Source: Caprella mutica (Eukaryota; Arthropoda; Malacostraca; Amphipoda; Caprellidae). From it: a stretch of DNA of 64,000 bases. The notes beneath the pieces are model-generated. The model was given only the letters and a program-made list of their open reading frames with translations, was not told where the DNA came from and searched no databases. The DNA lies in the NCBI GenBank assembly GCA_947561585.1, contig CANNZV010001028.1, positions 62,001 to 126,000 on the forward strand, written 5' to 3'. The translations under genes were made by a program, and so were the position numbers. Positions within the stretch are counted from its first letter, which is position 1. Each line of letters begins with the position of its first letter. Below, in pieces: positions 1 to 64,000 of the stretch.

Positions 1-655
1 GTAACACATATCTGTACCATGTGTAACACATATCTGTACCATGTGTAACACATATCTGTACCATGTGTAGCACATATCTGTACCATGTGTAACACATATC
101 TGTACCATATGTTTACCATATTAGTACCATATGTTACCCATATCAATACCATATGTTACCCATATCTGTACCATATGTTACCCATATCAATACCACATGT
201 TACCCATATCTGTACCATATGTTACCCATATCAATACCATATGTTACCCATATCAATACCATATGTTACCCATATCTGTACCATATGTTACCCATATCAA
301 TACCACATGTTACCCATATCTGTACCATATGTTACCCATATCTGTACCATATGTTACCCATATCAATACCATATGTTACCCATATCTGTACCATATGTTA
401 CCCATATCAATACCATATGTTATTCATATCTGTACCATATGTTACCCATATCAATACCATATGTTACCCATATATGTACCATATGTTACCCATATCAGTA
501 CCATATGTTACCCATATCAATACCATATGTTACCCATATCTGTACCATATGTTACCCATATCAATACCATATGTTATTCATATCTGTACCATATGTTACC
601 CATATCAATACCATGTGGAACACATATCAGTACCATGTGTAACACACATCAGTAC
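1..655. repeat. 22-bp minisatellite, copy A
   Basis: Tandem 22-bp units run from the window start to about 655. The common core is ACCATATGTTACCCATATC followed by AATACC, TGTACC or CAGTACC variants. The units at both edges instead carry ACCATGTGTAACACATATC. Three units equal 22 codons, so long open frames appear in several frames; these are period artefacts. The palindrome CATATG or its CATGTG variant occurs in every unit. Confidence 0.95.
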
Positions 656-818
656 CATGTGAGAAGAAATCAAAAAGATCTTACTAATTTTATTGCCATT
701 TCTTACTTTACTGTATATAGTGTATATGTAATTCGCCTATATATTATTTAGTTTAATGTTACATATTGTTATATACAAATTAAATTGGAAGAAATGGGGA
801 AAGAAATGAAGAGGTGTT

Positions 819-892
819 TCCGGAATCGAACTGGGGTCCCTGTAGTTTGCTGTTGTTTTGAGTCTGGGACATATCCACTAGGCCATCCTGGA
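819..892 (-). pseudogene. tRNA-derived relic, copy A
   Basis: On the minus strand a 74-base stretch starts TCCAGGATGGCCTAGTGG, like an acceptor 5' strand plus A box, and ends with CAGTTCGATTCCGGA, like a B box plus 3' acceptor strand. The T stem has mismatches and no convincing anticodon arm can be drawn, so this is a decayed tRNA or a tRNA-derived SINE head, not a working tRNA. A homologous copy lies at 11343-11416. Confidence 0.5.
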
Positions 893-967
893 CATGATAG
901 AAGTAGCTTTTAGAAGTTATAATTAATAAATTTATATTCATTTTATATGATTTACTTCACTTTAGAG

Positions 968-1599
968 CAGGGGTGGGCACATGTTGTGTTTTTCATTGCC
1001 GAAATATGGAATAACAGTGCCGTTACCATTTTCTTTTCGTTTCTTAAATTGCAGGGGATACTGAGTAATTAAAATGAGAGGAGGGGAGATAGATTTTATT
1101 GAGGTACGTACAATCGTACATATTTGGAACATAAATATTTGTAGTATATTTATTATTTGAATTAAAAGCAATTAATAAATGATACATAATTATACTTTTC
1201 TTTTTTCACAATAAAAACAAAAATAAGTTGTTTTGCATTCAAGTAATAAAAATTTTAATAACTAATTCATAAAATCACAGGATAAATGACAATTGCTTCC
1301 CAACTTATTAAAAAAAGGAAATAAAAATGATTGCACAAATTCTTACCAGTGTAAGGGTACCAAAATACCTTATTAACGTATAAAATTAACTAACAAAGTA
1401 TCAAGGTAATTAAAAATATGCTGTTCTTCAATTAGCTTACCATCCTCTTTTATAGTATATATCCTTGTAATTTATAAAGCAGTCAGGGCTAAATACTCTA
1501 AATTTTCTTTGGAAGAAAATAAAGCACCTTTTCCCTGGTGGGCACGAGTGCTGCTCTGAGAGCCAAAATAGCAATGAGTGCTGCATTTGGCCACCCTTG
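968..1599. mobile_element. hAT-type MITE, copy A
   Basis: The left end reads CAGGGGTGGGCAC and the right end, reverse-complemented, CAAGGGTGGCCAA, an imperfect hAT-style terminal inverted repeat. It is flanked by 8-bp repeats CTTTAGAG (960-967) and CTGTAGAG (1600-1607), which differ at one base, the duplication length typical of hAT elements. The 632-bp interior has no transposase. The same MITE, lacking its right end, is at 11492-12174. Confidence 0.75.
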
Positions 1600-2004
1600 C
1601 TGTAGAGTGTAGATGATATAAGAATTGTATAGAAAACTAGCATTATCATGGCAGACTACATAAAATATTTTCTTTCTTTTTCAAATATATTCATTATTCA
1701 GTGTATTTAATTTCTCAGTACTCTAAATATCAGAACAGATCACTACACATGACTTCATTAAAGAAAATTTATACTGGAAGAACTTTCATGGAATACAACT
1801 AATTTACTATATAGATATTCATAGAAAACAAGGCAATTTGTGGCAAACTAAACTAAATATTTTGACTATAAAAGTTAGTTCGCTAAACAGGGTTCTACTA
1901 AACAGGATGGTTCACTATTTCAGGAGTTGACTATAGTGGAGTTCTACTGTAATTATACAATGAGTAGATTGATTGCCCTCTTTCACATAATTGTATTTAG
2001 AGTT

Positions 2005-3592
2005 CAAAAGTAACAGAAGTTAACCATGTGTATTTTACCACATTACAACCACATGCCAATTACCATTTCAATAACAGATGTTAACCATATGTAATTTATC
2101 ACATTAAAACCACATGTCAATTACCATTTCAATAATAGATGTTAACCATGTATAATTTACCACATTAAAACCACATGTCTCAATGACCAATTCAATAACA
2201 GATGTTAACCATGAGTAATTTACCACATTAAAACCACATGTCAATGACCATTTCAATAACAGATGTTAACCATGAGTAATTTACCACATTGAAACCACAT
2301 GTCGATTACCATTTCAATAGCAGATGTTAACCATATGTAATTTAACACATTAAAACCACATGTCAATTACCATTTCAATAACAGATGTTAACCATGTGTA
2401 ATTTACCACATTGAAACCACATGTCAATGACCATTTCAATAACAGATGTTAACCATGTGAAATTTACCACATTGAAACCACATGTCAATTACCATTTCAA
2501 TAACAGATGTTAACCATGTGTAATTTACCACATTAAAACCACATGTCAATGACCATTTCAATAACAGATGTTAACCATGAGTAATTTACCACATTGAAAC
2601 CACATGTCAATTACCATTTCAATAACAGATGTTAACCATGTGAAATTTACCACATTGAAACCACATGTCAATTACCATTTCAATAACAGATGTTAACCAT
2701 GTGTAATTTACCACATTAAAACCACATGTCAATGACCATTTCAATAACAGATGTTAACCATGTGTAATTTACCACATTGAAACCACATGTCAATGACCAT
2801 TTCAATAACAGATGTTAACCATGTGAAATTTACCACATTGAAACCACATGTCAATTACCATTTCAATAACAGATGTTAACCATGTGTAATTTACCACATT
2901 AAAACCACATGTCAATGACCATTTCAATAACAGATGTTAACCATGTGAAATTTACCACATTGAAACCACATGTCAATTACCATTTCAATAACAGATGTTA
3001 ACCATGTGTAATTTACCACATTGAAACCACATGTCAATTCCCATTTCAATAACAGATGTTAACCATGTGTAATTTACCACATTGAAACCACATGTCAATT
3101 CCCATTTCAATAACAGATGTTAACCATGTGTAATTTACCACATGGAAACCACATGTCAATTACCATTTCAACAACAGATGTTAACCATGTGTAATTTACC
3201 ACATTGAAACCACATGTCGATTACCATTTCAATAACAGATGTTAACCATGAGTAATTTACCACATGGAAACCACATGTCAATGACCATTTCAATAACAGA
3301 TGTTAACCATATGTAATTTACCACATTGAAACCACATGTCAATGACCATTTCAATAACAGATGTTAACCATGTGTAATTTACCACATTAAAACCACATGT
3401 CAATGACCATTTCAATAACAGATGTTAACCATGAGTAATTTACCACATTGAAACCACATGTCAATTCCCATTTCAATAACAGATGTTAACCATGTGTAAT
3501 TTACCACATGGAAACCACATGTCAATTACCATTTCAACAACAGATGTTAACCATGTGTAATTTACCACATTGAAACCACATGCCAATTACCA
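2005..3592 (+). repeat. 61-bp tandem array, copy A
   Basis: About 26 units of 61 bp. Each holds CAGATGTTAACCATG, TTTACCACATT, AAACCACATGTCAATKACC and CATTTCAATAA in that order. Variation is concentrated at a few sites (GTGTAA, GAGTAA or GTGAAA; CATTGAAA or CATTAAAA; TTACC or TGACC). Combinations recur in blocks, as expected from unequal exchange or higher-order amplification. Confidence 0.95.
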
Positions 3593-3649
3593 TGTTTTAT
3601 GTTTATAATTAAATATCTATAACATATGGTTTCAGTATGGTTTTAAACA

Positions 3650-3842
3650 TGTGGTTATGATATTGTGTAACCACATGGTTAACATCTGTTATTGAAATGG
3701 TCATTGACATGTGGTTGTAATGTGGTAAATTACACATGGTTAACATCTGTTATTGAAATGGTAATTGACATGTGGTATCAATGTGGTAAATTACACATGG
3801 TTAACATCTGTTATTGAAATGGTAATTGACATGTGGTTTATA
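3650..3842 (-). repeat. Inverted 61-bp units, copy A
   Basis: About three units of the preceding array appear in reverse complement (CCACATGGTTAACATCTGTTATTG and so on), separated from it by a roughly 60-bp hinge. With the direct array this forms a large fold-back. The last unit breaks off near 3842 into unrelated sequence. Confidence 0.85.
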
Positions 3843-3845
3843 ATG

Positions 3846-4297
3846 CAATCTATAGTCGCATCTAATATGGACAACACCTTCAGCTTGGAAAAAAAATATA
3901 TATATATATATATATTCAAGGAGTCAACTTTATCGGCATTTATAATTATTAGATTTATTTTATTTCATAGTTTATATTATTGTGCCAGTTCGTAAGTATA
4001 TTCTAATTCATATTTCATCATAAAAATATACATCAATTAGCATAATATAGCTTCAAAATATTTTTCTAGTACTTACAATGATGAAACAGTATTTACTGGG
4101 TAACTCATGTATTTGAAAATATATAATTCGATTTGAAAAAAAAACATCATATTACACTGCAGCTGGTTTTTGTTAATACCAGAACATATAGAGCTTGCAT
4201 AAATCATTTAAATTCACAATTTATTACTCTTTAGCTAAGCTACATTTTATTTCTTATTGAAACTATAGTCACAACGGGTAAATTCTAATTTTCATTA
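3846..4297. other. AT-rich unique spacer
   Basis: I see no gene, repeat or transposon end here apart from a short AT dinucleotide run near 3898-3915. Confidence 0.5.
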
Positions 4298-4299
4298 TA

Positions 4300-5584
4300 G
4301 GGGAGAACTGAGAGCATTCGGACAGAGAGATGGTTCGGACAACTCGTTTAAACATGTTTATAATTGTTGGAACTACCGCTTATTGTAACTGAATGTGTGC
4401 GAGGTGTTAACCGTCAGCTATTTGAAAGATTCAGTGCGGAGATGTAGTATTTCGTCCTTAGAGGAAATTTACTGTTTTCTTCAATATTGATGTAATTTTT
4501 CGTGATTCAACTAGATCGTTTGTGGACCATATGAATATGAAACTGATTCTCAATCTCAAAGGTATGAATTATATCAATATTTTATGTTATGTTTGGTGTG
4601 TTAAAAAATAATACAAATGAAATTAGAAAAATGGTGATGTTTTCAATTTTGAGGTATCATTTGGAATGGTTCGGACACTTCTGTTTAGGTTGGTTCGGAC
4701 GTTGTCCAAACCTTCCCTTCTGTATCCGATTCAGTCCACCATTACAATTTATTGAAGTAATTCTTATTAAAAAGGACATTCTGAACTATTTTAATTGGCA
4801 TAGCATTCGTTTATAAGATTAGTTGCAACTTTTAATATTAGTGTCTTTATTTGACAGTTTGGCGATCGTATTCATGCTTTTTCATTATAAAAGTAAAACT
4901 GATAGAGTCCGTAATAAAGAAGGTATTCAAAAAACATTTGATGAATTCCAAAAAGGTTTATCTGTCAGAAAAGCTGCTGAAATTGGAGGTGTAGCAAGAT
5001 CTACACTTATGGATTATACTTTAAACATTCGATGAAATATTTAAGATGTAATTTACTAATTTTGATGAATTCCAAGAAAAAGGATATAGTTATACAATTT
5101 GTTTTTGATATTTAGCTATTAAATATAAGGATAATTTCACAGTCATTACTCATGGGCTATCTGTATTTTTGGAGAAAATGTTCAATCATTACAATAATAT
5201 TATTATGATAAAATTTCAAATACGATGAATTATTACTGTGAATAACAAGTCATTATGGTTTATTTCAATTAAATTAGTAGATCCGAATTCAATCCTATCG
5301 GTTGAATAACCAAATTTCCAATGTTTTGACCATCATTGTGGTGTCCGAATCATCCTCCCAGCTTGTCCGAAGTCTCCCTCTAGGAAGGAGCATTCGGACA
5401 CTTGAACTTCTCTTACATTTTGTCTTAGAGCTTTCGAATGAAGGTTTAAACTGTAAATGAGTCTTAATAAAATTAAAGTAAAACGATTTATCTACATACA
5501 TAAATATTTATATAGTTAAATTCGAATTAGTTTACGAATTATTCATTTTTCCCCAAAAGTGTCCGAATGCTTCCGGTTCTCCCC
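4300..5584 (+). mobile_element. Pogo-like (Tc1/mariner superfamily) element, copy 1
   Basis: The left end GGGGAGAACTGAGAGCATTC and the right end, reverse-complemented GGGGAGAACCGGAAGCATTC, form a terminal inverted repeat flanked on both sides by TA (4298-4299 and 5585-5586). Inside is a relic of a psq-type helix-turn-helix typical of pogo/Tigger transposases; the catalytic region is absent. Motifs with TTCGGAC recur in both subterminal zones. A longer relative is at 24608-26355. Confidence 0.8.
4874..5035 (+). pseudogene. Pogo-like transposase N-terminal relic (psq HTH)
   Basis: From the ATG at 4874 the frame reads 53 residues, starting MLFHYKSKTDR and containing FQKGLSVRKAAEIGG and ARSTLMDY. 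That is the pattern of a pipsqueak/CENP-B-type helix-turn-helix at the start of pogo-family transposases. A polypyrimidine stretch and CAG end at 4855, so the ATG may have begun a second exon. The frame stops right after the HTH and no DDE region follows. Copy 2 begins MPFHYKRKTDR, supporting this start over the longer frame from 4823. Confidence 0.7.
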
Positions 5585-5586
5585 TA

Positions 5587-8165
5587 TAACTAATTATAAT
5601 TAATTGACTATTAATCTATTTTTTTATGAATATTATAAATTTTTCAAGAATTAAACGTTCCAAAGATGAATATTAATACTAAATTTCTCTTAGATTATTT
5701 CATTCAAATACAAAAATTCGAAGCAGGTGAAGAACTAAAAATAGAAGAGTTACCCAATAAATATTATATCCTCTAATATAATACAAATCAATTTATACAA
5801 TATGAACTTGGAATTATTTTAAATATTTTAATGTAAAATTATAAAATACAATTGAAATAATAAGTGTATTCTATCAAAAAGTATTTCGTTTACTTTTAAT
5901 TTTAGAGTTTTAACAATTTAATAAATAGAACACACTATACATATAACTATCCATGTTGTTGCTGTCAACTTTTGTTTTCTTGGAGAACATTTTACCATTT
6001 TTTGGAGCGAGGGTGAAACCTCGCATAAAAATAATAGAAAATAGGGGACATCAATTTGAGGTAAAAAATTAAGAGGAAAACTATTTTAGAAACTATTCAT
6101 AGAATTGTAAGAAAAATAATTTAAATATCATAATATGATGTGAAATATTAAGGAAACATCCACTTTGGATACTATTATAAATTTATATTAAAGGAAAACA
6201 GCTTCAAATGATATTTTAACGGAAAAATTATTTAGAAGTAAATATTTGAAAAAATATATATATATAATTTGGGAGATATTTAAGGCATGAAAACATTTAA
6301 GAACCTCATATTATTAAGTGATTTTTTAGAAAAATGCTAATTGAGAAACAAATATATCGAAGAAAATATTGCGGTAACAAATAAATGAATTCGAAACGGC
6401 GAAAATGTGGCAATTTTTTTAGAGGTGAATATTTTCCTGGCATGTGTTATCTGATAATATACTTAGCGAAACTTATACGATCCACCCGCCAGTCTCGCTA
6501 ACGACCGCCCACTTCGACGTCATTAATCATTCAACTTTATTCTGTTATTCGTGTCTTTTCTTTACATTTTGTTACTTTGGATATATTATCAAGTTATTAT
6601 TGCATCCCAATAATTTGAGAATTTTTTAAATATTAATAAATAGATTAAAGGATAATTATTACAAACTATATCCTATACACCCAGTCTGCAGAATATGGGA
6701 CATTTTTAACATTTTCTGTGTGAACAATCCCTAATTTTCTCCTATATTTAGTTATTTACATGTATTTTACTGAGAACAGAAGCTAAAATAGAGGATTTCT
6801 TGGAGAACAATTTACCAGCTCCTGCAGTCTGGCTCTACACGAACCGCCCACACCTGACGTCATTACTATATTTTCAACTTCTGTTATTTTGTACTTATCT
6901 CTGATAAGTTTATTCTCTATATGGTTATAAAAATTCTTAGGTATGTTATCAATTCAATTTATATGGTTTTAAATAGAAATGCTAAAGATAATTTATCTAA
7001 ATTTGCTTATAATCCTAATTAAAATGGCTTTATAATTAAAATGATTATAATGCCATAAGCAAATGTATATTTTTCATGGGATAATTTTCATCTAGAACAT
7101 TTTTCTAGATGAAAATATATATTTTTAACTCTAGGTAAATTACCCTTAGCACGATAATGTAAATATTTAATTGGTATTAGCTGGTTATCCCTTTTACTTT
7201 CCTGCAATATCTTATATTAGCCACTTAGTATTATTTATTACATTGACACTAATATTAAAAGCATTATTTATCCTTTACCATAGAAATTTACCATAGTAAC
7301 ATTGGTCTGAATTTTCAATTTTCTCGTAAATTTTCCATATCACGAACCATAAAACTACAAATAATGAATAATTTTTATCTGAAAATTATTAATGTATAAA
7401 AATTGTAACATATTTTTATTCTGTTCACCATTTTTTTATTTCATATTTCATTATAAATACAATTTTGTTAATAATAATTTTAAAAAAATTAGTTTAATTC
7501 CACATAAGTGTACACAAAAAGTATGTTCACAGCTGTTAAACTAACTTTCATATGGATACTATGGTATTTTAGACTACTTTAAGTCACTTAGAGTGGTGCA
7601 ATGATGAAATAAACTATACCAATGGATCTGCAATTATTAAATTACTATAATAGTGTTATTTAAATGACCTGATAATAAATAATCTATTTAAAAATCGTCT
7701 ATATACACAAGAGCTTGATGGCGTTTCAATCAAAATGGTGGTTGTCCTCACATCGTAATGCAATTTAAACCAATTTAGAGTTGTCTGAAGAAAGTTTTTA
7801 TAGGGAATGAAAATATTGCCAAAGGCATAATTGATAAGGCATAAGTTCTAAGAAAGTTTTTCCCAAATTTTCATCTGCAACGGATAAAATTAATGCATTT
7901 ATAATAGAACTGACTGAACCTAGACCATGTTACAGAGTATGTCAGTTAAAGCCAATCAATTAGCTTACATTTCAAAGGTTGAAACTTAGATAGATCTAAT
8001 TGGCTTGAAAATTTGAATGAATTTTATATTAATGCTTGCTTGAAATCATCAGATAAGAGTGAAATTGGCTGGGATCAGAAGTTTTGCGAAAAATTTAGCT
8101 GTAAATTGGCATAAAGTTTTCCAGCCTCTGAAATATGGAATAGGTAGGGCTAAAGAATACTAAAT
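5587..8165. other. AT-rich region without recognisable gene
   Basis: No open frame here has a recognisable domain. Two related segments (near 6487-6555 and 6833-6895) share ACCGCCCAC, GACGTCATTA and CTTCTGTTAT-like stretches; the second holds a perfect TGACGTCA. These may be two copies of an unidentified repeat or of a promoter-like unit. A hairpin lies at 7084-7116. The stretch ends at the 5' LTR. Confidence 0.45.
7084..7116. repeat. Perfect hairpin, 14-bp arms
   Basis: ATTTTCATCTAGAA at 7084-7097 is followed after 5 bases by its exact reverse complement at 7103-7116. No target duplication was seen. Function unknown; it could be the remnant of a small fold-back element. Confidence 0.7.
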
Positions 8166-8169
8166 TACC

Positions 8170-8541
8170 TGTAGAGTCCATGTGGTTACCCTGTAATAGT
8201 TAGCAAATAAATAGCAAGCGCTCAACGCCTTGAGAGTCAGTGAGTTAGTTGAGTGTAGTGGAGTGGCAACACTCACTTAGAGTGTGACGCTCACACTCAG
8301 TTGGAGATATACATTGGCTCGTGTTAATACCCACTCTCCCATTGGGACTCCTATCATGTCTAATGATATGGATCCCTACTCTATACCCTATCTATCCCTT
8401 TTATAAGTAAGCTACCTTAATCTGTATCGTAAGATAATTAATAAACTAATGAAACTCCCTAACTATTTCAATGAACCCTGTTTGAACCCTACTATATTAT
8501 TTAATCTGATATAAACTCTTGCGTAACTAGAGGTAGCGACA
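8170..8541 (+). repeat. 5' LTR
   Basis: Begins TG and ends CA. The probable TATA box of the 3' LTR (TATAAATAG) is AAATAAATAG here, so this copy may have lost its promoter. AATTAATAAACTAATG, holding AATAAA, lies in the second half and is a candidate poly(A) signal. The two LTRs agree at roughly 97% of positions by eye. Confidence 0.9.
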
Positions 8542-8543
8542 TC

Positions 8544-8597
8544 TGGCGCCCAAACACGTGGGTGGGCCAAGCGACATCTGGCGCCCAACGTGCAAAG
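8544..8597 (+). other. Primer-binding site, duplicated
   Basis: Two bases after the LTR is TGGCGCCCAA followed by ACACGTGGG. The segment GCGACATCTGGCGCCCAA is then partly repeated, giving TGGCGCCCAACGTG at 8579-8592. TGGCGCCCAACGTGGGG is the complement of the 3' end of common animal tRNA-Lys with its CCA, so Lys is the likely primer. The second copy lies farther from the LTR and gives the longer uninterrupted match; the first is broken by extra bases. Confidence 0.7.
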
Positions 8598-10147
8598 TTT
8601 CTGACGAAAAATCAGTGATATAAACCTGACGTCAAAAAAACAGAAAAAGAGGGAGAAAGAGATATGAAGAAGTGAAAAAATTGAGTGAAGCGATAATTCA
8701 TAATCAAAATATTCAGTGATACAAACTTAATATAAAATAATTGATTGAAAAGTGCGAATGAATATTGCACATTAATTTCAGTGTTAAAGTAGAACACTAA
8801 ATTAGTGAACACGTACGTACAAAAAACGAGTTCACACGGATAGAGGACAAGGGATAGAGCAAGAGAGTGGACAAGAGTGGACGAAATCGAACAGGTGCAA
8901 GAAGGTTCGTGAAAACCATCCTAAGTAAATTTCGCTTGGCCTTCAAGAAAGATCTTGCGATCTGCCAAACCTTTTGATCAGAAATATCAAGACACAAAGA
9001 TATTAATATTTGATCAAACAATACAGCGAGGCTGTATCTAATGTAGTGAGTGAGTGACTCACAGTGATACATAGTGCAAAACCACAGTGCACCCTGCTAT
9101 TAACGATACCTCGTAAAATACCCGATTACGGAATATTTACATTTTCAATTCCGTAAGAGAACAAACTATAAGAATGAATAGTTCTGTGAAATACATCGAG
9201 TGTAAATAGTAGATAAATGAAGAGTTAAATAAATAGTGTTAAAACATTAATGCTAGTGATAATTGAAAGAAAGTGATAAAATATTTCAAAACGAACAGTG
9301 ATCCTGAGTTCATAAAGTGAGAAACTAATGATATATCATTGATATTGAAACAACTAAGCTAATTCATCGCAATTCATCGAAGTGTGCAAATTCTTCGAAG
9401 AAGAAAAACCCAGTTGACAACAGCCAATTGTGGTATGAACTCAAGAGCTAATCAGCTAAATCAGTGGAAAATTCCCACAGCAAAGCATCAGCAAAAACGA
9501 CTCAAAAGTCGCCGGTGAGAAACCATTGTTTGCTGAAACATCAGATTAAACCTAAACAATCTGAATGCGCAGTCACCACAGCAAAACACATCTGACCTAG
9601 CTGTGATTGACCGTGATCTGTTAACCCACTTCTACCTGAAGATACATCAAATAAAAAAAATGATGGTTGAGTGACCCGAAACCACTTCCTGAAGACACAT
9701 CAAAATAAAAAATTGATGGTTGGAGAGAGCAGCAATACCTCCTGAAGAAACATCAAACCCTTGATGGTTGGAGAGACCAGAAAAAATACATCCTCCAACA
9801 CGGCTCGCAAACCCATTACATAAATCTTACACACAGTGAGTAGAAGATATTGATAAAACGAATTATTTTTCGTGCTGGACAAATTGCATTATAAGTAGTC
9901 TTATTTAGAACAATTAATTAGGTTCATAATTTCAAGTATATAAATATTTCTCTAAATTTTATACTTCGGTAAATTGATATTTTAATTTCAATCATTGATT
10001 ATAATTTTGATATGTAAATCTGAATTTTCATTTTATATTGTATTGATGAATTAAGTAAAAATTAATTGAAAAGGACCACTAAAATGACAGTTCAGATGAC
10101 AAACGATATGTTCACAATAACATGTTCAATGCTAATTAAAGACTCAT
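8598..10147 (+). other. LARD leader, non-coding
   Basis: Purine-rich A-heavy sequence with stops in all frames. Around 9650-9790 the phrase 'gaaACATCAA...TTGATGGTTg(g)AG' recurs three times at roughly 55-bp spacing, giving small hairpins (ACATCAAA / TTGATGGTT). I see no gag-like zinc knuckle. Such structured leaders could carry a packaging signal; this is inference. Confidence 0.5.
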
Positions 10148-10197
10148 CCCTGCAAACATTTCCACATGTATTCCATGTGGAAATAACATATTGGACG

Positions 10198-10236
10198 ATA
10201 TGTTATACATGTGGTTTTGCCACATGTATAACATAT
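10198..10236. repeat. Perfect hairpin, 17-bp arms
   Basis: ATATGTTATACATGTGG at 10198-10214 is exactly complemented at 10220-10236 across a 5-base loop. It lies about 50 bp inside the terminal repeat of copy B, and shares the CATGTGG word with the terminal repeat and the 61-bp units. It may be a transposase-binding or end-recognition structure. Confidence 0.85.
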
Positions 10237-10275
10237 GGAATACACATGTTAACCATAACAAAACCACATAACAGT

Positions 10276-11190
10276 ACCATGTGCAACACATATCTGTACC
10301 ATATGTTACCCATATCAATACCATATATTATCCATATCAGTACCATATGTAACCCATATCAGTACCATATGTTACCCATATCTGTACCATATGTTACCCA
10401 TATCAGTACCATATGTTACCCATATCTGTACCATATGTTACCCATATCAGTACCATATGTTACCCATATCAATACCATATGTTACCCATATCAGTACCAC
10501 ATGTTACCCATATCTGTACCATATGTTACTCATATCAGTACCATATGTTACCCATATCAGTACCATATGTTACCCATATCAGTACCATATGTTAACCATA
10601 TCAGTACCATGTGTTACCCATATCAGTACCATATGTTACCCATATCTGTACCATATGTTACCCATATCAGTACCATATGTTACCCATATCAATACCATAT
10701 GTTACCCATATCAGTACCACATGTTACCCATATCTGTACCATATGTTACTCATATCAGTACCATATGTTACCCATATCAGTACCATATGTTACCCATATC
10801 TGTACCATATGTTACCCATATCAGTACCATATGTTACCTATATCAATACCATATGTTACCCATATCAGTACCACATGTTACCCATATCTGTACCATATGT
10901 TACTCATATCAGTACCATATGTTACCCATATCAGTACCATGTGTTACCCATATCAGTACCATATGTTACCCATATCTGTACCATATGTTACTCATATCTG
11001 TACCATATGTTACCCATATCAGTACCATATGTTACCCATATCTGTACCATATGTTACCCATATCAAAACCATATGTTACCCATATCAATACCATATGTTA
11101 CCCATATCAATACCATATGTTACCCATATCAATACCATGTGTAACATATATCAGTACCATGTGTAACACACATCAATACCATGTGTCAAG
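10276..11190. repeat. 22-bp minisatellite, copy B
   Basis: About 41 units of the same 22-bp repeat as 1-655. Edge units again carry ACCATGTGTAACA rather than ACCATATGTTACC. Longer blocks of a few hundred bases recur inside (for example around 10430-10545, 10655-10770 and 10815-10930), a higher-order pattern. The 366- and 294-codon open frames across it are products of the 66-bp (3 x 22) reading period. Confidence 0.95.
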
Positions 11191-11342
11191 AAATCAAAAA
11201 GATCATACTAATTTTATTGCCATTTCTTACTTTACAGTACATAGTGTATATGTAATTCGCCAGTATATTATTTAGTTTAATGTTACATATTACTATATAC
11301 AAATTAAATTGGAAGAAATGAGGAAAGAAATTAAGTGGTGTT

Positions 11343-11416
11343 TCCGGAATCGAACTGGGGTCCCTGTAGTTTGCTGTTGATTTGAGCCTGCTACATATAC
11401 ACTGAGCCATCCTGGA
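11343..11416 (-). pseudogene. tRNA-derived relic, copy B
   Basis: Homologue of 819-892 on the minus strand: TCCAGGATGGCTCAGTGT at the 5' side and CAGTTCGATTCCGGA at the 3' side. It differs from copy A inside the A-box region. Same reading: a degenerate tRNA-like sequence carried by the satellite element. Confidence 0.5.
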
Positions 11417-11491
11417 CATGATAGAAGTAGCTTTTTAAAGTTATTAATAATAAATTTATATTCACTTTATATGATTTACTTCACTTTAGAG

Positions 11492-12174
11492 CAGGGGTGG
11501 GCACATGTTGTGTTTTTCAGTGCCGAAATATGGAATAACAGTGCCGTTACCATTTTCATTTCGTTTTTTAAATTTCAGGGGATACTGAGTAATTAAAATG
11601 AGAGGAAGGGGGATAGATTTCATTGAAGTACGTACAATCGTACATATTTGGAACATAAATATTTGTAGTATGTTTATTATTTGAATTAAAAGCAATTAAT
11701 GAATGATACATAATTTTTTTTTTTCACAATAAAACAAAAATAAGTTGTTTTACATTCAAGTAATAAAAATTCAATAACTAATTCATAAAATCACAGGATA
11801 AATGACAATGGCTTCCCAACTTATTAAAAAAAGGAATTAAAAATGTTTGTCACAAATTCTTACCAGCGTAAGAATAAATGATCTAGATAAAAAGAGTCAG
11901 AAGTAAAATTTTTAAACACTGGCACTACTTTAACAATAAACAAAAAATATCTTATTAACGTATAAAATTGACTATCAAAGTATCAAGGTAATTACAAACA
12001 TTCTGTTCTTCAACTAGTTTACCATCCTCTTTTATATTATAAATCCTTGTAATTTATAAAGCAGTCAGGGCTAAATATTCTAAATTTTCTTTGGAAGAAA
12101 ATAAAGCACCTTTTCTCTGGTGGGCACGAGTGCCGCTCTGAGTGCCAAAATAGCAATGAGTGCTGCATTTGCCC
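11492..12174. mobile_element. hAT-type MITE, copy B, right end deleted
   Basis: The left terminus CAGGGGTGGGCAC is preserved after TTTAGAG. At the right, copy A has TTTGGCCACCCTTGCTGTAG plus more before GATGATATAAG, while copy B passes from TGCATTTG straight to CCCATGATATAAG, so the terminal repeat and target duplication are lost. In exchange, copy B keeps about 70 bp (near 11870-11945) that copy A lacks. Confidence 0.7.
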
Positions 12175-12584
12175 ATGATATAAGAGTTGTATAGAAAACA
12201 AGCATTATCATGGCAGACTACATAAAAAATATTTTCTTTCTTTTTCAAATATATTCATTATTCAGTGTATTTAATTTCTCAGAACTCTAAATATCAGAAC
12301 GGATCACTACACATGACTTCATTAAAGAAAATTTATACTGGAAGAATTTTCATGGAATACAACTAATTTACTATATAGATATTCATAGAAAACAAGGCAA
12401 TTTGTGGCAAACTAAACTAAATATTTTCACTATAAAAGTTAGTTCGCTAAACAGGGTTCTACTAAACAGGATGGTTCACTATACAGGAGTTAACTATAGT
12501 GGAGATCTACTGTAATTATACAATAAATAGATTGATCGTCCTCTTTCACATAATTGTATTTAGAGTTCAAAAGTAACAGAAGTT

Positions 12585-14152
12585 AACCATGTGTAATTTA
12601 CCACATTACAACCACATGTCAATTACCATTTCAATAACAGATGCTAACCATGTGTAATTTACCACATTACAACCACATGTCAATTACCATTTCAATAACA
12701 GATGCTAACCATGTGTAATTTACCACATTAAAACCACTTGTCAATGACCATTTCAATAACAGATGTTAACCATGTGTAATTTACCACATTAAAACCACAT
12801 GTCAATTACCATTTCAATAACAGATGCTAACCATGTGTAATTTACCACATTAAAACCACATGTCGATTACCATTTCAATAACAGATGCTAACCATGTGTA
12901 ATTTACCACATTAAAACCACATGTCAATTACCATTTCAATAACAGATGCTAACCATGTGTAATTTACCACATTAAAACCACTTGTCAATGACCATTTCAA
13001 TAACAGATGCTAACCATGTGTAATTTACCACATTAAAACCACATGTCAATTACCATTTCAATAACAGATGCTAACCATGTGTAATTTACCACATTAAAAC
13101 CACATGTCAATTACCATTTCAATAACAGATGCTAACCATGTGTAATTTACCACATTAAAACCACATGTCAATTACCATTTCAATAACAGATGCTAACCAT
13201 GTGTAATTTACCACATTAAAACCACATGTCAATTACCATTTCAATAACAGATGCTAACCATGTGTAATTTACCACATTAAAACCACATGTCAATTACCAT
13301 TTCAATAACAGATGTTAACCATGTGTAATTTACCACATTAAAACCACTTGTCAATGACCATTTCAATAACAGATGCTAACCATGTGTAATTTACCACATT
13401 AAAACCACTTGTCAATGACCATTTCAATAACAGATGCTAACCATGTGTAATTTACCACATTAAAACCACTTGTCAATGACCATTTCAATAACAGATGTTA
13501 ACCATGTGTAATTTACCACATTAAAACCACATGTCAATGACCATTTCAATAACAGATGTTAACCATGTGTAATTTACCACATTAAAACCACATGTCAATG
13601 ACCATTTCAATAACAGATGTTAACCATGCATAATATACCACATTAAAACCACATGTCAATGACCATTTCAATAACAGATGTTAACCATGCATAATATACC
13701 ACATTAAAACCACATGTCAATGACCATTTCAATAACAGATGTTAACCATGTGTAATTTACCACATTAAAACCACATGTCAATGACCATTTCAATAACAGA
13801 TTTTAACCATGTGTAATATACCACATTAAAACCACATGTCAATGACCATTTCAATAACAGATGTTAACCATGCATAATATACCACATTAAAACCACATAT
13901 CAATGACCATTTCAATAACAGATGTTAACCATGTGTAATTTACCACATTAAAACCACATGTCAATGACCATTTCAATAACAGATTTTAACCATGTGTAAT
14001 TTACCACATTAAAACCACATGTCAATGACCATTTCAATAACAGATTTTAACCATGTGTAATTTACCACATTACAACCACATGCCAATGACCATTTCAATA
14101 ACAGATTTTAACCATGTGTAATTTACCATATTACAACCACATGCCAATTACC
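12585..14152 (+). repeat. 61-bp tandem array, copy B
   Basis: About 26 units of the 61-bp repeat. Differences from copy A are block-wise: GATGCTAACC dominates to about 13450, GATGTTAACC or GATTTTAACC follow, and a CATGCATAATATACC variant appears several times between 13620 and 13900. Copy B therefore diversified by local amplification after the two copies separated. Confidence 0.95.
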
Positions 14153-14224
14153 ATGTTTTATGTTTATAATAAATATCTATAACATATGGTTTCAGTATAG
14201 TTTTAAACATGTGGTTATGATATT

Positions 14225-14440
14225 GCGTAACCACATGGTTAACATCTGTTATTGAAATGGTAATTAACATGTGGTTTCAATGTGGTATATTACACATGGT
14301 TAAAATCTGTTATTGAAATGGTAATTGACATGTGGTTTCAATGTGGTAAATTACACATGGTTAACATCTGTTATTGAAATGGTAATTGACATGTGGTTTC
14401 AATGTGGTAAATTACACATGGTTAACATCTGTTATTTAAG
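14225..14440 (-). repeat. Inverted 61-bp units, copy B
   Basis: Reverse-complement units follow a hinge that is nearly identical to 3593-3650. After them comes a palindromic stretch (CCACATGGCATCCATGTG) and the right terminal repeat, parts that copy A lacks. Confidence 0.85.
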
Positions 14441-14748
14441 TTTTTTGGTTGTTTCAATGTGGATGATACACCTTAAAAACGTATTGCCATATTATAACCA
14501 TCCAACCACATGGCATCCATGTGTATGCCATGTGGAAATGTTTGCAGGGATCACCTATAAGTCTATATGATAGAGGTAAAAGAATGAGAGTAGATGAGAG
14601 TAGAAGAAGAGAGATGGAGAGAAAAGGAGAAGTGATGTAAAGAGTAACGTAGGAGAGAGATGTAAATAATCATAATAATGTAATTAAGAAAAAGGTACGT
14701 GAAAGCGTACGTGCAATTTAAGTATATATATAATATTGGTGAATAAGC

Positions 14749-14891
14749 TTAATGAGTAAGCTTTGAGAGAAAGCTTGATAATTATTTTGATTATTTGCGC
14801 TTAATGAGTAAGCTTTGAGAGAAAGCTTGATAATTATTTTGATTATTTGCGCTTAATGAGTAAGCTTTGAGAGAAAGCTTGATGATTATTT
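14749..14891 (+). repeat. 52-bp direct repeat, 2.75 copies, in LARD interior
   Basis: Units start at 14749, 14801 and 14853 with TTAATGAGTAAGCTTTGAGA and contain two AAGCTT palindromes each. The first two are identical. The third changes near GATGATTATTT and ends early. Confidence 0.9.
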
Positions 14892-17800
14892 TTGGTGATA
14901 ATTTTGATGAAATATAATTTTGAAGAGTATAAGATTTATAATGGATGAAAGATATCCAAGTTTTTAATTGAACTAAGTGATTTATGATTTTTATCAAAGG
15001 TTGAAGCGAACCTACATGACTAATGAAATATTATATATATGATAAAAGGTCAAGGAGTACCTATATGATATAATGATGATATATATGAAGTTATAATTAT
15101 CTATGGCAAGAAAGGTAGATAAATGGAGTTACCATATAAGGAGTAAGAGGCTAGTTAGTGAGTAAGTGAAGAGGCTCAAACTAGTGACGCAAATGGTAAT
15201 TCAGGTAGGAATAAGTTGAAGTATGAAAGTCTAAGAGAGTATATTCTACGGCTGGAACAAATAGCAGTTGATAAGAAATCTTTGATAATTCTACTGTCAA
15301 GCTTGTATCCTTGTTGCGTTCGAAATGAAATATTTCGAAATGAAGTAATCGTTTAGAAAACGAATTAAGATTATTAATGATAATGATGAAAAGTTCATGG
15401 TGAACTTAAATGATGATGAAAAGTTCTTGGTGAACTTTGTAATAATAAATGAGGTAATAATGTTTATCTCTATGAGAGAAATGACTCTCACGGTAAAAAG
15501 AATGCTAAGAAGCAATTTATATGATAAATAATGTTTGATTATTGATGAGAAATGAGTTCTCGATTTACTGAATAATCAAAACAGCTTTGCAAAATATGCA
15601 AACTTGACAATAGAATGATAATAAATAATACTAATATCTTTCAATACTAACATCTTTCAATACTAACATCTTTTTTAAATATTTCTAAACATCTTAATAA
15701 ACATTCATTAATATTTGCAAAATATTGGCAATCAGTTAAGAACAATAAGTCATTAAAATTAATTGCAAATAGTTACAGTCTAGAATTGCTTAGTCGACAA
15801 TAATGTTTAGCTTCTACCGGACACAGAGAATATGAGAACGTGTGAGAGAAAAAGAGTGTATGATATCGTGAAAGGGACAGAATTGTTGACAAGCTGCTAG
15901 TCAATAATTCGCATTTAAATAATCATGATCAAATAAGAATTTTGATTATTAACTTGTGGTATAAAAGAGCGTTTGGTGAAAGTTATTCTTTTTATTAAGA
16001 CTTTCGTTTATGACTTGCTAAATTAAAAAATCAGAACATCAAATAATTTTAAAGATATGATCAGTTAAATAGAAATTCAAATTTCATTATTAACGTTGAG
16101 TTATTGTTTTTAAATTAATTTTCTAAAGTAAAAATAAAGAACATGAATATATGATAAAATTCAAGCAGTATTTGCCAAAACTGCATAATAAAAAACATAT
16201 TAGTAAAGTAGCTAACATCCTACAATCTTATTTGAATGTTTATAAAATTTATTATGCATCATTTTTAAGGTTAATTTAAAGATTGATTAATCTACTCAAA
16301 TCAATGACCGATCTAAATAAATCGAAAGGATAAACAAATAAATTAATTATTTAAAAATTCATTTTTCAAATATCTCTAAATTAAGTTATCAAATTTCCAT
16401 TTTTAATTACAATCTTTTAAATAAATAAAAATTAATTACCATTAAATTAACGGTCATTTAACTAATTTGAATAAAATATTTTGAATTTATGAATTAAAGC
16501 TAACATCTCTTTACATTGAAATTTGAAACAACTTTTCTATTAGTGAAATTAACATCTTTTACTTATATAGAAATTATATTATTACTCTATAAATTTAATT
16601 ATGTGTTAATTTTAAGTATTCATATATATTTCTGTGTTAGATTTAAGTCTTATATATTATAGTATATAGCACGCATTTAAAGTAGAAATAAATACACATG
16701 CAGTAGGTATACTAAAGATACGTATACAATCAGCTGAGCGCTAGAGATACACATTACAATCAGTTGATGTAGGTACATTGTAGGTATGTATTGAACACAT
16801 AAAGAAATAGCATAGTGACGCCTCATAAGCTGAGCGCATAGAAAACGAACTTATAGAAAACTCAAGAAGGAATACTGAAATATAAACGTTAAATCAGACT
16901 AAATTAAACTTTTATACGAAACATGAATGAATAAATTTTTAACTCGTTTGATAATTTTAATTTAATGATTGATTAATATTTTTAAATTATTATTTCATGT
17001 AAATCTTAATCAAAAACATTTTATTTTATTTTTGTCAACCCTAATTGGAACATCACTTACGAAAATCTTCTCTATATTTGATTAAAAATCAAATTACCAT
17101 ATTCTTATTTTTTTTTGATAATTTTGATTACAAAACGTTATTAAATTTTCATATTTTAATTACAGCAACATAAATTCACTAATTTTATTTAATTTTTTTG
17201 ATAGTCATGTCATCTATTATTTACATAGGACATTTGCATTCTAAGTTTAAGAAAAATTATTTAGGTAGAATTTATTTTTAATATTAATTATCAAGGTTAT
17301 TATTCTACTAAATTATTTAATTAGTTAATGTAATTGTCCCAAAAATTAAAATTCACATGTCTATCAATATTCTTTTACAGAACATTTTTAAACTAACATG
17401 ATCTTCTTCCAGCAGCCAAACAAGCGGCATTAAGTTTAAATTATGGAAACACGGGAATTTAAACTTGGAAAAAGGGGGGAATAGAAGGAACTATATAGGA
17501 AAACAATAGAACATTCTAATTAAATTGGAAAGAAAATAAATCATTAAATTTTAAACAAACTAATAAATTATAACTTGAATTTTAATATTTCAAATTTTAA
17601 CGTAAATATTTATGAAAAAGTTTGATATAATTTTAAATTAGAAGTTTTATAATTTTAAATTACTTTGAATATTAATGAACAATTTGAGTGAAAAATAACT
17701 TGAAATATGAAAGTGAATATTTAAATTACAATTTTTACAAATTTAATATTTAAAAATAATTTCATTTCGATAAGATTGAAAAGAATAATTATTACATAGT

Positions 17801-18150
17801 TTTAGTGTCTAGATTTTAAGGATCTTTTCTTTTACGCATATATTATTCTGATGTATTCTTAATCCTTGATGTTGGTTACTAAAATTGGGATTTAATGTAT
17901 TATAATTGGTTATTATCAAATATTATTTTATGTGTTTTTACGATATTATAATAATAATCAATTATTATTTTGAGATAAAAGGCAAACGAGATCTTGCTAT
18001 TTAAATTTGGTTTTATGAAAATAGTTATAAAATTTTTAATGAACATACTCCTACCAGTTAAATAACTAAATAAACTGAATTGAGTTTTGATTAGAACAAT
18101 CAAAAGCAAAATCAACTTTGTGTTTTTGATTATACAAAGTTGACTTTGTC
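14892..18150 (+). other. LARD 3' interior, non-coding
   Basis: AT-rich with frequent stops. I see no retroviral-type protease, RT or integrase motif and no envelope-like frame. Poly-purine tracts and oligo-T runs are scattered. The stretch ends at the polypurine tract. Confidence 0.6.
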
Positions 18151-18167
18151 TGAAAAGGGGGGAGCTA
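18151..18167 (+). other. Polypurine tract
   Basis: TGAAAAGGGGGGAGCTA lies immediately before the TG of the 3' LTR. In LTR elements this tract primes plus-strand synthesis. Its intact G run and the nearly identical LTRs suggest a fairly recent insertion. Confidence 0.8.
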
Positions 18168-18539
18168 TGTAGAGTCCATGTGATTACCCTGTAATAGTTA
18201 GCATATAAATAGCAAGCACTCAATGCCTTGAGAGGCAGTTAGTTAGTTGAGTGTAGTGGAGTGGCAACACTCACTTAGAGTGTGACGCTCACACTCAGTT
18301 GGAGATATACATTGGCTCGTGTTAATACCCACTCTCCCATTGGGACTCCTATCATGTCTAATGATATGGATCCCTACTCTATACCCTATCTATCCCTTTA
18401 ATATGTAAGCTACCTTAATCTGTATCGTAAGATAATTAATAAACTAATAAAACTCCCTAACTATTTCAATGAACCCTGTTTGAACCCTATTATATTATTT
18501 AATCTGATATAAACTCTTGCGTAACTAGAGGTAGCGACA
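18168..18539 (+). repeat. 3' LTR
   Basis: Partner of 8170-8541. It keeps TATAAATAG at about 18204-18212, a plausible TATA box near the U3/R boundary, and AATAAAACTCC about 240 bases later as a candidate poly(A) signal. It is followed by the target duplication TACC. Confidence 0.9.
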
Positions 18540-20340
18540 TACCACTTAATCATGTATATCAGTCGTAATTAACATACTAGGTAACTTAGTTAACAGAACA
18601 ACACAAGTAGAAATGTTGATTCCTAACAAGTAGGTTAATATCACATGAAAAGTTCATAATTAACTCTTAAATCTCTAATTTGCCTCCATCGCCTGGCAAC
18701 TCGTTCAGTTAAAAACCACGTTTATATATATTATGATTAATAAATTCACATAAATTTGATGGCAAATACTCCGGAACATTCCATATTTACATCATAGAAA
18801 ACACAAGGGGAAAAAACCATCACGAAGAGCGCAATGGCATAAAAGCCGAAGAGAGTATGTTGCGCGCCATCTTTATCCATTAATTCTAGCGACAGTAATT
18901 AGATATCATAGGACCACTTTGAACAGCTGATTGAACTATAAACGCCATGATGAGCTGGCCTGATAAACTATAGACGGCCATGTAATGCCCCCCCCCCCAA
19001 ACCCCACTGCCAGGTCATTAAACAATCATGAAGTGTGCAGTACAATAAACTAGCGGATACAACAAACTACATTAATCATGAAATCAAAAGAGGGATTGCA
19101 TAATACTAATAATTTTTAGAAATAAGGTAAAATAAAAGAGGAATACAATTTTTTTTAAATGAAACAAATGAAAAATTATTTAGATTAGTTATTTATTGAG
19201 TATACCTATTTAATAATATTGTTTATTTTAATCAAAAAATAAAATGAGAAATAACACAGAAAGATGTAACTCTCGGACTATTGGGGCGTCGGACTAATGA
19301 GGCGTCGGATTCATGGCACGTCCCCCCACTCTCCTGTACATTCATAATTATGCAATGTAATTTTGTAAATAATGTCTTTGTTTTATTTTTATTTTATAAA
19401 ATATATGAGGAAAATTTATTAATATCAATAAAATTGGAAAAATAAAAAATACGTTCAAACTAGGGTGAGTTACCGAGTTATTGGACTATACCTCATTTTC
19501 AATCACAAGATTGAGATTAAAATTGAAGTTCAATGCTAGTTAAAGTAAGTATACTTTACTCGTGATGATCACCAGTGAGGTTTAGTCTCAATTTGTTCCT
19601 GCTAATCATTGCTCCATCTTACATAGTCGAAAACATTTTAGCCAACTGATTATTTTTCTACATCAAATTTTACTTACTTCTGTGCCTATGAATTATATTT
19701 TAATTGGTATCATTGATACCTGGATGTATCATGGATACCAATATAAATTACTAGTTAAATATTAATACTAACTCGGAACTTATCCCAATTGAAGAAGTTA
19801 TTGTTTTTCTGTAACTTTCTACCATAATTGCACAATTATTAATTTGTCTAAACAAAATAATTAAATAATTATAATCAAAAAAGTGTACATTTTGTCACTG
19901 TTGACCCTAACGGGGAAGTGATGAAGATATTTGAAGTGATTAAAGTGAATATAGTCATTGATATCGAGTAAAGATGTAGTTTCGATACATTTTGATAGAT
20001 CGAAATTGTACCATAAACAATATGGAGCCTTAGTTTATATTTTTAAACGTAATTAAGTAATATAATAGATATAAAATTACTGGTGTTGTTTCGACACATT
20101 TTGATAGATTTTAAATTTTCAAACGATTTGGAGCTTAACATTTTGAAAGATTTCGAATTCTACCTTAAATGATACGGAAATAGTATTTATATTTCTTGAA
20201 GTGGCTACCAGCGCAACGAATTTGTTACAAACTGATATCGAATCGATTGGAGTAAATGCTTGCCAGGTTATTTAATTCGTGGCATTCGTCGCTGCAGGTG
20301 GTGAAGAGGGTCATGTGCATACTTTTGTGGAGGTCTTTAT
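18540..20340. other. Intergenic region upstream of the lectin-like gene
   Basis: No gene recognised. It holds one copy of a dispersed repeat (18985-19075). The motif GATACCTGGATGTATCATGGATACC-like near 19710-19740 is a short palindromic cluster of GGTATC/GATACC. Confidence 0.45.
18985..19075 (+). repeat. Dispersed repeat, copy 1
   Basis: CCCCCCCCC with CAGGTCATTAAACAATCATGAAG, then GTGCAGTACAATAAACTAGCGGATACA. The same order occurs at 21565-21655. The copies share about 75 bases with scattered changes. Origin unknown. Confidence 0.65.
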
Positions 20341-20348
20341 TTTCGTTG

Positions 20349-20375
20349 TATATAACCAGTATTAGGAGCGATTAG
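20349..20375 (+). promoter_or_regulatory. Possible core promoter of the lectin-like gene
   Basis: TATATAA at 20349-20355 is followed about 20 bases later by GATTAGTTAAA, which could be an initiator. The first coding ATG is at 20839. TTTCAG at 20755-20760 may end a 5' UTR intron. This is pattern-based only. Confidence 0.3.
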
Positions 20376-20838
20376 TTAAAAGTTCGTTTCAATACAACTT
20401 CTGTGACTGAGTTAATAAATTTGAGTGAAATGTTAAATGTGTGAAAACATTTTATTGGTCCCTTATTTGTTCAGTTATAAAATAGTTATCTATGGAAGAA
20501 GTGACCGCAGTTTCAGCTGAAATTATTTTACTTACATAACTTCAAATTATCGAATAATTTATTACTGTTAGCATAATTTGTTTATTCAATGCGAATTGAT
20601 ATTTTTCTGTAATGTTTACTTTTTGGGCAAATAATTGTATTTGTTTAAAAACTGAATAAAAATTTTGGAAAGAAGTACATTCATCGCATGGTGACTAATT
20701 CTAAAATTAATTAAAATTTAATTCTTGAAATACTTCTTTATGTTGATATATTAGTTTCAGGTGATGATCATTATTTACAATTGGGTAAAACTGAGAAGTC
20801 AAATTAATAATAGAAGGAGCAGAGTAACTATAACCTAA

Positions 20839-21076
20839 ATGCTGACAAGTTTCAAACTCTTACTCCCTTTGGGAGTTCTTGGCTGTGTATCCTGTCACTG
20901 GATCTGTGATTCGGCACAGAAACCATGCAATGATGTAACACTGGAAAGCGACTACATCAAAGAAGGTTTGGCAGACTGGTTTCACGAGTCAACAGAAGTC
21001 AAAGGAATGGTCACGGAGAGTATTTGTGCCATGGTTTGTGGCACTCAAAACTGTGCCGCCTTCTTCTCCACTCAAG
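20839..21076 (+). CDS. Lectin-like gene, exon 1
   Basis: Encodes the signal peptide and most of the cysteine-rich module, ending CAAFFSTQ. The donor is CAAG|GTGAGA. It ends in phase 1 (the lone G completes GAT, Asp, with exon 2). The Met at 20839 is the only one giving an N-terminal hydrophobic leader. Confidence 0.85.
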
Positions 21077-24000
21077 GTGAGAAACTTGTCAATACCTTGC
21101 AGAAACCTAGTATTTAAAACCTAGTCTCTTAAGTTATTGTCTGAATATTTATTACCTAGTATCTTAAATCATTAGCAGATTATTTAATACCTAGTTACAT
21201 TAATCATTGTCCAAATATTTAATAACTACCCATATTTCTTCATGAATATTGAATACCTATATTAACTTATATCATTGTCTGAATATTTGATACCTATAAT
21301 TTGTTATACCGAATATTCAATACCTTTTGGTCTCATTTTATAATGAATTCATTAAAGAACAAAAATGAAAAAGTTGAAATTATGAGTGCTAAAATGTGTA
21401 TTTTATTTATTATAAGCGGATGACATCATTAATCGTTGTAAAATGACACGTAACATTAGTAATTTTAACTTTTATTTAACATGAGGTTTGAGCGGAAAAT
21501 TCGGTCTTGGAATATTTAATCTCAGGTATAAATAAAACTTATGAATCAGATGTATCGGGGGCGTGCTGCCCCCTCCAGAACCCCTTGTCAGGTCATTTAA
21601 TATTCATGAAGAGTGCAGTACAACAAACTATAGCGGATACAGTAAACTAAATAACGGTTATTTAAGTTGAGAGGCCGAAATTTCCAGACCGAATTTTCCG
21701 AGATTGAAATTTCCGCCCCCCTCAATACCTATAGTATATGACTCTATATCATTGCCTGAATATTTAATACGTATTTTCTTACTGTATTGACTGAATATTC
21801 AGTAGTCAATACCTAGTAGTAATTTTGTGCCTGATTCCTATTTATTCAATATATTTCTCTTGTAGATTCGGTGTGCATTCTTGGCAAACAGACAGAGCTT
21901 CAAACTGACAGCGAATCTTCGGCAAGATTCATCTCGATGAAAGATTGTACCAATGTGGCTCTGAATAAACAAACATTCGTCTCTTCTGTACACTCTAACT
22001 CTCAGTAAGTAATAAAAAACTCATATTATTGAATATGTACTATTTGCTTGCTAACAAATTCCCTCCTAGTGAACCACATTGACTTCTGACAGCCATCTGT
22101 AAGACGTTTGGCTTGTTATTTTGTTCATATCAAAGGAACCTCTGGTACAAAATCTTAAAGGTTCTCTCCACTCTAAACTAATATTTCTCTAGAAATGTTT
22201 TAAATTCGTAGAGCAAAGCTTTTATTTATGTAGCAGTTAATAAAAGAGAAATCGATTAATTATTTTCTTCAAAATTAATTATATAAGAAATATTCACACT
22301 TAATTGTCACTGTCCGACTTTCTAAGATTAAGTAGAAGAAAAAGTGTCTATAACGAACTGTCATATTGTATTATCGTAAATTTGATGGCAATTAGGTATT
22401 TAGGTACACTTTTAGGTACCTAAATATCTACGATCTAAAATCTTTGTAAGATTTTGTTATTGTTTTGAATTTCTCGGCAAACTTTTTCCTTGCTTGAATT
22501 TCAGAGGGTGGAAATTTTTCAAGAATAATTGAAATTACATATTATACATGTAATAAAAATATAGAACCAAATTTGAAATGGTTTGTAGTTTTATAACCAG
22601 TTACCTTAGTTCCAATGAATTGAATAAAGTAATAAAAATTAGAGTGGAGGGGGCCTTTAATAAGAAGTGTTGGTTATAAAAGTTTAAGAGTGAATGCCAG
22701 ACTTTGTAGCGTTCTTACAAGTCAAAAGAGTAATTATAACGAGGATAGACTCAGAAGCCAATAAAGTTCCAATATTGGAAATAAAGTTGGAAATCATCCT
22801 ATATACTATATAGTATACACAGTGTGTCTTTGTCTGTTGGTTGGTTGGTTGGTTGGTTGGTTGGTTGGTTGGTTGCAAGAAAAATGTCACGATTCAACAT
22901 TTAATACCTATATATAATTTGACACAATATTATTCAACACAATTTTTTTAAACACAATTTTTGTCGACACAAATTTTTCGACACGAGTTCTTTGACACAA
23001 ATATTTCAACACAAATTTTTCGACACGAATTTTTTCGACACAAATTTTTCGACACAAATTTTTTCGGCACAAATTTTTTCGACACAAATTTTTCGACACA
23101 AATTTTTTCGGCACAAATTTTTTCGACACAAATTTTTTTGACACAAATTTTTTCAACACAATTTTTTCGACACAAATTTTTTAGACACAAATTTTTCGAC
23201 ACAATTTTTTAGACACAATTTTTTAGACACAAATTTTTCGACACAAATTTTTCGACACAAATTTTTCGACACAAATTTTCTTGACACAAATTTTTTTGAC
23301 AAGTTTTTTCACTTTTTTTTTCCTCTCAAATTGTTTTTCATAATTTTTTTTAACTAAAATTTTTCACATTAATTTTTCAAATAAATTTTCGGAAATACAT
23401 TCCATAGATATATATTTTTCAATTTATATGAATTTTTTCTTTCACTAATGATAGATAACCCATTAATTTTAATGGGAATTACACTAGTTATTAACATAAT
23501 GATGAGTATACAATAGTCATACATATTCAATAAGTTAATTATGGTTGAATAATTTATGAGAACAAAATAATGATAAGAAAGTGAATTACAATTGAAACTA
23601 GAATTATTGTATATCAACTCATGTCAGTTTGAAAGTTTCCTATTTCGATTTGACAATATTTTGACAATGCATAAGAAATTGAATCCAAATATTTTGGCTC
23701 AAATCGTTCTATTTCCAAAGCAAGTAGATTTTTTTTTTGTTCGAATGAAATTACGATTAGCTCTTTGGTTCAGCAGGTTGCACTGTATCCCAAGCATTTA
23801 TTGCATTATGTTTATAAGTTTATTTACTGAATGTTTCTAGTAAAGGATTAATTAGCCTATTAAACAGAGTTATTTAGAGCTTAACCAATGGTCTCCACAC
23901 ATGTCGTCTGAAAACAATTTGAAAAAATGATGTTAAGGACAGAAATTAACCTCTTCTGCTGTGATTAAGAAAATTATCTTAATTCACAACAACAGGTTCT

Positions 24001-27000
24001 CCTCCTAAATGTTCGTGTCATTTCTTGTTGTAATGCAAAGATTGAAATTTGTAAAATTGCTGATCTATTTTTTAATGGAATCGACATATTTATTTCATTT
24101 AAATAAATAATAATAAAAAATTGAGAAAGCAAAACTTGGTGATAAATTGCTCAAGATTTTTGCGAGTCATGTTGTATTTTCAAAACCGTTGTGCAAAAAA
24201 CGTTTGTATATCGGCATATAATATTTATAATAATAACTTTAGAAATACTTAGTAGCTATATATCTCAATATAGATTAAGTATTGATTATTTACGAAGATA
24301 TTCAGAGATTTTGTAAACTTCCAAAATAATCCAAGGTCATCTATCTGAAAATAAAATAAACAACGTCATTTATATCGAATGATTGTTAACAAATAAAAAC
24401 TTTATTTTCTCTGAAAATACGGTGATTTCAGCCGAAATATTTCTTAGTATTTACTAATTACTAATCCATCACAATATAAGTTAAACTATTGATATGACAT
24501 GTTTAAACGAGTTCTCCGAACCATCCCTACGTCCGAATGCTCTTGGTTCTCCCCCACAGACTTTAATTTCAGCTATCATTCAGCAAGTCCCACTTCAAAG
24601 TACTTTAGGAGAGAACCGGGAGCATTGGAACAGAGGGATAGTTCGGACAACTGGTTTAAACATGTTTATAGTTGCTGGAACTACCGCTTATTGTAACTGA
24701 ATGTGTGCGATCGGTGTTAACCGTCAGCTATTTGAAAGATCCAGTGCGGAGATGCAGTACGTGTGTCACCCCCGAGGTGTAATTTACTGTTTTCTTCAAT
24801 ATTGATGTAATTTTTCGTGATTCAATTGGATCGTGTGTGGACTATATGAATACGAAACTGATTCTCAATCTCATAGGTATGAATTATATCAATATTTTAT
24901 GTTATGTTTGGTGTGTTAAAAAAATAATACAAATGAAATTAGAAAAATGGTGATGTTTTTAATTTTGAGGAGTCATTTGGGATGAATCGGACACTTCTGT
25001 TGAGGTTGGTTCGGATGGTGTACGAACCTTCCCTCAGTATCCGATTCAGTCCACCATTACAATTTATTGAAGTAATTCTTATTAAAAAGGACATTCTGAA
25101 CCTGAACTAAATTATTTTAATTGAAATAACATTCGTTTATAAGATTAGTTGCTTTTAATATTAGTGTCTTTATTTTACAGTTTGGCGATCGTATTCATGC
25201 CTTTTCATTATAAAAGGAAAACCGATAGAGTCCATAATAAAGAAGGTATTCAAAAAAGATTTGATGAATTCCAAAAAGGTTTATCCATCAGAAAAGCTGT
25301 TGAAATTGGAGGTGTAGCAATATACTTTAAACAACCGTTGAAATATTTGTATGAAAATTATATTTTTAATGTAAGCTATGTGCTATATCTTGTAGGAATT
25401 TTAATCTATTTTCGTCTTGATATCCAAGCAGAATGCAACGAATTGAACTTCAAACCAGTACAATTACATTATTGAAAATATAGAAATGAAATAATGAAAG
25501 AATAGAAGTTGCACAAAAATGCTTCACACAAATATAGTTCAAATTTCCACAGCCTCATTAGATAAAGACACTCTTCTACACTCTGCTAGTATATCATTCA
25601 ACAGAGATAAATAACTATTTGGATGAAGTAAAAGTATTTCCTAGGTATCAACTTACTGGTACAGTATTACCTGCACAGCCCAAAGAATTTATCAAAATAT
25701 ATTTTGGACTGCCATTTGGACGAAATAGTATTGTTTTAAAAAATAATAAATATAATATTTTTTTTCTGTGAAATTATTGGGAAAAGTTCCTGGTTGTTTT
25801 TATATATTGTATTTTGCTAAGTGGAATTTTCCTCAGTGGAACTTTCCACAGTGGAATCTTACTCAGTGGAACCTTCTGCAGTGGAATTTTCCCAATGGAA
25901 CTTTCTGCAGTGGAATTTTCCTCAGTGGAATCTTCCGCGCACCTGTGATTCATATTCATTCGTCAGTGAAATGAGAATAATTACTCATTCATTTGGATCA
26001 TTAAATATTGACAATCAAATTATTCTACTGATGATATAAAAAACAATCATTTCATATTACTAACTCTATCCATCATTGCCTCAATTCCAATGTTTTAACC
26101 ATTTTCATGATGTTCGAATCATCCTCACAGCTTGTCCGAAGTCTCCTTCTAGAAAGGAGCACTCGGACACTTGAATCTCTCTTACGACTTGACTTCTAAC
26201 TTTCGAATGAAGGTTTAAATTGTAAAACAGTCATAATACAAATTGAAGTAACATGATTTATCTACATACAGATATCTTTACATAGTAAATTTCGAATTGG
26301 TTTATGAATTATCCAGTATTTAACAAAAACTGTCCGAATTCTCCCGGTTCTCCCCTATACAGAAATACTCGATTACTTTTGAATGAAATATAATACTGTG
26401 ATTTTCTTCTTGAACTATATGACGGCACAGCCCACCAAGTTTTGCTGTCGATGGCGACGTGACTTCTCCAGTGTCATTTTTTTCAACTGCGGTTACCGAT
26501 CTCAATGGATGGTGCATTGTGGACTTGGCATCGATGTTTTCTATCAAATGTATCAGAATTTTGGGGAGACAAGGTCCTTTTTGTGACAGAATTACTGATT
26601 TGACTGTGAGTGAGCAATATATTAAATTATTTATGCCGTACAGTGGCGTTCACACTCCCAATCTTCTATATCTGTGTTCATTGAGAGTGTGGAGGCGATA
26701 CTCAATACAATTTAGGTGAATAGTGAAGTGAGATTTAGCTATAATGAACAATTGATTGCGAACACCACAATTTATTGTAATTCACATGCTTAAAGATTTT
26801 AGCTGTAATATAAACTGTATCTCTAGTTCAGGAAAACTCCTCTATATTGAATTCTTGTATCCTGAGTAAGGAACTATCCCGAACAGTAAACAAAAACTTA
26901 TGATTTTATGGTAGACTGAAACAAATTTGTTCACTATTCGGGGGTAATTACTTACTCAGGGCTCCACATTCACTATACAAGATTTCACTATAGAGGAGTT

Positions 27001-27307
27001 CTTCTTAGTACGTGAGTATCATTACCTAATAATGCACTTATGTCATAAAAACTTCGAGAAATATTTATATCGTTCATAGAAACACCCTTTTTTCCTTTCG
27101 ATACAGATTTATGTTGGAAACACTTTGGTTAGTAACGGAGATTTCTCATCGTACAAAACCGTAGAGAAGGTGACAACACTTGCCCCAAGCAGGACTTCTT
27201 GGTTCGTCATCACCCCAACTCTGAAGGAAAGGTTCCGCTATGTGGCTGTCAAGAGGGACATCTCACAGGGACACTTGGACATTCAAGAGATTGAGGTATA
27301 TGCTTGA
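20839..27307 (+). CDS. Secreted PAN/apple-like plus F5/8C (F-type-lectin-like) protein, 4 exons
   Basis: Joining 20839-21076, 21866-22004, 26431-26605 and 27107-27307 gives 753 bases, 250 residues plus TGA, with every junction GT-AG and phase-consistent. Residues 1-19 (MLTSFKLLLPLGVLGCVSC) look like a signal peptide. A cysteine-rich part follows (ESICAMVCGTQNCAAFF, then SVCILG), resembling a PAN/apple module. From about residue 109, NVALNKQTFVSS opens a discoidin/F5-8C fold; AVDGD, NGWCIVDL, CDRITDL, IYVGN and the terminal EIEVYA are the usual landmarks in order. In F-type lectins a His and an R-x-D-x4-R motif bind fucose; here I see RQGPFCDR (Asp replaced by Gly) and no His at the expected place, so fucose binding may be lost. 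It probably acts outside the cell, for example in recognition or immunity; that role is inferred. Confidence 0.85.
21085..21330 (+). repeat. Decayed tandem repeat in intron 1
   Basis: Units of about 40-50 bp with ATTGTCTGAATATTTAATACCTA recur here, and more occur at 21718-21840 on the other side of an inserted fold-back. The array starts roughly ten bases after the exon 1 donor. Units are too diverged to give an exact copy number. Confidence 0.6.
21490..21705. mobile_element. Small fold-back insert in intron 1
   Basis: CGGAAAATTCGGTCT near 21493 is mirrored by AGACCGAATTTTCCG near 21686-21700. Between the arms lies copy 2 of the dispersed repeat also found at 18985-19075. It interrupts the decayed tandem repeat, which supports an insertion. 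Confidence 0.5.
21565..21655 (+). repeat. Dispersed repeat, copy 2
   Basis: CAGGTCATTTAATATTCATGAAG followed by GTGCAGTACAACAAACTATAGCGG, matching 18985-19075. Here it lies inside the fold-back insert of intron 1. Confidence 0.65.
21866..22004 (+). CDS. Lectin-like gene, exon 2
   Basis: Begins after CTTGTAG, encodes DSVCILGKQTEL and continues to NVALNKQTFVSSVHSNS, crossing from the PAN-like module into the F5/8C domain. The donor is TCA|GTAAGT, phase 2. The CA left over joins C of exon 3 to make His. Confidence 0.85.
22836..22875 (+). repeat. GGTT microsatellite
   Basis: About nine TTGG units in a row in intron 2. Confidence 0.9.
22930..23300. repeat. 16-17-bp minisatellite in intron 2
   Basis: Repeats of CGACACAAATTTTTT with variable T-run length and occasional GGCACA, AGACACA or TGACACA variants. 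About 22 units. The variable T run suggests slippage inside units. Open frames on both strands here are artefacts. Confidence 0.9.
24496..24555 (-). mobile_element. Pogo-like element end fragment, inverted
   Basis: The reverse complement reads GGGGGAGAACCAAGAGCATTC then GGATGGTTCGG and AACTCGTTTAAACATGTC, the left end of the pogo-like family. It lies 52 bp from the left end of the full element at 24608, in opposite orientation, so two family ends point away from a short spacer. Confidence 0.75.
25197..25475 (+). pseudogene. Pogo-like transposase N-terminal relic, copy 2
   Basis: From ATG 25197 the frame reads MPFHYKRKTDR, then FDEFQKGLSIRKAVEIGG, the psq-type HTH. It diverges after GVA where copy 1 keeps ARSTLMDY, and continues with unrelated residues to a stop at 25475. 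The recognition helix is therefore broken. No DDE domain follows. Confidence 0.65.
25821..25936 (+). repeat. 15-bp minisatellite inside pogo-like copy 2
   Basis: Nearly eight units of CAGTGGAATTTTCCT type with substitutions (AACTTTCCA, AATCTTACT, AACCTTCTG). 15 is a multiple of three, so frames stay open on both strands. Confidence 0.9.
26431..26605 (+). CDS. Lectin-like gene, exon 3
   Basis: Begins after GGCACAG and encodes (H)PPSFAVDGDVTSPVSFF to FCDRITDLT, the centre of the F5/8C domain with NGWCIVDL. The donor is ACT|GTGAGT, phase 0. The frame is chosen because it continues NVALNKQ of exon 2 and joins IYVGN of exon 4. Confidence 0.85.
27107..27307 (+). CDS. Lectin-like gene, exon 4 (terminal)
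   Basis: Begins after CGATACAG with IYVGNTLVSNGDFSS, holds RFRYVAVKRD and ends DIQEIEVYA-stop. This is the normal C-terminal strand pattern of F5/8C domains (RYV.., then L..EVEVY). No cysteine lies in this part, so the usual first-to-last disulphide of the domain is absent. Confidence 0.85.
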   Translation: MYVGNTLVSNGDFSSYKTVEKVTTLAPSRTSWFVITPTLKERFRYVAVKRDISQGHLDIQEIEVYA

Positions 27308-27925
27308 TAAGAGTCACCATTTGGACTATCAGAGAACAGATCAAAACTGATAGAAGAAGATAGAGAACTATTAATTGTCCAACTATCTATATATTATTAA
27401 CACCTGTAGTGACACAATTGAATGTACCTATTCCCGATACCTAATTCACTTACCAGATCGATAAATATCAGCTAAAATGGAAGTAAATTGACTTCGTTGA
27501 TGAGGTCTTTTTCTCCTTCAATCTAAACGGAGTAAATTATTCTCTGTACTTTCATGTCATTTAAGAATTATTCGTAAATTGAAAATTGTCGTAACTTGTG
27601 AATGAATATTTATATTTATAAGCTCCTAAAACTATGAGTTTACAGTTAAATCCATTGTGTTATGGCGGTATTCTCTGTTCTTTGCAGATGGGTGGGTATT
27701 TTTCAAAGAATTATTAGGCACTCTTGCACACTTTTCTTCAACTTTCTGTAGCTGTAGATTTAAATTGATTCTATTTGAACGGAGAAGAAAAATTAACAAA
27801 ACGAATGATGATACTATAATTTTTAGTCAAAATATTAGTATTGACAGACGTTAATATATTCACTTCAGATTCTTATTTGGATTAAATTAATAAGGAATAC
27901 AAAACTTAGTGTTTTTTAATAAACT
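27308..27925 (+). other. 3' flank of the lectin-like gene
   Basis: Contains the presumed 3' UTR. No clear AATAAA lies close to the stop; one occurs near 27917. Short open frames here show no domain. Confidence 0.4.
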
Positions 27926-27929
27926 AGTA

Positions 27930-28518
27930 CAGTCAAGATACATTAACTCACAAGGTAGAGTATTGCGCAGGTTCATATCAAGATGATTACCGTTTTGTTG
28001 TGAAAGACGCTTCGATGACCCGGTATAATTATTTTTTACATAGAAACAAAGGATGTTATTCATTCTTTTTAGAATCGATTGCTTTAACTTCGTTTTATTT
28101 GACTAAACTGACTGAATTCAACATTTCCTTGATTATTCTTAAGATATATTAAGGTTATTTAGAAGGTATACTAAATGTTTTGATAGGAGGTTTTAGATTC
28201 TTCTGCACATAAACAAATACGAACATACGAACGCACAGATGTGACCCTGCAATATTACATTACATACTCTATAGTATACTATACAGCTGGTTAAATTGTT
28301 CATTTAATAGTATATAAGGATTTGCACATGGTTGTTTGGGCAGTGTACAAAAGCCATGAAAAAATTGCTTAACCTGCTGAATAGTATATAAAGTATGTAA
28401 TCTATTATGGCAGGGTCACATCTGTGTATTCGTATGTGTGTATATATTATGCGCAGAAGAGTCTAAAATTCGTATAAAGGCGTACCATACCTTGTTAGTT
28501 GATGTATCTTGAGTACAG
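27930..28518. mobile_element. MITE with long inverted arms
   Basis: The left end GTCAAGATACATTAACTCAC is mirrored at the right by CTCAAGATACATCAACTAAC (reverse complement). A second, stronger inverted block inside runs CAGATGTGACCCTGC to TTACATACTCTATAGTA on the left (about 28237) and its complement on the right (up to about 28425). It could be one MITE with long imperfect arms or one nested in another. No coding sequence. Confidence 0.65.
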
Positions 28519-28894
28519 CTGTGTTAACCATCTATATATTATTAGTTTAATTGTGTTAAAAGTGTTTTATTTATTTTATACTTATAGTAACATTATATAG
28601 AAGAGCTCTTTTAACTTAAGATTGCTTGCTTTACAACATAGAATCTTACAGCATCTCTTGGCTAGAAAATGCAAATGCCTTATTAGTTATTGTCAACGTT
28701 AAATATCACCAACTAAATTCTTAACCTTATTAAATGTATGACATTCTGAAAATAATAATTCTATTCTTCTTTTAAATTATTGAATGAATTAGATTACCTT
28801 TAAAGTCGTACGAAGGCCTTACCTGTATTTAGTATAAATAAATGTAAAGGACCGTGTAGTGTTTCAAAACAAATAAATAAATAAAATATGTCAA

Positions 28895-28982
28895 CCCGTA
28901 CAAGGAAGGTGGCCTTATTTTGGGACAGCAGTCTGTAGATGTGGCACATCAGCAAAGTTAAAGTTGGGCAGCCCTGTACGGG
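28895..28982. mobile_element. Small piggyBac-type MITE, 88 bp
   Basis: CCCGTACAAGGAAGG at the left and, reverse-complemented, CCCGTACAGGGCTG at the right. Flanks are TCAA (28891-28894) and TTAA (28983-28986), consistent with a TTAA duplication with one change. Terminal CCC and TTAA fit piggyBac-like elements; this is inferred from ends only. Confidence 0.5.
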
Positions 28983-28989
28983 TTAATAG

Positions 28990-30005
28990 TGTGATACTAT
29001 ATACATTACTTTAATAGAGTTATATATATAAACTCTTAAGCACTTTCCGTCATATAAGCTACTAATTAACGTACACTTGGCAGCAGCTGGTTACAGCATG
29101 GTGATGTGAAATGAGTTCACCAAATGGTTTAGTTACTAAACTAAATATGATTTAATTAAATTAAAAAAGCAGAGTCAGGGATAATAATAATTACATAAAT
29201 TGACCTTATATCAGTAATCATAAAATTGATATCTTTAAAAATGTTATCATTTTAGTCACCATGCGTGTGTAGTGTGTACGTACACTAGTAAATAGTATTT
29301 AGTCAAAGATTTTCTCCGTAATAAATATAATTTAAATCTCGTATTTTCGTTTTTATAATAACTTATTATTTTCATCCTGCATTTCATACGCATTTGGAAA
29401 TTGACGCTTTACCTTACATTCGAACTAAATATATAATTAGAAAATATTTTGGAATTATTTTAAAGTTCTTAAATAAATGAATTAGTATATATTTGTATTA
29501 TTCTTTAATGGTTTCATATTTGAATGATAGTCAATATGATAGTTCAATGTCTTTAAAATTAAAGTGGAATTAATTAGCTACAGTATACCTAACTATAAGA
29601 AGTCATTGCTACTAATCAATATATATTCACTATATACACTTCTTAAACACATTAACCGCATTGTGCGCCATATGTGGTACACAGCTCACTTGCTCAACAT
29701 GCATCATGTACCACTATTGGTACAGGCCAACACTTGTCTGTGTTTTCTTAAAGTTGATTTTTCTCCAACATATGTTGAATATTTTCTAGGATCAGTGTTG
29801 GAAAATGAATGGATAAAAAGTGCAAAATACATCATATATTTTTGTATAGAAATAACAGAAAAATATGTTGTTGTTGTTGTTTTTAAAACAACTGTCAATA
29901 TGGAAATAAAAATAAGATGCAGGCAGGGTATAACCGACAAATCTCGAAATGCGGTTGATGTTCCTTTAATAGCAAACAGTCTATTCTCACTGACAAGCTA
30001 TTCCT
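28990..30005. other. AT-rich spacer
   Basis: No gene recognised. A 168-codon frame from 29564 runs into the hAT terminus and has no domain. Confidence 0.45.
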
Positions 30006-30929
30006 ACTCTATGCAGGCGCGTATACAAGGGGGGGGCATTTGGGGCAGATGCCCCCCCCTTGAGGTCTGAACTTTTTAAAAATAAATCTACGGATTAAAA
30101 AAATATATGGATTAATCCGCCAAATTGAAGAAATGTCAATTATTTGATTATTTTTACTTGCTTTTGACATGCTTGAATACTGTATTCTATCAAAATCGTC
30201 ATTTTTAAATTGCGAAATGGGAGAAATTAAATTGCTTCAAGTCGTATCATGTAGAAGAAGCCATTTTGTCCATAGACAGTGAATTTCTATCATTGTTCCT
30301 TAATTTAAAAATGTTTTTGAATTTGAGAAGAAATTCATCGTCCTGTACTCTGTAGTTTGCCAAAACACTTTTTTCTTCAACAGTACACCGAAAATTCATG
30401 CTTTCCCAAGATAAATGGAACGGTTGGCTAAATCTTACCACTTGAAAAAGTTCACACGAGTTCGTTGTCTATTCAATGAAACTGGTTCTATTCACAAGAA
30501 AAAGTAAATAAAAACAAAACTAAAAAAACACAAACTGCGATTCAGGAGGTGAAGAGTTTCTTTGAAGAAACCACTAGTTTTTCTCTCAGAAAAACTTTTC
30601 AGCAGATTTCATCCACACCAAAACCACGTGGTGGAGGATCGTCATACATTCATTTAAATTCCATTTCTATCATTGAACTTCAGTTCGACCAATAACGAAA
30701 ACCACATAAATAGCGGTTTTGTAAGTGGATTATGCAGCAACCATCCAGCATTGCCAATTGAATCGTTTGGACAGACGATCGAGAAGTTAATTTGCCTCCA
30801 TCAAAAACACATCGAAAAATACGAATGAAAATCCTCGAAATACCTGGAAAACAAATGATAGGTATGATGCTAAGGTAATCATTCCTTAATGAATATGGCA
30901 ACTTGTTACCAGTTAATGGTTTTCAAAAC

Positions 30930-31160
30930 TCTGATTGCTCCAGCATATTATTTGGCCCAGCCTACAACTTCTTCACTTTTGTGGATGCAAGACCACATTG
31001 CACAAAGACAGCTTTAGAATTTAAGGAAAAGTTTCGAGGTCGAGTGATTAGCCGAAGTACGGAAATAAAATTCCTGGTCAGCACACAGTCCAGGTCTCAA
31101 CTCTTTGGACTTTCGCATATGGGATGCTGCACAAACTCGAGTTTATATGTTTATATATAA
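30930..31160 (+). pseudogene. Tc1/mariner-like transposase C-terminal relic, copy 1
   Basis: Across two frames this reads DARPHCTKTALEFKEKFRGR then WSAHSPGLNSLDFRIWDAAQ. It resembles the DDE segment where 'QQDGAxPH' is followed by 'WPxxSPDLNPLDFxxW' in Tc1/mariner-superfamily transposases. Frameshifts break it. It lies inside the hAT element and is inverted relative to 31924-32150. Confidence 0.55.
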
Positions 31161-31923
31161 AAAAAACAGATCCCAATGAGTCTTATATAATGTGTTCAAA
31201 TCTCCGGTCAAAGATATAACAATAAGACTCTCAAGAAAGTATGCAAGAATGTTCTGAAGCGTCCATCGTTCTGTCTTCACATCGGAGAGGGTCATTTTCA
31301 ACAACTTTTGTAGGACCTCAGGAGATGTGCCTCATATGATATAAGACAATAAATGTTTAATAATTATTAAAATCCTTTCGTTTCCTCCAAAGTGATGCAT
31401 CTATAATGGTATTTGAATTATTTGTAAGTTCTTCTAATCCGCAATTAAAAAAATACGTTATTTGATGAAACACACTGTATCAGTATGGTTTTGATTATTT
31501 TTGCTGCAGCCAATGATTGAATATTGTGATTAATTTAATAACTATCAGTCTATTAGACTTGATATACAGCTTATGGACTATACAATACATCCACTGACAC
31601 ACTGTGTTCCATCAGAAACGACATTTTTAAATTGCGAATTAGAAGCACTTCTAATGCATCAATTGTCATCATAGATACACCACGTTGATGAAAAAGAAAG
31701 TATTATTATTAAACATTTATTTTCCTATATATATATATGGCTATATCATATGAACCACATCTCCTTTTCCCTACAGAAGTTGATGAAAATGACCTCCTCC
31801 AGTCTGAAGACAGAACGAAGCAAACTTCGAAACATTCTTTCAAATTTCTTAGGGGTCTTCGGGTTATACCTTTCAGCGAAACTTTAAACATTTTGTATAA
31901 GAGACACAATGGAATATTCTTTT

Positions 31924-32150
31924 TCATATATAAACTCGAGTTTGTGCAGCAGCCAAGAAGTGAAAATCCAAAGGGTTGAGATATTGATTGTGTGCTGGCC
32001 AGGAATTTTCCGTTCTTCTGCTAATGAATCGACCTCTAATCTTTTCAATGAGAAATTCTAGAACTGCATTTGTTGAATTTTGTTCAATGTGGTGGAGCGC
32101 CGTCTTGCATCCACCAAACTGTAGAACGAGTTGCAGAATGGTGCAGTATG
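31924..32150 (-). pseudogene. Tc1/mariner-like transposase C-terminal relic, copy 2
   Basis: On the minus strand: NSTNAVLEFLIEKIRGRFIS then WPAHNQYLNPLDFHF and AAAQTRVY. It is the same segment as copy 1 in opposite orientation, so the two form an inverted pair about 770 bp apart. 'NQYLNPLD' replaces the expected 'SPDLNPLD'. The rest of the transposase is not seen. Confidence 0.55.
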
Positions 32151-32169
32151 GGCCAAACAAGGGTTGCTT

Positions 32170-32590
32170 GTTTGGTATGCGATCTATGAGGTTAATGTGA
32201 TCTGATAATGCTTTAGTATTTTAATTTTAATAATTATGATAATTTTTCTTTTTAAGCAACTATGATACAAAACAAACAATATAGACGAGATAATATTGTC
32301 ACAATGCATTAAAAGTAAAAAAAAACATATATTGATTGCTTATTTTTACTTTATATTCAAATAAGTTTGGTAGGATGTAGTTTATATAACGATATTTTCT
32401 TGAAGTATTTCCATATTAAGGCTTTGAATATGTAAATGGTATATAATTATTCAAGGAAATAAAATACTATATATATTTGGTATCTTGTATACCTGTTTGT
32501 ATCTTTTATATTTGCTAATAAATTCTAAATAGATCGCATGCCAAACCAGTAAATGATGATCAGATCGCATAACAAACTAGCATCAAATAA
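32170..32590. repeat. Inverted repeat inside the hAT element
   Basis: GTTTGGTATGCGATCTATGA at about 32179 is mirrored by AGATCGCATGCCAAAC near 32531-32548, and a further AGATCGCATAACAAAC lies near 32561-32577. Possibly another small fold-back insert. Confidence 0.5.
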
Positions 32591-32868
32591 TGTCCTGTAG
32601 CAATCTGAGATATGAAACACCATTAACCGATGATAAGTTGCCATCATCAAGGAAGATTACAGGCAAGCCTTGCTTTAAGTACAACTCACTTTAACAAAAG
32701 TGGTACTTATTTCGAGTCATATGTTTCGAAATAAGAACCGTTCGTAGACATAGAAAACGGAGACAATTTTTTGTGATTTTTTCACGGTAACTAAAAAAAT
32801 CAAAATTATAATCCAGGTGAGGTTATTAGAAGCAATTGGTTCAGAAATTCAACATGTCCCATTTTAGG

Positions 32869-33116
32869 GTTAGTTCCGTGTTATTGCACGGTTCCATATT
32901 TTCGAACACGTGAAAATCTTCATATAGCAATCATTATTTAACTTTTGTTTCAATTGATAACCATGATACCAATTACAATAATAATTAAATTTATAATTTT
33001 TAAATAGTTAAATAATAATTAAATTTATAATTTTTAAATAGTTAAACAGTTATTAAATTTATAATTTTTTTTCTGACGTGTCCAAAATTGTAGAACCAAC
33101 CAATAACTTGGAACTT
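32869..33116. mobile_element. 'Cold-spot' MITE family, member A
   Basis: My working name for a family whose ends read GTTATyG.ACGGTTCCAYATTTTCG. Left end: GTTATTGCACGGTTCCATAT. Right end reverse-complemented: AAGTTATTGGTTGGTTCTAC. The interior has ATAATTAAATTTATAATTTTT repeated about three times and a GATAACCATGATACC word shared with members B and D. It is nested in the hAT element. Confidence 0.6.
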
Positions 33117-34186
33117 AGTACCCTGCTACCAAAAATATTTCATAAAGCATAAAATTGCTGTTTGTTAAATGTAGCACAACAATTATAGAAGTTTAATTAA
33201 GTATCTATTAATTACTACACCTATACTGAGTGAGAGTTAAGCTATGGATGGATTTTAAAACATTTAATAAATGCACGACTTTAAACTTTTTCGTCACAGT
33301 CACATACAATGAAAGACTGTATATTATTTAATAATATGCTTAGATACGTTTTACTCTAATAATGAATTTTCTTTCTATAACTCATAGAAAATGAGGTATA
33401 AATCAAGGAGTGACAATTATAAATTTCTTGTTACTTTTATTCGCTTTAGTTGCCGTTTGATAACTGAACTGAGTCGTGATTTGGTAACTAAAGCGGGGGA
33501 TGCCTGTATAGTGTATATCCATTCAATTAATAATGGCAACGAAGATATTACCTTAGCATCATACCTATCATTTATTCCGTTGATATTTCAGGGATTTTCA
33601 TTAGTGTTCCTGACGATCCTCCACAACGAAGTTATGGTTGGTGAAATCTGCTGAGAAACTGGGGGCTCTGGGGGTTCTTCATAGAAACTCTTAACCTCCT
33701 GAATCACTGTTTTTGTTCTTTTTGGTTTTGTTATCATTTGCTTTTCTTGTGAATAGATCCAGTTTCATTGAATAGACCACGAACTCTAGTGAACTTTTTC
33801 AGGTGGTAAGATTTAGCCGCCCTTCCACTTGTCATGGAGTGAAGCATGAATTTTCGACATACTGTTGAAGAAGAAGGTGTTTTGGCAAACTACCGAGTAC
33901 AGGACGATGCATTTCTTTTCAAATTCAAAAGTATTTTTAAGGTTTTGGAAAAATGCTAATATTAATAGGGTAAAATCCATTCTTTATGAACATAATGACG
34001 TCCTCCCATTTCGCAATTTAAAAAAGGACGCTTCTGACGGAACACAGTGTAAGCAAGTTCAAAGCAATTAAAATAATCAAATAGCTGACCAGTCTGAGGA
34101 ATTATCCGTAGATTTTTTCAGAAACGTTAATTTTTTGAAAAGTGCCCCCCCCTTGACCGAATCCTAGATACGCCCCTGACTCTATG

Positions 34187-34599
34187 ATATTATAATTATT
34201 AATATTATTCGTTATATTTGAGGGTTCGAAGTTCTTGGTATTCTTAGGAGAAACTGAAAGGTCAGTCAAATAACTTCCGACAGACCAATCCAATGAATAA
34301 CAAATATCTAACGGCAATTATCTGTCACATCGATAAAGTAATCACATTTAAAAGTTACAGAGGTAAAACACGCAATTGAAAGGTGAAATAAATACATAGA
34401 GTATTTAAACTACAATAGTAATATTAACTACAACACTGGAAATTCATCATTACGAGTTATCTTTTGATAACAATGAAATTCATTTGAAAGTTCTTTTTAT
34501 TTTTATTCCAGTACAGTTCACACTAACGGAACACTGTAACCACTAATTACTGTGAATATTTACACAAAATACAGGGAGAAATGCCACTAAGTGGAGTTA
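34187..34599. other. AT-rich spacer
   Basis: No gene or transposon end seen between the hAT target duplication and the 24-bp array. Confidence 0.5.
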
Positions 34600-37500
34600 T
34601 TGGTAACTTGGAATTATATATTCTTGGTAACTTGGAATTATATACTCTTGGTAACTTGGAATTATATACTCTTGGTAACTTAGAATTATATACTCTAGTT
34701 AACTAGGAATTATAAACTCTTGGTAACTTGGAATTATATACTCTTGGTAACTTGGAATTATAAACTCTTGGTAACTTGGAATTATATATACTCTTGGTAA
34801 CTTGGAATTATATATACTCTTGGTAACTTGGAATTATATATACTCTTGGTAACTTGGAATTATATATACTCTTGGTAACTTGGAATTATGTATACTCTTG
34901 GTAACTTGGAATTATATATACTCTTGGTAACTTGGAATTATATATACTCTTGGTAACTTGGAATTATATATACTCTTGGTAACTTGGAATTATATATACT
35001 CTTGGTAACTTGGAATTATATATACTCTTGGTAACTTGGAATTATATATACTCTTGGTAACTTGGAATTATATATACTCTTGGTAACTTGGAATTATATA
35101 TACTCTTGGTAACTTGGAATTATATATACTCTTGGTAACTTGGAATTATATACTCTTGGTTACTTGAAATTATATACTCTTGGTAACTTGGAATTATATA
35201 CTCTTGGTAACTTGGAATTATATACTCTTGGTAACTTGGAATTATATACTCTTGGTAACTTGGAATTATATACTCTTGGTAACTTGGAATTATATACTCT
35301 TGGTAACTTGGAATTATATACTCTTGGTAACTTGGAATTATATACTCTTGGTAACTTGGAATTATATACTCTTGGTAACTTGGAATTATATACTCTTGGT
35401 AACTTGGAATTATATACTCTTGGTAACTTGGAATTATATACTCTTGGTAACTTGGAATTATATACTCTTGGTAACTTGGAATTATATACTCTTGGTAACT
35501 TGGAATTATATACTCTTGGTAACTTGGAATTATATACTCTTGGTAACTTGGAATTATATATACTCTTGGTAACTTGGAATTATATATACTCTTGGTAACT
35601 TGAAATTATATATACTCTTGGTAACTTGAAATTATATACTCTTGGTAACTTGAAATTATATACTCTTGGTAACTTGAAATTATATACTCTTGGTAACTTG
35701 AAATTATAAACTCTTGGTAACTTGAAATTATAAACTCTTGGTAACTTGGAATTATATACTCTTGGTAACTTGGAATTATATACTCTTGGTAACTTGGAAT
35801 TTCATACTCTTGGTAACTTGGAATTTCATACTCTTGGTAACTTGGAATTTCATACTCTTGGTAACTTGGAATTTCATACTCTTGGTAACTTGGAATTATA
35901 TACTCTTGGTAACTTGGAATTATATACTCTTGGTAACTTGGAATTATATACTCTTGGTAACTTGGAATTATATACTCTTGGTAACTTGGAATTATATACT
36001 CTTGGTAACTTGGAATTATATACTCTTGGTAACTTGGAATTATATACTCTTGGTAACTTGGAATTATATACTCTTGGTAACTTGGAATTATATACTCTTG
36101 GTAACTTGGAATTATATACTCTTGGTAACTTGGAATTATATACTCTTGGTAACTTGAAATTATATACTCTTGGTAACTTGAAATTATATACTCTTGGTAA
36201 CTTGAAATTATATACTCTTGGTAACTTGAAATTATATACTCTTGGTAACTTGAAATTATATACTCTTGGTAACTTGAAATTATAAACTCTTGGTAACTTT
36301 AAATTATAAACTCTTGGTAACTTGGAATTATAAACTCTTGGTAACTTGGAATTTCATACTCTTGGTAACTTGGAATTTCATACTCTTGGTAACTTGGAAT
36401 TTCATACTCTTGGTAACTTGGAATTTCATACTCTTGGTAACTTGGAATTATATACTCTTGGTAACTTGGAATTATATACTCTTGGTAACTTGGAATTATA
36501 TACTCTTGGTAACTTGGAATTATATACTCTTGGTAACTTGGAATTATATACTCTTGGTAACTTGGAATTATATACTCTTGGTAACTTGGAATTATATACT
36601 CTTGGTAACTTGGAATTATATACTCTTGGTAACTTGGAATTATATACTCTTGGTAACTTGGAATTATATACTCTTGGTAACTTGGAATTATATACTCTTG
36701 GTAACTTGGAATTATATACTCTTGGTAACTTGGAATTATATACTCTTGGTAACTTGGAATTATATACTCTTGGTAACTTGGAATTTATAGTCTCTGTAAC
36801 TTGGAATTTATAGTCTCTGTAACTTGGAATTTATAGTCTCTGTAACTTGGAATTATATACTCTTGGTAACTTGGAATTATATACTCTTGGTAACTTGGAA
36901 TTATATACTCTTGGTAACTTGGAATTATATACTCTTGGTAACTTGGAATTATATACACTTGGTAACTTGGAATTATATACTCTTGGTAACTTGGAATTAT
37001 ATACTCTTGGTAACTTGGAATTTATAGTCTCTGTAACTTGGAATTTATAGTCTCTGTAACTTGGAATTTATAGTCTCTGTAACTTGGAATTTATAGTCTC
37101 TGTAACTTGGAATTATATACTCTTGGTAACTTGGAATTATATACTCTAGGTAACTTTGAATTATATACTATTGGTAACTTGGAATTATATACTCTAGGTA
37201 ACTTGGAATTTTATACTCTTGGTAATTTGGAATTATATACTCTAGGTAACTTGGAATTATATACTCTTGGTAACTTGGAATTATATAATCTTAGTAACTT
37301 GGAATTATATACTCTAGGTAACTTTGAATTATATACTCTTAGTAACTTTGAATTATATACTCTAGGTAACTTGGAATTATATACTCTAGGTAACTTGGAA
37401 TTATATACTCTAGGTAACTCGGAATTATATACTCTAGGTAACTTGGAATTATATACTCTTGGTAACTTGGAATTATATACTCTAGGTAACTTGGAATTAT

Positions 37501-38886
37501 ATACTCTAGGTAACTTGGAATTATATACTCTAGGTAACTTGGAATTATATACTCTTGGTAACTTGAAATTATATACTCTTGGTAACTTGGAATTATATAC
37601 TCTAGGTAACTTGGAATTATATACTCTTGGTAACTTGACATTATATACTCGTGGTAACTTGGAATTATATACTCTAGGTAACTTGGAATTATATACTCTT
37701 GGTAACTTGGAATTATATACTCTAGGTAACTTGGAATTATATACTCTTGGTAACTTGGAATTATATACTCTTGGTAACTTGGAATTATATACTCTTGGTA
37801 ACTTGGAATTATATACTCTTGGTAACTTGGAATTATATACTCTTGGTAACTTGGAATTATATACTCTTGGTAAATTGGAATTATATACTCTTGGTAACTT
37901 GGAATTATATACTCTTGGTAACTTGGAATTATATACTCTAGGTAACTTGGAATTATATACTCTAGGTAACTTGGAATTATATACTCTAGGTAACTTGGAA
38001 TTATATACTCTAGGTAACTTGGAATTATATACTCTAGGTAACTTGGAATTATATACTCTAGGTAACTTGGAATTATATACTCTAGGTAACTTGGAATTAT
38101 ATACTCTAGGTAACTTGGAATTATATACTCTAGGTAACTTGGAATTATATACTCTTGGTAACTTGGAATTATATACTCTTGGTAACTTGGAATTATATAC
38201 TCTAGGTAACTTGGAATTATATACTCTAGGTAACTTGGAATTATATACTCTTGGTAACTTGAAATTATATACTCTAGGTAACTTGGAATTATATACTCTT
38301 GGTAACTTGGAATTATATACTCTAGGTAACTTGGAATTATATACTCTTGGTAACTTGAAATTATATACTCTTGGTAACTTGAAATTATATATTCGTGGTA
38401 ACTTGGAATTATATACTCTAGGTAACTTGGAATTATATACTCTTGGTAACTTGGAATTATATACTCTAGGTAACTTGGAATTATATACTCTTGGTAACTT
38501 GGAATTATATACTCTTGGTAACTTGGAATTATATACTCTTGGTAACTTGGAATTATATACTCTTGGTAACTTGGAATTATATACTCTTGGTAACTTGGAA
38601 TTATATACTCTTGGTAACTTGGAATTATATACTCTTGGTAACTTGGAATTATATACTCTAGGTAACTTGGAATTATATACTCTTGGTAACTTGAAATTAT
38701 ATATTCGTGGTAACTTGGAATTATATACTCTAGGTAACTTGGAATTATATACTCTAGGTAACTTGGAATTATATACTCTTGGTAACTTGGAATTATATAC
38801 TTGGTAACTTGGAATTATATACTCTTGGTAACTTGGAATTATATACTCTTGGTAACTTGGAATTATATACTCTTGGAATTATATAT
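34600..38886 (+). repeat. 24-bp minisatellite, about 178 units
   Basis: The unit is GGTAACTTGGAATTATATAC plus TCTT. Blocks differ: a 26-bp form with an extra TA fills about 34770-35130; AATTTCATACTC blocks occur near 35800-35880 and 36350-36430 followed by the same run of standard units, which suggests a roughly 550-bp segment was duplicated; TTTATAGTCTCT units occur at 36780-36840 and 37020-37100; from 37140 on, TCTTGG and TCTAGG units alternate. Because 24 is a multiple of three, frames reading ELYTLGNL run up to 566 codons; I regard these as artefacts. Confidence 0.97.
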
Positions 38887-39261
38887 AGTCCCTTTGCGAA
38901 AATTCGACAATGAAACGTCTGCAAACCTGACCGCTCTCTCTTATACCTTAATAAACTTTGGCTACTTTAATAAAAATGGATGGTGTGAAACAAAATAATC
39001 TCAAATTTTATTGATAAGTTAATATATATCTTTTGACACTAGAAAATATAGAGAAATAACAGACGAACTAGAGATAGAATTTCGCACTAACTTTGGTATA
39101 AATACTAGTAAAGGAATGATCAATAGCAAAAAATTATCATAATTATATAAAGAAAATTAACAATATAAATATAAATAAATAACGTAAAAATGAATGTAAT
39201 TAGAAAGTTGTTTATATAATTAATAAAATAATAGAAATGTTATTTAAAATTAGAGAAGATC

Positions 39262-39412
39262 CAGATTATCGGACAGTTCCATATTTTCGATCATGTTAGA
39301 AAAGGTTAAAATATTTCAACTTGTTATTTTATGAGTATCCATGATACCTGTAGGTATCATGGATACCGTGGAACCGTTTTACTCATACGTGGAACCGTTC
39401 GATAACTTGTAA
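39262..39412. mobile_element. 'Cold-spot' MITE family, member B
   Basis: Left end GATTATCGGACAGTTCCATA, right end reverse-complemented AGTTATCGAACGGTTCCACG. The interior holds a smaller palindrome, ATCCATGATACC / GGTATCATGGAT, around 39337-39366. About 460 bases 3' of the RALGAPB stop on the minus strand. Confidence 0.65.
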
Positions 39413-39781
39413 CGTCCCCCCATACAATATATATTAGATAATGATACATTAACATTTAACAGATCTTTATCAAGTCTATACATTGGGACAAGTGGTTTCA
39501 AATTAACATCAGTTAGAAGTTTTTATCACTCTGTAATATAGCTTGTGATTAAAAGGAAAACTAGTACAAGGGACTGAAAGAAGCAGTCAGAAAGAAAAGT
39601 GGCTCCATTAACATAGTTACCAAACACCAGTCTGTGACGATGGTCATGGGTGCAGAAAAGCTACTCTAAATAATAATACTATCTTTGCTACGGAGTTTAT
39701 AAAATAAATTTGAAGGACACCAAACACTTACAATGAGTCTTAATAAAAGTTTAAAATCCTTTTTATCCCATAAATCCATCT

Positions 39782-39787
39782 TTTATT
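39782..39787 (-). promoter_or_regulatory. Candidate poly(A) signal of RALGAPB
   Basis: TTTATT on the plus strand reads AATAAA on the coding strand, 87 bases after the stop codon. Another A-rich candidate lies farther at about 39707. Confidence 0.45.
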
Positions 39788-39873
39788 TCAGTATCCCTTT
39801 ACTCTATTAGTATCCCAGTATCCCTTAACTTCACTTCAACCCCTTTAGTATCCCAGTAACCCTTGGTACCCCC

Positions 39874-39991
39874 CTAACACAGAGGGCTGGTGAAGAGGTG
39901 GGAGTAGAACTCAGGCTCAGTCATATCGTAGCGGTAGCGCTGTACCATGTCCTGTACCCTCAACTTGCGCAAGACGTGTGAGGGTTGGTAA
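39874..39991 (-). CDS. RALGAPB: RALGAPB exon n (terminal)
   Basis: After CTTTTCAG it starts with T, completing AGT (Ser) from exon m, and reads [20 protein letters not shown] to [17 protein letters not shown]. The PEFY..LF ending matches the family C-terminus. Confidence 0.92.
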
Positions 39992-42900
39992 CTGAAAAGA
40001 AAAAACATCCTTAAAATACACTGAAAAAAGACTGCAAATGGCACACCTGTGCTACAAGATGGCTACTAACCGTTGCTTTGCTATCACAACATTTAATGTT
40101 GATATATCATTGTGTAGAAACTTTCGAACTTGTTTGTTATTCCCCACATTCCTCCAGAAAAATTAGTCGCTGATTAAATTGGAAATTGTTTGACCCGAGT
40201 AACGATTAGTAGTCATTTTGAAACAAAGGTGGCAGCACCGTGCATTTTCGAAACAGCAATTTCCGATTGTGGTGTATGTTATTGAAGTAGAACTCCTGTA
40301 TAGTGAATGTGTAGAGTTGTATTGTAGTTACATCTTTGGTAGACTGGTATGTGTGAGTCTGGAGTCATACAGAATCATACAGTACAAAAAAAAACAGAAT
40401 TTAACTGTCACTGCAGATTTTTACATTTTGAACCGATAGATAACAGACTAATGAGAAATGATAGAAATAAGGTAAAGGATCTAGCTATCTCACACCTTCA
40501 CTCAAGAAAAAGTAGAACTTAGCAACGAGTAAAGGGTACGAGTGGTAAGTACAGATCCTTTACCTTAGATATATGATGAAGGAAAATTATCAAAATGATA
40601 TTCTTTCCATTCATTAATGTAGCTACTTAGTAAGTTAGTATGGTTACTTTTTAGAAAAATATGGTAAGTGGGGGGTAAATTTTGAATCATCGGACAATTC
40701 CAACCACATAAAAATTATTTAGATTTATTCTTGCGTAGAGTTAGCGGAATTGTCCGCTAACTTGTAACCAACATATAAACATTGCCCCATTGTACGTACC
40801 TATCAGAGTCGAGTCTCCTCCTCCTGGCCATATTAAGAGCTGTCTGTCTGACCAGAACACCCAGCACTCTCCTGCTCACAACCTGACCAGAAACTAGAGG
40901 CCCCGCCACACTCAGTTTGTTACCAGTGGCTTCTATCCGCACACGGAACAGACCATTCTCCAGGGGGTGGAGGAAGATGATGCTGAGCTGGTGGGGATCC
41001 CTGTCCCTCCACCCGACACTCTCCAGCCCCGTGACGCACTCCCCCAGCAGTTGTGACGCGGGGAAAGTCTTGTGGTCACTGTAACTCTCTAGCCACACCA
41101 CCATAACCTTGTGGTCATTGCCTGCCATGGAGGAGCTCTGCCTCCCGAACCTACGCCCGGAGGAGTGGGAGGAGAAAGAGGAGGAGCCTTCACTCGCCTC
41201 CTCATTGCTCCTCTCAGTGTCACTGTGAAGACTGTGCGTGTCCACAGACAAGAGAGAAGGCTTGACTTCAGAAGGTGAAGGTACGATGAAGGAAACTTCA
41301 CTGGAGGCGTCACACCAGTACACTGCCTTCTGAAGGCCATTGTACTCACCCCCTCCATTGTAGGGGCAAGAGGATAGGGGGAACTGCAGTGACTTCACCC
41401 TGCCCCCCCACCCACTGTGGGTGGATAGGCTCACACTCCACCCCACACCAGCTATCAGCTCCAAGAACAGGGGGGAAACCTTGCTAGCGCTTGTCTGGGT
41501 GAGAGAAAAAGATTACAAAAAAAAAGAATTCATTTTCCCGACAGAAATAACAAACTAACTCGTTAACTATTGTAAAAATAACATCCATTCAATTACCAAT
41601 TTAGTGGGGGGTTTAGTACAAACACGCGTTAGATATAGCTACCATATATACGTGTTCTAACAAGTTGAAACGTGTTCTAACAAGTTGAAACGTGTTCTAA
41701 CAAGTTGAAACGTGTTCTAACAAGTTGAAACGTGTTCTAACAAGTTTAAACGTGTTCTAACAAGTTGAAACGTGTTCTAACAAGTTGAAACGTGTTCTAA
41801 CAAGTTGAAACGTGTTCTAACAAGTTGAAACGTGTTCTAACAAGTTAAAACGTGTTCTAACAAGTTAAAACGTGTTCTAACAAGTTGAAACGTGTTGTAA
41901 CAAGTTGAACGTGTTCTAACAAGTTGAACGTGTTCTAACAAGTTGAAACGTGTTCTAACAAGTTGAAACGTGTTGTAACAAGTTGAACGTGTTCTAACAA
42001 GTTGAACGTGTTCTAACAAGTTGAAACGTGTTCTAACAAGTTGAACGTGTTCTAACAAGTTGAAACGTGTTGTAACAAGTTGAAACGTGTTGTAACAAGT
42101 TGAACGTGTTCTAACAAGTTGAACGTGTTCTAACAAGTTGAAACGTGTTCTAACAAGTTGAAAACTTGTTGTAACAAGTTGAACGTGTTCTAACAAGTTG
42201 AAACGTGTTCTAACAAGTTGAAACATGTTCTAACAAGTTGAAACATGTTCTAACAAGTTGAAACATGTTCTAACAAGTTGAAACGTGTTCTGACAAGCTG
42301 AAACGTGTTCTTACCAGATGAAACGTATTAAAACAAGTTGAAACGTGTTATAACAAATTGAAACGTGTTATAACAAGTTGAAACGTGTTATAACAAATTG
42401 AAACGTATTAAAACAAGTTGAAACGTGTTATAACAAATTGAAACGTGTTATAACAAGTTCAAACGTGTTATAACAAGTTCAAATGTGTTCTAACAAGTTC
42501 AAACGTGTTCTGTCTAATTACTACATAGAGTAGCTAGTTGTACCAATACTCACGACATTGTCCAATATCTCGGCAGTGCTGCTTTGTCCCGCTGCCACGT
42601 AGAAGAAGTGCACAGTGTCAGTACTCCTGTTATTAGTGCAGTCCAGACACTCCAACTCCTTGATGAAACTAGAGTGGGAACTGTCTAGAGAGACCAGGTC
42701 AGGCATCTCACCATCCGCACCACACTGAAACAGAACCTCAGTGTTAGGGAGTAGAACCCCAGTGTTAGGGAGTAGAACCCCAGTGTTAGGGAGTAGAACC
42801 CCAGTGTTAGGGAGTAGAACCTCAGTGTTAGGGAGTAGAACCTCAGTGTTAGAGAGTAGAACCTCAGTGTTAGAGAGTAGAACCTCAGTGTTAGGGAGTA

Positions 42901-45900
42901 GAACCTCAGTGTTAGAGAGTAGAACCTCAGTGTTAGAGAGTAGAACCTCAGTGTTAGGGAGTAGAACCTCAGTGTTAGGGAGTAGAACCTCAGTGTTAGG
43001 GAGTAGAACCTCAGTGTTAGGGAGTAGAACCTCAGTGTTAGAGAGTAGAACCTCAGTGTTAGAGAGTAGAACCTCAGTGTTAGAGAGTAGAACCTCAGTG
43101 TTAGAGAGTAGAACCTCAGTGTTAGGGAGAGTAGAACCTCAGTGTTAGGGAGAGTAGAACCTCAGTGTTAGGGAGAGTAGAACCTCAGTGTTAGGGAGAG
43201 TAGAACCTCAGTGTTAGGGAGAGTAGAACCTCAGTGTTAGGGAGAGTAGAACCTCAGTGTTAGGGAGAGTAGAACCTCAGTGTTAGGGAGAGTAGAACCT
43301 CAGTGTTAGGGAGAGTAGAACCTCAGTGTTAGAGAGTAGAACCTCAGTGTTAGAGAGTAGAACCTCAGTGTTAGGGAGGGTAGAACCTCAGTGTTAGGGA
43401 GGGTAGAACCTCAGTGTTAGAGAGTAGAACCTCAGTGTTAGGGAGAGTAGAACCTCAGTGTTAGGGAGAGTAGAACCTCAGTGTTAGGGAGAGTAGAACC
43501 TCAGTGTTAGGGAGAGTAGAACCTCAGTGTTAGGGAGAGTAGAACCTCAGTGTTAGGGAGAGTAGAACCTCAGTGTTAGGGAGAGTAGAACCTCAGTGTT
43601 AGAGAGTAGAACCTCAGTGTTAGGGAGTAGAACCTCAGTGTTAGGGAGAGTAGAACCTCAGTGTTAGGGAGTAGAACCTCAGTGTTAGGGAGAGTAGAAC
43701 CTCAGTGTTAGGGAGTAGAACCTCAGTGTTAGGGAGAGTAGAACCTCAGTGTTAGAGAGTAGAACCTCAGTGTTAGAGAGTAGAACCTCAGTGTTAGGGA
43801 GAGTAGAACCTCAGTGTTAGGGAGTAGAACCTCAGTGTTAGAGAGAGTAGAACCTCAGTGTTAGAGAGAGTAGAACCTCAGTGTTAGAGAGTAGAACCTC
43901 AGTGTTAGGGAGTAGAACCTCAGTGTTAGAGAGTAGAACCTCAGTGTTAGAGAGTAGAACCTCAGTGTTAGAGAGTAGAACCTCAGTGTTAGGGAGAGTA
44001 GAACCTCAGTGTTAGGGAGAGTAGAACCTCAGTGTTAGGGAGAGTAGAACCTCAGTGTTAGAGAGTAGAACCTCAGTGTTAGGGAGAGTAGAACCTCAGT
44101 GTTAGGGAGAGTAGAACCTCAGTGTTAGAGAGTAGAACCTCAGTGTTAGGGAGTAGAACCTCAGTGTTAGGGAGTAGAACCTCAGTGTTAGAGAGTAGAA
44201 CCTCAGTGTTAGAGAGTAGAACCTCAGTGTTAGAGAGTAGAACCTCAGTGTTAGAGAGTAGAACCTCAGTGTTAGAGAGTAGAACCTCAGTGTTAGGGAG
44301 TAGAACCCTAAAATATTATCAACTCTACGGTATGTAGGAATATATTCGTCTTCTGAACGCACATTAAAAGACGGAAAACTCTGGACGCAGGGTAATGCGT
44401 CTTTTTAGTGCGTTGACGAACTCAAAACCAGTCAATTTATCTAATCTACGTGCGAGTGAGCACACGTCCGGTTTGTTGCTGCATCTTTCAATAATAGCTA
44501 ATTGTAGGTAGCTAATTAGTAGAGATGCACCAATACATGCTTATACCAATAACAATTACTTTTTTGATATACTATTTTCATCCGTTTAGGTACAGCGGGA
44601 CTAGTTAGATAACCTACAGTGTAACTTGTTAGGTACAGCTTGACTAGTTAGATATCCTACAGTGTGACTAGTTAGGTACAGTGTGACAAGTTACTGTTAG
44701 GTACAGCGGGACAAGTTGGATAACCTACAGTGTGACTAGTTAGGTACAGTGTGACTGGTACATGTCAATTCTTATGCGTTTGGATTAATTTCCCGTTGCG
44801 TGAAAAAGACGCTCGTGTGCCATGGCCATGCGTCTGCGTTCATTTCACATTATGTCCAAAAGAATTTTGTGTGCGGAGCCCCTTAAAGAGTTTGCCACCT
44901 ATAGTTCTCATTACCCTAATTGGACTGACAAAAATTAAGAGGATTCGTTACACAATGATATTTAGGAAAGCAGTGACTCGAATTATATGATTATTTGTCA
45001 GTTCATAGCTTTTATCACCTGTAAGTTCTCGATGTTTAGCAGTCCCAAGTGCGACAGGAGGAGCCTTGCTGTTTGGAACTCCTGACACACTGGAGGAGCT
45101 ATGCACTCAGTGTCTCCTTCAGAAGGAGCCGAGGACTTCTTCTCCGCCTGCAGAGGAAAATAGTTAGTAACAAAGTAGGGGAAGTGATGAGTTATCGTAC
45201 GGTTACACATTTTCGATTAGCTATATAGGAAAAAGTATATATTCAATTTTATTTTAATTGATATCCAAATAAGGGGTAGAAACATATTAGTATATAGCAG
45301 CTTTTATCTGATCGAAAATATGAAACCGTTCAATAACTCAGAACAGTCTACTCTCTTTATCCATATTCCATATTGTAGCTATAATCTATATATACATTAA
45401 TTCATTTACAATTTCAGTTATTAATGTATTGTGAAAATAAAATTAATAACAAAGTGATTTCAAAGAAATGTTAAAAACTAAAATTTTGGGGGTTGCAAGA
45501 CAAAACAATAGAAAATTATCGAAATGGCGAATTAAAATTCTCCAAGATTAAGTAAATCGTCAGCTATGCAGATGTTAATGAGCCTCATTTTTATCCCCGT
45601 ACGAATAACATAGGAATATTTCGCTGATAAGCTGAGTTGGAACGAAAATCACTTTACTTTACTGGTCTATTGGCCACATCTGGAAATGTTTTCCATTACA
45701 CTCCAAGTGTAAATATATTTGTTCAAAGTTCCCTTCTTTATAACTCCAAGTTCTTTCTCACCTCAGTCACCAGTTCTTTCTCACCTCAGTCACCAGTTCT
45801 TTCTCACCTCAGTCACCAGTTCTTTCTCACCTCAGTCACCAGTTCTTTCTCACCTCAGTCACCAGTTCTTTCTCACTTCAGTCACCAGTTCTTTCTCACC

Positions 45901-48900
45901 TCAGTCACCAGTTCTTTCTCACCTCAGTCACCAGTTCTTTCTCACCTCAGTCACCAGTTCTTTCTCACCTCAGTCACCAGTTCTTTCTCACCTCAGTCAC
46001 CAGTTCTTTCTCACCTCAGTCACCAGTTCTTTCTCACCTCAGTCACCAGTTCTTTCTCACCTCAGTCACCAGTTCTTTCTCACCTCAGTCACCAGTTCTT
46101 TCTCACCTCAGTCACCAGTTCTTTCTCACCTCAGTCACCAGTTCTTTCTCACCTCAGTCACCAGTTCTTTCTCACCTCAGTCACCAGTTCTTTCTCACCT
46201 CAGTCACCAGTTCTTTCTCACCTCAGTCACCAGTTCTTTCTCACCTCAGTCACCAGTTCTTTCTCACCTCAGTCACCAGTTCTTTCTCACCTCAGTCACC
46301 AGTTCTTTCTCACCTCAGTCACCAGTTCTTTCTCACCTCAGTCACCAGTTCTTTCTCACCTCAGTCACCAGTTCTTTCTCACCTCAGTCACCAGTTCTTT
46401 CTCACCTCAGTCACCAGTTCTTTCTCACCTCAGTCACCAGTTCTTTCTCACCTCAGTCACCAGTTCTTTCTCACCTCAGTCACCAGTTCTTTCTCACCTC
46501 AGTCACCAGTTCTTTCTCACCTCAGTCACCAGTTCTTTCTCACCTCAGTCACCAGTTCTTTCTCACTTCAGTCACCAGTTCTTTCTCACTTCAGTCACCA
46601 GTTCTTTCTCACCTCAGTCACCAGTTCTTTCTCACCTCAGTCACCAGTTCTTTCTCACCTCAGTCACCAGTTCTTTCTCACCTCAGTCACCAGTTCTTTC
46701 TCACCTCAGTCACCAGTTCTTTCTCACCTCAGTCACCAGTTCTTTCTCACCTCAGTCACCAGTTCTTTCTCACCTCAGTCACCAGTTCTTTCTCACCTCA
46801 GTCACCAGTTCTTTCTCACCTCAGTCACCAGTTCTTTCTCACCTCAGTCACCAGTTCTTTCTCACCTCAGTCACCAGTTCTTTCTCACCTCAGTCACCAG
46901 TTCTTTCTCACCTCAGTCACCAGTTCTTTCTCACCTCAGTCACCAGTTCTTTCTCACCTCAGTCACCAGTTCTTTCTTACCTCAGTCACCAGTTCTTTCT
47001 CACTTTAGTCACCAGTTCTTTCTCACTTCAGTCACCAGTTCTTTCTTACCTCAGTCACCAGTTCTTTCTCACTTCAGTCAGCAGTTCTTTCTTACCTCAG
47101 TCACCAGTTCTTTCTTACCTCAGTCACCAGTTCTTTCTTACCTCAGTCACCAGTTCTTTCTCACCTCAGTCACCAGTTCTTTCTCACCTCACTCACCAGT
47201 TCTTTCTCACCTCAGTCACCAGTTCTTCCTCACCTCAGTCACCAGTTCTTTCTCACCTCAGTCACCAGTTCTTTCTCACCTCAGTCACCAGTTCTTCCTC
47301 ACCTCAGTCACCAGTTCTTTCTTACCTCAGTCACCAGTTCTTTCTCACTTCAGTCAGCAGTTCTTTCTCACCTCAGTCACCAGTTCTTTCTTACCTCAGT
47401 CACCAGTTCTTTCTTACCTCAGTCACCAGTTCTTTCTCACCTCAGTCACCAGTTCTTTCTCACCTCAGTCACCAGTTCTTTCTCACCTCAGTCACCAGTT
47501 CTTCCTCACCTCAGTCACCAGTTCTTTCTCACCTCAGTCACCAGTTCTTTCTCACCTCAGTCACCAGTTCTTTCTCACCTCAGTCACCAGTTCTTCCTCA
47601 CCTCAGTCACCAGTTCTTCCTCACCTCAGTCACCAGTTCTTCCTCACCTCAGTCACCAGTTCTTTCTCACCTCAGTCACCAGTTCTTCCGCACCTCAGTC
47701 ACCAGTTCTTTCTCACCTCAGTCACCAGTTCTTTCTCACCTCAGTCACCAGTTCTTTCTCACCTCAATCACCAGTTCTTTCTTACCTCAATCACCAGTTC
47801 TTTCTTACCTCAGTCACCAGTTCTTTCTCACCTCAGTCACCAGTTCTTTCTCACCTCAGTTACCAGTTCTTTCTCACCTCAGTCAGCAGTACTTTCTCAC
47901 CTCAGTCACCAGTGCTTTCTTACCTCAGTCACCAGTTCTTCCTCACCTCAGTCACCAGTTCTTCCTCACCTCAGTCACCAGTTCTTTCTCACCTCAGTCA
48001 CCAGTTCTTTCTCACCTCAGTCACCAGTTCTTTCTCACCTCAGTCACCAGTTCTTTCTTACCTCAGTCACCAGTTCTTTCTCACCTCAGTCACCAGTTCT
48101 TTCTCACCTCAGTCACCAGTTCTTTCTCACCTCAGTCACCAGTTCTTTCTCACCTCAGTCACCAGTTCTTTCTTACCTCAGTCACCAGTTCTTTCTCACC
48201 TCAGTCACCAGTTCTTTCTCACCTCAGTCACCAGTTCTTTCTCACCTCAGTCACCAGTTCTTCCTAACCTCAGTCACCAGTTCTTTCTTACCTCAGTCAC
48301 CAGTTCTTTCTCACCTCAGTCACCAGTTCTTTCTCACCTCTGTCACCAGTTCTTTCTCACCTAGGTCACCAGTTCTTTCTTACCTCAGTCACCAGTTCTT
48401 TCTTACCTCAGTCACCAGTTCTTTCTCCCCTCAGTCACCAGTTCTTTCTCACCTCAGTCACCAGTTCTTTCTCACCTCAGTCACCAGTTCTTTCTCACCT
48501 CAGTCACCAGTTCTTTCTTACCTCAGTCACCAGTTCTTTCTTACCTCAGTCACCAGTTCTTTCTCACTTTAGTCACCAGTTCTTTCTCACTTTAGTCACC
48601 AGTTCTTTCTCACTTCAGTCACCAGTTCTTTCTTACCTCAGTCACCAGTTCTTTCTCACCTCAGTCACCAGTTCTTTCTTACCTCAGTCACCAGTTCTTT
48701 CTTACCTCAGTCACCAGTTCTTTCTCACCTCAGTCACCAGTTCTTCCTCACCTCAGTCACCAGTTCTTTCTCACCTCAGTCACCAGTTCTTCCTCACCTC
48801 AGTCACCAGTTCTTCCTCATCTCAGTCACCAGTTCTTTCTCACCTCAGTCACCAGTTCTTCCTCACCTCAGTCACCAGTTCTTCCTCACCTCAGTCACCA

Positions 48901-51900
48901 GTTCTTTCTCACCTCAGTCACCAGTTCTTTCTCACCTCAGTCACCAGTTCTTCCTCACCTCAGTCACCAGTTCTTTCTCACCTCAGTCACCAGTTCTTCC
49001 TCATCTCAGTCACCAGTTCTTTCTTACCTCAGTCACCAGTTCTTTCTTACCTCAGTCACCAGTTCTTTCTCACTTCAGTCAGCAGTTCTTTCTCACTTCA
49101 GTCAGCAGTTCTTTCTTACCTCAGTCACCAGTTCTTTCTTACCTCAGTCACCAGTTCTTTCTCACCTCAGTCACCAGTTCTTTCTCACCTCAGTCACCAG
49201 TTCTTTCTCACCTCAGTCACCAGTTCTTTCTCACCTCAGTCACCAGTTCTTCCTCACCTCAGTCACCAGTTCTTTCTCACCTCAGTCACCAGTTCTTCCT
49301 CATCTCAGTCACCAGTTCTTTCTTACCTCAGTCACCAGTTCTTTCTTACCTCAGTCACCAGTTCTTTCTCACTTCAGTCAGCAGTTCTTTCTCACTTCAG
49401 TCAGCAGTTCTTTCTTACCTCAGTCACCAGTTCTTTCTTACCTCAGTCACCAGTTCTTTCTCACCTCAGTCACCAGTTCTTTCTCACCTCAGTCACCAGT
49501 TCTTTCTCACCTCAGTCACCAGTTCTTTCTCACCTCAGTCACCAGTTCTTTCTCACCTCAGTCACCAGTTCTTTCTTACCTCAGTCACCAGTTCTTTCTC
49601 ACTTTAGTCACCAGTTCTTTCTCACTTTAGTCACCAGTTCTTTCTCACTTCAGTCACCAGTTCTTTCTTACCTCAGTCACCAGTTCTTTCTTACCTCAGT
49701 CAGCAGTTCTTTCTCACCTCAGTCACCAGTTCTTTCTTACCTCAGTCACCAGTTCTTTCTCACCTCAGTCACCAGTTCTTTCTTACCTCAGTCACCAGTT
49801 CTTTCTCACCTCAGTCACCAGTTCTTTCTCACCTCAGTCACCAGTTCTTTCTCACCTCAGTCACCAGTTCTTTCTCACCTCAGTCACCAGTTCTTTCTTA
49901 CCTCAGTCACCAGTTCTTTCTCACCTCAGTCACCAGTTCTTCCTAACCTCAGTCACCAGTTCTTTCTTACCTCAGTCACCAGTTCTTTCTCACCTCAGTC
50001 ACCAGTTCTTTCTCACCTCAGTCACCAGTTCTTTCTCACCTCAGTCACCAGTTCTTTCTCACCTCGGTCACCAGTTCTTTCTCACCTCGGTCACCAGTTC
50101 TTTCTCACCTCGGTCACCAGTTCTTTCTCACCTCAGTCACCAGTTCTTTCTCACCTCGGTCACCAGTTCTTTCTCACCTCGGTCACCAGTTCTTTCTCAC
50201 CTCGGTCACCAGTTCTTTCTCACCTCGGTCACCAGTTCTTTCTCACCTCGGTCACCAGTTCTTTCTCACCTCAGTCACCAGTTCTTCCTCGAAAGTCATC
50301 TGGTGGTCTAGAATCTGGAGGAGTTTGTCGTGGTTGTGAGAGGAGGTTTGGGATGCGTGCAGCACACTGTCCAGGGAAGGGATGCTCTTGTCAGCATTGC
50401 ACCGGGGTATCCTGTCCACACTCTCGGGGAAAAACTTCTGCCGCACTGCCTGCCTTTTGGGGCCATCCGTGATGGGGAGGGGACGACCTGGGGGGGGGGG
50501 GAGTGAATGGGGAGGGGGAATAAAGTAAATTATTCAATAAAATGATATCAAAACTTGCTATCAACAATACTAGGAATTTATGAAAACCAAAAAAAAACAG
50601 ATAAAAACGAATCAAAATTTATTGATGTAATTTAAAGAATTTAAGTGATTGGTAAAAATTGTGTTGAATTAATCTAAATAGATATTGAATTAATGTTAAT
50701 AGCTATAAAAAAATACATAAAAATATCTTTAAAAATATAGCTATATATAGCAACGATTTTCGAGACACTGAGAGAAGATTGATGTTGCAAAAGGCAGGGC
50801 AATGCCCCTACAATATAGTCTCCCTATCACTTACCAGGGTTGCTAGAGTAGTGAGAAGTGGCAGCTCTGTGGCGGGGCAAGTGTCGTAACTGTATGGACC
50901 AAACACTGCGCCCAAAGGGGCCTCTGACGATGGCAGTTACTGATGGTTGGGGCTCCTCGTTGTTACAGAGAGGTTGCTCCAGTAGCGCCAGTAGGATGCT
51001 GTTCTGGGACACGTAGTACCTGAAAGAGAAAGAGGTAGGATAGAAAGAGCAACTAATGCTTAGGTAATGAGATAGCAAACTATTCTTAGAACCTATAAGG
51101 CTTAATGAGAACCTATAAGGTTTTAGTGGAAGCCTATTGCAAGTAGCTAGCTATTGCTAGAACCTATAAGGTTTAAGTGGAAAACATTAAAAATTTTAAT
51201 GAACAACTTTTAAAGATTTAATGAAGAATCAATCTTTAAAGTTTTAGTGTAAAATCTAGCTATAAGGTTTAAACTACAAGGCAAGCTTTTCTCACCTGAA
51301 GTGTTTAGTTGCCATCTCTTTAGTGATAGGTTCTTCCCCAGTCCAAGTGTTGCAGTGACGCAGTAGAGTTGTCTCTTCTAACTCAGAGGATATGAGTTCA
51401 GTACCGCCAGTGAAGGAGAGACGTCCCACCTACCCATACAAATAGAAACGAGTTACTATTTTAATTCACACTGCCACAAATGCTATCGTTCAAAATAACA
51501 AAATTGGTAAAGAATATTTTACAGAAATCCGCTATTTTGACTCCTCCGAATTTATTTTCAATTTGATGGATTGGTTTCCTAGCGCTTCTGATTAGCGGAT
51601 CTATATCGATCGCGCCGAAATTCTTAATTAAAATTAGAGGTTACTATATGGAGTTTCGCATGTTAAGTTTGTGTAGGTATTGTAGTAGAGCTGTAATATT
51701 GGGAGAGAAATTGTTCTCGCCAATAGTTTGTTTGCGAGTCAGGGCAGAGTCATTGTTGTTCCGGGTTTGTGGGAATAGTCTATTTCTTAGATCTTGGTGT
51801 GTGGGGCATTCTGCAAGTAGGTGTTTCACTGTGAGGGGGACAAAGCAGTCCTCACAGTATAGAGGGGGTCTGTGTTCCATGTGATGACCATGGGAGAAAA

Positions 51901-54900
51901 GGGTGTGTCCAATCCTCAGACGGCACAGTGTGGTTTCTGTCTGTCTGTCTCTGTGTGTACACAACCTCCATGGCCTTAAACTGTACTTCACCTGCCTCAG
52001 TTTGTTGTTTTCAATGCCCTGCCATTCCATCTCCCATATGTGGGAAATGATAGTTCTGATTATTAAGAAGAAGTCGATATAGAATGTTTTGAGGTTCCAG
52101 GCTCTATCCACTCCATCTGCTTTTTGGCAGGAAATCCGGTCTGCCTCCTCGTTCCCATCCACTCGCATGTGGATTGGCACCCAACAGAAATTTAGTGATT
52201 TTCCATGGTTTACAGTTATCATAATTGAATACGCCATGATCTCACATATGATAGAATGGTTACTAACTTACTATTGAAGGCCTGTATAAACATGATGGCA
52301 CTCAGTGAGCCTCCATCTGCCTCACTCACCAGCCTAACAGCCTACAACAGGGCCATCAGTTCCGCAGTGAAGATACTAGTATGTATCGACAGTTTTTGTC
52401 AAGAATTTCTGCTATCGGTGTAGACACCATATTTCAACCTATTTTCGGTTTTGCATCCGTCAGTGAATATTTGAAGTGTGTTGCTATGGTCATGTCTTAC
52501 ATGGTCTATGAGCATATTCTTCAAAACGTTTGGAAGGGTTCGCCATATATTTGGTGGATCGAAGCCGCTACATAGCTACAACATCCGGAACCAGCCAAAC
52601 TGTGTTGGTTCCCAAGGTATTAATTTAAATGATTACCTTCTCATTGGAGGTATTAAATCGATCACAGAATGTTTTAGTTATAATTTCTATTGGGAGTATC
52701 ACCTTCACGGGAAATAGGTTCAATGGTTTGCGTCGTTCAATTGAGGGAATATGGTGGGATGAGCTGTAAATGACTAAGTCATCACATAGAGCATGCCTTT
52801 CATATATTGCGGAAGGTTTTGCAGAATTTTATTTATAGCAATAATGAATAGAGAGCAGCTTAAAAGGCTACCTAGTGGTAGTTACTCATTGTTCTTGATT
52901 AAGATAGTCTGAAAAATTGTTACCTGTTATTGCTCTTGACATTCATGTAGCTAACTACAGACGAAAATAGATATTTATGCGCTATGCAATTTATGCACTA
53001 AAGGTCCGTTTACAGCCTACGATAAATTGAAGCGATTTATCGTAATGAAGAGGTTGTTACAATTTATCAGTACGTGTGAACAGGTGATCGTAGCGATTTA
53101 TTGGAGTTGGAATTGGATTGTGTGATTGGTGCTAGCAGGTTCAAATTTATACGAATCGTAACGATAAGTTTGAACGTGTAAACAGGGTTCCAATAAATCG
53201 TTGCAATCTAACTCAGTATATAATGCTAAACACATTCCAAATGCAGACCATCATAATGTTTCGTCCATGACGGCTAGTGACAAATAAAGATATTGGAGTA
53301 AAAATCGCTGCGTGTAAACACTGTCTCAATCATCTGATAAATTGTTGCAATCTCTGTGCTCAATAAATCGCTCCTATTTATCGTAGCGTGTAAACGGGCC
53401 TTTAGTAGTTAACTAATTTAAGCTTAACTTTTTCTAAATTTTGCACAACATGGCTAGGTACAGACCTGTGAGAGTACGCATGACAGCAGAGCTTCAGCTG
53501 CGTCCCTCACCCTCAAACTGACGGGTTTGAGGGGCTTCTCATGCTTCAGGATGAGGGTGCCTTTGTTCTGAGACTTTGAACCGGAGATACCTTGCAAAGA
53601 GAGGCAATTAGCAGAAGAAAAGAAATAAAGATAATATAATAAACATCTTGAAATGGCTAAATAGAGCTTAATAATAACTTAGTAAGTTGCATAATAAATT
53701 GATGGTCCGTCTTATTCTTCAGATAGAAAAAGCTTATTTTATTAAGACTGAAACACAGGACCACCTCTTCACCTAGTTCTACTACCTGCTCACCTAGTTC
53801 TACCACCTGCTCACCTAGTTCTACCACCTGCTCACCTAGTTCTACCACCTGCTCACCTAGTTCTACCACCTAGTTCTACCACCTGCTCACCTAGTTCCAC
53901 CACCTGCTCACCTAGTTCTACCACCTGCTCACCTAGTTCTACCACCTGCTCACCTAGTTCTACCACCTGCTCACCTAGTTCTACCACCTGCTCACCTAGT
54001 TCTACCACCTGCTCACCTAGTTCTACCACCTGCTCACCTAGTTCTACTACCTGCTCACCTAGTTCTACTACCTGCTCACCTAGTTCTATTACGTTCTCAT
54101 CTAGTTCTATTACGTTCTCATCTAGTTCCATCAGGTTCTCATCTCATCTCATCTAGTTCCATCACGTTCTCACCTAGTTCTATCACGTTCTCACCTAGTT
54201 CCATCACGTTCTCACCTAGTTCCATCACGTTCTCACCTAGTTCCATCACGTTCTCATTTAGTTCTAACAGGTTATCACCTAGTTTCATCACGTTCTCACC
54301 TAGTTCCATCACGTTCTCACCTAGTTCCATCACGTTCTCATTTAGTTCTAACAGGTTATCACCTAGTTTCATCACGTTCTCACCTAGTTCCATCACGTTC
54401 TCACCTAGTTCCATCACGTTCTCACCTAGTTCCATCACGTTCTCACCTAGTTCTATCAGGTTCTCACCTAGTTCTATCACGTTCTCACCTAGATCTATCA
54501 CGTTCTCATCTAGTTCCATCACGTTCTCATTTAGTTCCATCACGTTCTCGCCTAGTTCTATCACGTTCTCAGCTAGTTCCATCACATTCTCAGCTAGTTC
54601 CATCACGTTCTCACTTAGTTCTACCAGGTTCTCACCAAGTTCCATCACATTCTCATATAGTTCCATCACGTTCTCACCTAGTTCTATCACGTTTTCACCT
54701 AGTTCCATCACGTTTTCACCTAGTTCCATCAGTTCTCACCTAGTTCCATCAGGTTCTCACCTAGTTTCATCAGGTTCTCACCTAGTTCTATCAGGTTCTC
54801 ACTTAGTTCTATCAGTTCTCACCTAGTTCTATCAGTTCTCACCTAGTTCTATCACCTCCTCACCTAGTTCTATCAGTTCTCACCTAGTTCTATCAGTTCT

Positions 54901-57900
54901 CACCTAGTTCTATCAGTTCTCACCTAGTTCTATCACCTCGAGCAGTATAAGTAGCGTCTCCTGGTCATGCAGTAGGGAGGGGTGACACAATAGCCACACA
55001 CTGCAGGTTTGGAATGCAGCCACTATGGTGGAATGCAGGTCCTGGGGAGAAGAAAGGTAAAGAACTAAATTAGTTAGCTAGCTATGGCGCATGACCTAAC
55101 ATTTCTAGAGTGGAAAAATGGGGGTTGTTCAATATTTTCACAGTGATAAGCAAAAAAAAAAATCTTATAGGGTAGTGCAAGGAGATGTTTTTCTTACAGC
55201 TGGCACTTGAAATATGGTGCCTATGTTTATGATGGAAATATGAAGTATTTCTTGTCAATTGTATATCTAGCGGTAGGTAGGTACAACTGAATATTTATCC
55301 ATTTCTATAAACCTTAAATTCTCAGGATGTTTCTCTAGAGTGTGTCCAATTAATTGATGCCTTTTAGTTAATGTTACTAAAAGTTGCATGAGTGCATAGG
55401 TACCTTAGAGTGAGCTGGAGGGGGTCTGCTGCACTGATACACTATGTAGTCACACAGCCACTTCACAGCCCTCTTACACTCCAACCAATCTGAAAAAGAG
55501 GGAAATGTTAGACAAAAAGTGAGGGGAAATAATGAGAACAACTTAACATTAGAGGTTTACAAAGGACTAGTAACACTAGGGGTATACAAAGGACTAGTAA
55601 CACTAGGGGTTACAAAGGACTAGTAACACTAGGGGTTTAGAAAGGACTAGTAACACTAGAGGTTTACCAAGGACTAGTAGCTAACACTAGTGGTTTACCA
55701 AGAACTAGGTTCACTAGGTGTTACCTTGATGTGGGGTGTGCAGTCTAGCTAGTGCCCCTAGTAGTTCCAATCCAGCTAGTGACACATTGACATCAGTTCT
55801 CCAAGAGAGAATGAGGTGGTGACACACTAGGTAGATTGCTCTCACCACCAGTGTGCTGCCACAGTCTGCAACAGAAACCAGGGGGTGGTATGTATAGCTA
55901 TAGCTAGAGATAGATATAGCACTTGGCTGATGGGGTAAGCAATGAATTATAGGTAGGTTTCACATTTTCGGTCATGTAACGAAAAAAAAACGATATAATA
56001 ATTATTATTTATTTAGTAACCATAATACCTGCAGTATATATCTATGACACCATGATAACAATATCCTTTGGTATCTATGACACCATGATAACAATATCCA
56101 TTGGTATCTATGACACCATGATAACAATATCCTTTGGTATCTATGACACCATGATAACAATATCCTTTGGTATCTATGACACCATGATAACAATATCCTT
56201 TGGTATCTATGACACCATGATAACAATATCCTTTGGTATCTATGACACCATGATAACAATATCCATTGGTATCTATGACACCATGATAACAATATCCTTT
56301 GGTATCTATGATGCTTGGTATACAGGGTGGGGCGTAAGTTTGGAAGCAATTTTTCAAACATTAATATAATTCTTAAAAATAAGTTCCTAAGTAGGTGATA
56401 GGGTTTGAACTATAGTAGAGACACTACATTATGACGTGGCAGTGTTATTTTTTACAAAAATTTAGTCAATTCAAAAATGTCAGACAAAAGAGAAGCCATT
56501 ATTGCTCTACACCGTGCCGGGAAGTCAGATTCCGTCATTTCAAAGACTCTCTCAATAGCGAGATCGACTGTTTGGAAGTGTGTGAAGCGTTTTAATGAGA
56601 GAGGAGACTTGACTGATCGTCCAAGAAGTGGTAGACCACGCTCACAACGCACCAAACAACTGATAAAATGTGCCCGAGAGAAGATCAGGAGGAACCCGAA
56701 AAGGTCACGATTGTTAGCCAAAACAGCTAATGTGAGTCCCAGAACAATGAGAAGAGTTGTCAAAGAAGACCTAAAGATGTCCTCTTTCACCCTCCAAAAG
56801 AGACAGACTCTGTCAGAAGCTGTAAAGAAAAAGAGATTGGAGAGAAACAAAGCACTTCTGAGAGAATTGAAGTCTGGCACGGCTGGTGAAATTGTTTGGT
56901 CTGACGAAAAAATTTTCACAGTGGAAATGGCTCACAACCGGAGGAATGACAGAATAATTGGTAAAAGTGCAAAAGACATCCCATATAACCAAAAAACTGT
57001 CCACAGAACCATGAAACCTGCTTCAGTAATGGTCTGGGCCGCCGTTTCAGAAACTTGGAGATCTCCTTTAATTTTTGTGGAACAAGGCGCCAAAATCAAT
57101 GCTAAATGTTATATTGAGAATATTTTGACGCCAATGTTGGAGTCAGCTAAGGATCACTTCGGTAATGACACTCTATGGACATTTCAGCAAGACGGCGCGA
57201 CTTCACATAATGCAAATGTCACTCAAATCTGGTCCCATGACCATCTTCCACGGTTTTGGTCCAAAGAAATGTGGCCTCCCTGCTCCCCAGATGTTAATCC
57301 TATGGACTTTTCGGTATGGTCCATTCTTGAATCAAAGGCCTGTGGTAAATTCCATCGCATTGTGGATGATTTAAAGCGTTCGCTCCAGAGATCTTGGAAG
57401 GGAATTTCACAAGAACAGTTGCGTGCCGCAGTAGGAGGAGTTCGGAGGAGATTTGAGGCTGTTATTAAAAACAAGGGGGGACATTTTGAATAAATTTATG
57501 ATTTTTGAATTCTTAAAACACTTATGTAATAATACATAACTGTAAATTATTAAATATATTTTTCGTTGGATTATAATATGCACTTTCATTTGCTTCCAAA
57601 CTTACGCCCCACCCTGTACAAGGATATCGATAATATAAAAATAAAATAATTATCATTATATAGTTTTTTCTTATATGACCGATGTGAAACCAACCGATAA
57701 TTCACAACTGACCTTAGTTTAGTTAGTTATACTTCACTATAAATCTATAATATATATAACTGTAAACACTATATCACAGGGGAATATAAAGCATGCACAC
57801 ACAAACAATAGAAACTCTCAGCAATGCAGTTAAGAATGCAAACGTGAAAGCATTGAATGCAACTTACATTGGAAGTTACTCAGAGCAATCGAGAGATGGG

Positions 57901-60900
57901 TGGTGTTTGTAGGTAGCTAACAAGTTTAAGAAAATAAAGCAATGAAGCCAATAGTGATGACGAAAAATAAAATGAAATATATAAATTACCCTATTTCTAA
58001 CTAGTCATTTTTTTAGTTAACTTAGTAGACCTCAGTAGATCTGAGGTTAGTAGTAGATAGTTAGTAGTAGATCTAGTAACATGCTAGCTAGTAAAAAATG
58101 GGAAATTCTCGTTTAATTTGTACTTTCTATATTTTGTAAACATTAATAATTTCACAAGCGATTGTGACTGTCTTAACTAAAATAGTTTTCAAACTAATTA
58201 TCAAACGGGCAACAAAATGAATAATGTGCGAACGTGTGAGAAATGTTTTCTCATCATATCATAGAAAAGTTGTGTGTGATTGTGGTGTTAAATGTTCTAT
58301 AGGGTAATTTACGAATTATTGGTCAGTTCCACATCATCGGTCATAGAAGAAACATCGATAGCTATGATAATTATTATAGCTACCGTTTTTTCTTCTCTGA
58401 CCGATGATGTGGAACTGACCCATCATTCGTAACTCAGCCTATTTTAAAGTGTCACACTGGGCAGGGAGGAGTTGCTCCTCATTGAAGAGGAGCGGCTTGA
58501 CTTACCATGAGGAGATGTGGATAGTAAGCCAAGAGGAGTGGAGGGAGGAGCTGTGGCTTGTGTGGAGGGAGGAGGAGGAGTTGGCTCCATACTCTCCTCC
58601 GTGAGGCTTGACAGATCTCCTCCATACATTGAAGAGAGGGAGTCACCACCTGGAGGAGTGGAGGGAGAAGGGGGAGAAAGGAGGAAGATGGAGAAAAGAG
58701 GAAGATGGAGAAAAGAGGAAGATGGAGAAAAGAGGAAAATGGAGAAAAGAGGAAAATGGAGAAAAGAGGAAGATGGAAAAAGGAGGAAGATGGAAAAAGG
58801 AGGAAGATGGAAAAAGGAGGAAGATGGAAAAAGGAGGAAGATGGAAAAAGGAGGAAGATGGAAAAAGGAGGAAGATGGAAAAAGGAGGAAGATGGAAAAA
58901 GGAGGAAGATGGAAAAAGGAGGAAGATGGAGAAAGGAGGAAGATGGAGAAAGGAGGAAGATGGAAAAAAGAGGAATATGGAGAAAGGAGGAATATGGAGA
59001 AAGGAGGAAGATGGAGAAAGGAGGAAGATGGAGAAAGGAGGAATATGGAGAAAGGAGGAAGATGGAGAAAGGAGAAAGGAGGAAGATGGAGAAAGGATAA
59101 AGGAGGGAGGAAAGAAAATAAGAAGAAAAAGAGGTACAATTCAAAGGGTGGAAGCACAATGCAGAAAAGAAAAATGAACAAAATTAGTGGCAAATAAAAT
59201 AAAAATATAAAGCTAGCTATTGAATAATGAAATAAATACTGAATAATAGTATGAGAATAAATAGCAAGCTAGTAAGTAGTTCACAACACAAACTGATATT
59301 GCTTTAGTGCATACATACTATTTACAGTTCCATGACAAGGGGACCAAAGAATATGAAAATTAACACCTCATCCCCTCAGATTGGCATGAAAGTTGGTTCA
59401 AAGGATTCTTGTGCCTAAAAAAACTCTAATTTGAGAATCTCAGCTCTCTAGCTCTTGTAGGTCAAAAGTTATGAACTTGAGAACTTTTGAAAAAAAGGGG
59501 CAAAATGGCTTGACATCACCATTTTTGAAAGGTCATCACTTTCTTATTATTAGACCTAGAACAAAAAGTTTAGCATGTTTTTTGTTCAGAATAAGCTTGG
59601 CAATCTTTCTAGGTGTATAAAATTTCATTCTAATTTTTTGAACGAAAAAGGACACTTACCCTCTTTGGCTTTGACCTTTACCCTCAAAGGCCCCACTTGA
59701 CAAAAAAATTATTAGCACAAAAAATGTAGATTGACTACTTAGCGATAGGTTGGAAAGTTAATATTTACTACTATTTATAGGGATTAGGGATGTATTTGAA
59801 CTCAAACAGGTGCTTTAGACAAAAAAAAAATATATGAGTGCAAGAAAAAATCATAATTTTGAAGTTAAATTGAAGTAAAGTTTCACAAATTACGAATTTA
59901 CTAATATTAATAATTACCAATATTAAATTTACTACTATTTATCAATAATAAATAAGAGTAGTTATTAATAAATAAGAATAACTATCTATAAATAATAGTA
60001 AATATTAAAAAACAATAGAAACTATTAGTTAATAGTAGTAAATTTGCCCTTTTTCGTTCAAAAAATTAGAATGAAATTTTATAAACCTAGAAAGATTGCC
60101 AAGCTTATTCTGAACAAAAAACATCATAAACTTTTTGTTCTAGGTCTAATAATAAGAAAGTGATGACCTTTCAAAAATGGTGATGTCAAGCCATTTTGCC
60201 CCTTTTTTTCAAAAGTTCTCAAGTTCATAACTATTGACCTATAAGAGCTAGAGAGCTGAGATTCTCAAATTAGAGTTTTTTGGGCACAAGAACCCTTAGT
60301 AACAACTTTCATACAAAACTGAGGGGGTGAGGTGTCAACCCTTGGTCCACTTGTCCTGGAATGCCCTGGAGATAAAGACAATTAAGCAAACTAATGGATA
60401 AATAAAAAATAAAGGAATGACTATGATGTAGCTACTACAAGAGAAAAGAATGATTCTTAATTTGAAGAACAACAGTTTTCTTAATTTTTTTCATAGTCAA
60501 ATCTTACAAATTTATCTTTGTTGAGTAATTATAAAATATTTCAAGCATTTACAGCAGACCACTAAAAAAAGTTAGCGCCGTTCCAACTCATCTCATCAGC
60601 GAATTATTCCTATGTTATTCGTACGGGGATAAAATTGAGGTTCATTAACATTTATATAGCTGACGATTTACCTAATATTGGAGAATTTTAATTCGATATT
60701 TGGCTACCTAATATCTAACCGGTTTCATTGCTGTGAAGGTTATTAAATTAAAAACAGTTACGAGTTACTTAAGAAGTTTTTTATGACCATTTTCACGTCA
60801 CTTACGGTGAATGGCTCAGTGCCTGTCGCTTAGAATGGTTGTGTGGTGCTTTTGCTCGTCTCTTTGAAGCAAAGCGCCACACAATCTCTCAAAACAACTA

Positions 60901-62939
60901 GGTACTGAAGTCGTTATTGAATAACTCATAACTTTTTCATTTCGAAACTAATTTCAATAAACTTTAAAGCAATTAATGGGGTTAGATATTAGGTATCAAA
61001 TATTGAACTCAAATTCTCCAAGATTGAGTAAATCGTCAGTTATACAGATATTAATGAACCTCATTTTTCTGATGAGATAAGTTGGAAATGCGCTCACTTC
61101 TTTTACTGGTCTATTAGTGAAGATTCTTTTTTTGGAAATTAGTAAACTGCGTAAAAAATTGAACACGCTTTACAGATAGCTACAGGCAAACAAGCTGAAC
61201 CAGACAAAACATCAAAAGGTTCTTTACTTCACAGAAAGAAATGAAATTGGGCATACAAGATCTCACATAATCTTCTATGGCCCCACCATGCGTGTTGACT
61301 TACCCAAAGGAGTGGTGGAGTCTCTACTGTCAGAGGCAGCGTAGTTGTGCTGGGACACAGAGTCCATATTCTCACACACACTGGCATCTTGCACACAGAA
61401 CATTAGCCCGCCTGAGAAAGAGAATAGAGGTAGAGGGGAATAGAGGTAGAGGGGAATTACACATAGAGGTAAAGAAAGAAGTTCTTAAATTAATTATACT
61501 AGGGGATTTAACGTCTGTTTCAGAACCAAAGGCTACATCGATGGATGGAAATAGAATAATAACCTAGCAACATGTGGATAACTTACCTAGTAACATGTGG
61601 ATAACTGACCTAGTAACATGTGGATAACTTACCTGGCAACATGTGGATAACTTACCTAGTAGCTAACATGTGGATAACTTACCTAGTAACATGTGGATAA
61701 CTTACCTAGTAATATGTGGATAACTGACCTAGTAACATGTGGATAACTTACCTAGCAACATGTGGATAACTTACCTAGTAACATGTGGATAACTGACCTA
61801 GTAACATGTGGATAACTTACCTAGTAGCTAACATGTGGATAACTGACCTAGCAACATGTGGATAACTTACCTAGTAACATGTGGATAACTGACCTAGTAA
61901 CATGTGGATAACTGACCTAGTAACATGTGGATAACTGACCTAGCAACATGTGGATAACTGACCTAGCAACATGTGGATAACTGACCTAGCAACATGTGGA
62001 TAACTTACCTAGTAACATGTGGATAACTGACCTAGTAACATGTGGATAACTTACCTAGCAACATGTGGATAACTTACCTAGTAGCTAACATGTGGATAAC
62101 TTACCTAGCAACATGTGGATAACTTACCTAGTAGCTAACATGTGGATAACTTACCTAGTAACATGTGGATAACTTACCTAGCAACATGTGGATAACTTAC
62201 CTAGTAACATGTGGATAACTGACCTAGTAACATGTGGATAACTTACCTAGTAGCTAACATGTGGATAACTGACCTAGCAACATGTGGATAACTTACCTAG
62301 TAACATGTGGATAACTGACCTAGTAACATGTGGATAACTGACCTAGTAACATGTGGATAACTGACCTAGCAACATGTGGATAACTGACCTAGCAACATGT
62401 GGATAACTTACCTAGTAACATGTGGATAACTGACCTAGTAACATGTGGATAACTTACCTAGCAACATGTGGATAACTTACCTAGTAGCTAACATGTGGAT
62501 AACTTACCTAGTAACATGTGGATAACTTACCTAGTAACATGTGGATAACTTACCTAGCAACATGTGGATAACTTACCTAGTAACATGTGGATAACTTACC
62601 TACCAACATGTGGATAACTTACCTAGCAACATGTGGATAACTTACCTAGTAACATGTGGATAACTTACCTAGTAACATGTGGATAACTTACCTAGTAACA
62701 TGTGGATAACTTACCTAGCAACATGTGGATAACTTACCTAGTAACATGTGGATAACTTACCTAGCAACATGTGGATAACTTACCTAGTAACATGTGGATA
62801 ACTGACCTAGTAACATGTGGATAGTCATAGGTTGTGTCTCAGTCTGCAAAGCAGTGGACAGTAGATTTAGCAGCTGAGGTCTCAGGAGACTGAGTCTGTG
62901 TCTCTCACCAGCCACTCCAACCTCCTTGATCACCAGGTC
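39874..62939 (-). CDS. RALGAPB: Ral GTPase-activating protein subunit beta, C-terminal 834 residues (14 exons)
   Basis: Fourteen exons on the minus strand total 2505 bases (834 residues plus TAG); all 13 junctions keep phase. Recognised family segments in order: [208 protein letters not shown]. These follow the order of vertebrate RALGAPB, whose C-terminal part is Rap-GAP-like. The beta subunit pairs with a catalytic alpha subunit that inactivates Ral GTPases. Roughly the N-terminal 40-45% lies beyond 64000. Introns are unusually rich in minisatellites and transposons. Confidence 0.93.
39992..40799 (-). other. RALGAPB intron m-n
   Basis: Holds two small fold-backs: GGTAAAGGATC at 40471 mirrored by GATCCTTTACC at 40554-40564, and CGGACAATTCC at 40691-40701 mirrored at 40746-40756. 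No minisatellite. Confidence 0.7.
40670..40771. mobile_element. 'Cold-spot' MITE family, short member F
   Basis: Ends ATCATCGGACAATTCC and, reverse-complemented, AAGTTAGCGGACAATTCC, resembling member B (ATTATCGGACAGTTCC). Only about 100 bp long. Confidence 0.5.
40800..41494 (-). CDS. RALGAPB: RALGAPB exon m
   Basis: 695 bases, phase 0 in and phase 2 out. Starts [20 protein letters not shown] and ends RRRRLDSD(S). It contains the bulk of the C-terminal Rap-GAP-like region: [24 protein letters not shown], a variable Ser-rich loop (about [20 protein letters not shown]), [31 protein letters not shown] and [13 protein letters not shown]. Donor GATAG|GTACGT. The acceptor lies 3' of a CT-rich tract. 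Confidence 0.93.
41651..42511. repeat. 20-bp minisatellite in RALGAPB intron l-m
   Basis: About 43 units of AACAAGTTGAAACGTGTTCT (plus strand), with 19-bp units lacking one A between 41890 and 42190. A GTGTTATAACAAATTG variant takes over near 42330-42470. It fills most of the intron but starts 40 bases from the exon l donor and does not contain that donor. Confidence 0.96.
42554..42724 (-). CDS. RALGAPB: RALGAPB exon l
   Basis: 57 codons, phase 0 at both ends. Reads [20 protein letters not shown] to [21 protein letters not shown]. Acceptor TGTTTCAG; donor GTC|GTGAGT. The array at 42732-44308 ends 7 bases before this acceptor. Confidence 0.93.
42732..44308. repeat. 21/23-bp minisatellite abutting the exon l acceptor
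   Basis: About 72 units. Plus strand AGAACCTCAGTGTTAGGGAG(T) with 21-bp units and 23-bp units carrying an extra GA, intermixed. On the coding strand each unit contains CCCTAAC, a good branch-point match, followed by ACTGAGGTTCT. The last unit runs into the acceptor as CTAACACTGAGGTTCTG then TTTCAG, so the branch-point region appears to be what was repeated. Confidence 0.93.
44590..44758. repeat. Degenerate repeat in intron k-l
   Basis: Phrases GTTAGGTACAG, CGGGACTAGTTAGATA and CCTACAGTGTGACTAGTTAG recur three to five times in irregular order. It looks like an old or partly deleted array. Confidence 0.7.
45019..45147 (-). CDS. RALGAPB: RALGAPB exon k
   Basis: 43 codons, phase 0 at both ends: [15 protein letters not shown] then [20 protein letters not shown]. 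Acceptor CCTCTGCAG, donor TTACAG|GTGATA. Confidence 0.93.
45189..45340. mobile_element. 'Cold-spot' MITE family, member C
   Basis: Left end GAGTTATCGTACGGTTACAC, then ATTTTCGAT. Right end reverse-complemented GAGTTATTGAACGGTTTCAT, then ATTTTCGAT. Interior AT-rich. Located in RALGAPB intron j-k. Confidence 0.7.
45500..45665 (-). repeat. Half-copy of the 60.6-kb fold-back element
   Basis: GATTAAGTAAATCGTCAGC, ATGTTAATGAGCCTCATTTT and CCCCGTACGAATAACATAGG match the left arm of 60577-61102 in reverse orientation. Only one arm is present, next to the start of the 23-bp array. Confidence 0.7.
45750..50269 (-). repeat. 23-bp splice-donor minisatellite of exon j (about 196 units)
   Basis: On the coding strand the unit is GAACTGGTGACTGAG followed by GTGAGAAA. 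Exon j ends GAAGAACTGGTGACTGAG|GTGAGAAA, so each unit equals the last 15 exon bases plus the first 8 intron bases. The array starts at the exon edge and fills about 4.5 kb of the intron. Variants: CTTACC (GGTAAG donors), TTCCTC, CACTTC, CTCGG near the exon. The plus-strand 876-codon frame is a 69-bp period artefact. Confidence 0.95.
50270..50487 (-). CDS. RALGAPB: RALGAPB exon j
   Basis: Starts with GT (completing Gly) and reads [40 protein letters not shown] to [10 protein letters not shown]. Phase 2 in, phase 0 out. The first donor, GAG|GTGAGA, gives the join to AEKKSS of exon k. Its last 15 bases recur in the following array. The acceptor follows a C-rich tract of 12. Confidence 0.93.
50835..51019 (-). 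CDS. RALGAPB: RALGAPB exon i
   Basis: Reads (R)[20 protein letters not shown], then [20 protein letters not shown] and [13 protein letters not shown](G). Acceptor CTCTTTCAG; donor CCTG|GTAAGT. Joins exon h through AGG (Arg) and exon j through GGT (Gly). Confidence 0.93.
51296..51429 (-). CDS. RALGAPB: RALGAPB exon h
   Basis: 44 codons plus 2 bases: [20 protein letters not shown] then [23 protein letters not shown](R). Acceptor ATGGGTAG; donor TTCAG|GTGAGA. The exon i junction rebuilds KHFRYYVS, matching the family. Confidence 0.88.
51640..52900 (-). pseudogene. LINE relic: RT C-terminal part and RNase H
   Basis: Minus strand in RALGAPB intron g-h, same orientation as the gene. From 5' to 3': [18 protein letters not shown] and [11 protein letters not shown] (RT core with the DD pair, about 52765-52885), IFTDGCKT and FTAELMALL (RNase H, about 52300-52470, with stops), then a 197-codon frame (51644-52237) with [17 protein letters not shown] (RNase H end), [15 protein letters not shown] and a C-x2-C-x7-H-x4-C motif (CEDC...H...C). 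Stops and shifts make it dead. RNase H-bearing LINEs of the I/Jockey-related group are the likely parent. Its 5' part is missing. Confidence 0.8.
53001..53402. mobile_element. 402-bp MITE, AAGGyCCGTTTACA ends
   Basis: AAGGTCCGTTTACAG at the left and, reverse-complemented, AAGGCCCGTTTACACGC at the right, with TA on both sides (52999-53000, 53403-53404). CGATAAAT and GCGATTTATCG words repeat in both arms. It lies in RALGAPB intron g-h between the LINE relic and exon g. Confidence 0.75.
53466..53590 (-). CDS. RALGAPB: RALGAPB exon g
   Basis: Starts with GT completing Gly, then [41 protein letters not shown]. Acceptor TTTGCAAG; donor ACAG|GTCTGT, a weak match. 'ELGISGSKS' across the exon f junction is a family signature. 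Confidence 0.9.
53760..54923 (-). repeat. 20-21-bp splice-donor minisatellite of exon f (about 55 units)
   Basis: Exon f ends GTGATAGAACTAG|GTGAGAAC. Coding-strand units repeat GAACTAGGTGAG followed by AACTGATA (20 bp, nearest the exon, to about 54730), AACGTGATG (21 bp, about 54070-54730) and CAGGTGGTA (21 bp, farthest, about 53760-54066). A unit near 54850 keeps GAGGTGATAGAACTAG, the exact exon end. Thus every unit carries the exon's donor. Confidence 0.94.
54924..55041 (-). CDS. RALGAPB: RALGAPB exon f
   Basis: [20 protein letters not shown] then [19 protein letters not shown](G). Acceptor TCTCCCCAG; donor CTAG|GTGAGA. Phase 0 in, phase 1 out. Its final bases are copied in the downstream array. 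Confidence 0.93.
55404..55489 (-). CDS. RALGAPB: RALGAPB exon e
   Basis: (D)[20 protein letters not shown] then RPPPAHSK. Acceptor CTTTTTCAG; donor TAAG|GTACCT. Phase 2 in, phase 0 out. YIVYQCSRP is highly characteristic of the family. Confidence 0.93.
55550..55724 (-). repeat. 27-bp donor-anchored short array after exon d
   Basis: Exon d ends CATCAAG|GTAACACCTAG. The following coding-strand units begin GGTAACACCTAGTG, GGTAAACCACTAGTG, GGTAAACCTCTAGTG, then TCTAAACCCC, TGTAACCCC and so on, each ending CTAGTCCTT or similar. The two or three units nearest the exon keep CTTG|GTAAA; more distant ones have lost the GT. About six units. Confidence 0.75.
55725..55865 (-). CDS. RALGAPB: RALGAPB exon d
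   Basis: (D)[20 protein letters not shown] then [26 protein letters not shown]. Acceptor CTGTTGCAG; donor CAAG|GTAACA. Phase 2 in, phase 1 out. Confidence 0.93.
56042..56312 (+). repeat. 33-bp minisatellite inside MITE member D
   Basis: About eight units of CATGATAACAATATCCTTTG plus GTATCTATGACAC; two units have ATCCATTGG. The word GTATC...GATAC recurs in the loop of members A and B, so the array probably grew from the MITE's own centre. Being 11 codons long it leaves open frames on both strands. Confidence 0.93.
56323..57616 (+). mobile_element. Complete mariner (DD37D) element, 1294 bp
   Basis: Terminal inverted repeats of about 27 bp, perfect by eye: CAGGGTGGGGCGTAAGTTTG at 56323 and its complement ending at 57616. 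TA flanks both ends (56321-56322, 57617-57618). One uninterrupted transposase frame inside. Identical ends and an intact frame indicate a recent, possibly still active copy. It sits in the minisatellite of MITE member D, plus strand, opposite to RALGAPB. Confidence 0.95.
56477..57493 (+). CDS. Mariner-family transposase, DD37D
   Basis: 338 residues, within the normal range for mariner-like transposases. N-terminal HTH region ([20 protein letters not shown], then [12 protein letters not shown]) and a GRPR motif at about 52-55. Catalytic Asp 143 (WSDEKIF), Asp 239 (QQDGATSH) and Asp 277 (SPDVNPMDF). There are 37 residues between the second and third Asp, which is the DD37D (maT) class. It would cut and join the element's inverted repeats at TA. 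The ATG at 56477 is 155 bp inside the element; no earlier in-frame ATG gives a longer conserved start. All key residues are present, so it may be functional. Confidence 0.93.
   Translation: MSDKREAIIALHRAGKSDSVISKTLSIARSTVWKCVKRFNERGDLTDRPRSGRPRSQRTKQLIKCAREKIRRNPKRSRLLAKTANVSPRTMRRVVKEDLKMSSFTLQKRQTLSEAVKKKRLERNKALLRELKSGTAGEIVWSDEKIFTVEMAHNRRNDRIIGKSAKDIPYNQKTVHRTMKPASVMVWAAVSETWRSPLIFVEQGAKINAKCYIENILTPMLESAKDHFGNDTLWTFQQDGATSHNANVTQIWSHDHLPRFWSKEMWPPCSPDVNPMDFSVWSILESKACGKFHRIVDDLKRSLQRSWKGISQEQLRAAVGGVRRRFEAVIKNKGGHFE
57720..58307. other. RALGAPB intron c-d, remainder
   Basis: AT-rich, with short TAGTAGAT/CTAGTAA repeats near 58020-58095. No gene. Confidence 0.5.
58308..58434. mobile_element. 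'Cold-spot' MITE family, member E
   Basis: Nearly pure stem-loop: ACGAATTATTGGTCAGTTCC then ACATCATCGGTCA, mirrored by TGACCGATGATGTGGAACTG then ACCCATCATTCGT. The shortest and cleanest member, arms of about 50 bp. Confidence 0.75.
58506..58649 (-). CDS. RALGAPB: RALGAPB exon c
   Basis: (G)[20 protein letters not shown] then [27 protein letters not shown]. Low-complexity linker corresponding to the variable Ser/Thr/Pro region before the LLIRSIHL-type segment in relatives. Acceptor CTCCTCCAG; donor CATG|GTAAGT. Phase 2 in, phase 1 out. Chosen over longer low-complexity frames on both strands because phase and neighbours fit. Confidence 0.85.
58665..59100. repeat. 17-bp polypyrimidine minisatellite before the exon c acceptor
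   Basis: Plus strand GGAGGAAGATGGAAAAA with AGAGGAAGATGGAGAAA variants, about 25 units. On the coding strand it is CT-rich (TTTTTCCATCTTCCTCC) and runs to within about 20 bases of the 3' splice site, so it looks like a repeated polypyrimidine tract. The 130-250-codon frames on both strands are artefacts. Confidence 0.93.
59328..60361. mobile_element. Large fold-back element, about 325-bp arms
   Basis: TTCCATGACAAGGGGACCAA at the left is mirrored at the right (reverse complement ATTCCAGGACAAGTGGACCA). The arms stay similar over about 325 bp (for example GGCAAAATGGCTTGACATCA at about 59500 and its complement at 60186-60205). A 390-bp A/T-rich centre separates them. In RALGAPB intron b-c. No coding capacity and no certain target duplication. 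Confidence 0.85.
60577..61102. mobile_element. Fold-back element, about 150-bp arms
   Basis: Left TTCCAACTCATCTCATCAGC, right reverse-complemented TTCCAACTTATCTCATCAG. Arms include ATTAACATTTATATAGCTGA and CGATTTACCTAATATTGGAG with their complements on the right. The centre has GAATGGCTCAGTGCC and AAAGCGCCACACAA-like words. A one-arm relative is at 45500-45665. Confidence 0.75.
61304..61411 (-). CDS. RALGAPB: RALGAPB exon b
   Basis: (G)[19 protein letters not shown] then [15 protein letters not shown](G). Acceptor TTTCTCAG; donor TTGG|GTAAGT. Phase 2 in, phase 1 out. Join to exon a gives [15 protein letters not shown], consistent with relatives. Confidence 0.88.
61562..62806 (-). repeat. 23-bp splice-donor minisatellite of exon a (over 50 units)
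   Basis: Exon a ends TATCCACATGTTACTAG|GTCAGT. Coding-strand units repeat TATCCACATGTTACTAG plus GTAAGT or GTCAGT: the last 17 exon bases plus 6 intron bases. Some units read GTTGCTAG; some 27-bp units read GTTAGCTACTAG. Blocks recur (61690-61990 and 62120-62440 nearly repeat). Most units have the consensus GTAAGT, while the donor joined to exon a is GTCAGT. Confidence 0.95.
62807..62939 (-). CDS. RALGAPB: RALGAPB exon a (most 5' recognised in window)
   Basis: [20 protein letters not shown] then [24 protein letters not shown](G). Acceptor TGTTTTCAG; donor CTAG|GTCAGT. Phase 0 in, phase 1 out. 'ALQTET' matches the family at this point. Confidence 0.92.
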
Positions 62940-63370
62940 CTGAAAACAAACACAATCTTAGCTAGCTATAATATCCGCATCTGAATAACAATATTAATGT
63001 ATATTTTAGTAAGCTACAGTGAATTAAACATCACTAAAAAATGGTCTCTGTTTTCTATGTCTATAGCTATACGATAATAACTTTGAGAAGTGCCTCGCAA
63101 TTATTTCAGCTCTAATAAAAGAGGGGCTTGCCTGTGTAACTGTAATACCACAGAGATGCAATATTGTTACCTACCTGTCTCCACAGTAAAAAATAATTCT
63201 CCACATTACCAAAAATTGAGATGATCAGTAGCTAGCTATTGAGTGAAATAATTAATAGAAAAGAAAAAATTCCATGTACAACAAGTCATATATACGAGTA
63301 AGTAGCTAAATTATATTATTCTAAATCACAAAGAAAAGTAATATTACAACTAATGATCTGAGCATCCCTC
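62940..63370 (-). other. RALGAPB intron upstream of exon a
   Basis: AT-rich, no exon recognised. It continues into the 17-bp array; the next 5' exon must lie beyond 64000. Confidence 0.6.
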
Positions 63371-64000
63371 TATGCCATGTCCCACTCCATGCCATGTCCC
63401 ACTCCATGCCATGTCCCACTCCATGCCATGTCCCACTCCATGCCATGTCCCACTCCATGCCATGTCCCACTCCATGCCATGTCCCACTCCATGCCATGTC
63501 CCACTCTATGCCATGTCCCACTCTATGCCATGTCCCAATCTATGCCATGTCCCACTCCATGCCATGTCCCACTCCATGCCATGTCCCACTCCATGCCATG
63601 TCACACTCCATGCCATGTCCCACTCCATGCCATGTCCCACTCCATGCCATGTCCCACTCCATGCCATGTCCCACTCCATGCCATGTCCCACTCCATGCCA
63701 TGTCCCACTCCATGCCATGTCCCACTCCATGCCATGTCCCACTCCATGCCATGTCCCACTCCATGCCATGTCCCACTCCATGCCATGTCCCACTCCATGC
63801 CATGTCCCACTCCATGCCATGTCCCACTCCATGCCATGTCCCACTCCATGCCATGTCCCACTCCATGCCATGTCCCACTCCATGCCATGTCCCACTCCAT
63901 GCCATGTCCCACTCCATGCCATGTCCCACTCCATGCCATGTCCCACTCCATGCCATGTCCCACTCTATGCCATGTCCCACTCTATGCCATGTCCCACTCT
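63371..64000. repeat. 17-bp minisatellite running off the window
   Basis: About 37 units of CCATGCCATGTCCCACT, highly uniform, with CTATGCC variants near 63505-63545 and at the window end. The coding strand reads AGTGGGACATGGCATGG. Three units make 17 codons, so three frames stay open (GHGMEWDMAWSGTW); these are artefacts. Whether it abuts a splice site cannot be seen here. Confidence 0.95.

What the first reader, a model, noticed from the sequence alone, without database searches (positions are those of the whole stretch)
39874..62939. A gene-wide system of splice-site-derived minisatellites in RALGAPB
Of 13 introns between recognised exons, four carry arrays starting at the 5' splice site with exon-derived units (after exons a, d, f, j) and two carry arrays ending just before the 3' splice site (before exons c, l). 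Random minisatellite placement would not give this phase lock to exon borders. Tandem duplication of AGGT-containing exon ends is a proposed route for intron gain; here it seems to happen repeatedly at existing borders and to expand. I know of no named system of this kind, but I cannot search.
Basis: partly seen in the sequence, partly recalled or inferred. Interest (0 to 1): 0.93.

Follow-up and report, generated by a model that had tools for sequence, protein, structure and literature searches.

The report
Minisatellites grown from splice donors
In a RALGAPB gene of an amphipod-like crustacean, the end of an exon and its splice-donor signal have been copied head-to-tail into the following intron at five of 26 borders, up to about 197 times, and similar arrays turn up in a few other genes of this genome.

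Summary
The core observation is real. The gene is RALGAPB (minus strand; closest protein found Hyalella azteca, 67%). Three window arrays are head-to-tail copies of exon tail plus donor: a (23 bp x54), f (20/21 bp x57), j (23 bp x197). The other three cited arrays (d, c, l) lie near borders but are not exon-derived. The gene's N-terminal half, outside the window, adds two: 5 of 26 donors against 0 of 26 acceptors.

Elsewhere in the 903 Mb assembly 2 of 155 donor tests (a TBC and a myosin gene) show it strictly, against 0 of 107 acceptor tests (P 0.35); a myosin IQ exon with 51 copies (only 9 exon nt) lay outside the tests. One array has 3 versus 4 copies on two contigs that look like haplotypes.

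Best explanation: ordinary minisatellite birth across a border, in a minisatellite-rich genome, filtered by splicing. Donor-side copies are silent if the first donor is used; acceptor-side copies would enter the mRNA. Human IFI6 is a single-locus precedent. New variant of a known kind. RALGAPB is an outlier, no RNA was available, and no genome-wide rate is established.

The parts
62807..62939 (-). RALGAPB exon a; its last 17 nt seed array a
61562..62823 (-). Array a: 54 x 23 bp, unit TATCCACATGTTACTAG|GTAAGT (exon tail + donor), in intron a-b
   Evidence: GT intact in 54 of 54 units
54924..55041 (-). RALGAPB exon f; its last 13 nt seed array f
53760..54936 (-). Array f: 57 x 20/21 bp, unit GTGATAGAACTAG|GTGAGAAC, in intron f-g
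   Evidence: donor G(+1) kept in 46 of 57 units
50270..50487 (-). RALGAPB exon j; its last 15-21 nt seed array j
45749..50290 (-). Array j: 197-198 x 23 bp, unit GAACTGGTGACTGAG|GTGAGAAA, in intron j-k
   Evidence: G(+1) kept in 194 of 197 and T(+2) in 196 of 197 units
55544..55722 (-). Array d: 27 bp, begins 2 nt inside intron d-e; donor-adjacent, not exon-derived
58673..59078 (-). Array before exon c: 24 x 17 bp, pyrimidine-rich on the gene strand, ends 23 nt before the acceptor; not exon-derived
42732..44307 (-). Array before exon l: 72 x 21 bp, unit contains CTAAC (branch-point-like, recalled consensus), ends 7 nt before the acceptor; intron-derived
41650..42511 (-). Array in intron l-m: 20 bp x 43, 42 nt from the donor; not exon-derived
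63368..64000 (-). Array in the intron before exon a (17 bp; continues to C1028:126288); starts 12 nt after the E13 donor; not exon-derived
39874..62939 (-). C-terminal 14 exons of RALGAPB; exons E1-E13 lie outside the window at C1028:126301-141195

Best explanation
These are ordinary minisatellites whose founding duplication happened to span an exon-donor border. Step 1 (shown by sequence): a 20-60 bp stretch of exon tail plus the first intron bases was duplicated in tandem. Step 2 (inferred; one copy-number difference supports it): slippage or unequal exchange multiplied the unit inside the intron. Step 3 (inferred): selection keeps only donor-side events, because use of the first, exon-proximal donor still gives the normal mRNA, while a duplicated acceptor would put an extra exon head into the mRNA. 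The arrays thus lengthen introns from their 5' end and leave rows of unused consensus donors. They need not have a function.
For: Exon tails recur strongly in their own intron only: own scores 16-24 at E3, E12, a, f, j, while any tail or head scores at most 13 in the other introns. Exon-derived cases: 7 of 181 donor tests, 0 of 133 acceptor tests, P 0.020 (tests; P). The frame is intact with exon-proximal donors, and all 346 downstream donor-like sites found by a loose pattern in arrays a, f, j and E12 give a premature stop. Arrays of period >=10 fill 33.7% of the window, so raw material is abundant. Three versus four donor copies at a TBC locus on contigs C2624 and C1037.
Against: Outside RALGAPB the strict donor excess is not significant (2 of 155 versus 0 of 107, P 0.35). 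RALGAPB is an outlier (5 of 26 versus 2 of 155, P 0.0007) that plain randomness does not explain. Donor-adjacent arrays without exon sequence are not predicted by the filter. A genome-wide count of AGGTAAGT pairs at 16-bp spacing is only 1.7 times its reversed control (570 versus 331). The first donor of exon a is GTCAGT (predicted U1 energy -6.4), weaker than the GTAAGT of 35 of 53 units, so its exclusive use is not obvious. No RNA evidence.
Confidence: 0.62

Rival explanations
1. The donor is a mutational hot spot: something about donors (for example co-transcriptional R-loops, or the repeated AG in AGGTRAG) makes tandem duplication start there far more often than elsewhere.
For: Seven of 15 arrays in the gene start at or within 25 nt of a donor (expected 1.6). 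Outside the gene 6 of 155 donor tests versus 0 of 107 acceptor tests have an array (TRF score >=100, read by eye from the TRF lists) within 25 nt (P 0.04), four of them without evident exon sequence (L028, L054, L075, L186), which the splicing filter alone does not predict.
Against: The genome-wide donor-pair count is only modestly above control. No donor-side array in 33 kinase windows, though only 27 of these have a donor-like site near the match end.
Confidence: 0.2
2. The arrays are functional: rows of U1-binding sites act as a platform or decoy that tunes splicing, blocks premature polyadenylation or makes unproductive transcripts.
For: Donor motifs are well kept in two arrays: 54 of 54 GT in a, 194 (G) and 196 (T) of 197 in j. 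Predicted U1 pairing equals or exceeds the authentic donor at 52 of 87 (a), 35 of 43 (f), 135 of 191 (j) and 7 of 25 (E12) donor-like sites, and use of any of these 346 sites gives a premature stop.
Against: In f the donor G(+1) is changed in 11 of 57 units, more than 15 of the 20 other columns; distal E12 units carry GTTAGA instead of GTGAGA; E7 units carry GA instead of GT. No sign of selection on the donors, but the units are too alike for a real test.
Confidence: 0.06
3. Intron gain: the arrays are the introns, created by duplication of AGGT-containing exon (Rogers model), not expansions at old borders.
For: Unit = exon segment with AG|GT; published cases include a multiply duplicated 24 bp AGGT segment in fission yeast (passage in PMC4974935).
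Against: After arrays a, f, j and E12 the intron runs on for 104-601 nt of sequence outside the array with its own acceptor, and exon heads do not recur in their own introns (0 of 26). Whether the intron positions are old was not tested.
Confidence: 0.06
4. Assembly artefact or dispersed repeat (introner-like element) placed at exon ends.
For: Arrays are long and the assembly is a draft of 7200 contigs.
Against: Exact searches for units a and j hit only RALGAPB loci among 217 fetched loci; units contain the gene's own exon tail; several variant units are interspersed within arrays. A genome-wide search for unit j was asked five times and not answered; unit a was not tried.
Confidence: 0.06

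Closest known systems
Minisatellite with multiple splice donors in human IFI6 (6-16/G1P3), Turri, Cuin & Porter 1995
   Same: Tandem repeat at an exon-intron border whose units act as splice donors (title in reference lists; PMC4526556 passage: isoforms use two downstream repeat units as donor sites).
   Different: IFI6 is one locus and its downstream donors are reported as used; here there are five borders in one gene plus three cases in other genes, up to ~197 copies, and use of the tested array donors would break the frame. The 1995 paper is not held, so unit length and copy number of IFI6 were not compared.
[quoted passage not shown] ATP2A1, fission yeast SPOG_01682/SOCG_00815, potato RdRp)
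   Same: Tandem duplication of a segment with AGGT or across an exon-intron border (PMC4974935, passages).
   Different: Here the duplication sits at the 5' end of a longer intron that keeps a non-array 3' part and acceptor; no new acceptor is made.
Ordinary intronic minisatellites / VNTRs
   Same: Head-to-tail 20-60 bp units with variant copies and one copy-number difference between likely haplotypes.
   Different: The founding segment spans the exon-donor border; donor-side bias.
Introner elements (recalled)
   Same: Repetitive DNA carrying splice signals inside introns (recalled description).
   Different: Units here derive from the adjacent exon; no sign of a dispersed family in the loci held.

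Membership tests
Donor-bearing minisatellite (IFI6 type) | Tandem units span the exon-intron border and carry a donor | tested here: met
   a, f, j, E12; also L019, L065, L086
Donor-bearing minisatellite (IFI6 type) | Repeat donors are used in mRNA | not testable with these tools
   No RNA data; all 346 donor-like sites tested give a premature stop
Intron gain by tandem duplication | Duplicated exonic segment containing AGGT | tested here: met
Intron gain by tandem duplication | New intron bounded on both sides by copies of the exon segment | tested here: not met
   Exon heads do not recur in their own intron, 0 of 26 (best own score 11, within noise); 104-601 nt non-array tail after a, f, j, E12
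Intron gain by tandem duplication | Intron position absent from relatives | not tested
   No relative's gene DNA was available
Minisatellite / VNTR | Head-to-tail units of about 10-100 bp | tested here: met
Minisatellite / VNTR | Copy number differs between alleles | tested here: inconclusive
   3 versus 4 donor copies at one TBC locus on C2624 and C1037, taken to be haplotypes from their near-identical flanks; no second RALGAPB contig was found
Introner element | Same element at many loci | tested here: inconclusive
   Units a and j hit only RALGAPB loci among 217 fetched; genome-wide search unanswered

The most novel reading that the evidence does not exclude
In this crustacean genome introns grow from their donor end: border-spanning duplications repeatedly turn the 5' splice site into a minisatellite, at roughly one to a few per cent of donors, so that thousands of exons may be followed by rows of consensus donors from which the spliceosome must pick the first.
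Probability: 0.3. Interest if true: 0.78.

Novelty: new variant of a known kind. Interest (0 to 1): 0.6.

Why it matters
If the inferred splicing holds, these genes are natural experiments in 5' splice-site choice: exons followed by 54 to ~197 near-identical units with consensus-like donors, where every downstream site tested would ruin the protein. That makes the question of how one donor is picked among identical neighbours directly testable in vivo. It also points to a simple route of intron lengthening that is visible at several stages, from two to four copies (E3, TBC) to ~197 (j), and offers an explanation from splicing logic for an asymmetry between the two ends of introns.

Tried and rejected
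Rejected: exon origin of array d (score 5, noise) and of c and l. Rejected: a myosin hit of score 36, which proved to be an HMM match running about 40 nt into the intron; the true exon tail scores 7. It stays in the denominator as a negative, and L028 counts as donor-adjacent. Left out: with 700 nt of flank (minus-strand loci not yet turned) some myosin exons matched sequence about 580-660 nt away (L025 14; L039, L040, L046, L047 18-36), on both tail and head sides; I took the pairs near 590 nt for alternative-exon duplicates (not checked) and limited to 400 nt. Treated as noise: kinase window L122 (13) and UCH window L183 (12), not examined further; scores of 11 at E7, L066, L109, L114, L182, L189 (donor side) and at E9, j and L133 (acceptor side). 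The test window differed between sets: last 40 nt against the whole intron, last 45 nt against 400 nt, 60 nt against 371 nt, a sliding 40 nt over the first 110-130 nt, 60 nt against the rest for acceptors. Unusable: a test for selection on donors from per-column variation, as units are too alike. Array polarity is not consistent: j is most homogeneous at its distal end, a is not. Species not identified: Hyalella azteca was the best hit in two searches (best 120 listed each). The 1995 IFI6 paper is not held. Not every window holds a donor: a loose donor-like site lies near the match end in 42 of 54 myosin/TBC, 17 of 20 and 10 of 13 kinase and 16 of 20 UCH windows; all windows were kept in the denominators. 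Rows dropped: of 105 myosin matches I gave those 59 that lay in fetched loci; it dropped the nine C1840 rows (apparent duplicate of C2332) and ends with under 200 nt of flank. For some searches I chose matches by eye, mostly leaving out duplicate contigs, matches ending at the domain end and poor matches; the near-identical UCH pair C3167/C3631 was kept on both sides. Acceptor windows were fetched for the 20 TBC, 20 of 34 myosin and 20 UCH matches, none for kinases.

Full report
What the gene is. The spliced minus-strand exons of the window give an open frame of 834 residues that matches human Ral GTPase-activating protein subunit beta, PDB 9qwp chain B, with E 2.9e-156. The best protein hit in two searches is Hyalella azteca RALGAPB at 67%; isopod and krill and mantis-shrimp and decapod proteins follow, so the host is probably an amphipod. 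The rest of the gene lies on the same contig (C1028:126301-141195). The full model has 27 exons and a 1476-residue frame followed by a stop.

Checking the observation. Laid out by unit, arrays a, f and j start inside the exon and repeat exon tail plus donor: TATCCACATGTTACTAG|GTMAGT, GTGATAGAACTAG|GTGAGAAC and GAACTGGTGACTGAG|GTGAGAAA. In a matrix of 13 exon tails and 11 arrays the three matched pairs score 17, 13 and 18; mismatched pairs reach 9, and the maximum for these three arrays over 1932 exon-interior 25-mers is 7 to 8. Array d (score 5) and the arrays before c and l carry no exon sequence; l repeats an intronic stretch with CTAAC, c a pyrimidine-rich stretch.

Out of sample. Exon E12 ends in 24 nt that recur in 28 bp units (about 26 copies). 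Exon E3 is followed by a short degenerate duplication of its own tail (score 21). E7 has a 21 bp array of donor-region units in which GT has become GA; its exon tail scores 11 and is not counted. Over the whole gene exon tails recur in their own intron at 5 of 26 donors (scores 16-24) and exon heads at 0 of 26 acceptors (best 11); scores against other introns reach 13 (P 0.025). Of 15 arrays in the gene 7 lie within 25 nt of a donor or overlap it and 2 near an acceptor; random placement expects 1.6 of each.

Other genes. Exon matches to myosin head, TBC, protein kinase and UCH domains in the same 903 Mb assembly gave further tests: 48 myosin donors and 47 acceptors within loci (59 matches given of 105 listed), 54 donor windows for TBC (20) and myosin (34), 33 for kinases, 20 for UCH, and 60 acceptor windows. 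Strict exon-derived cases: L065 (TBC, 51 bp unit) and L086 (myosin, 60 bp unit with over 40 exon nt plus GTAGGGTCCTA, filling most of a roughly 1 kb intron). A third, L019 (myosin IQ exon, 20 bp x51), was seen outside the test list; it shares only 9 exon nt and would not have passed the strict score. Totals: donors 7 of 181, acceptors 0 of 133, P 0.020; without RALGAPB 2 of 155 versus 0 of 107, P 0.35. Arrays (TRF score >=100) within 25 nt of a border, exon-derived or not, counted by eye from the TRF lists: 13 of 181 donors versus 2 of 133 acceptors, P 0.016; without RALGAPB 6 of 155 versus 0 of 107, P 0.04. The windows were partly chosen by eye and the tests are post hoc, so the P values are a guide only. 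RALGAPB is an outlier (5 of 26 versus 2 of 155, P 0.0007; its unseen half alone 2 of 13, P 0.03).

Which donor is used. The exon-proximal donors give a protein colinear with Hyalella at a and f. At j the alignment has a four-residue gap right at the border (VTEA), so that donor may have moved. All 346 downstream donor-like sites tested in arrays a, f, j and E12 (loose pattern; the 87 in a include sites that are not unit donors) give a premature stop. Predicted U1 pairing equals or exceeds that of the authentic donor at 52 of 87, 35 of 43, 135 of 191 and 7 of 25 of them. First-donor use is therefore an inference from the need for a protein, not an observation.

Mechanism. The simplest account is a tandem duplication across the border, growth by slippage or unequal exchange, and a filter by splicing. 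The genome supplies many minisatellites (33.7% of the window in arrays of period 10 or more). Copies downstream of the first donor leave the mRNA unchanged if the first donor is used; copies upstream of an acceptor would be read as exon. This predicts exon tails at donors and no exon heads at acceptors, as seen. It does not by itself predict donor-adjacent arrays without exon sequence (d, E7, E13, L028, L054, L075, L186), so a mutational preference for donors remains a live rival. At the TBC locus two contigs with near-identical flanks carry 3 and 4 donor copies, which suggests that such arrays still change.

What is known. Human IFI6 carries a minisatellite that provides multiple splice donors (title in reference lists; PMC4526556 passage). 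Intron gain by tandem duplication of AGGT segments is a published model with examples (PMC4974935 passages). Nine searches listed nothing that, by title and start of abstract, describes recurrent donor-derived arrays in one gene or genome. Four of these lists were capped (20 of 49, 12 of 44, 6 of 19 and 8 of 33 papers shown), I read listings and passages only, and the library is open-access only.

Limits. No RNA, no relative's genomic DNA, no genome-wide annotated scan; the genome-wide search for unit j did not complete. A genome-wide count of AGGTAAGT pairs at 16-bp spacing is 570 against 331 for the reversed control, a modest excess; the places listed there come in runs from a few arrays.

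Noticed in passing
56311-57625 (+): Tc1/mariner-like element with an open 352-residue transposase frame (56435-57493; HTH and DDE_3 Pfam matches, DDE_3 below its cut-off) and matching inverted ends seen by eye, beside a 33 bp array in intron c-d.
   Followed up: partly
7-658 and 10267-11186; 2011-3593 and 12574-14154; 3672-3838 and 14232-14436: A composite of a 22 bp array, a 61 bp array and an inverted piece of the same 61 bp unit occurs twice about 10 kb apart, like a duplicated foldback element (inversion judged by eye).
   Followed up: no
34600-38876: 24 bp x 177 array just downstream of the gene; no match to the 13 exon tails of the window.
   Followed up: partly
50270-50300: RALGAPB here has four extra residues (VTEA) against Hyalella exactly at the exon j/k border; the donor may have slid within the repeat.
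   Followed up: partly
20839-21300: A possible exon end CAAG|GTGAG near 21075 is followed within about 15-35 nt by a degenerate 35 bp array in what looks like a second gene's intron; no Pfam match for the frame.
   Followed up: no
26423-26719: Weak F5/8 type C-like exon (Pfam E 0.00085, below cut-off).
   Followed up: no
L028 (donor C1789:62674); L186 (C3009:31040-31490); L075 (C493:70258-70708); L054 (C1734:299199-299649): Arrays that begin about 3 to 22 nt after a donor without evident exon sequence in other genes.
   Followed up: partly
L208 and L209: Two near-identical UCH loci with a 24 bp array ending about 42 and 56 nt before an acceptor.
   Followed up: no
L172, L175, L176, L177: Some kinase hits lie on G+C-rich stretches without a clear donor that look prokaryotic, so the assembly may hold symbiont or contaminant contigs (by eye).
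   Followed up: no
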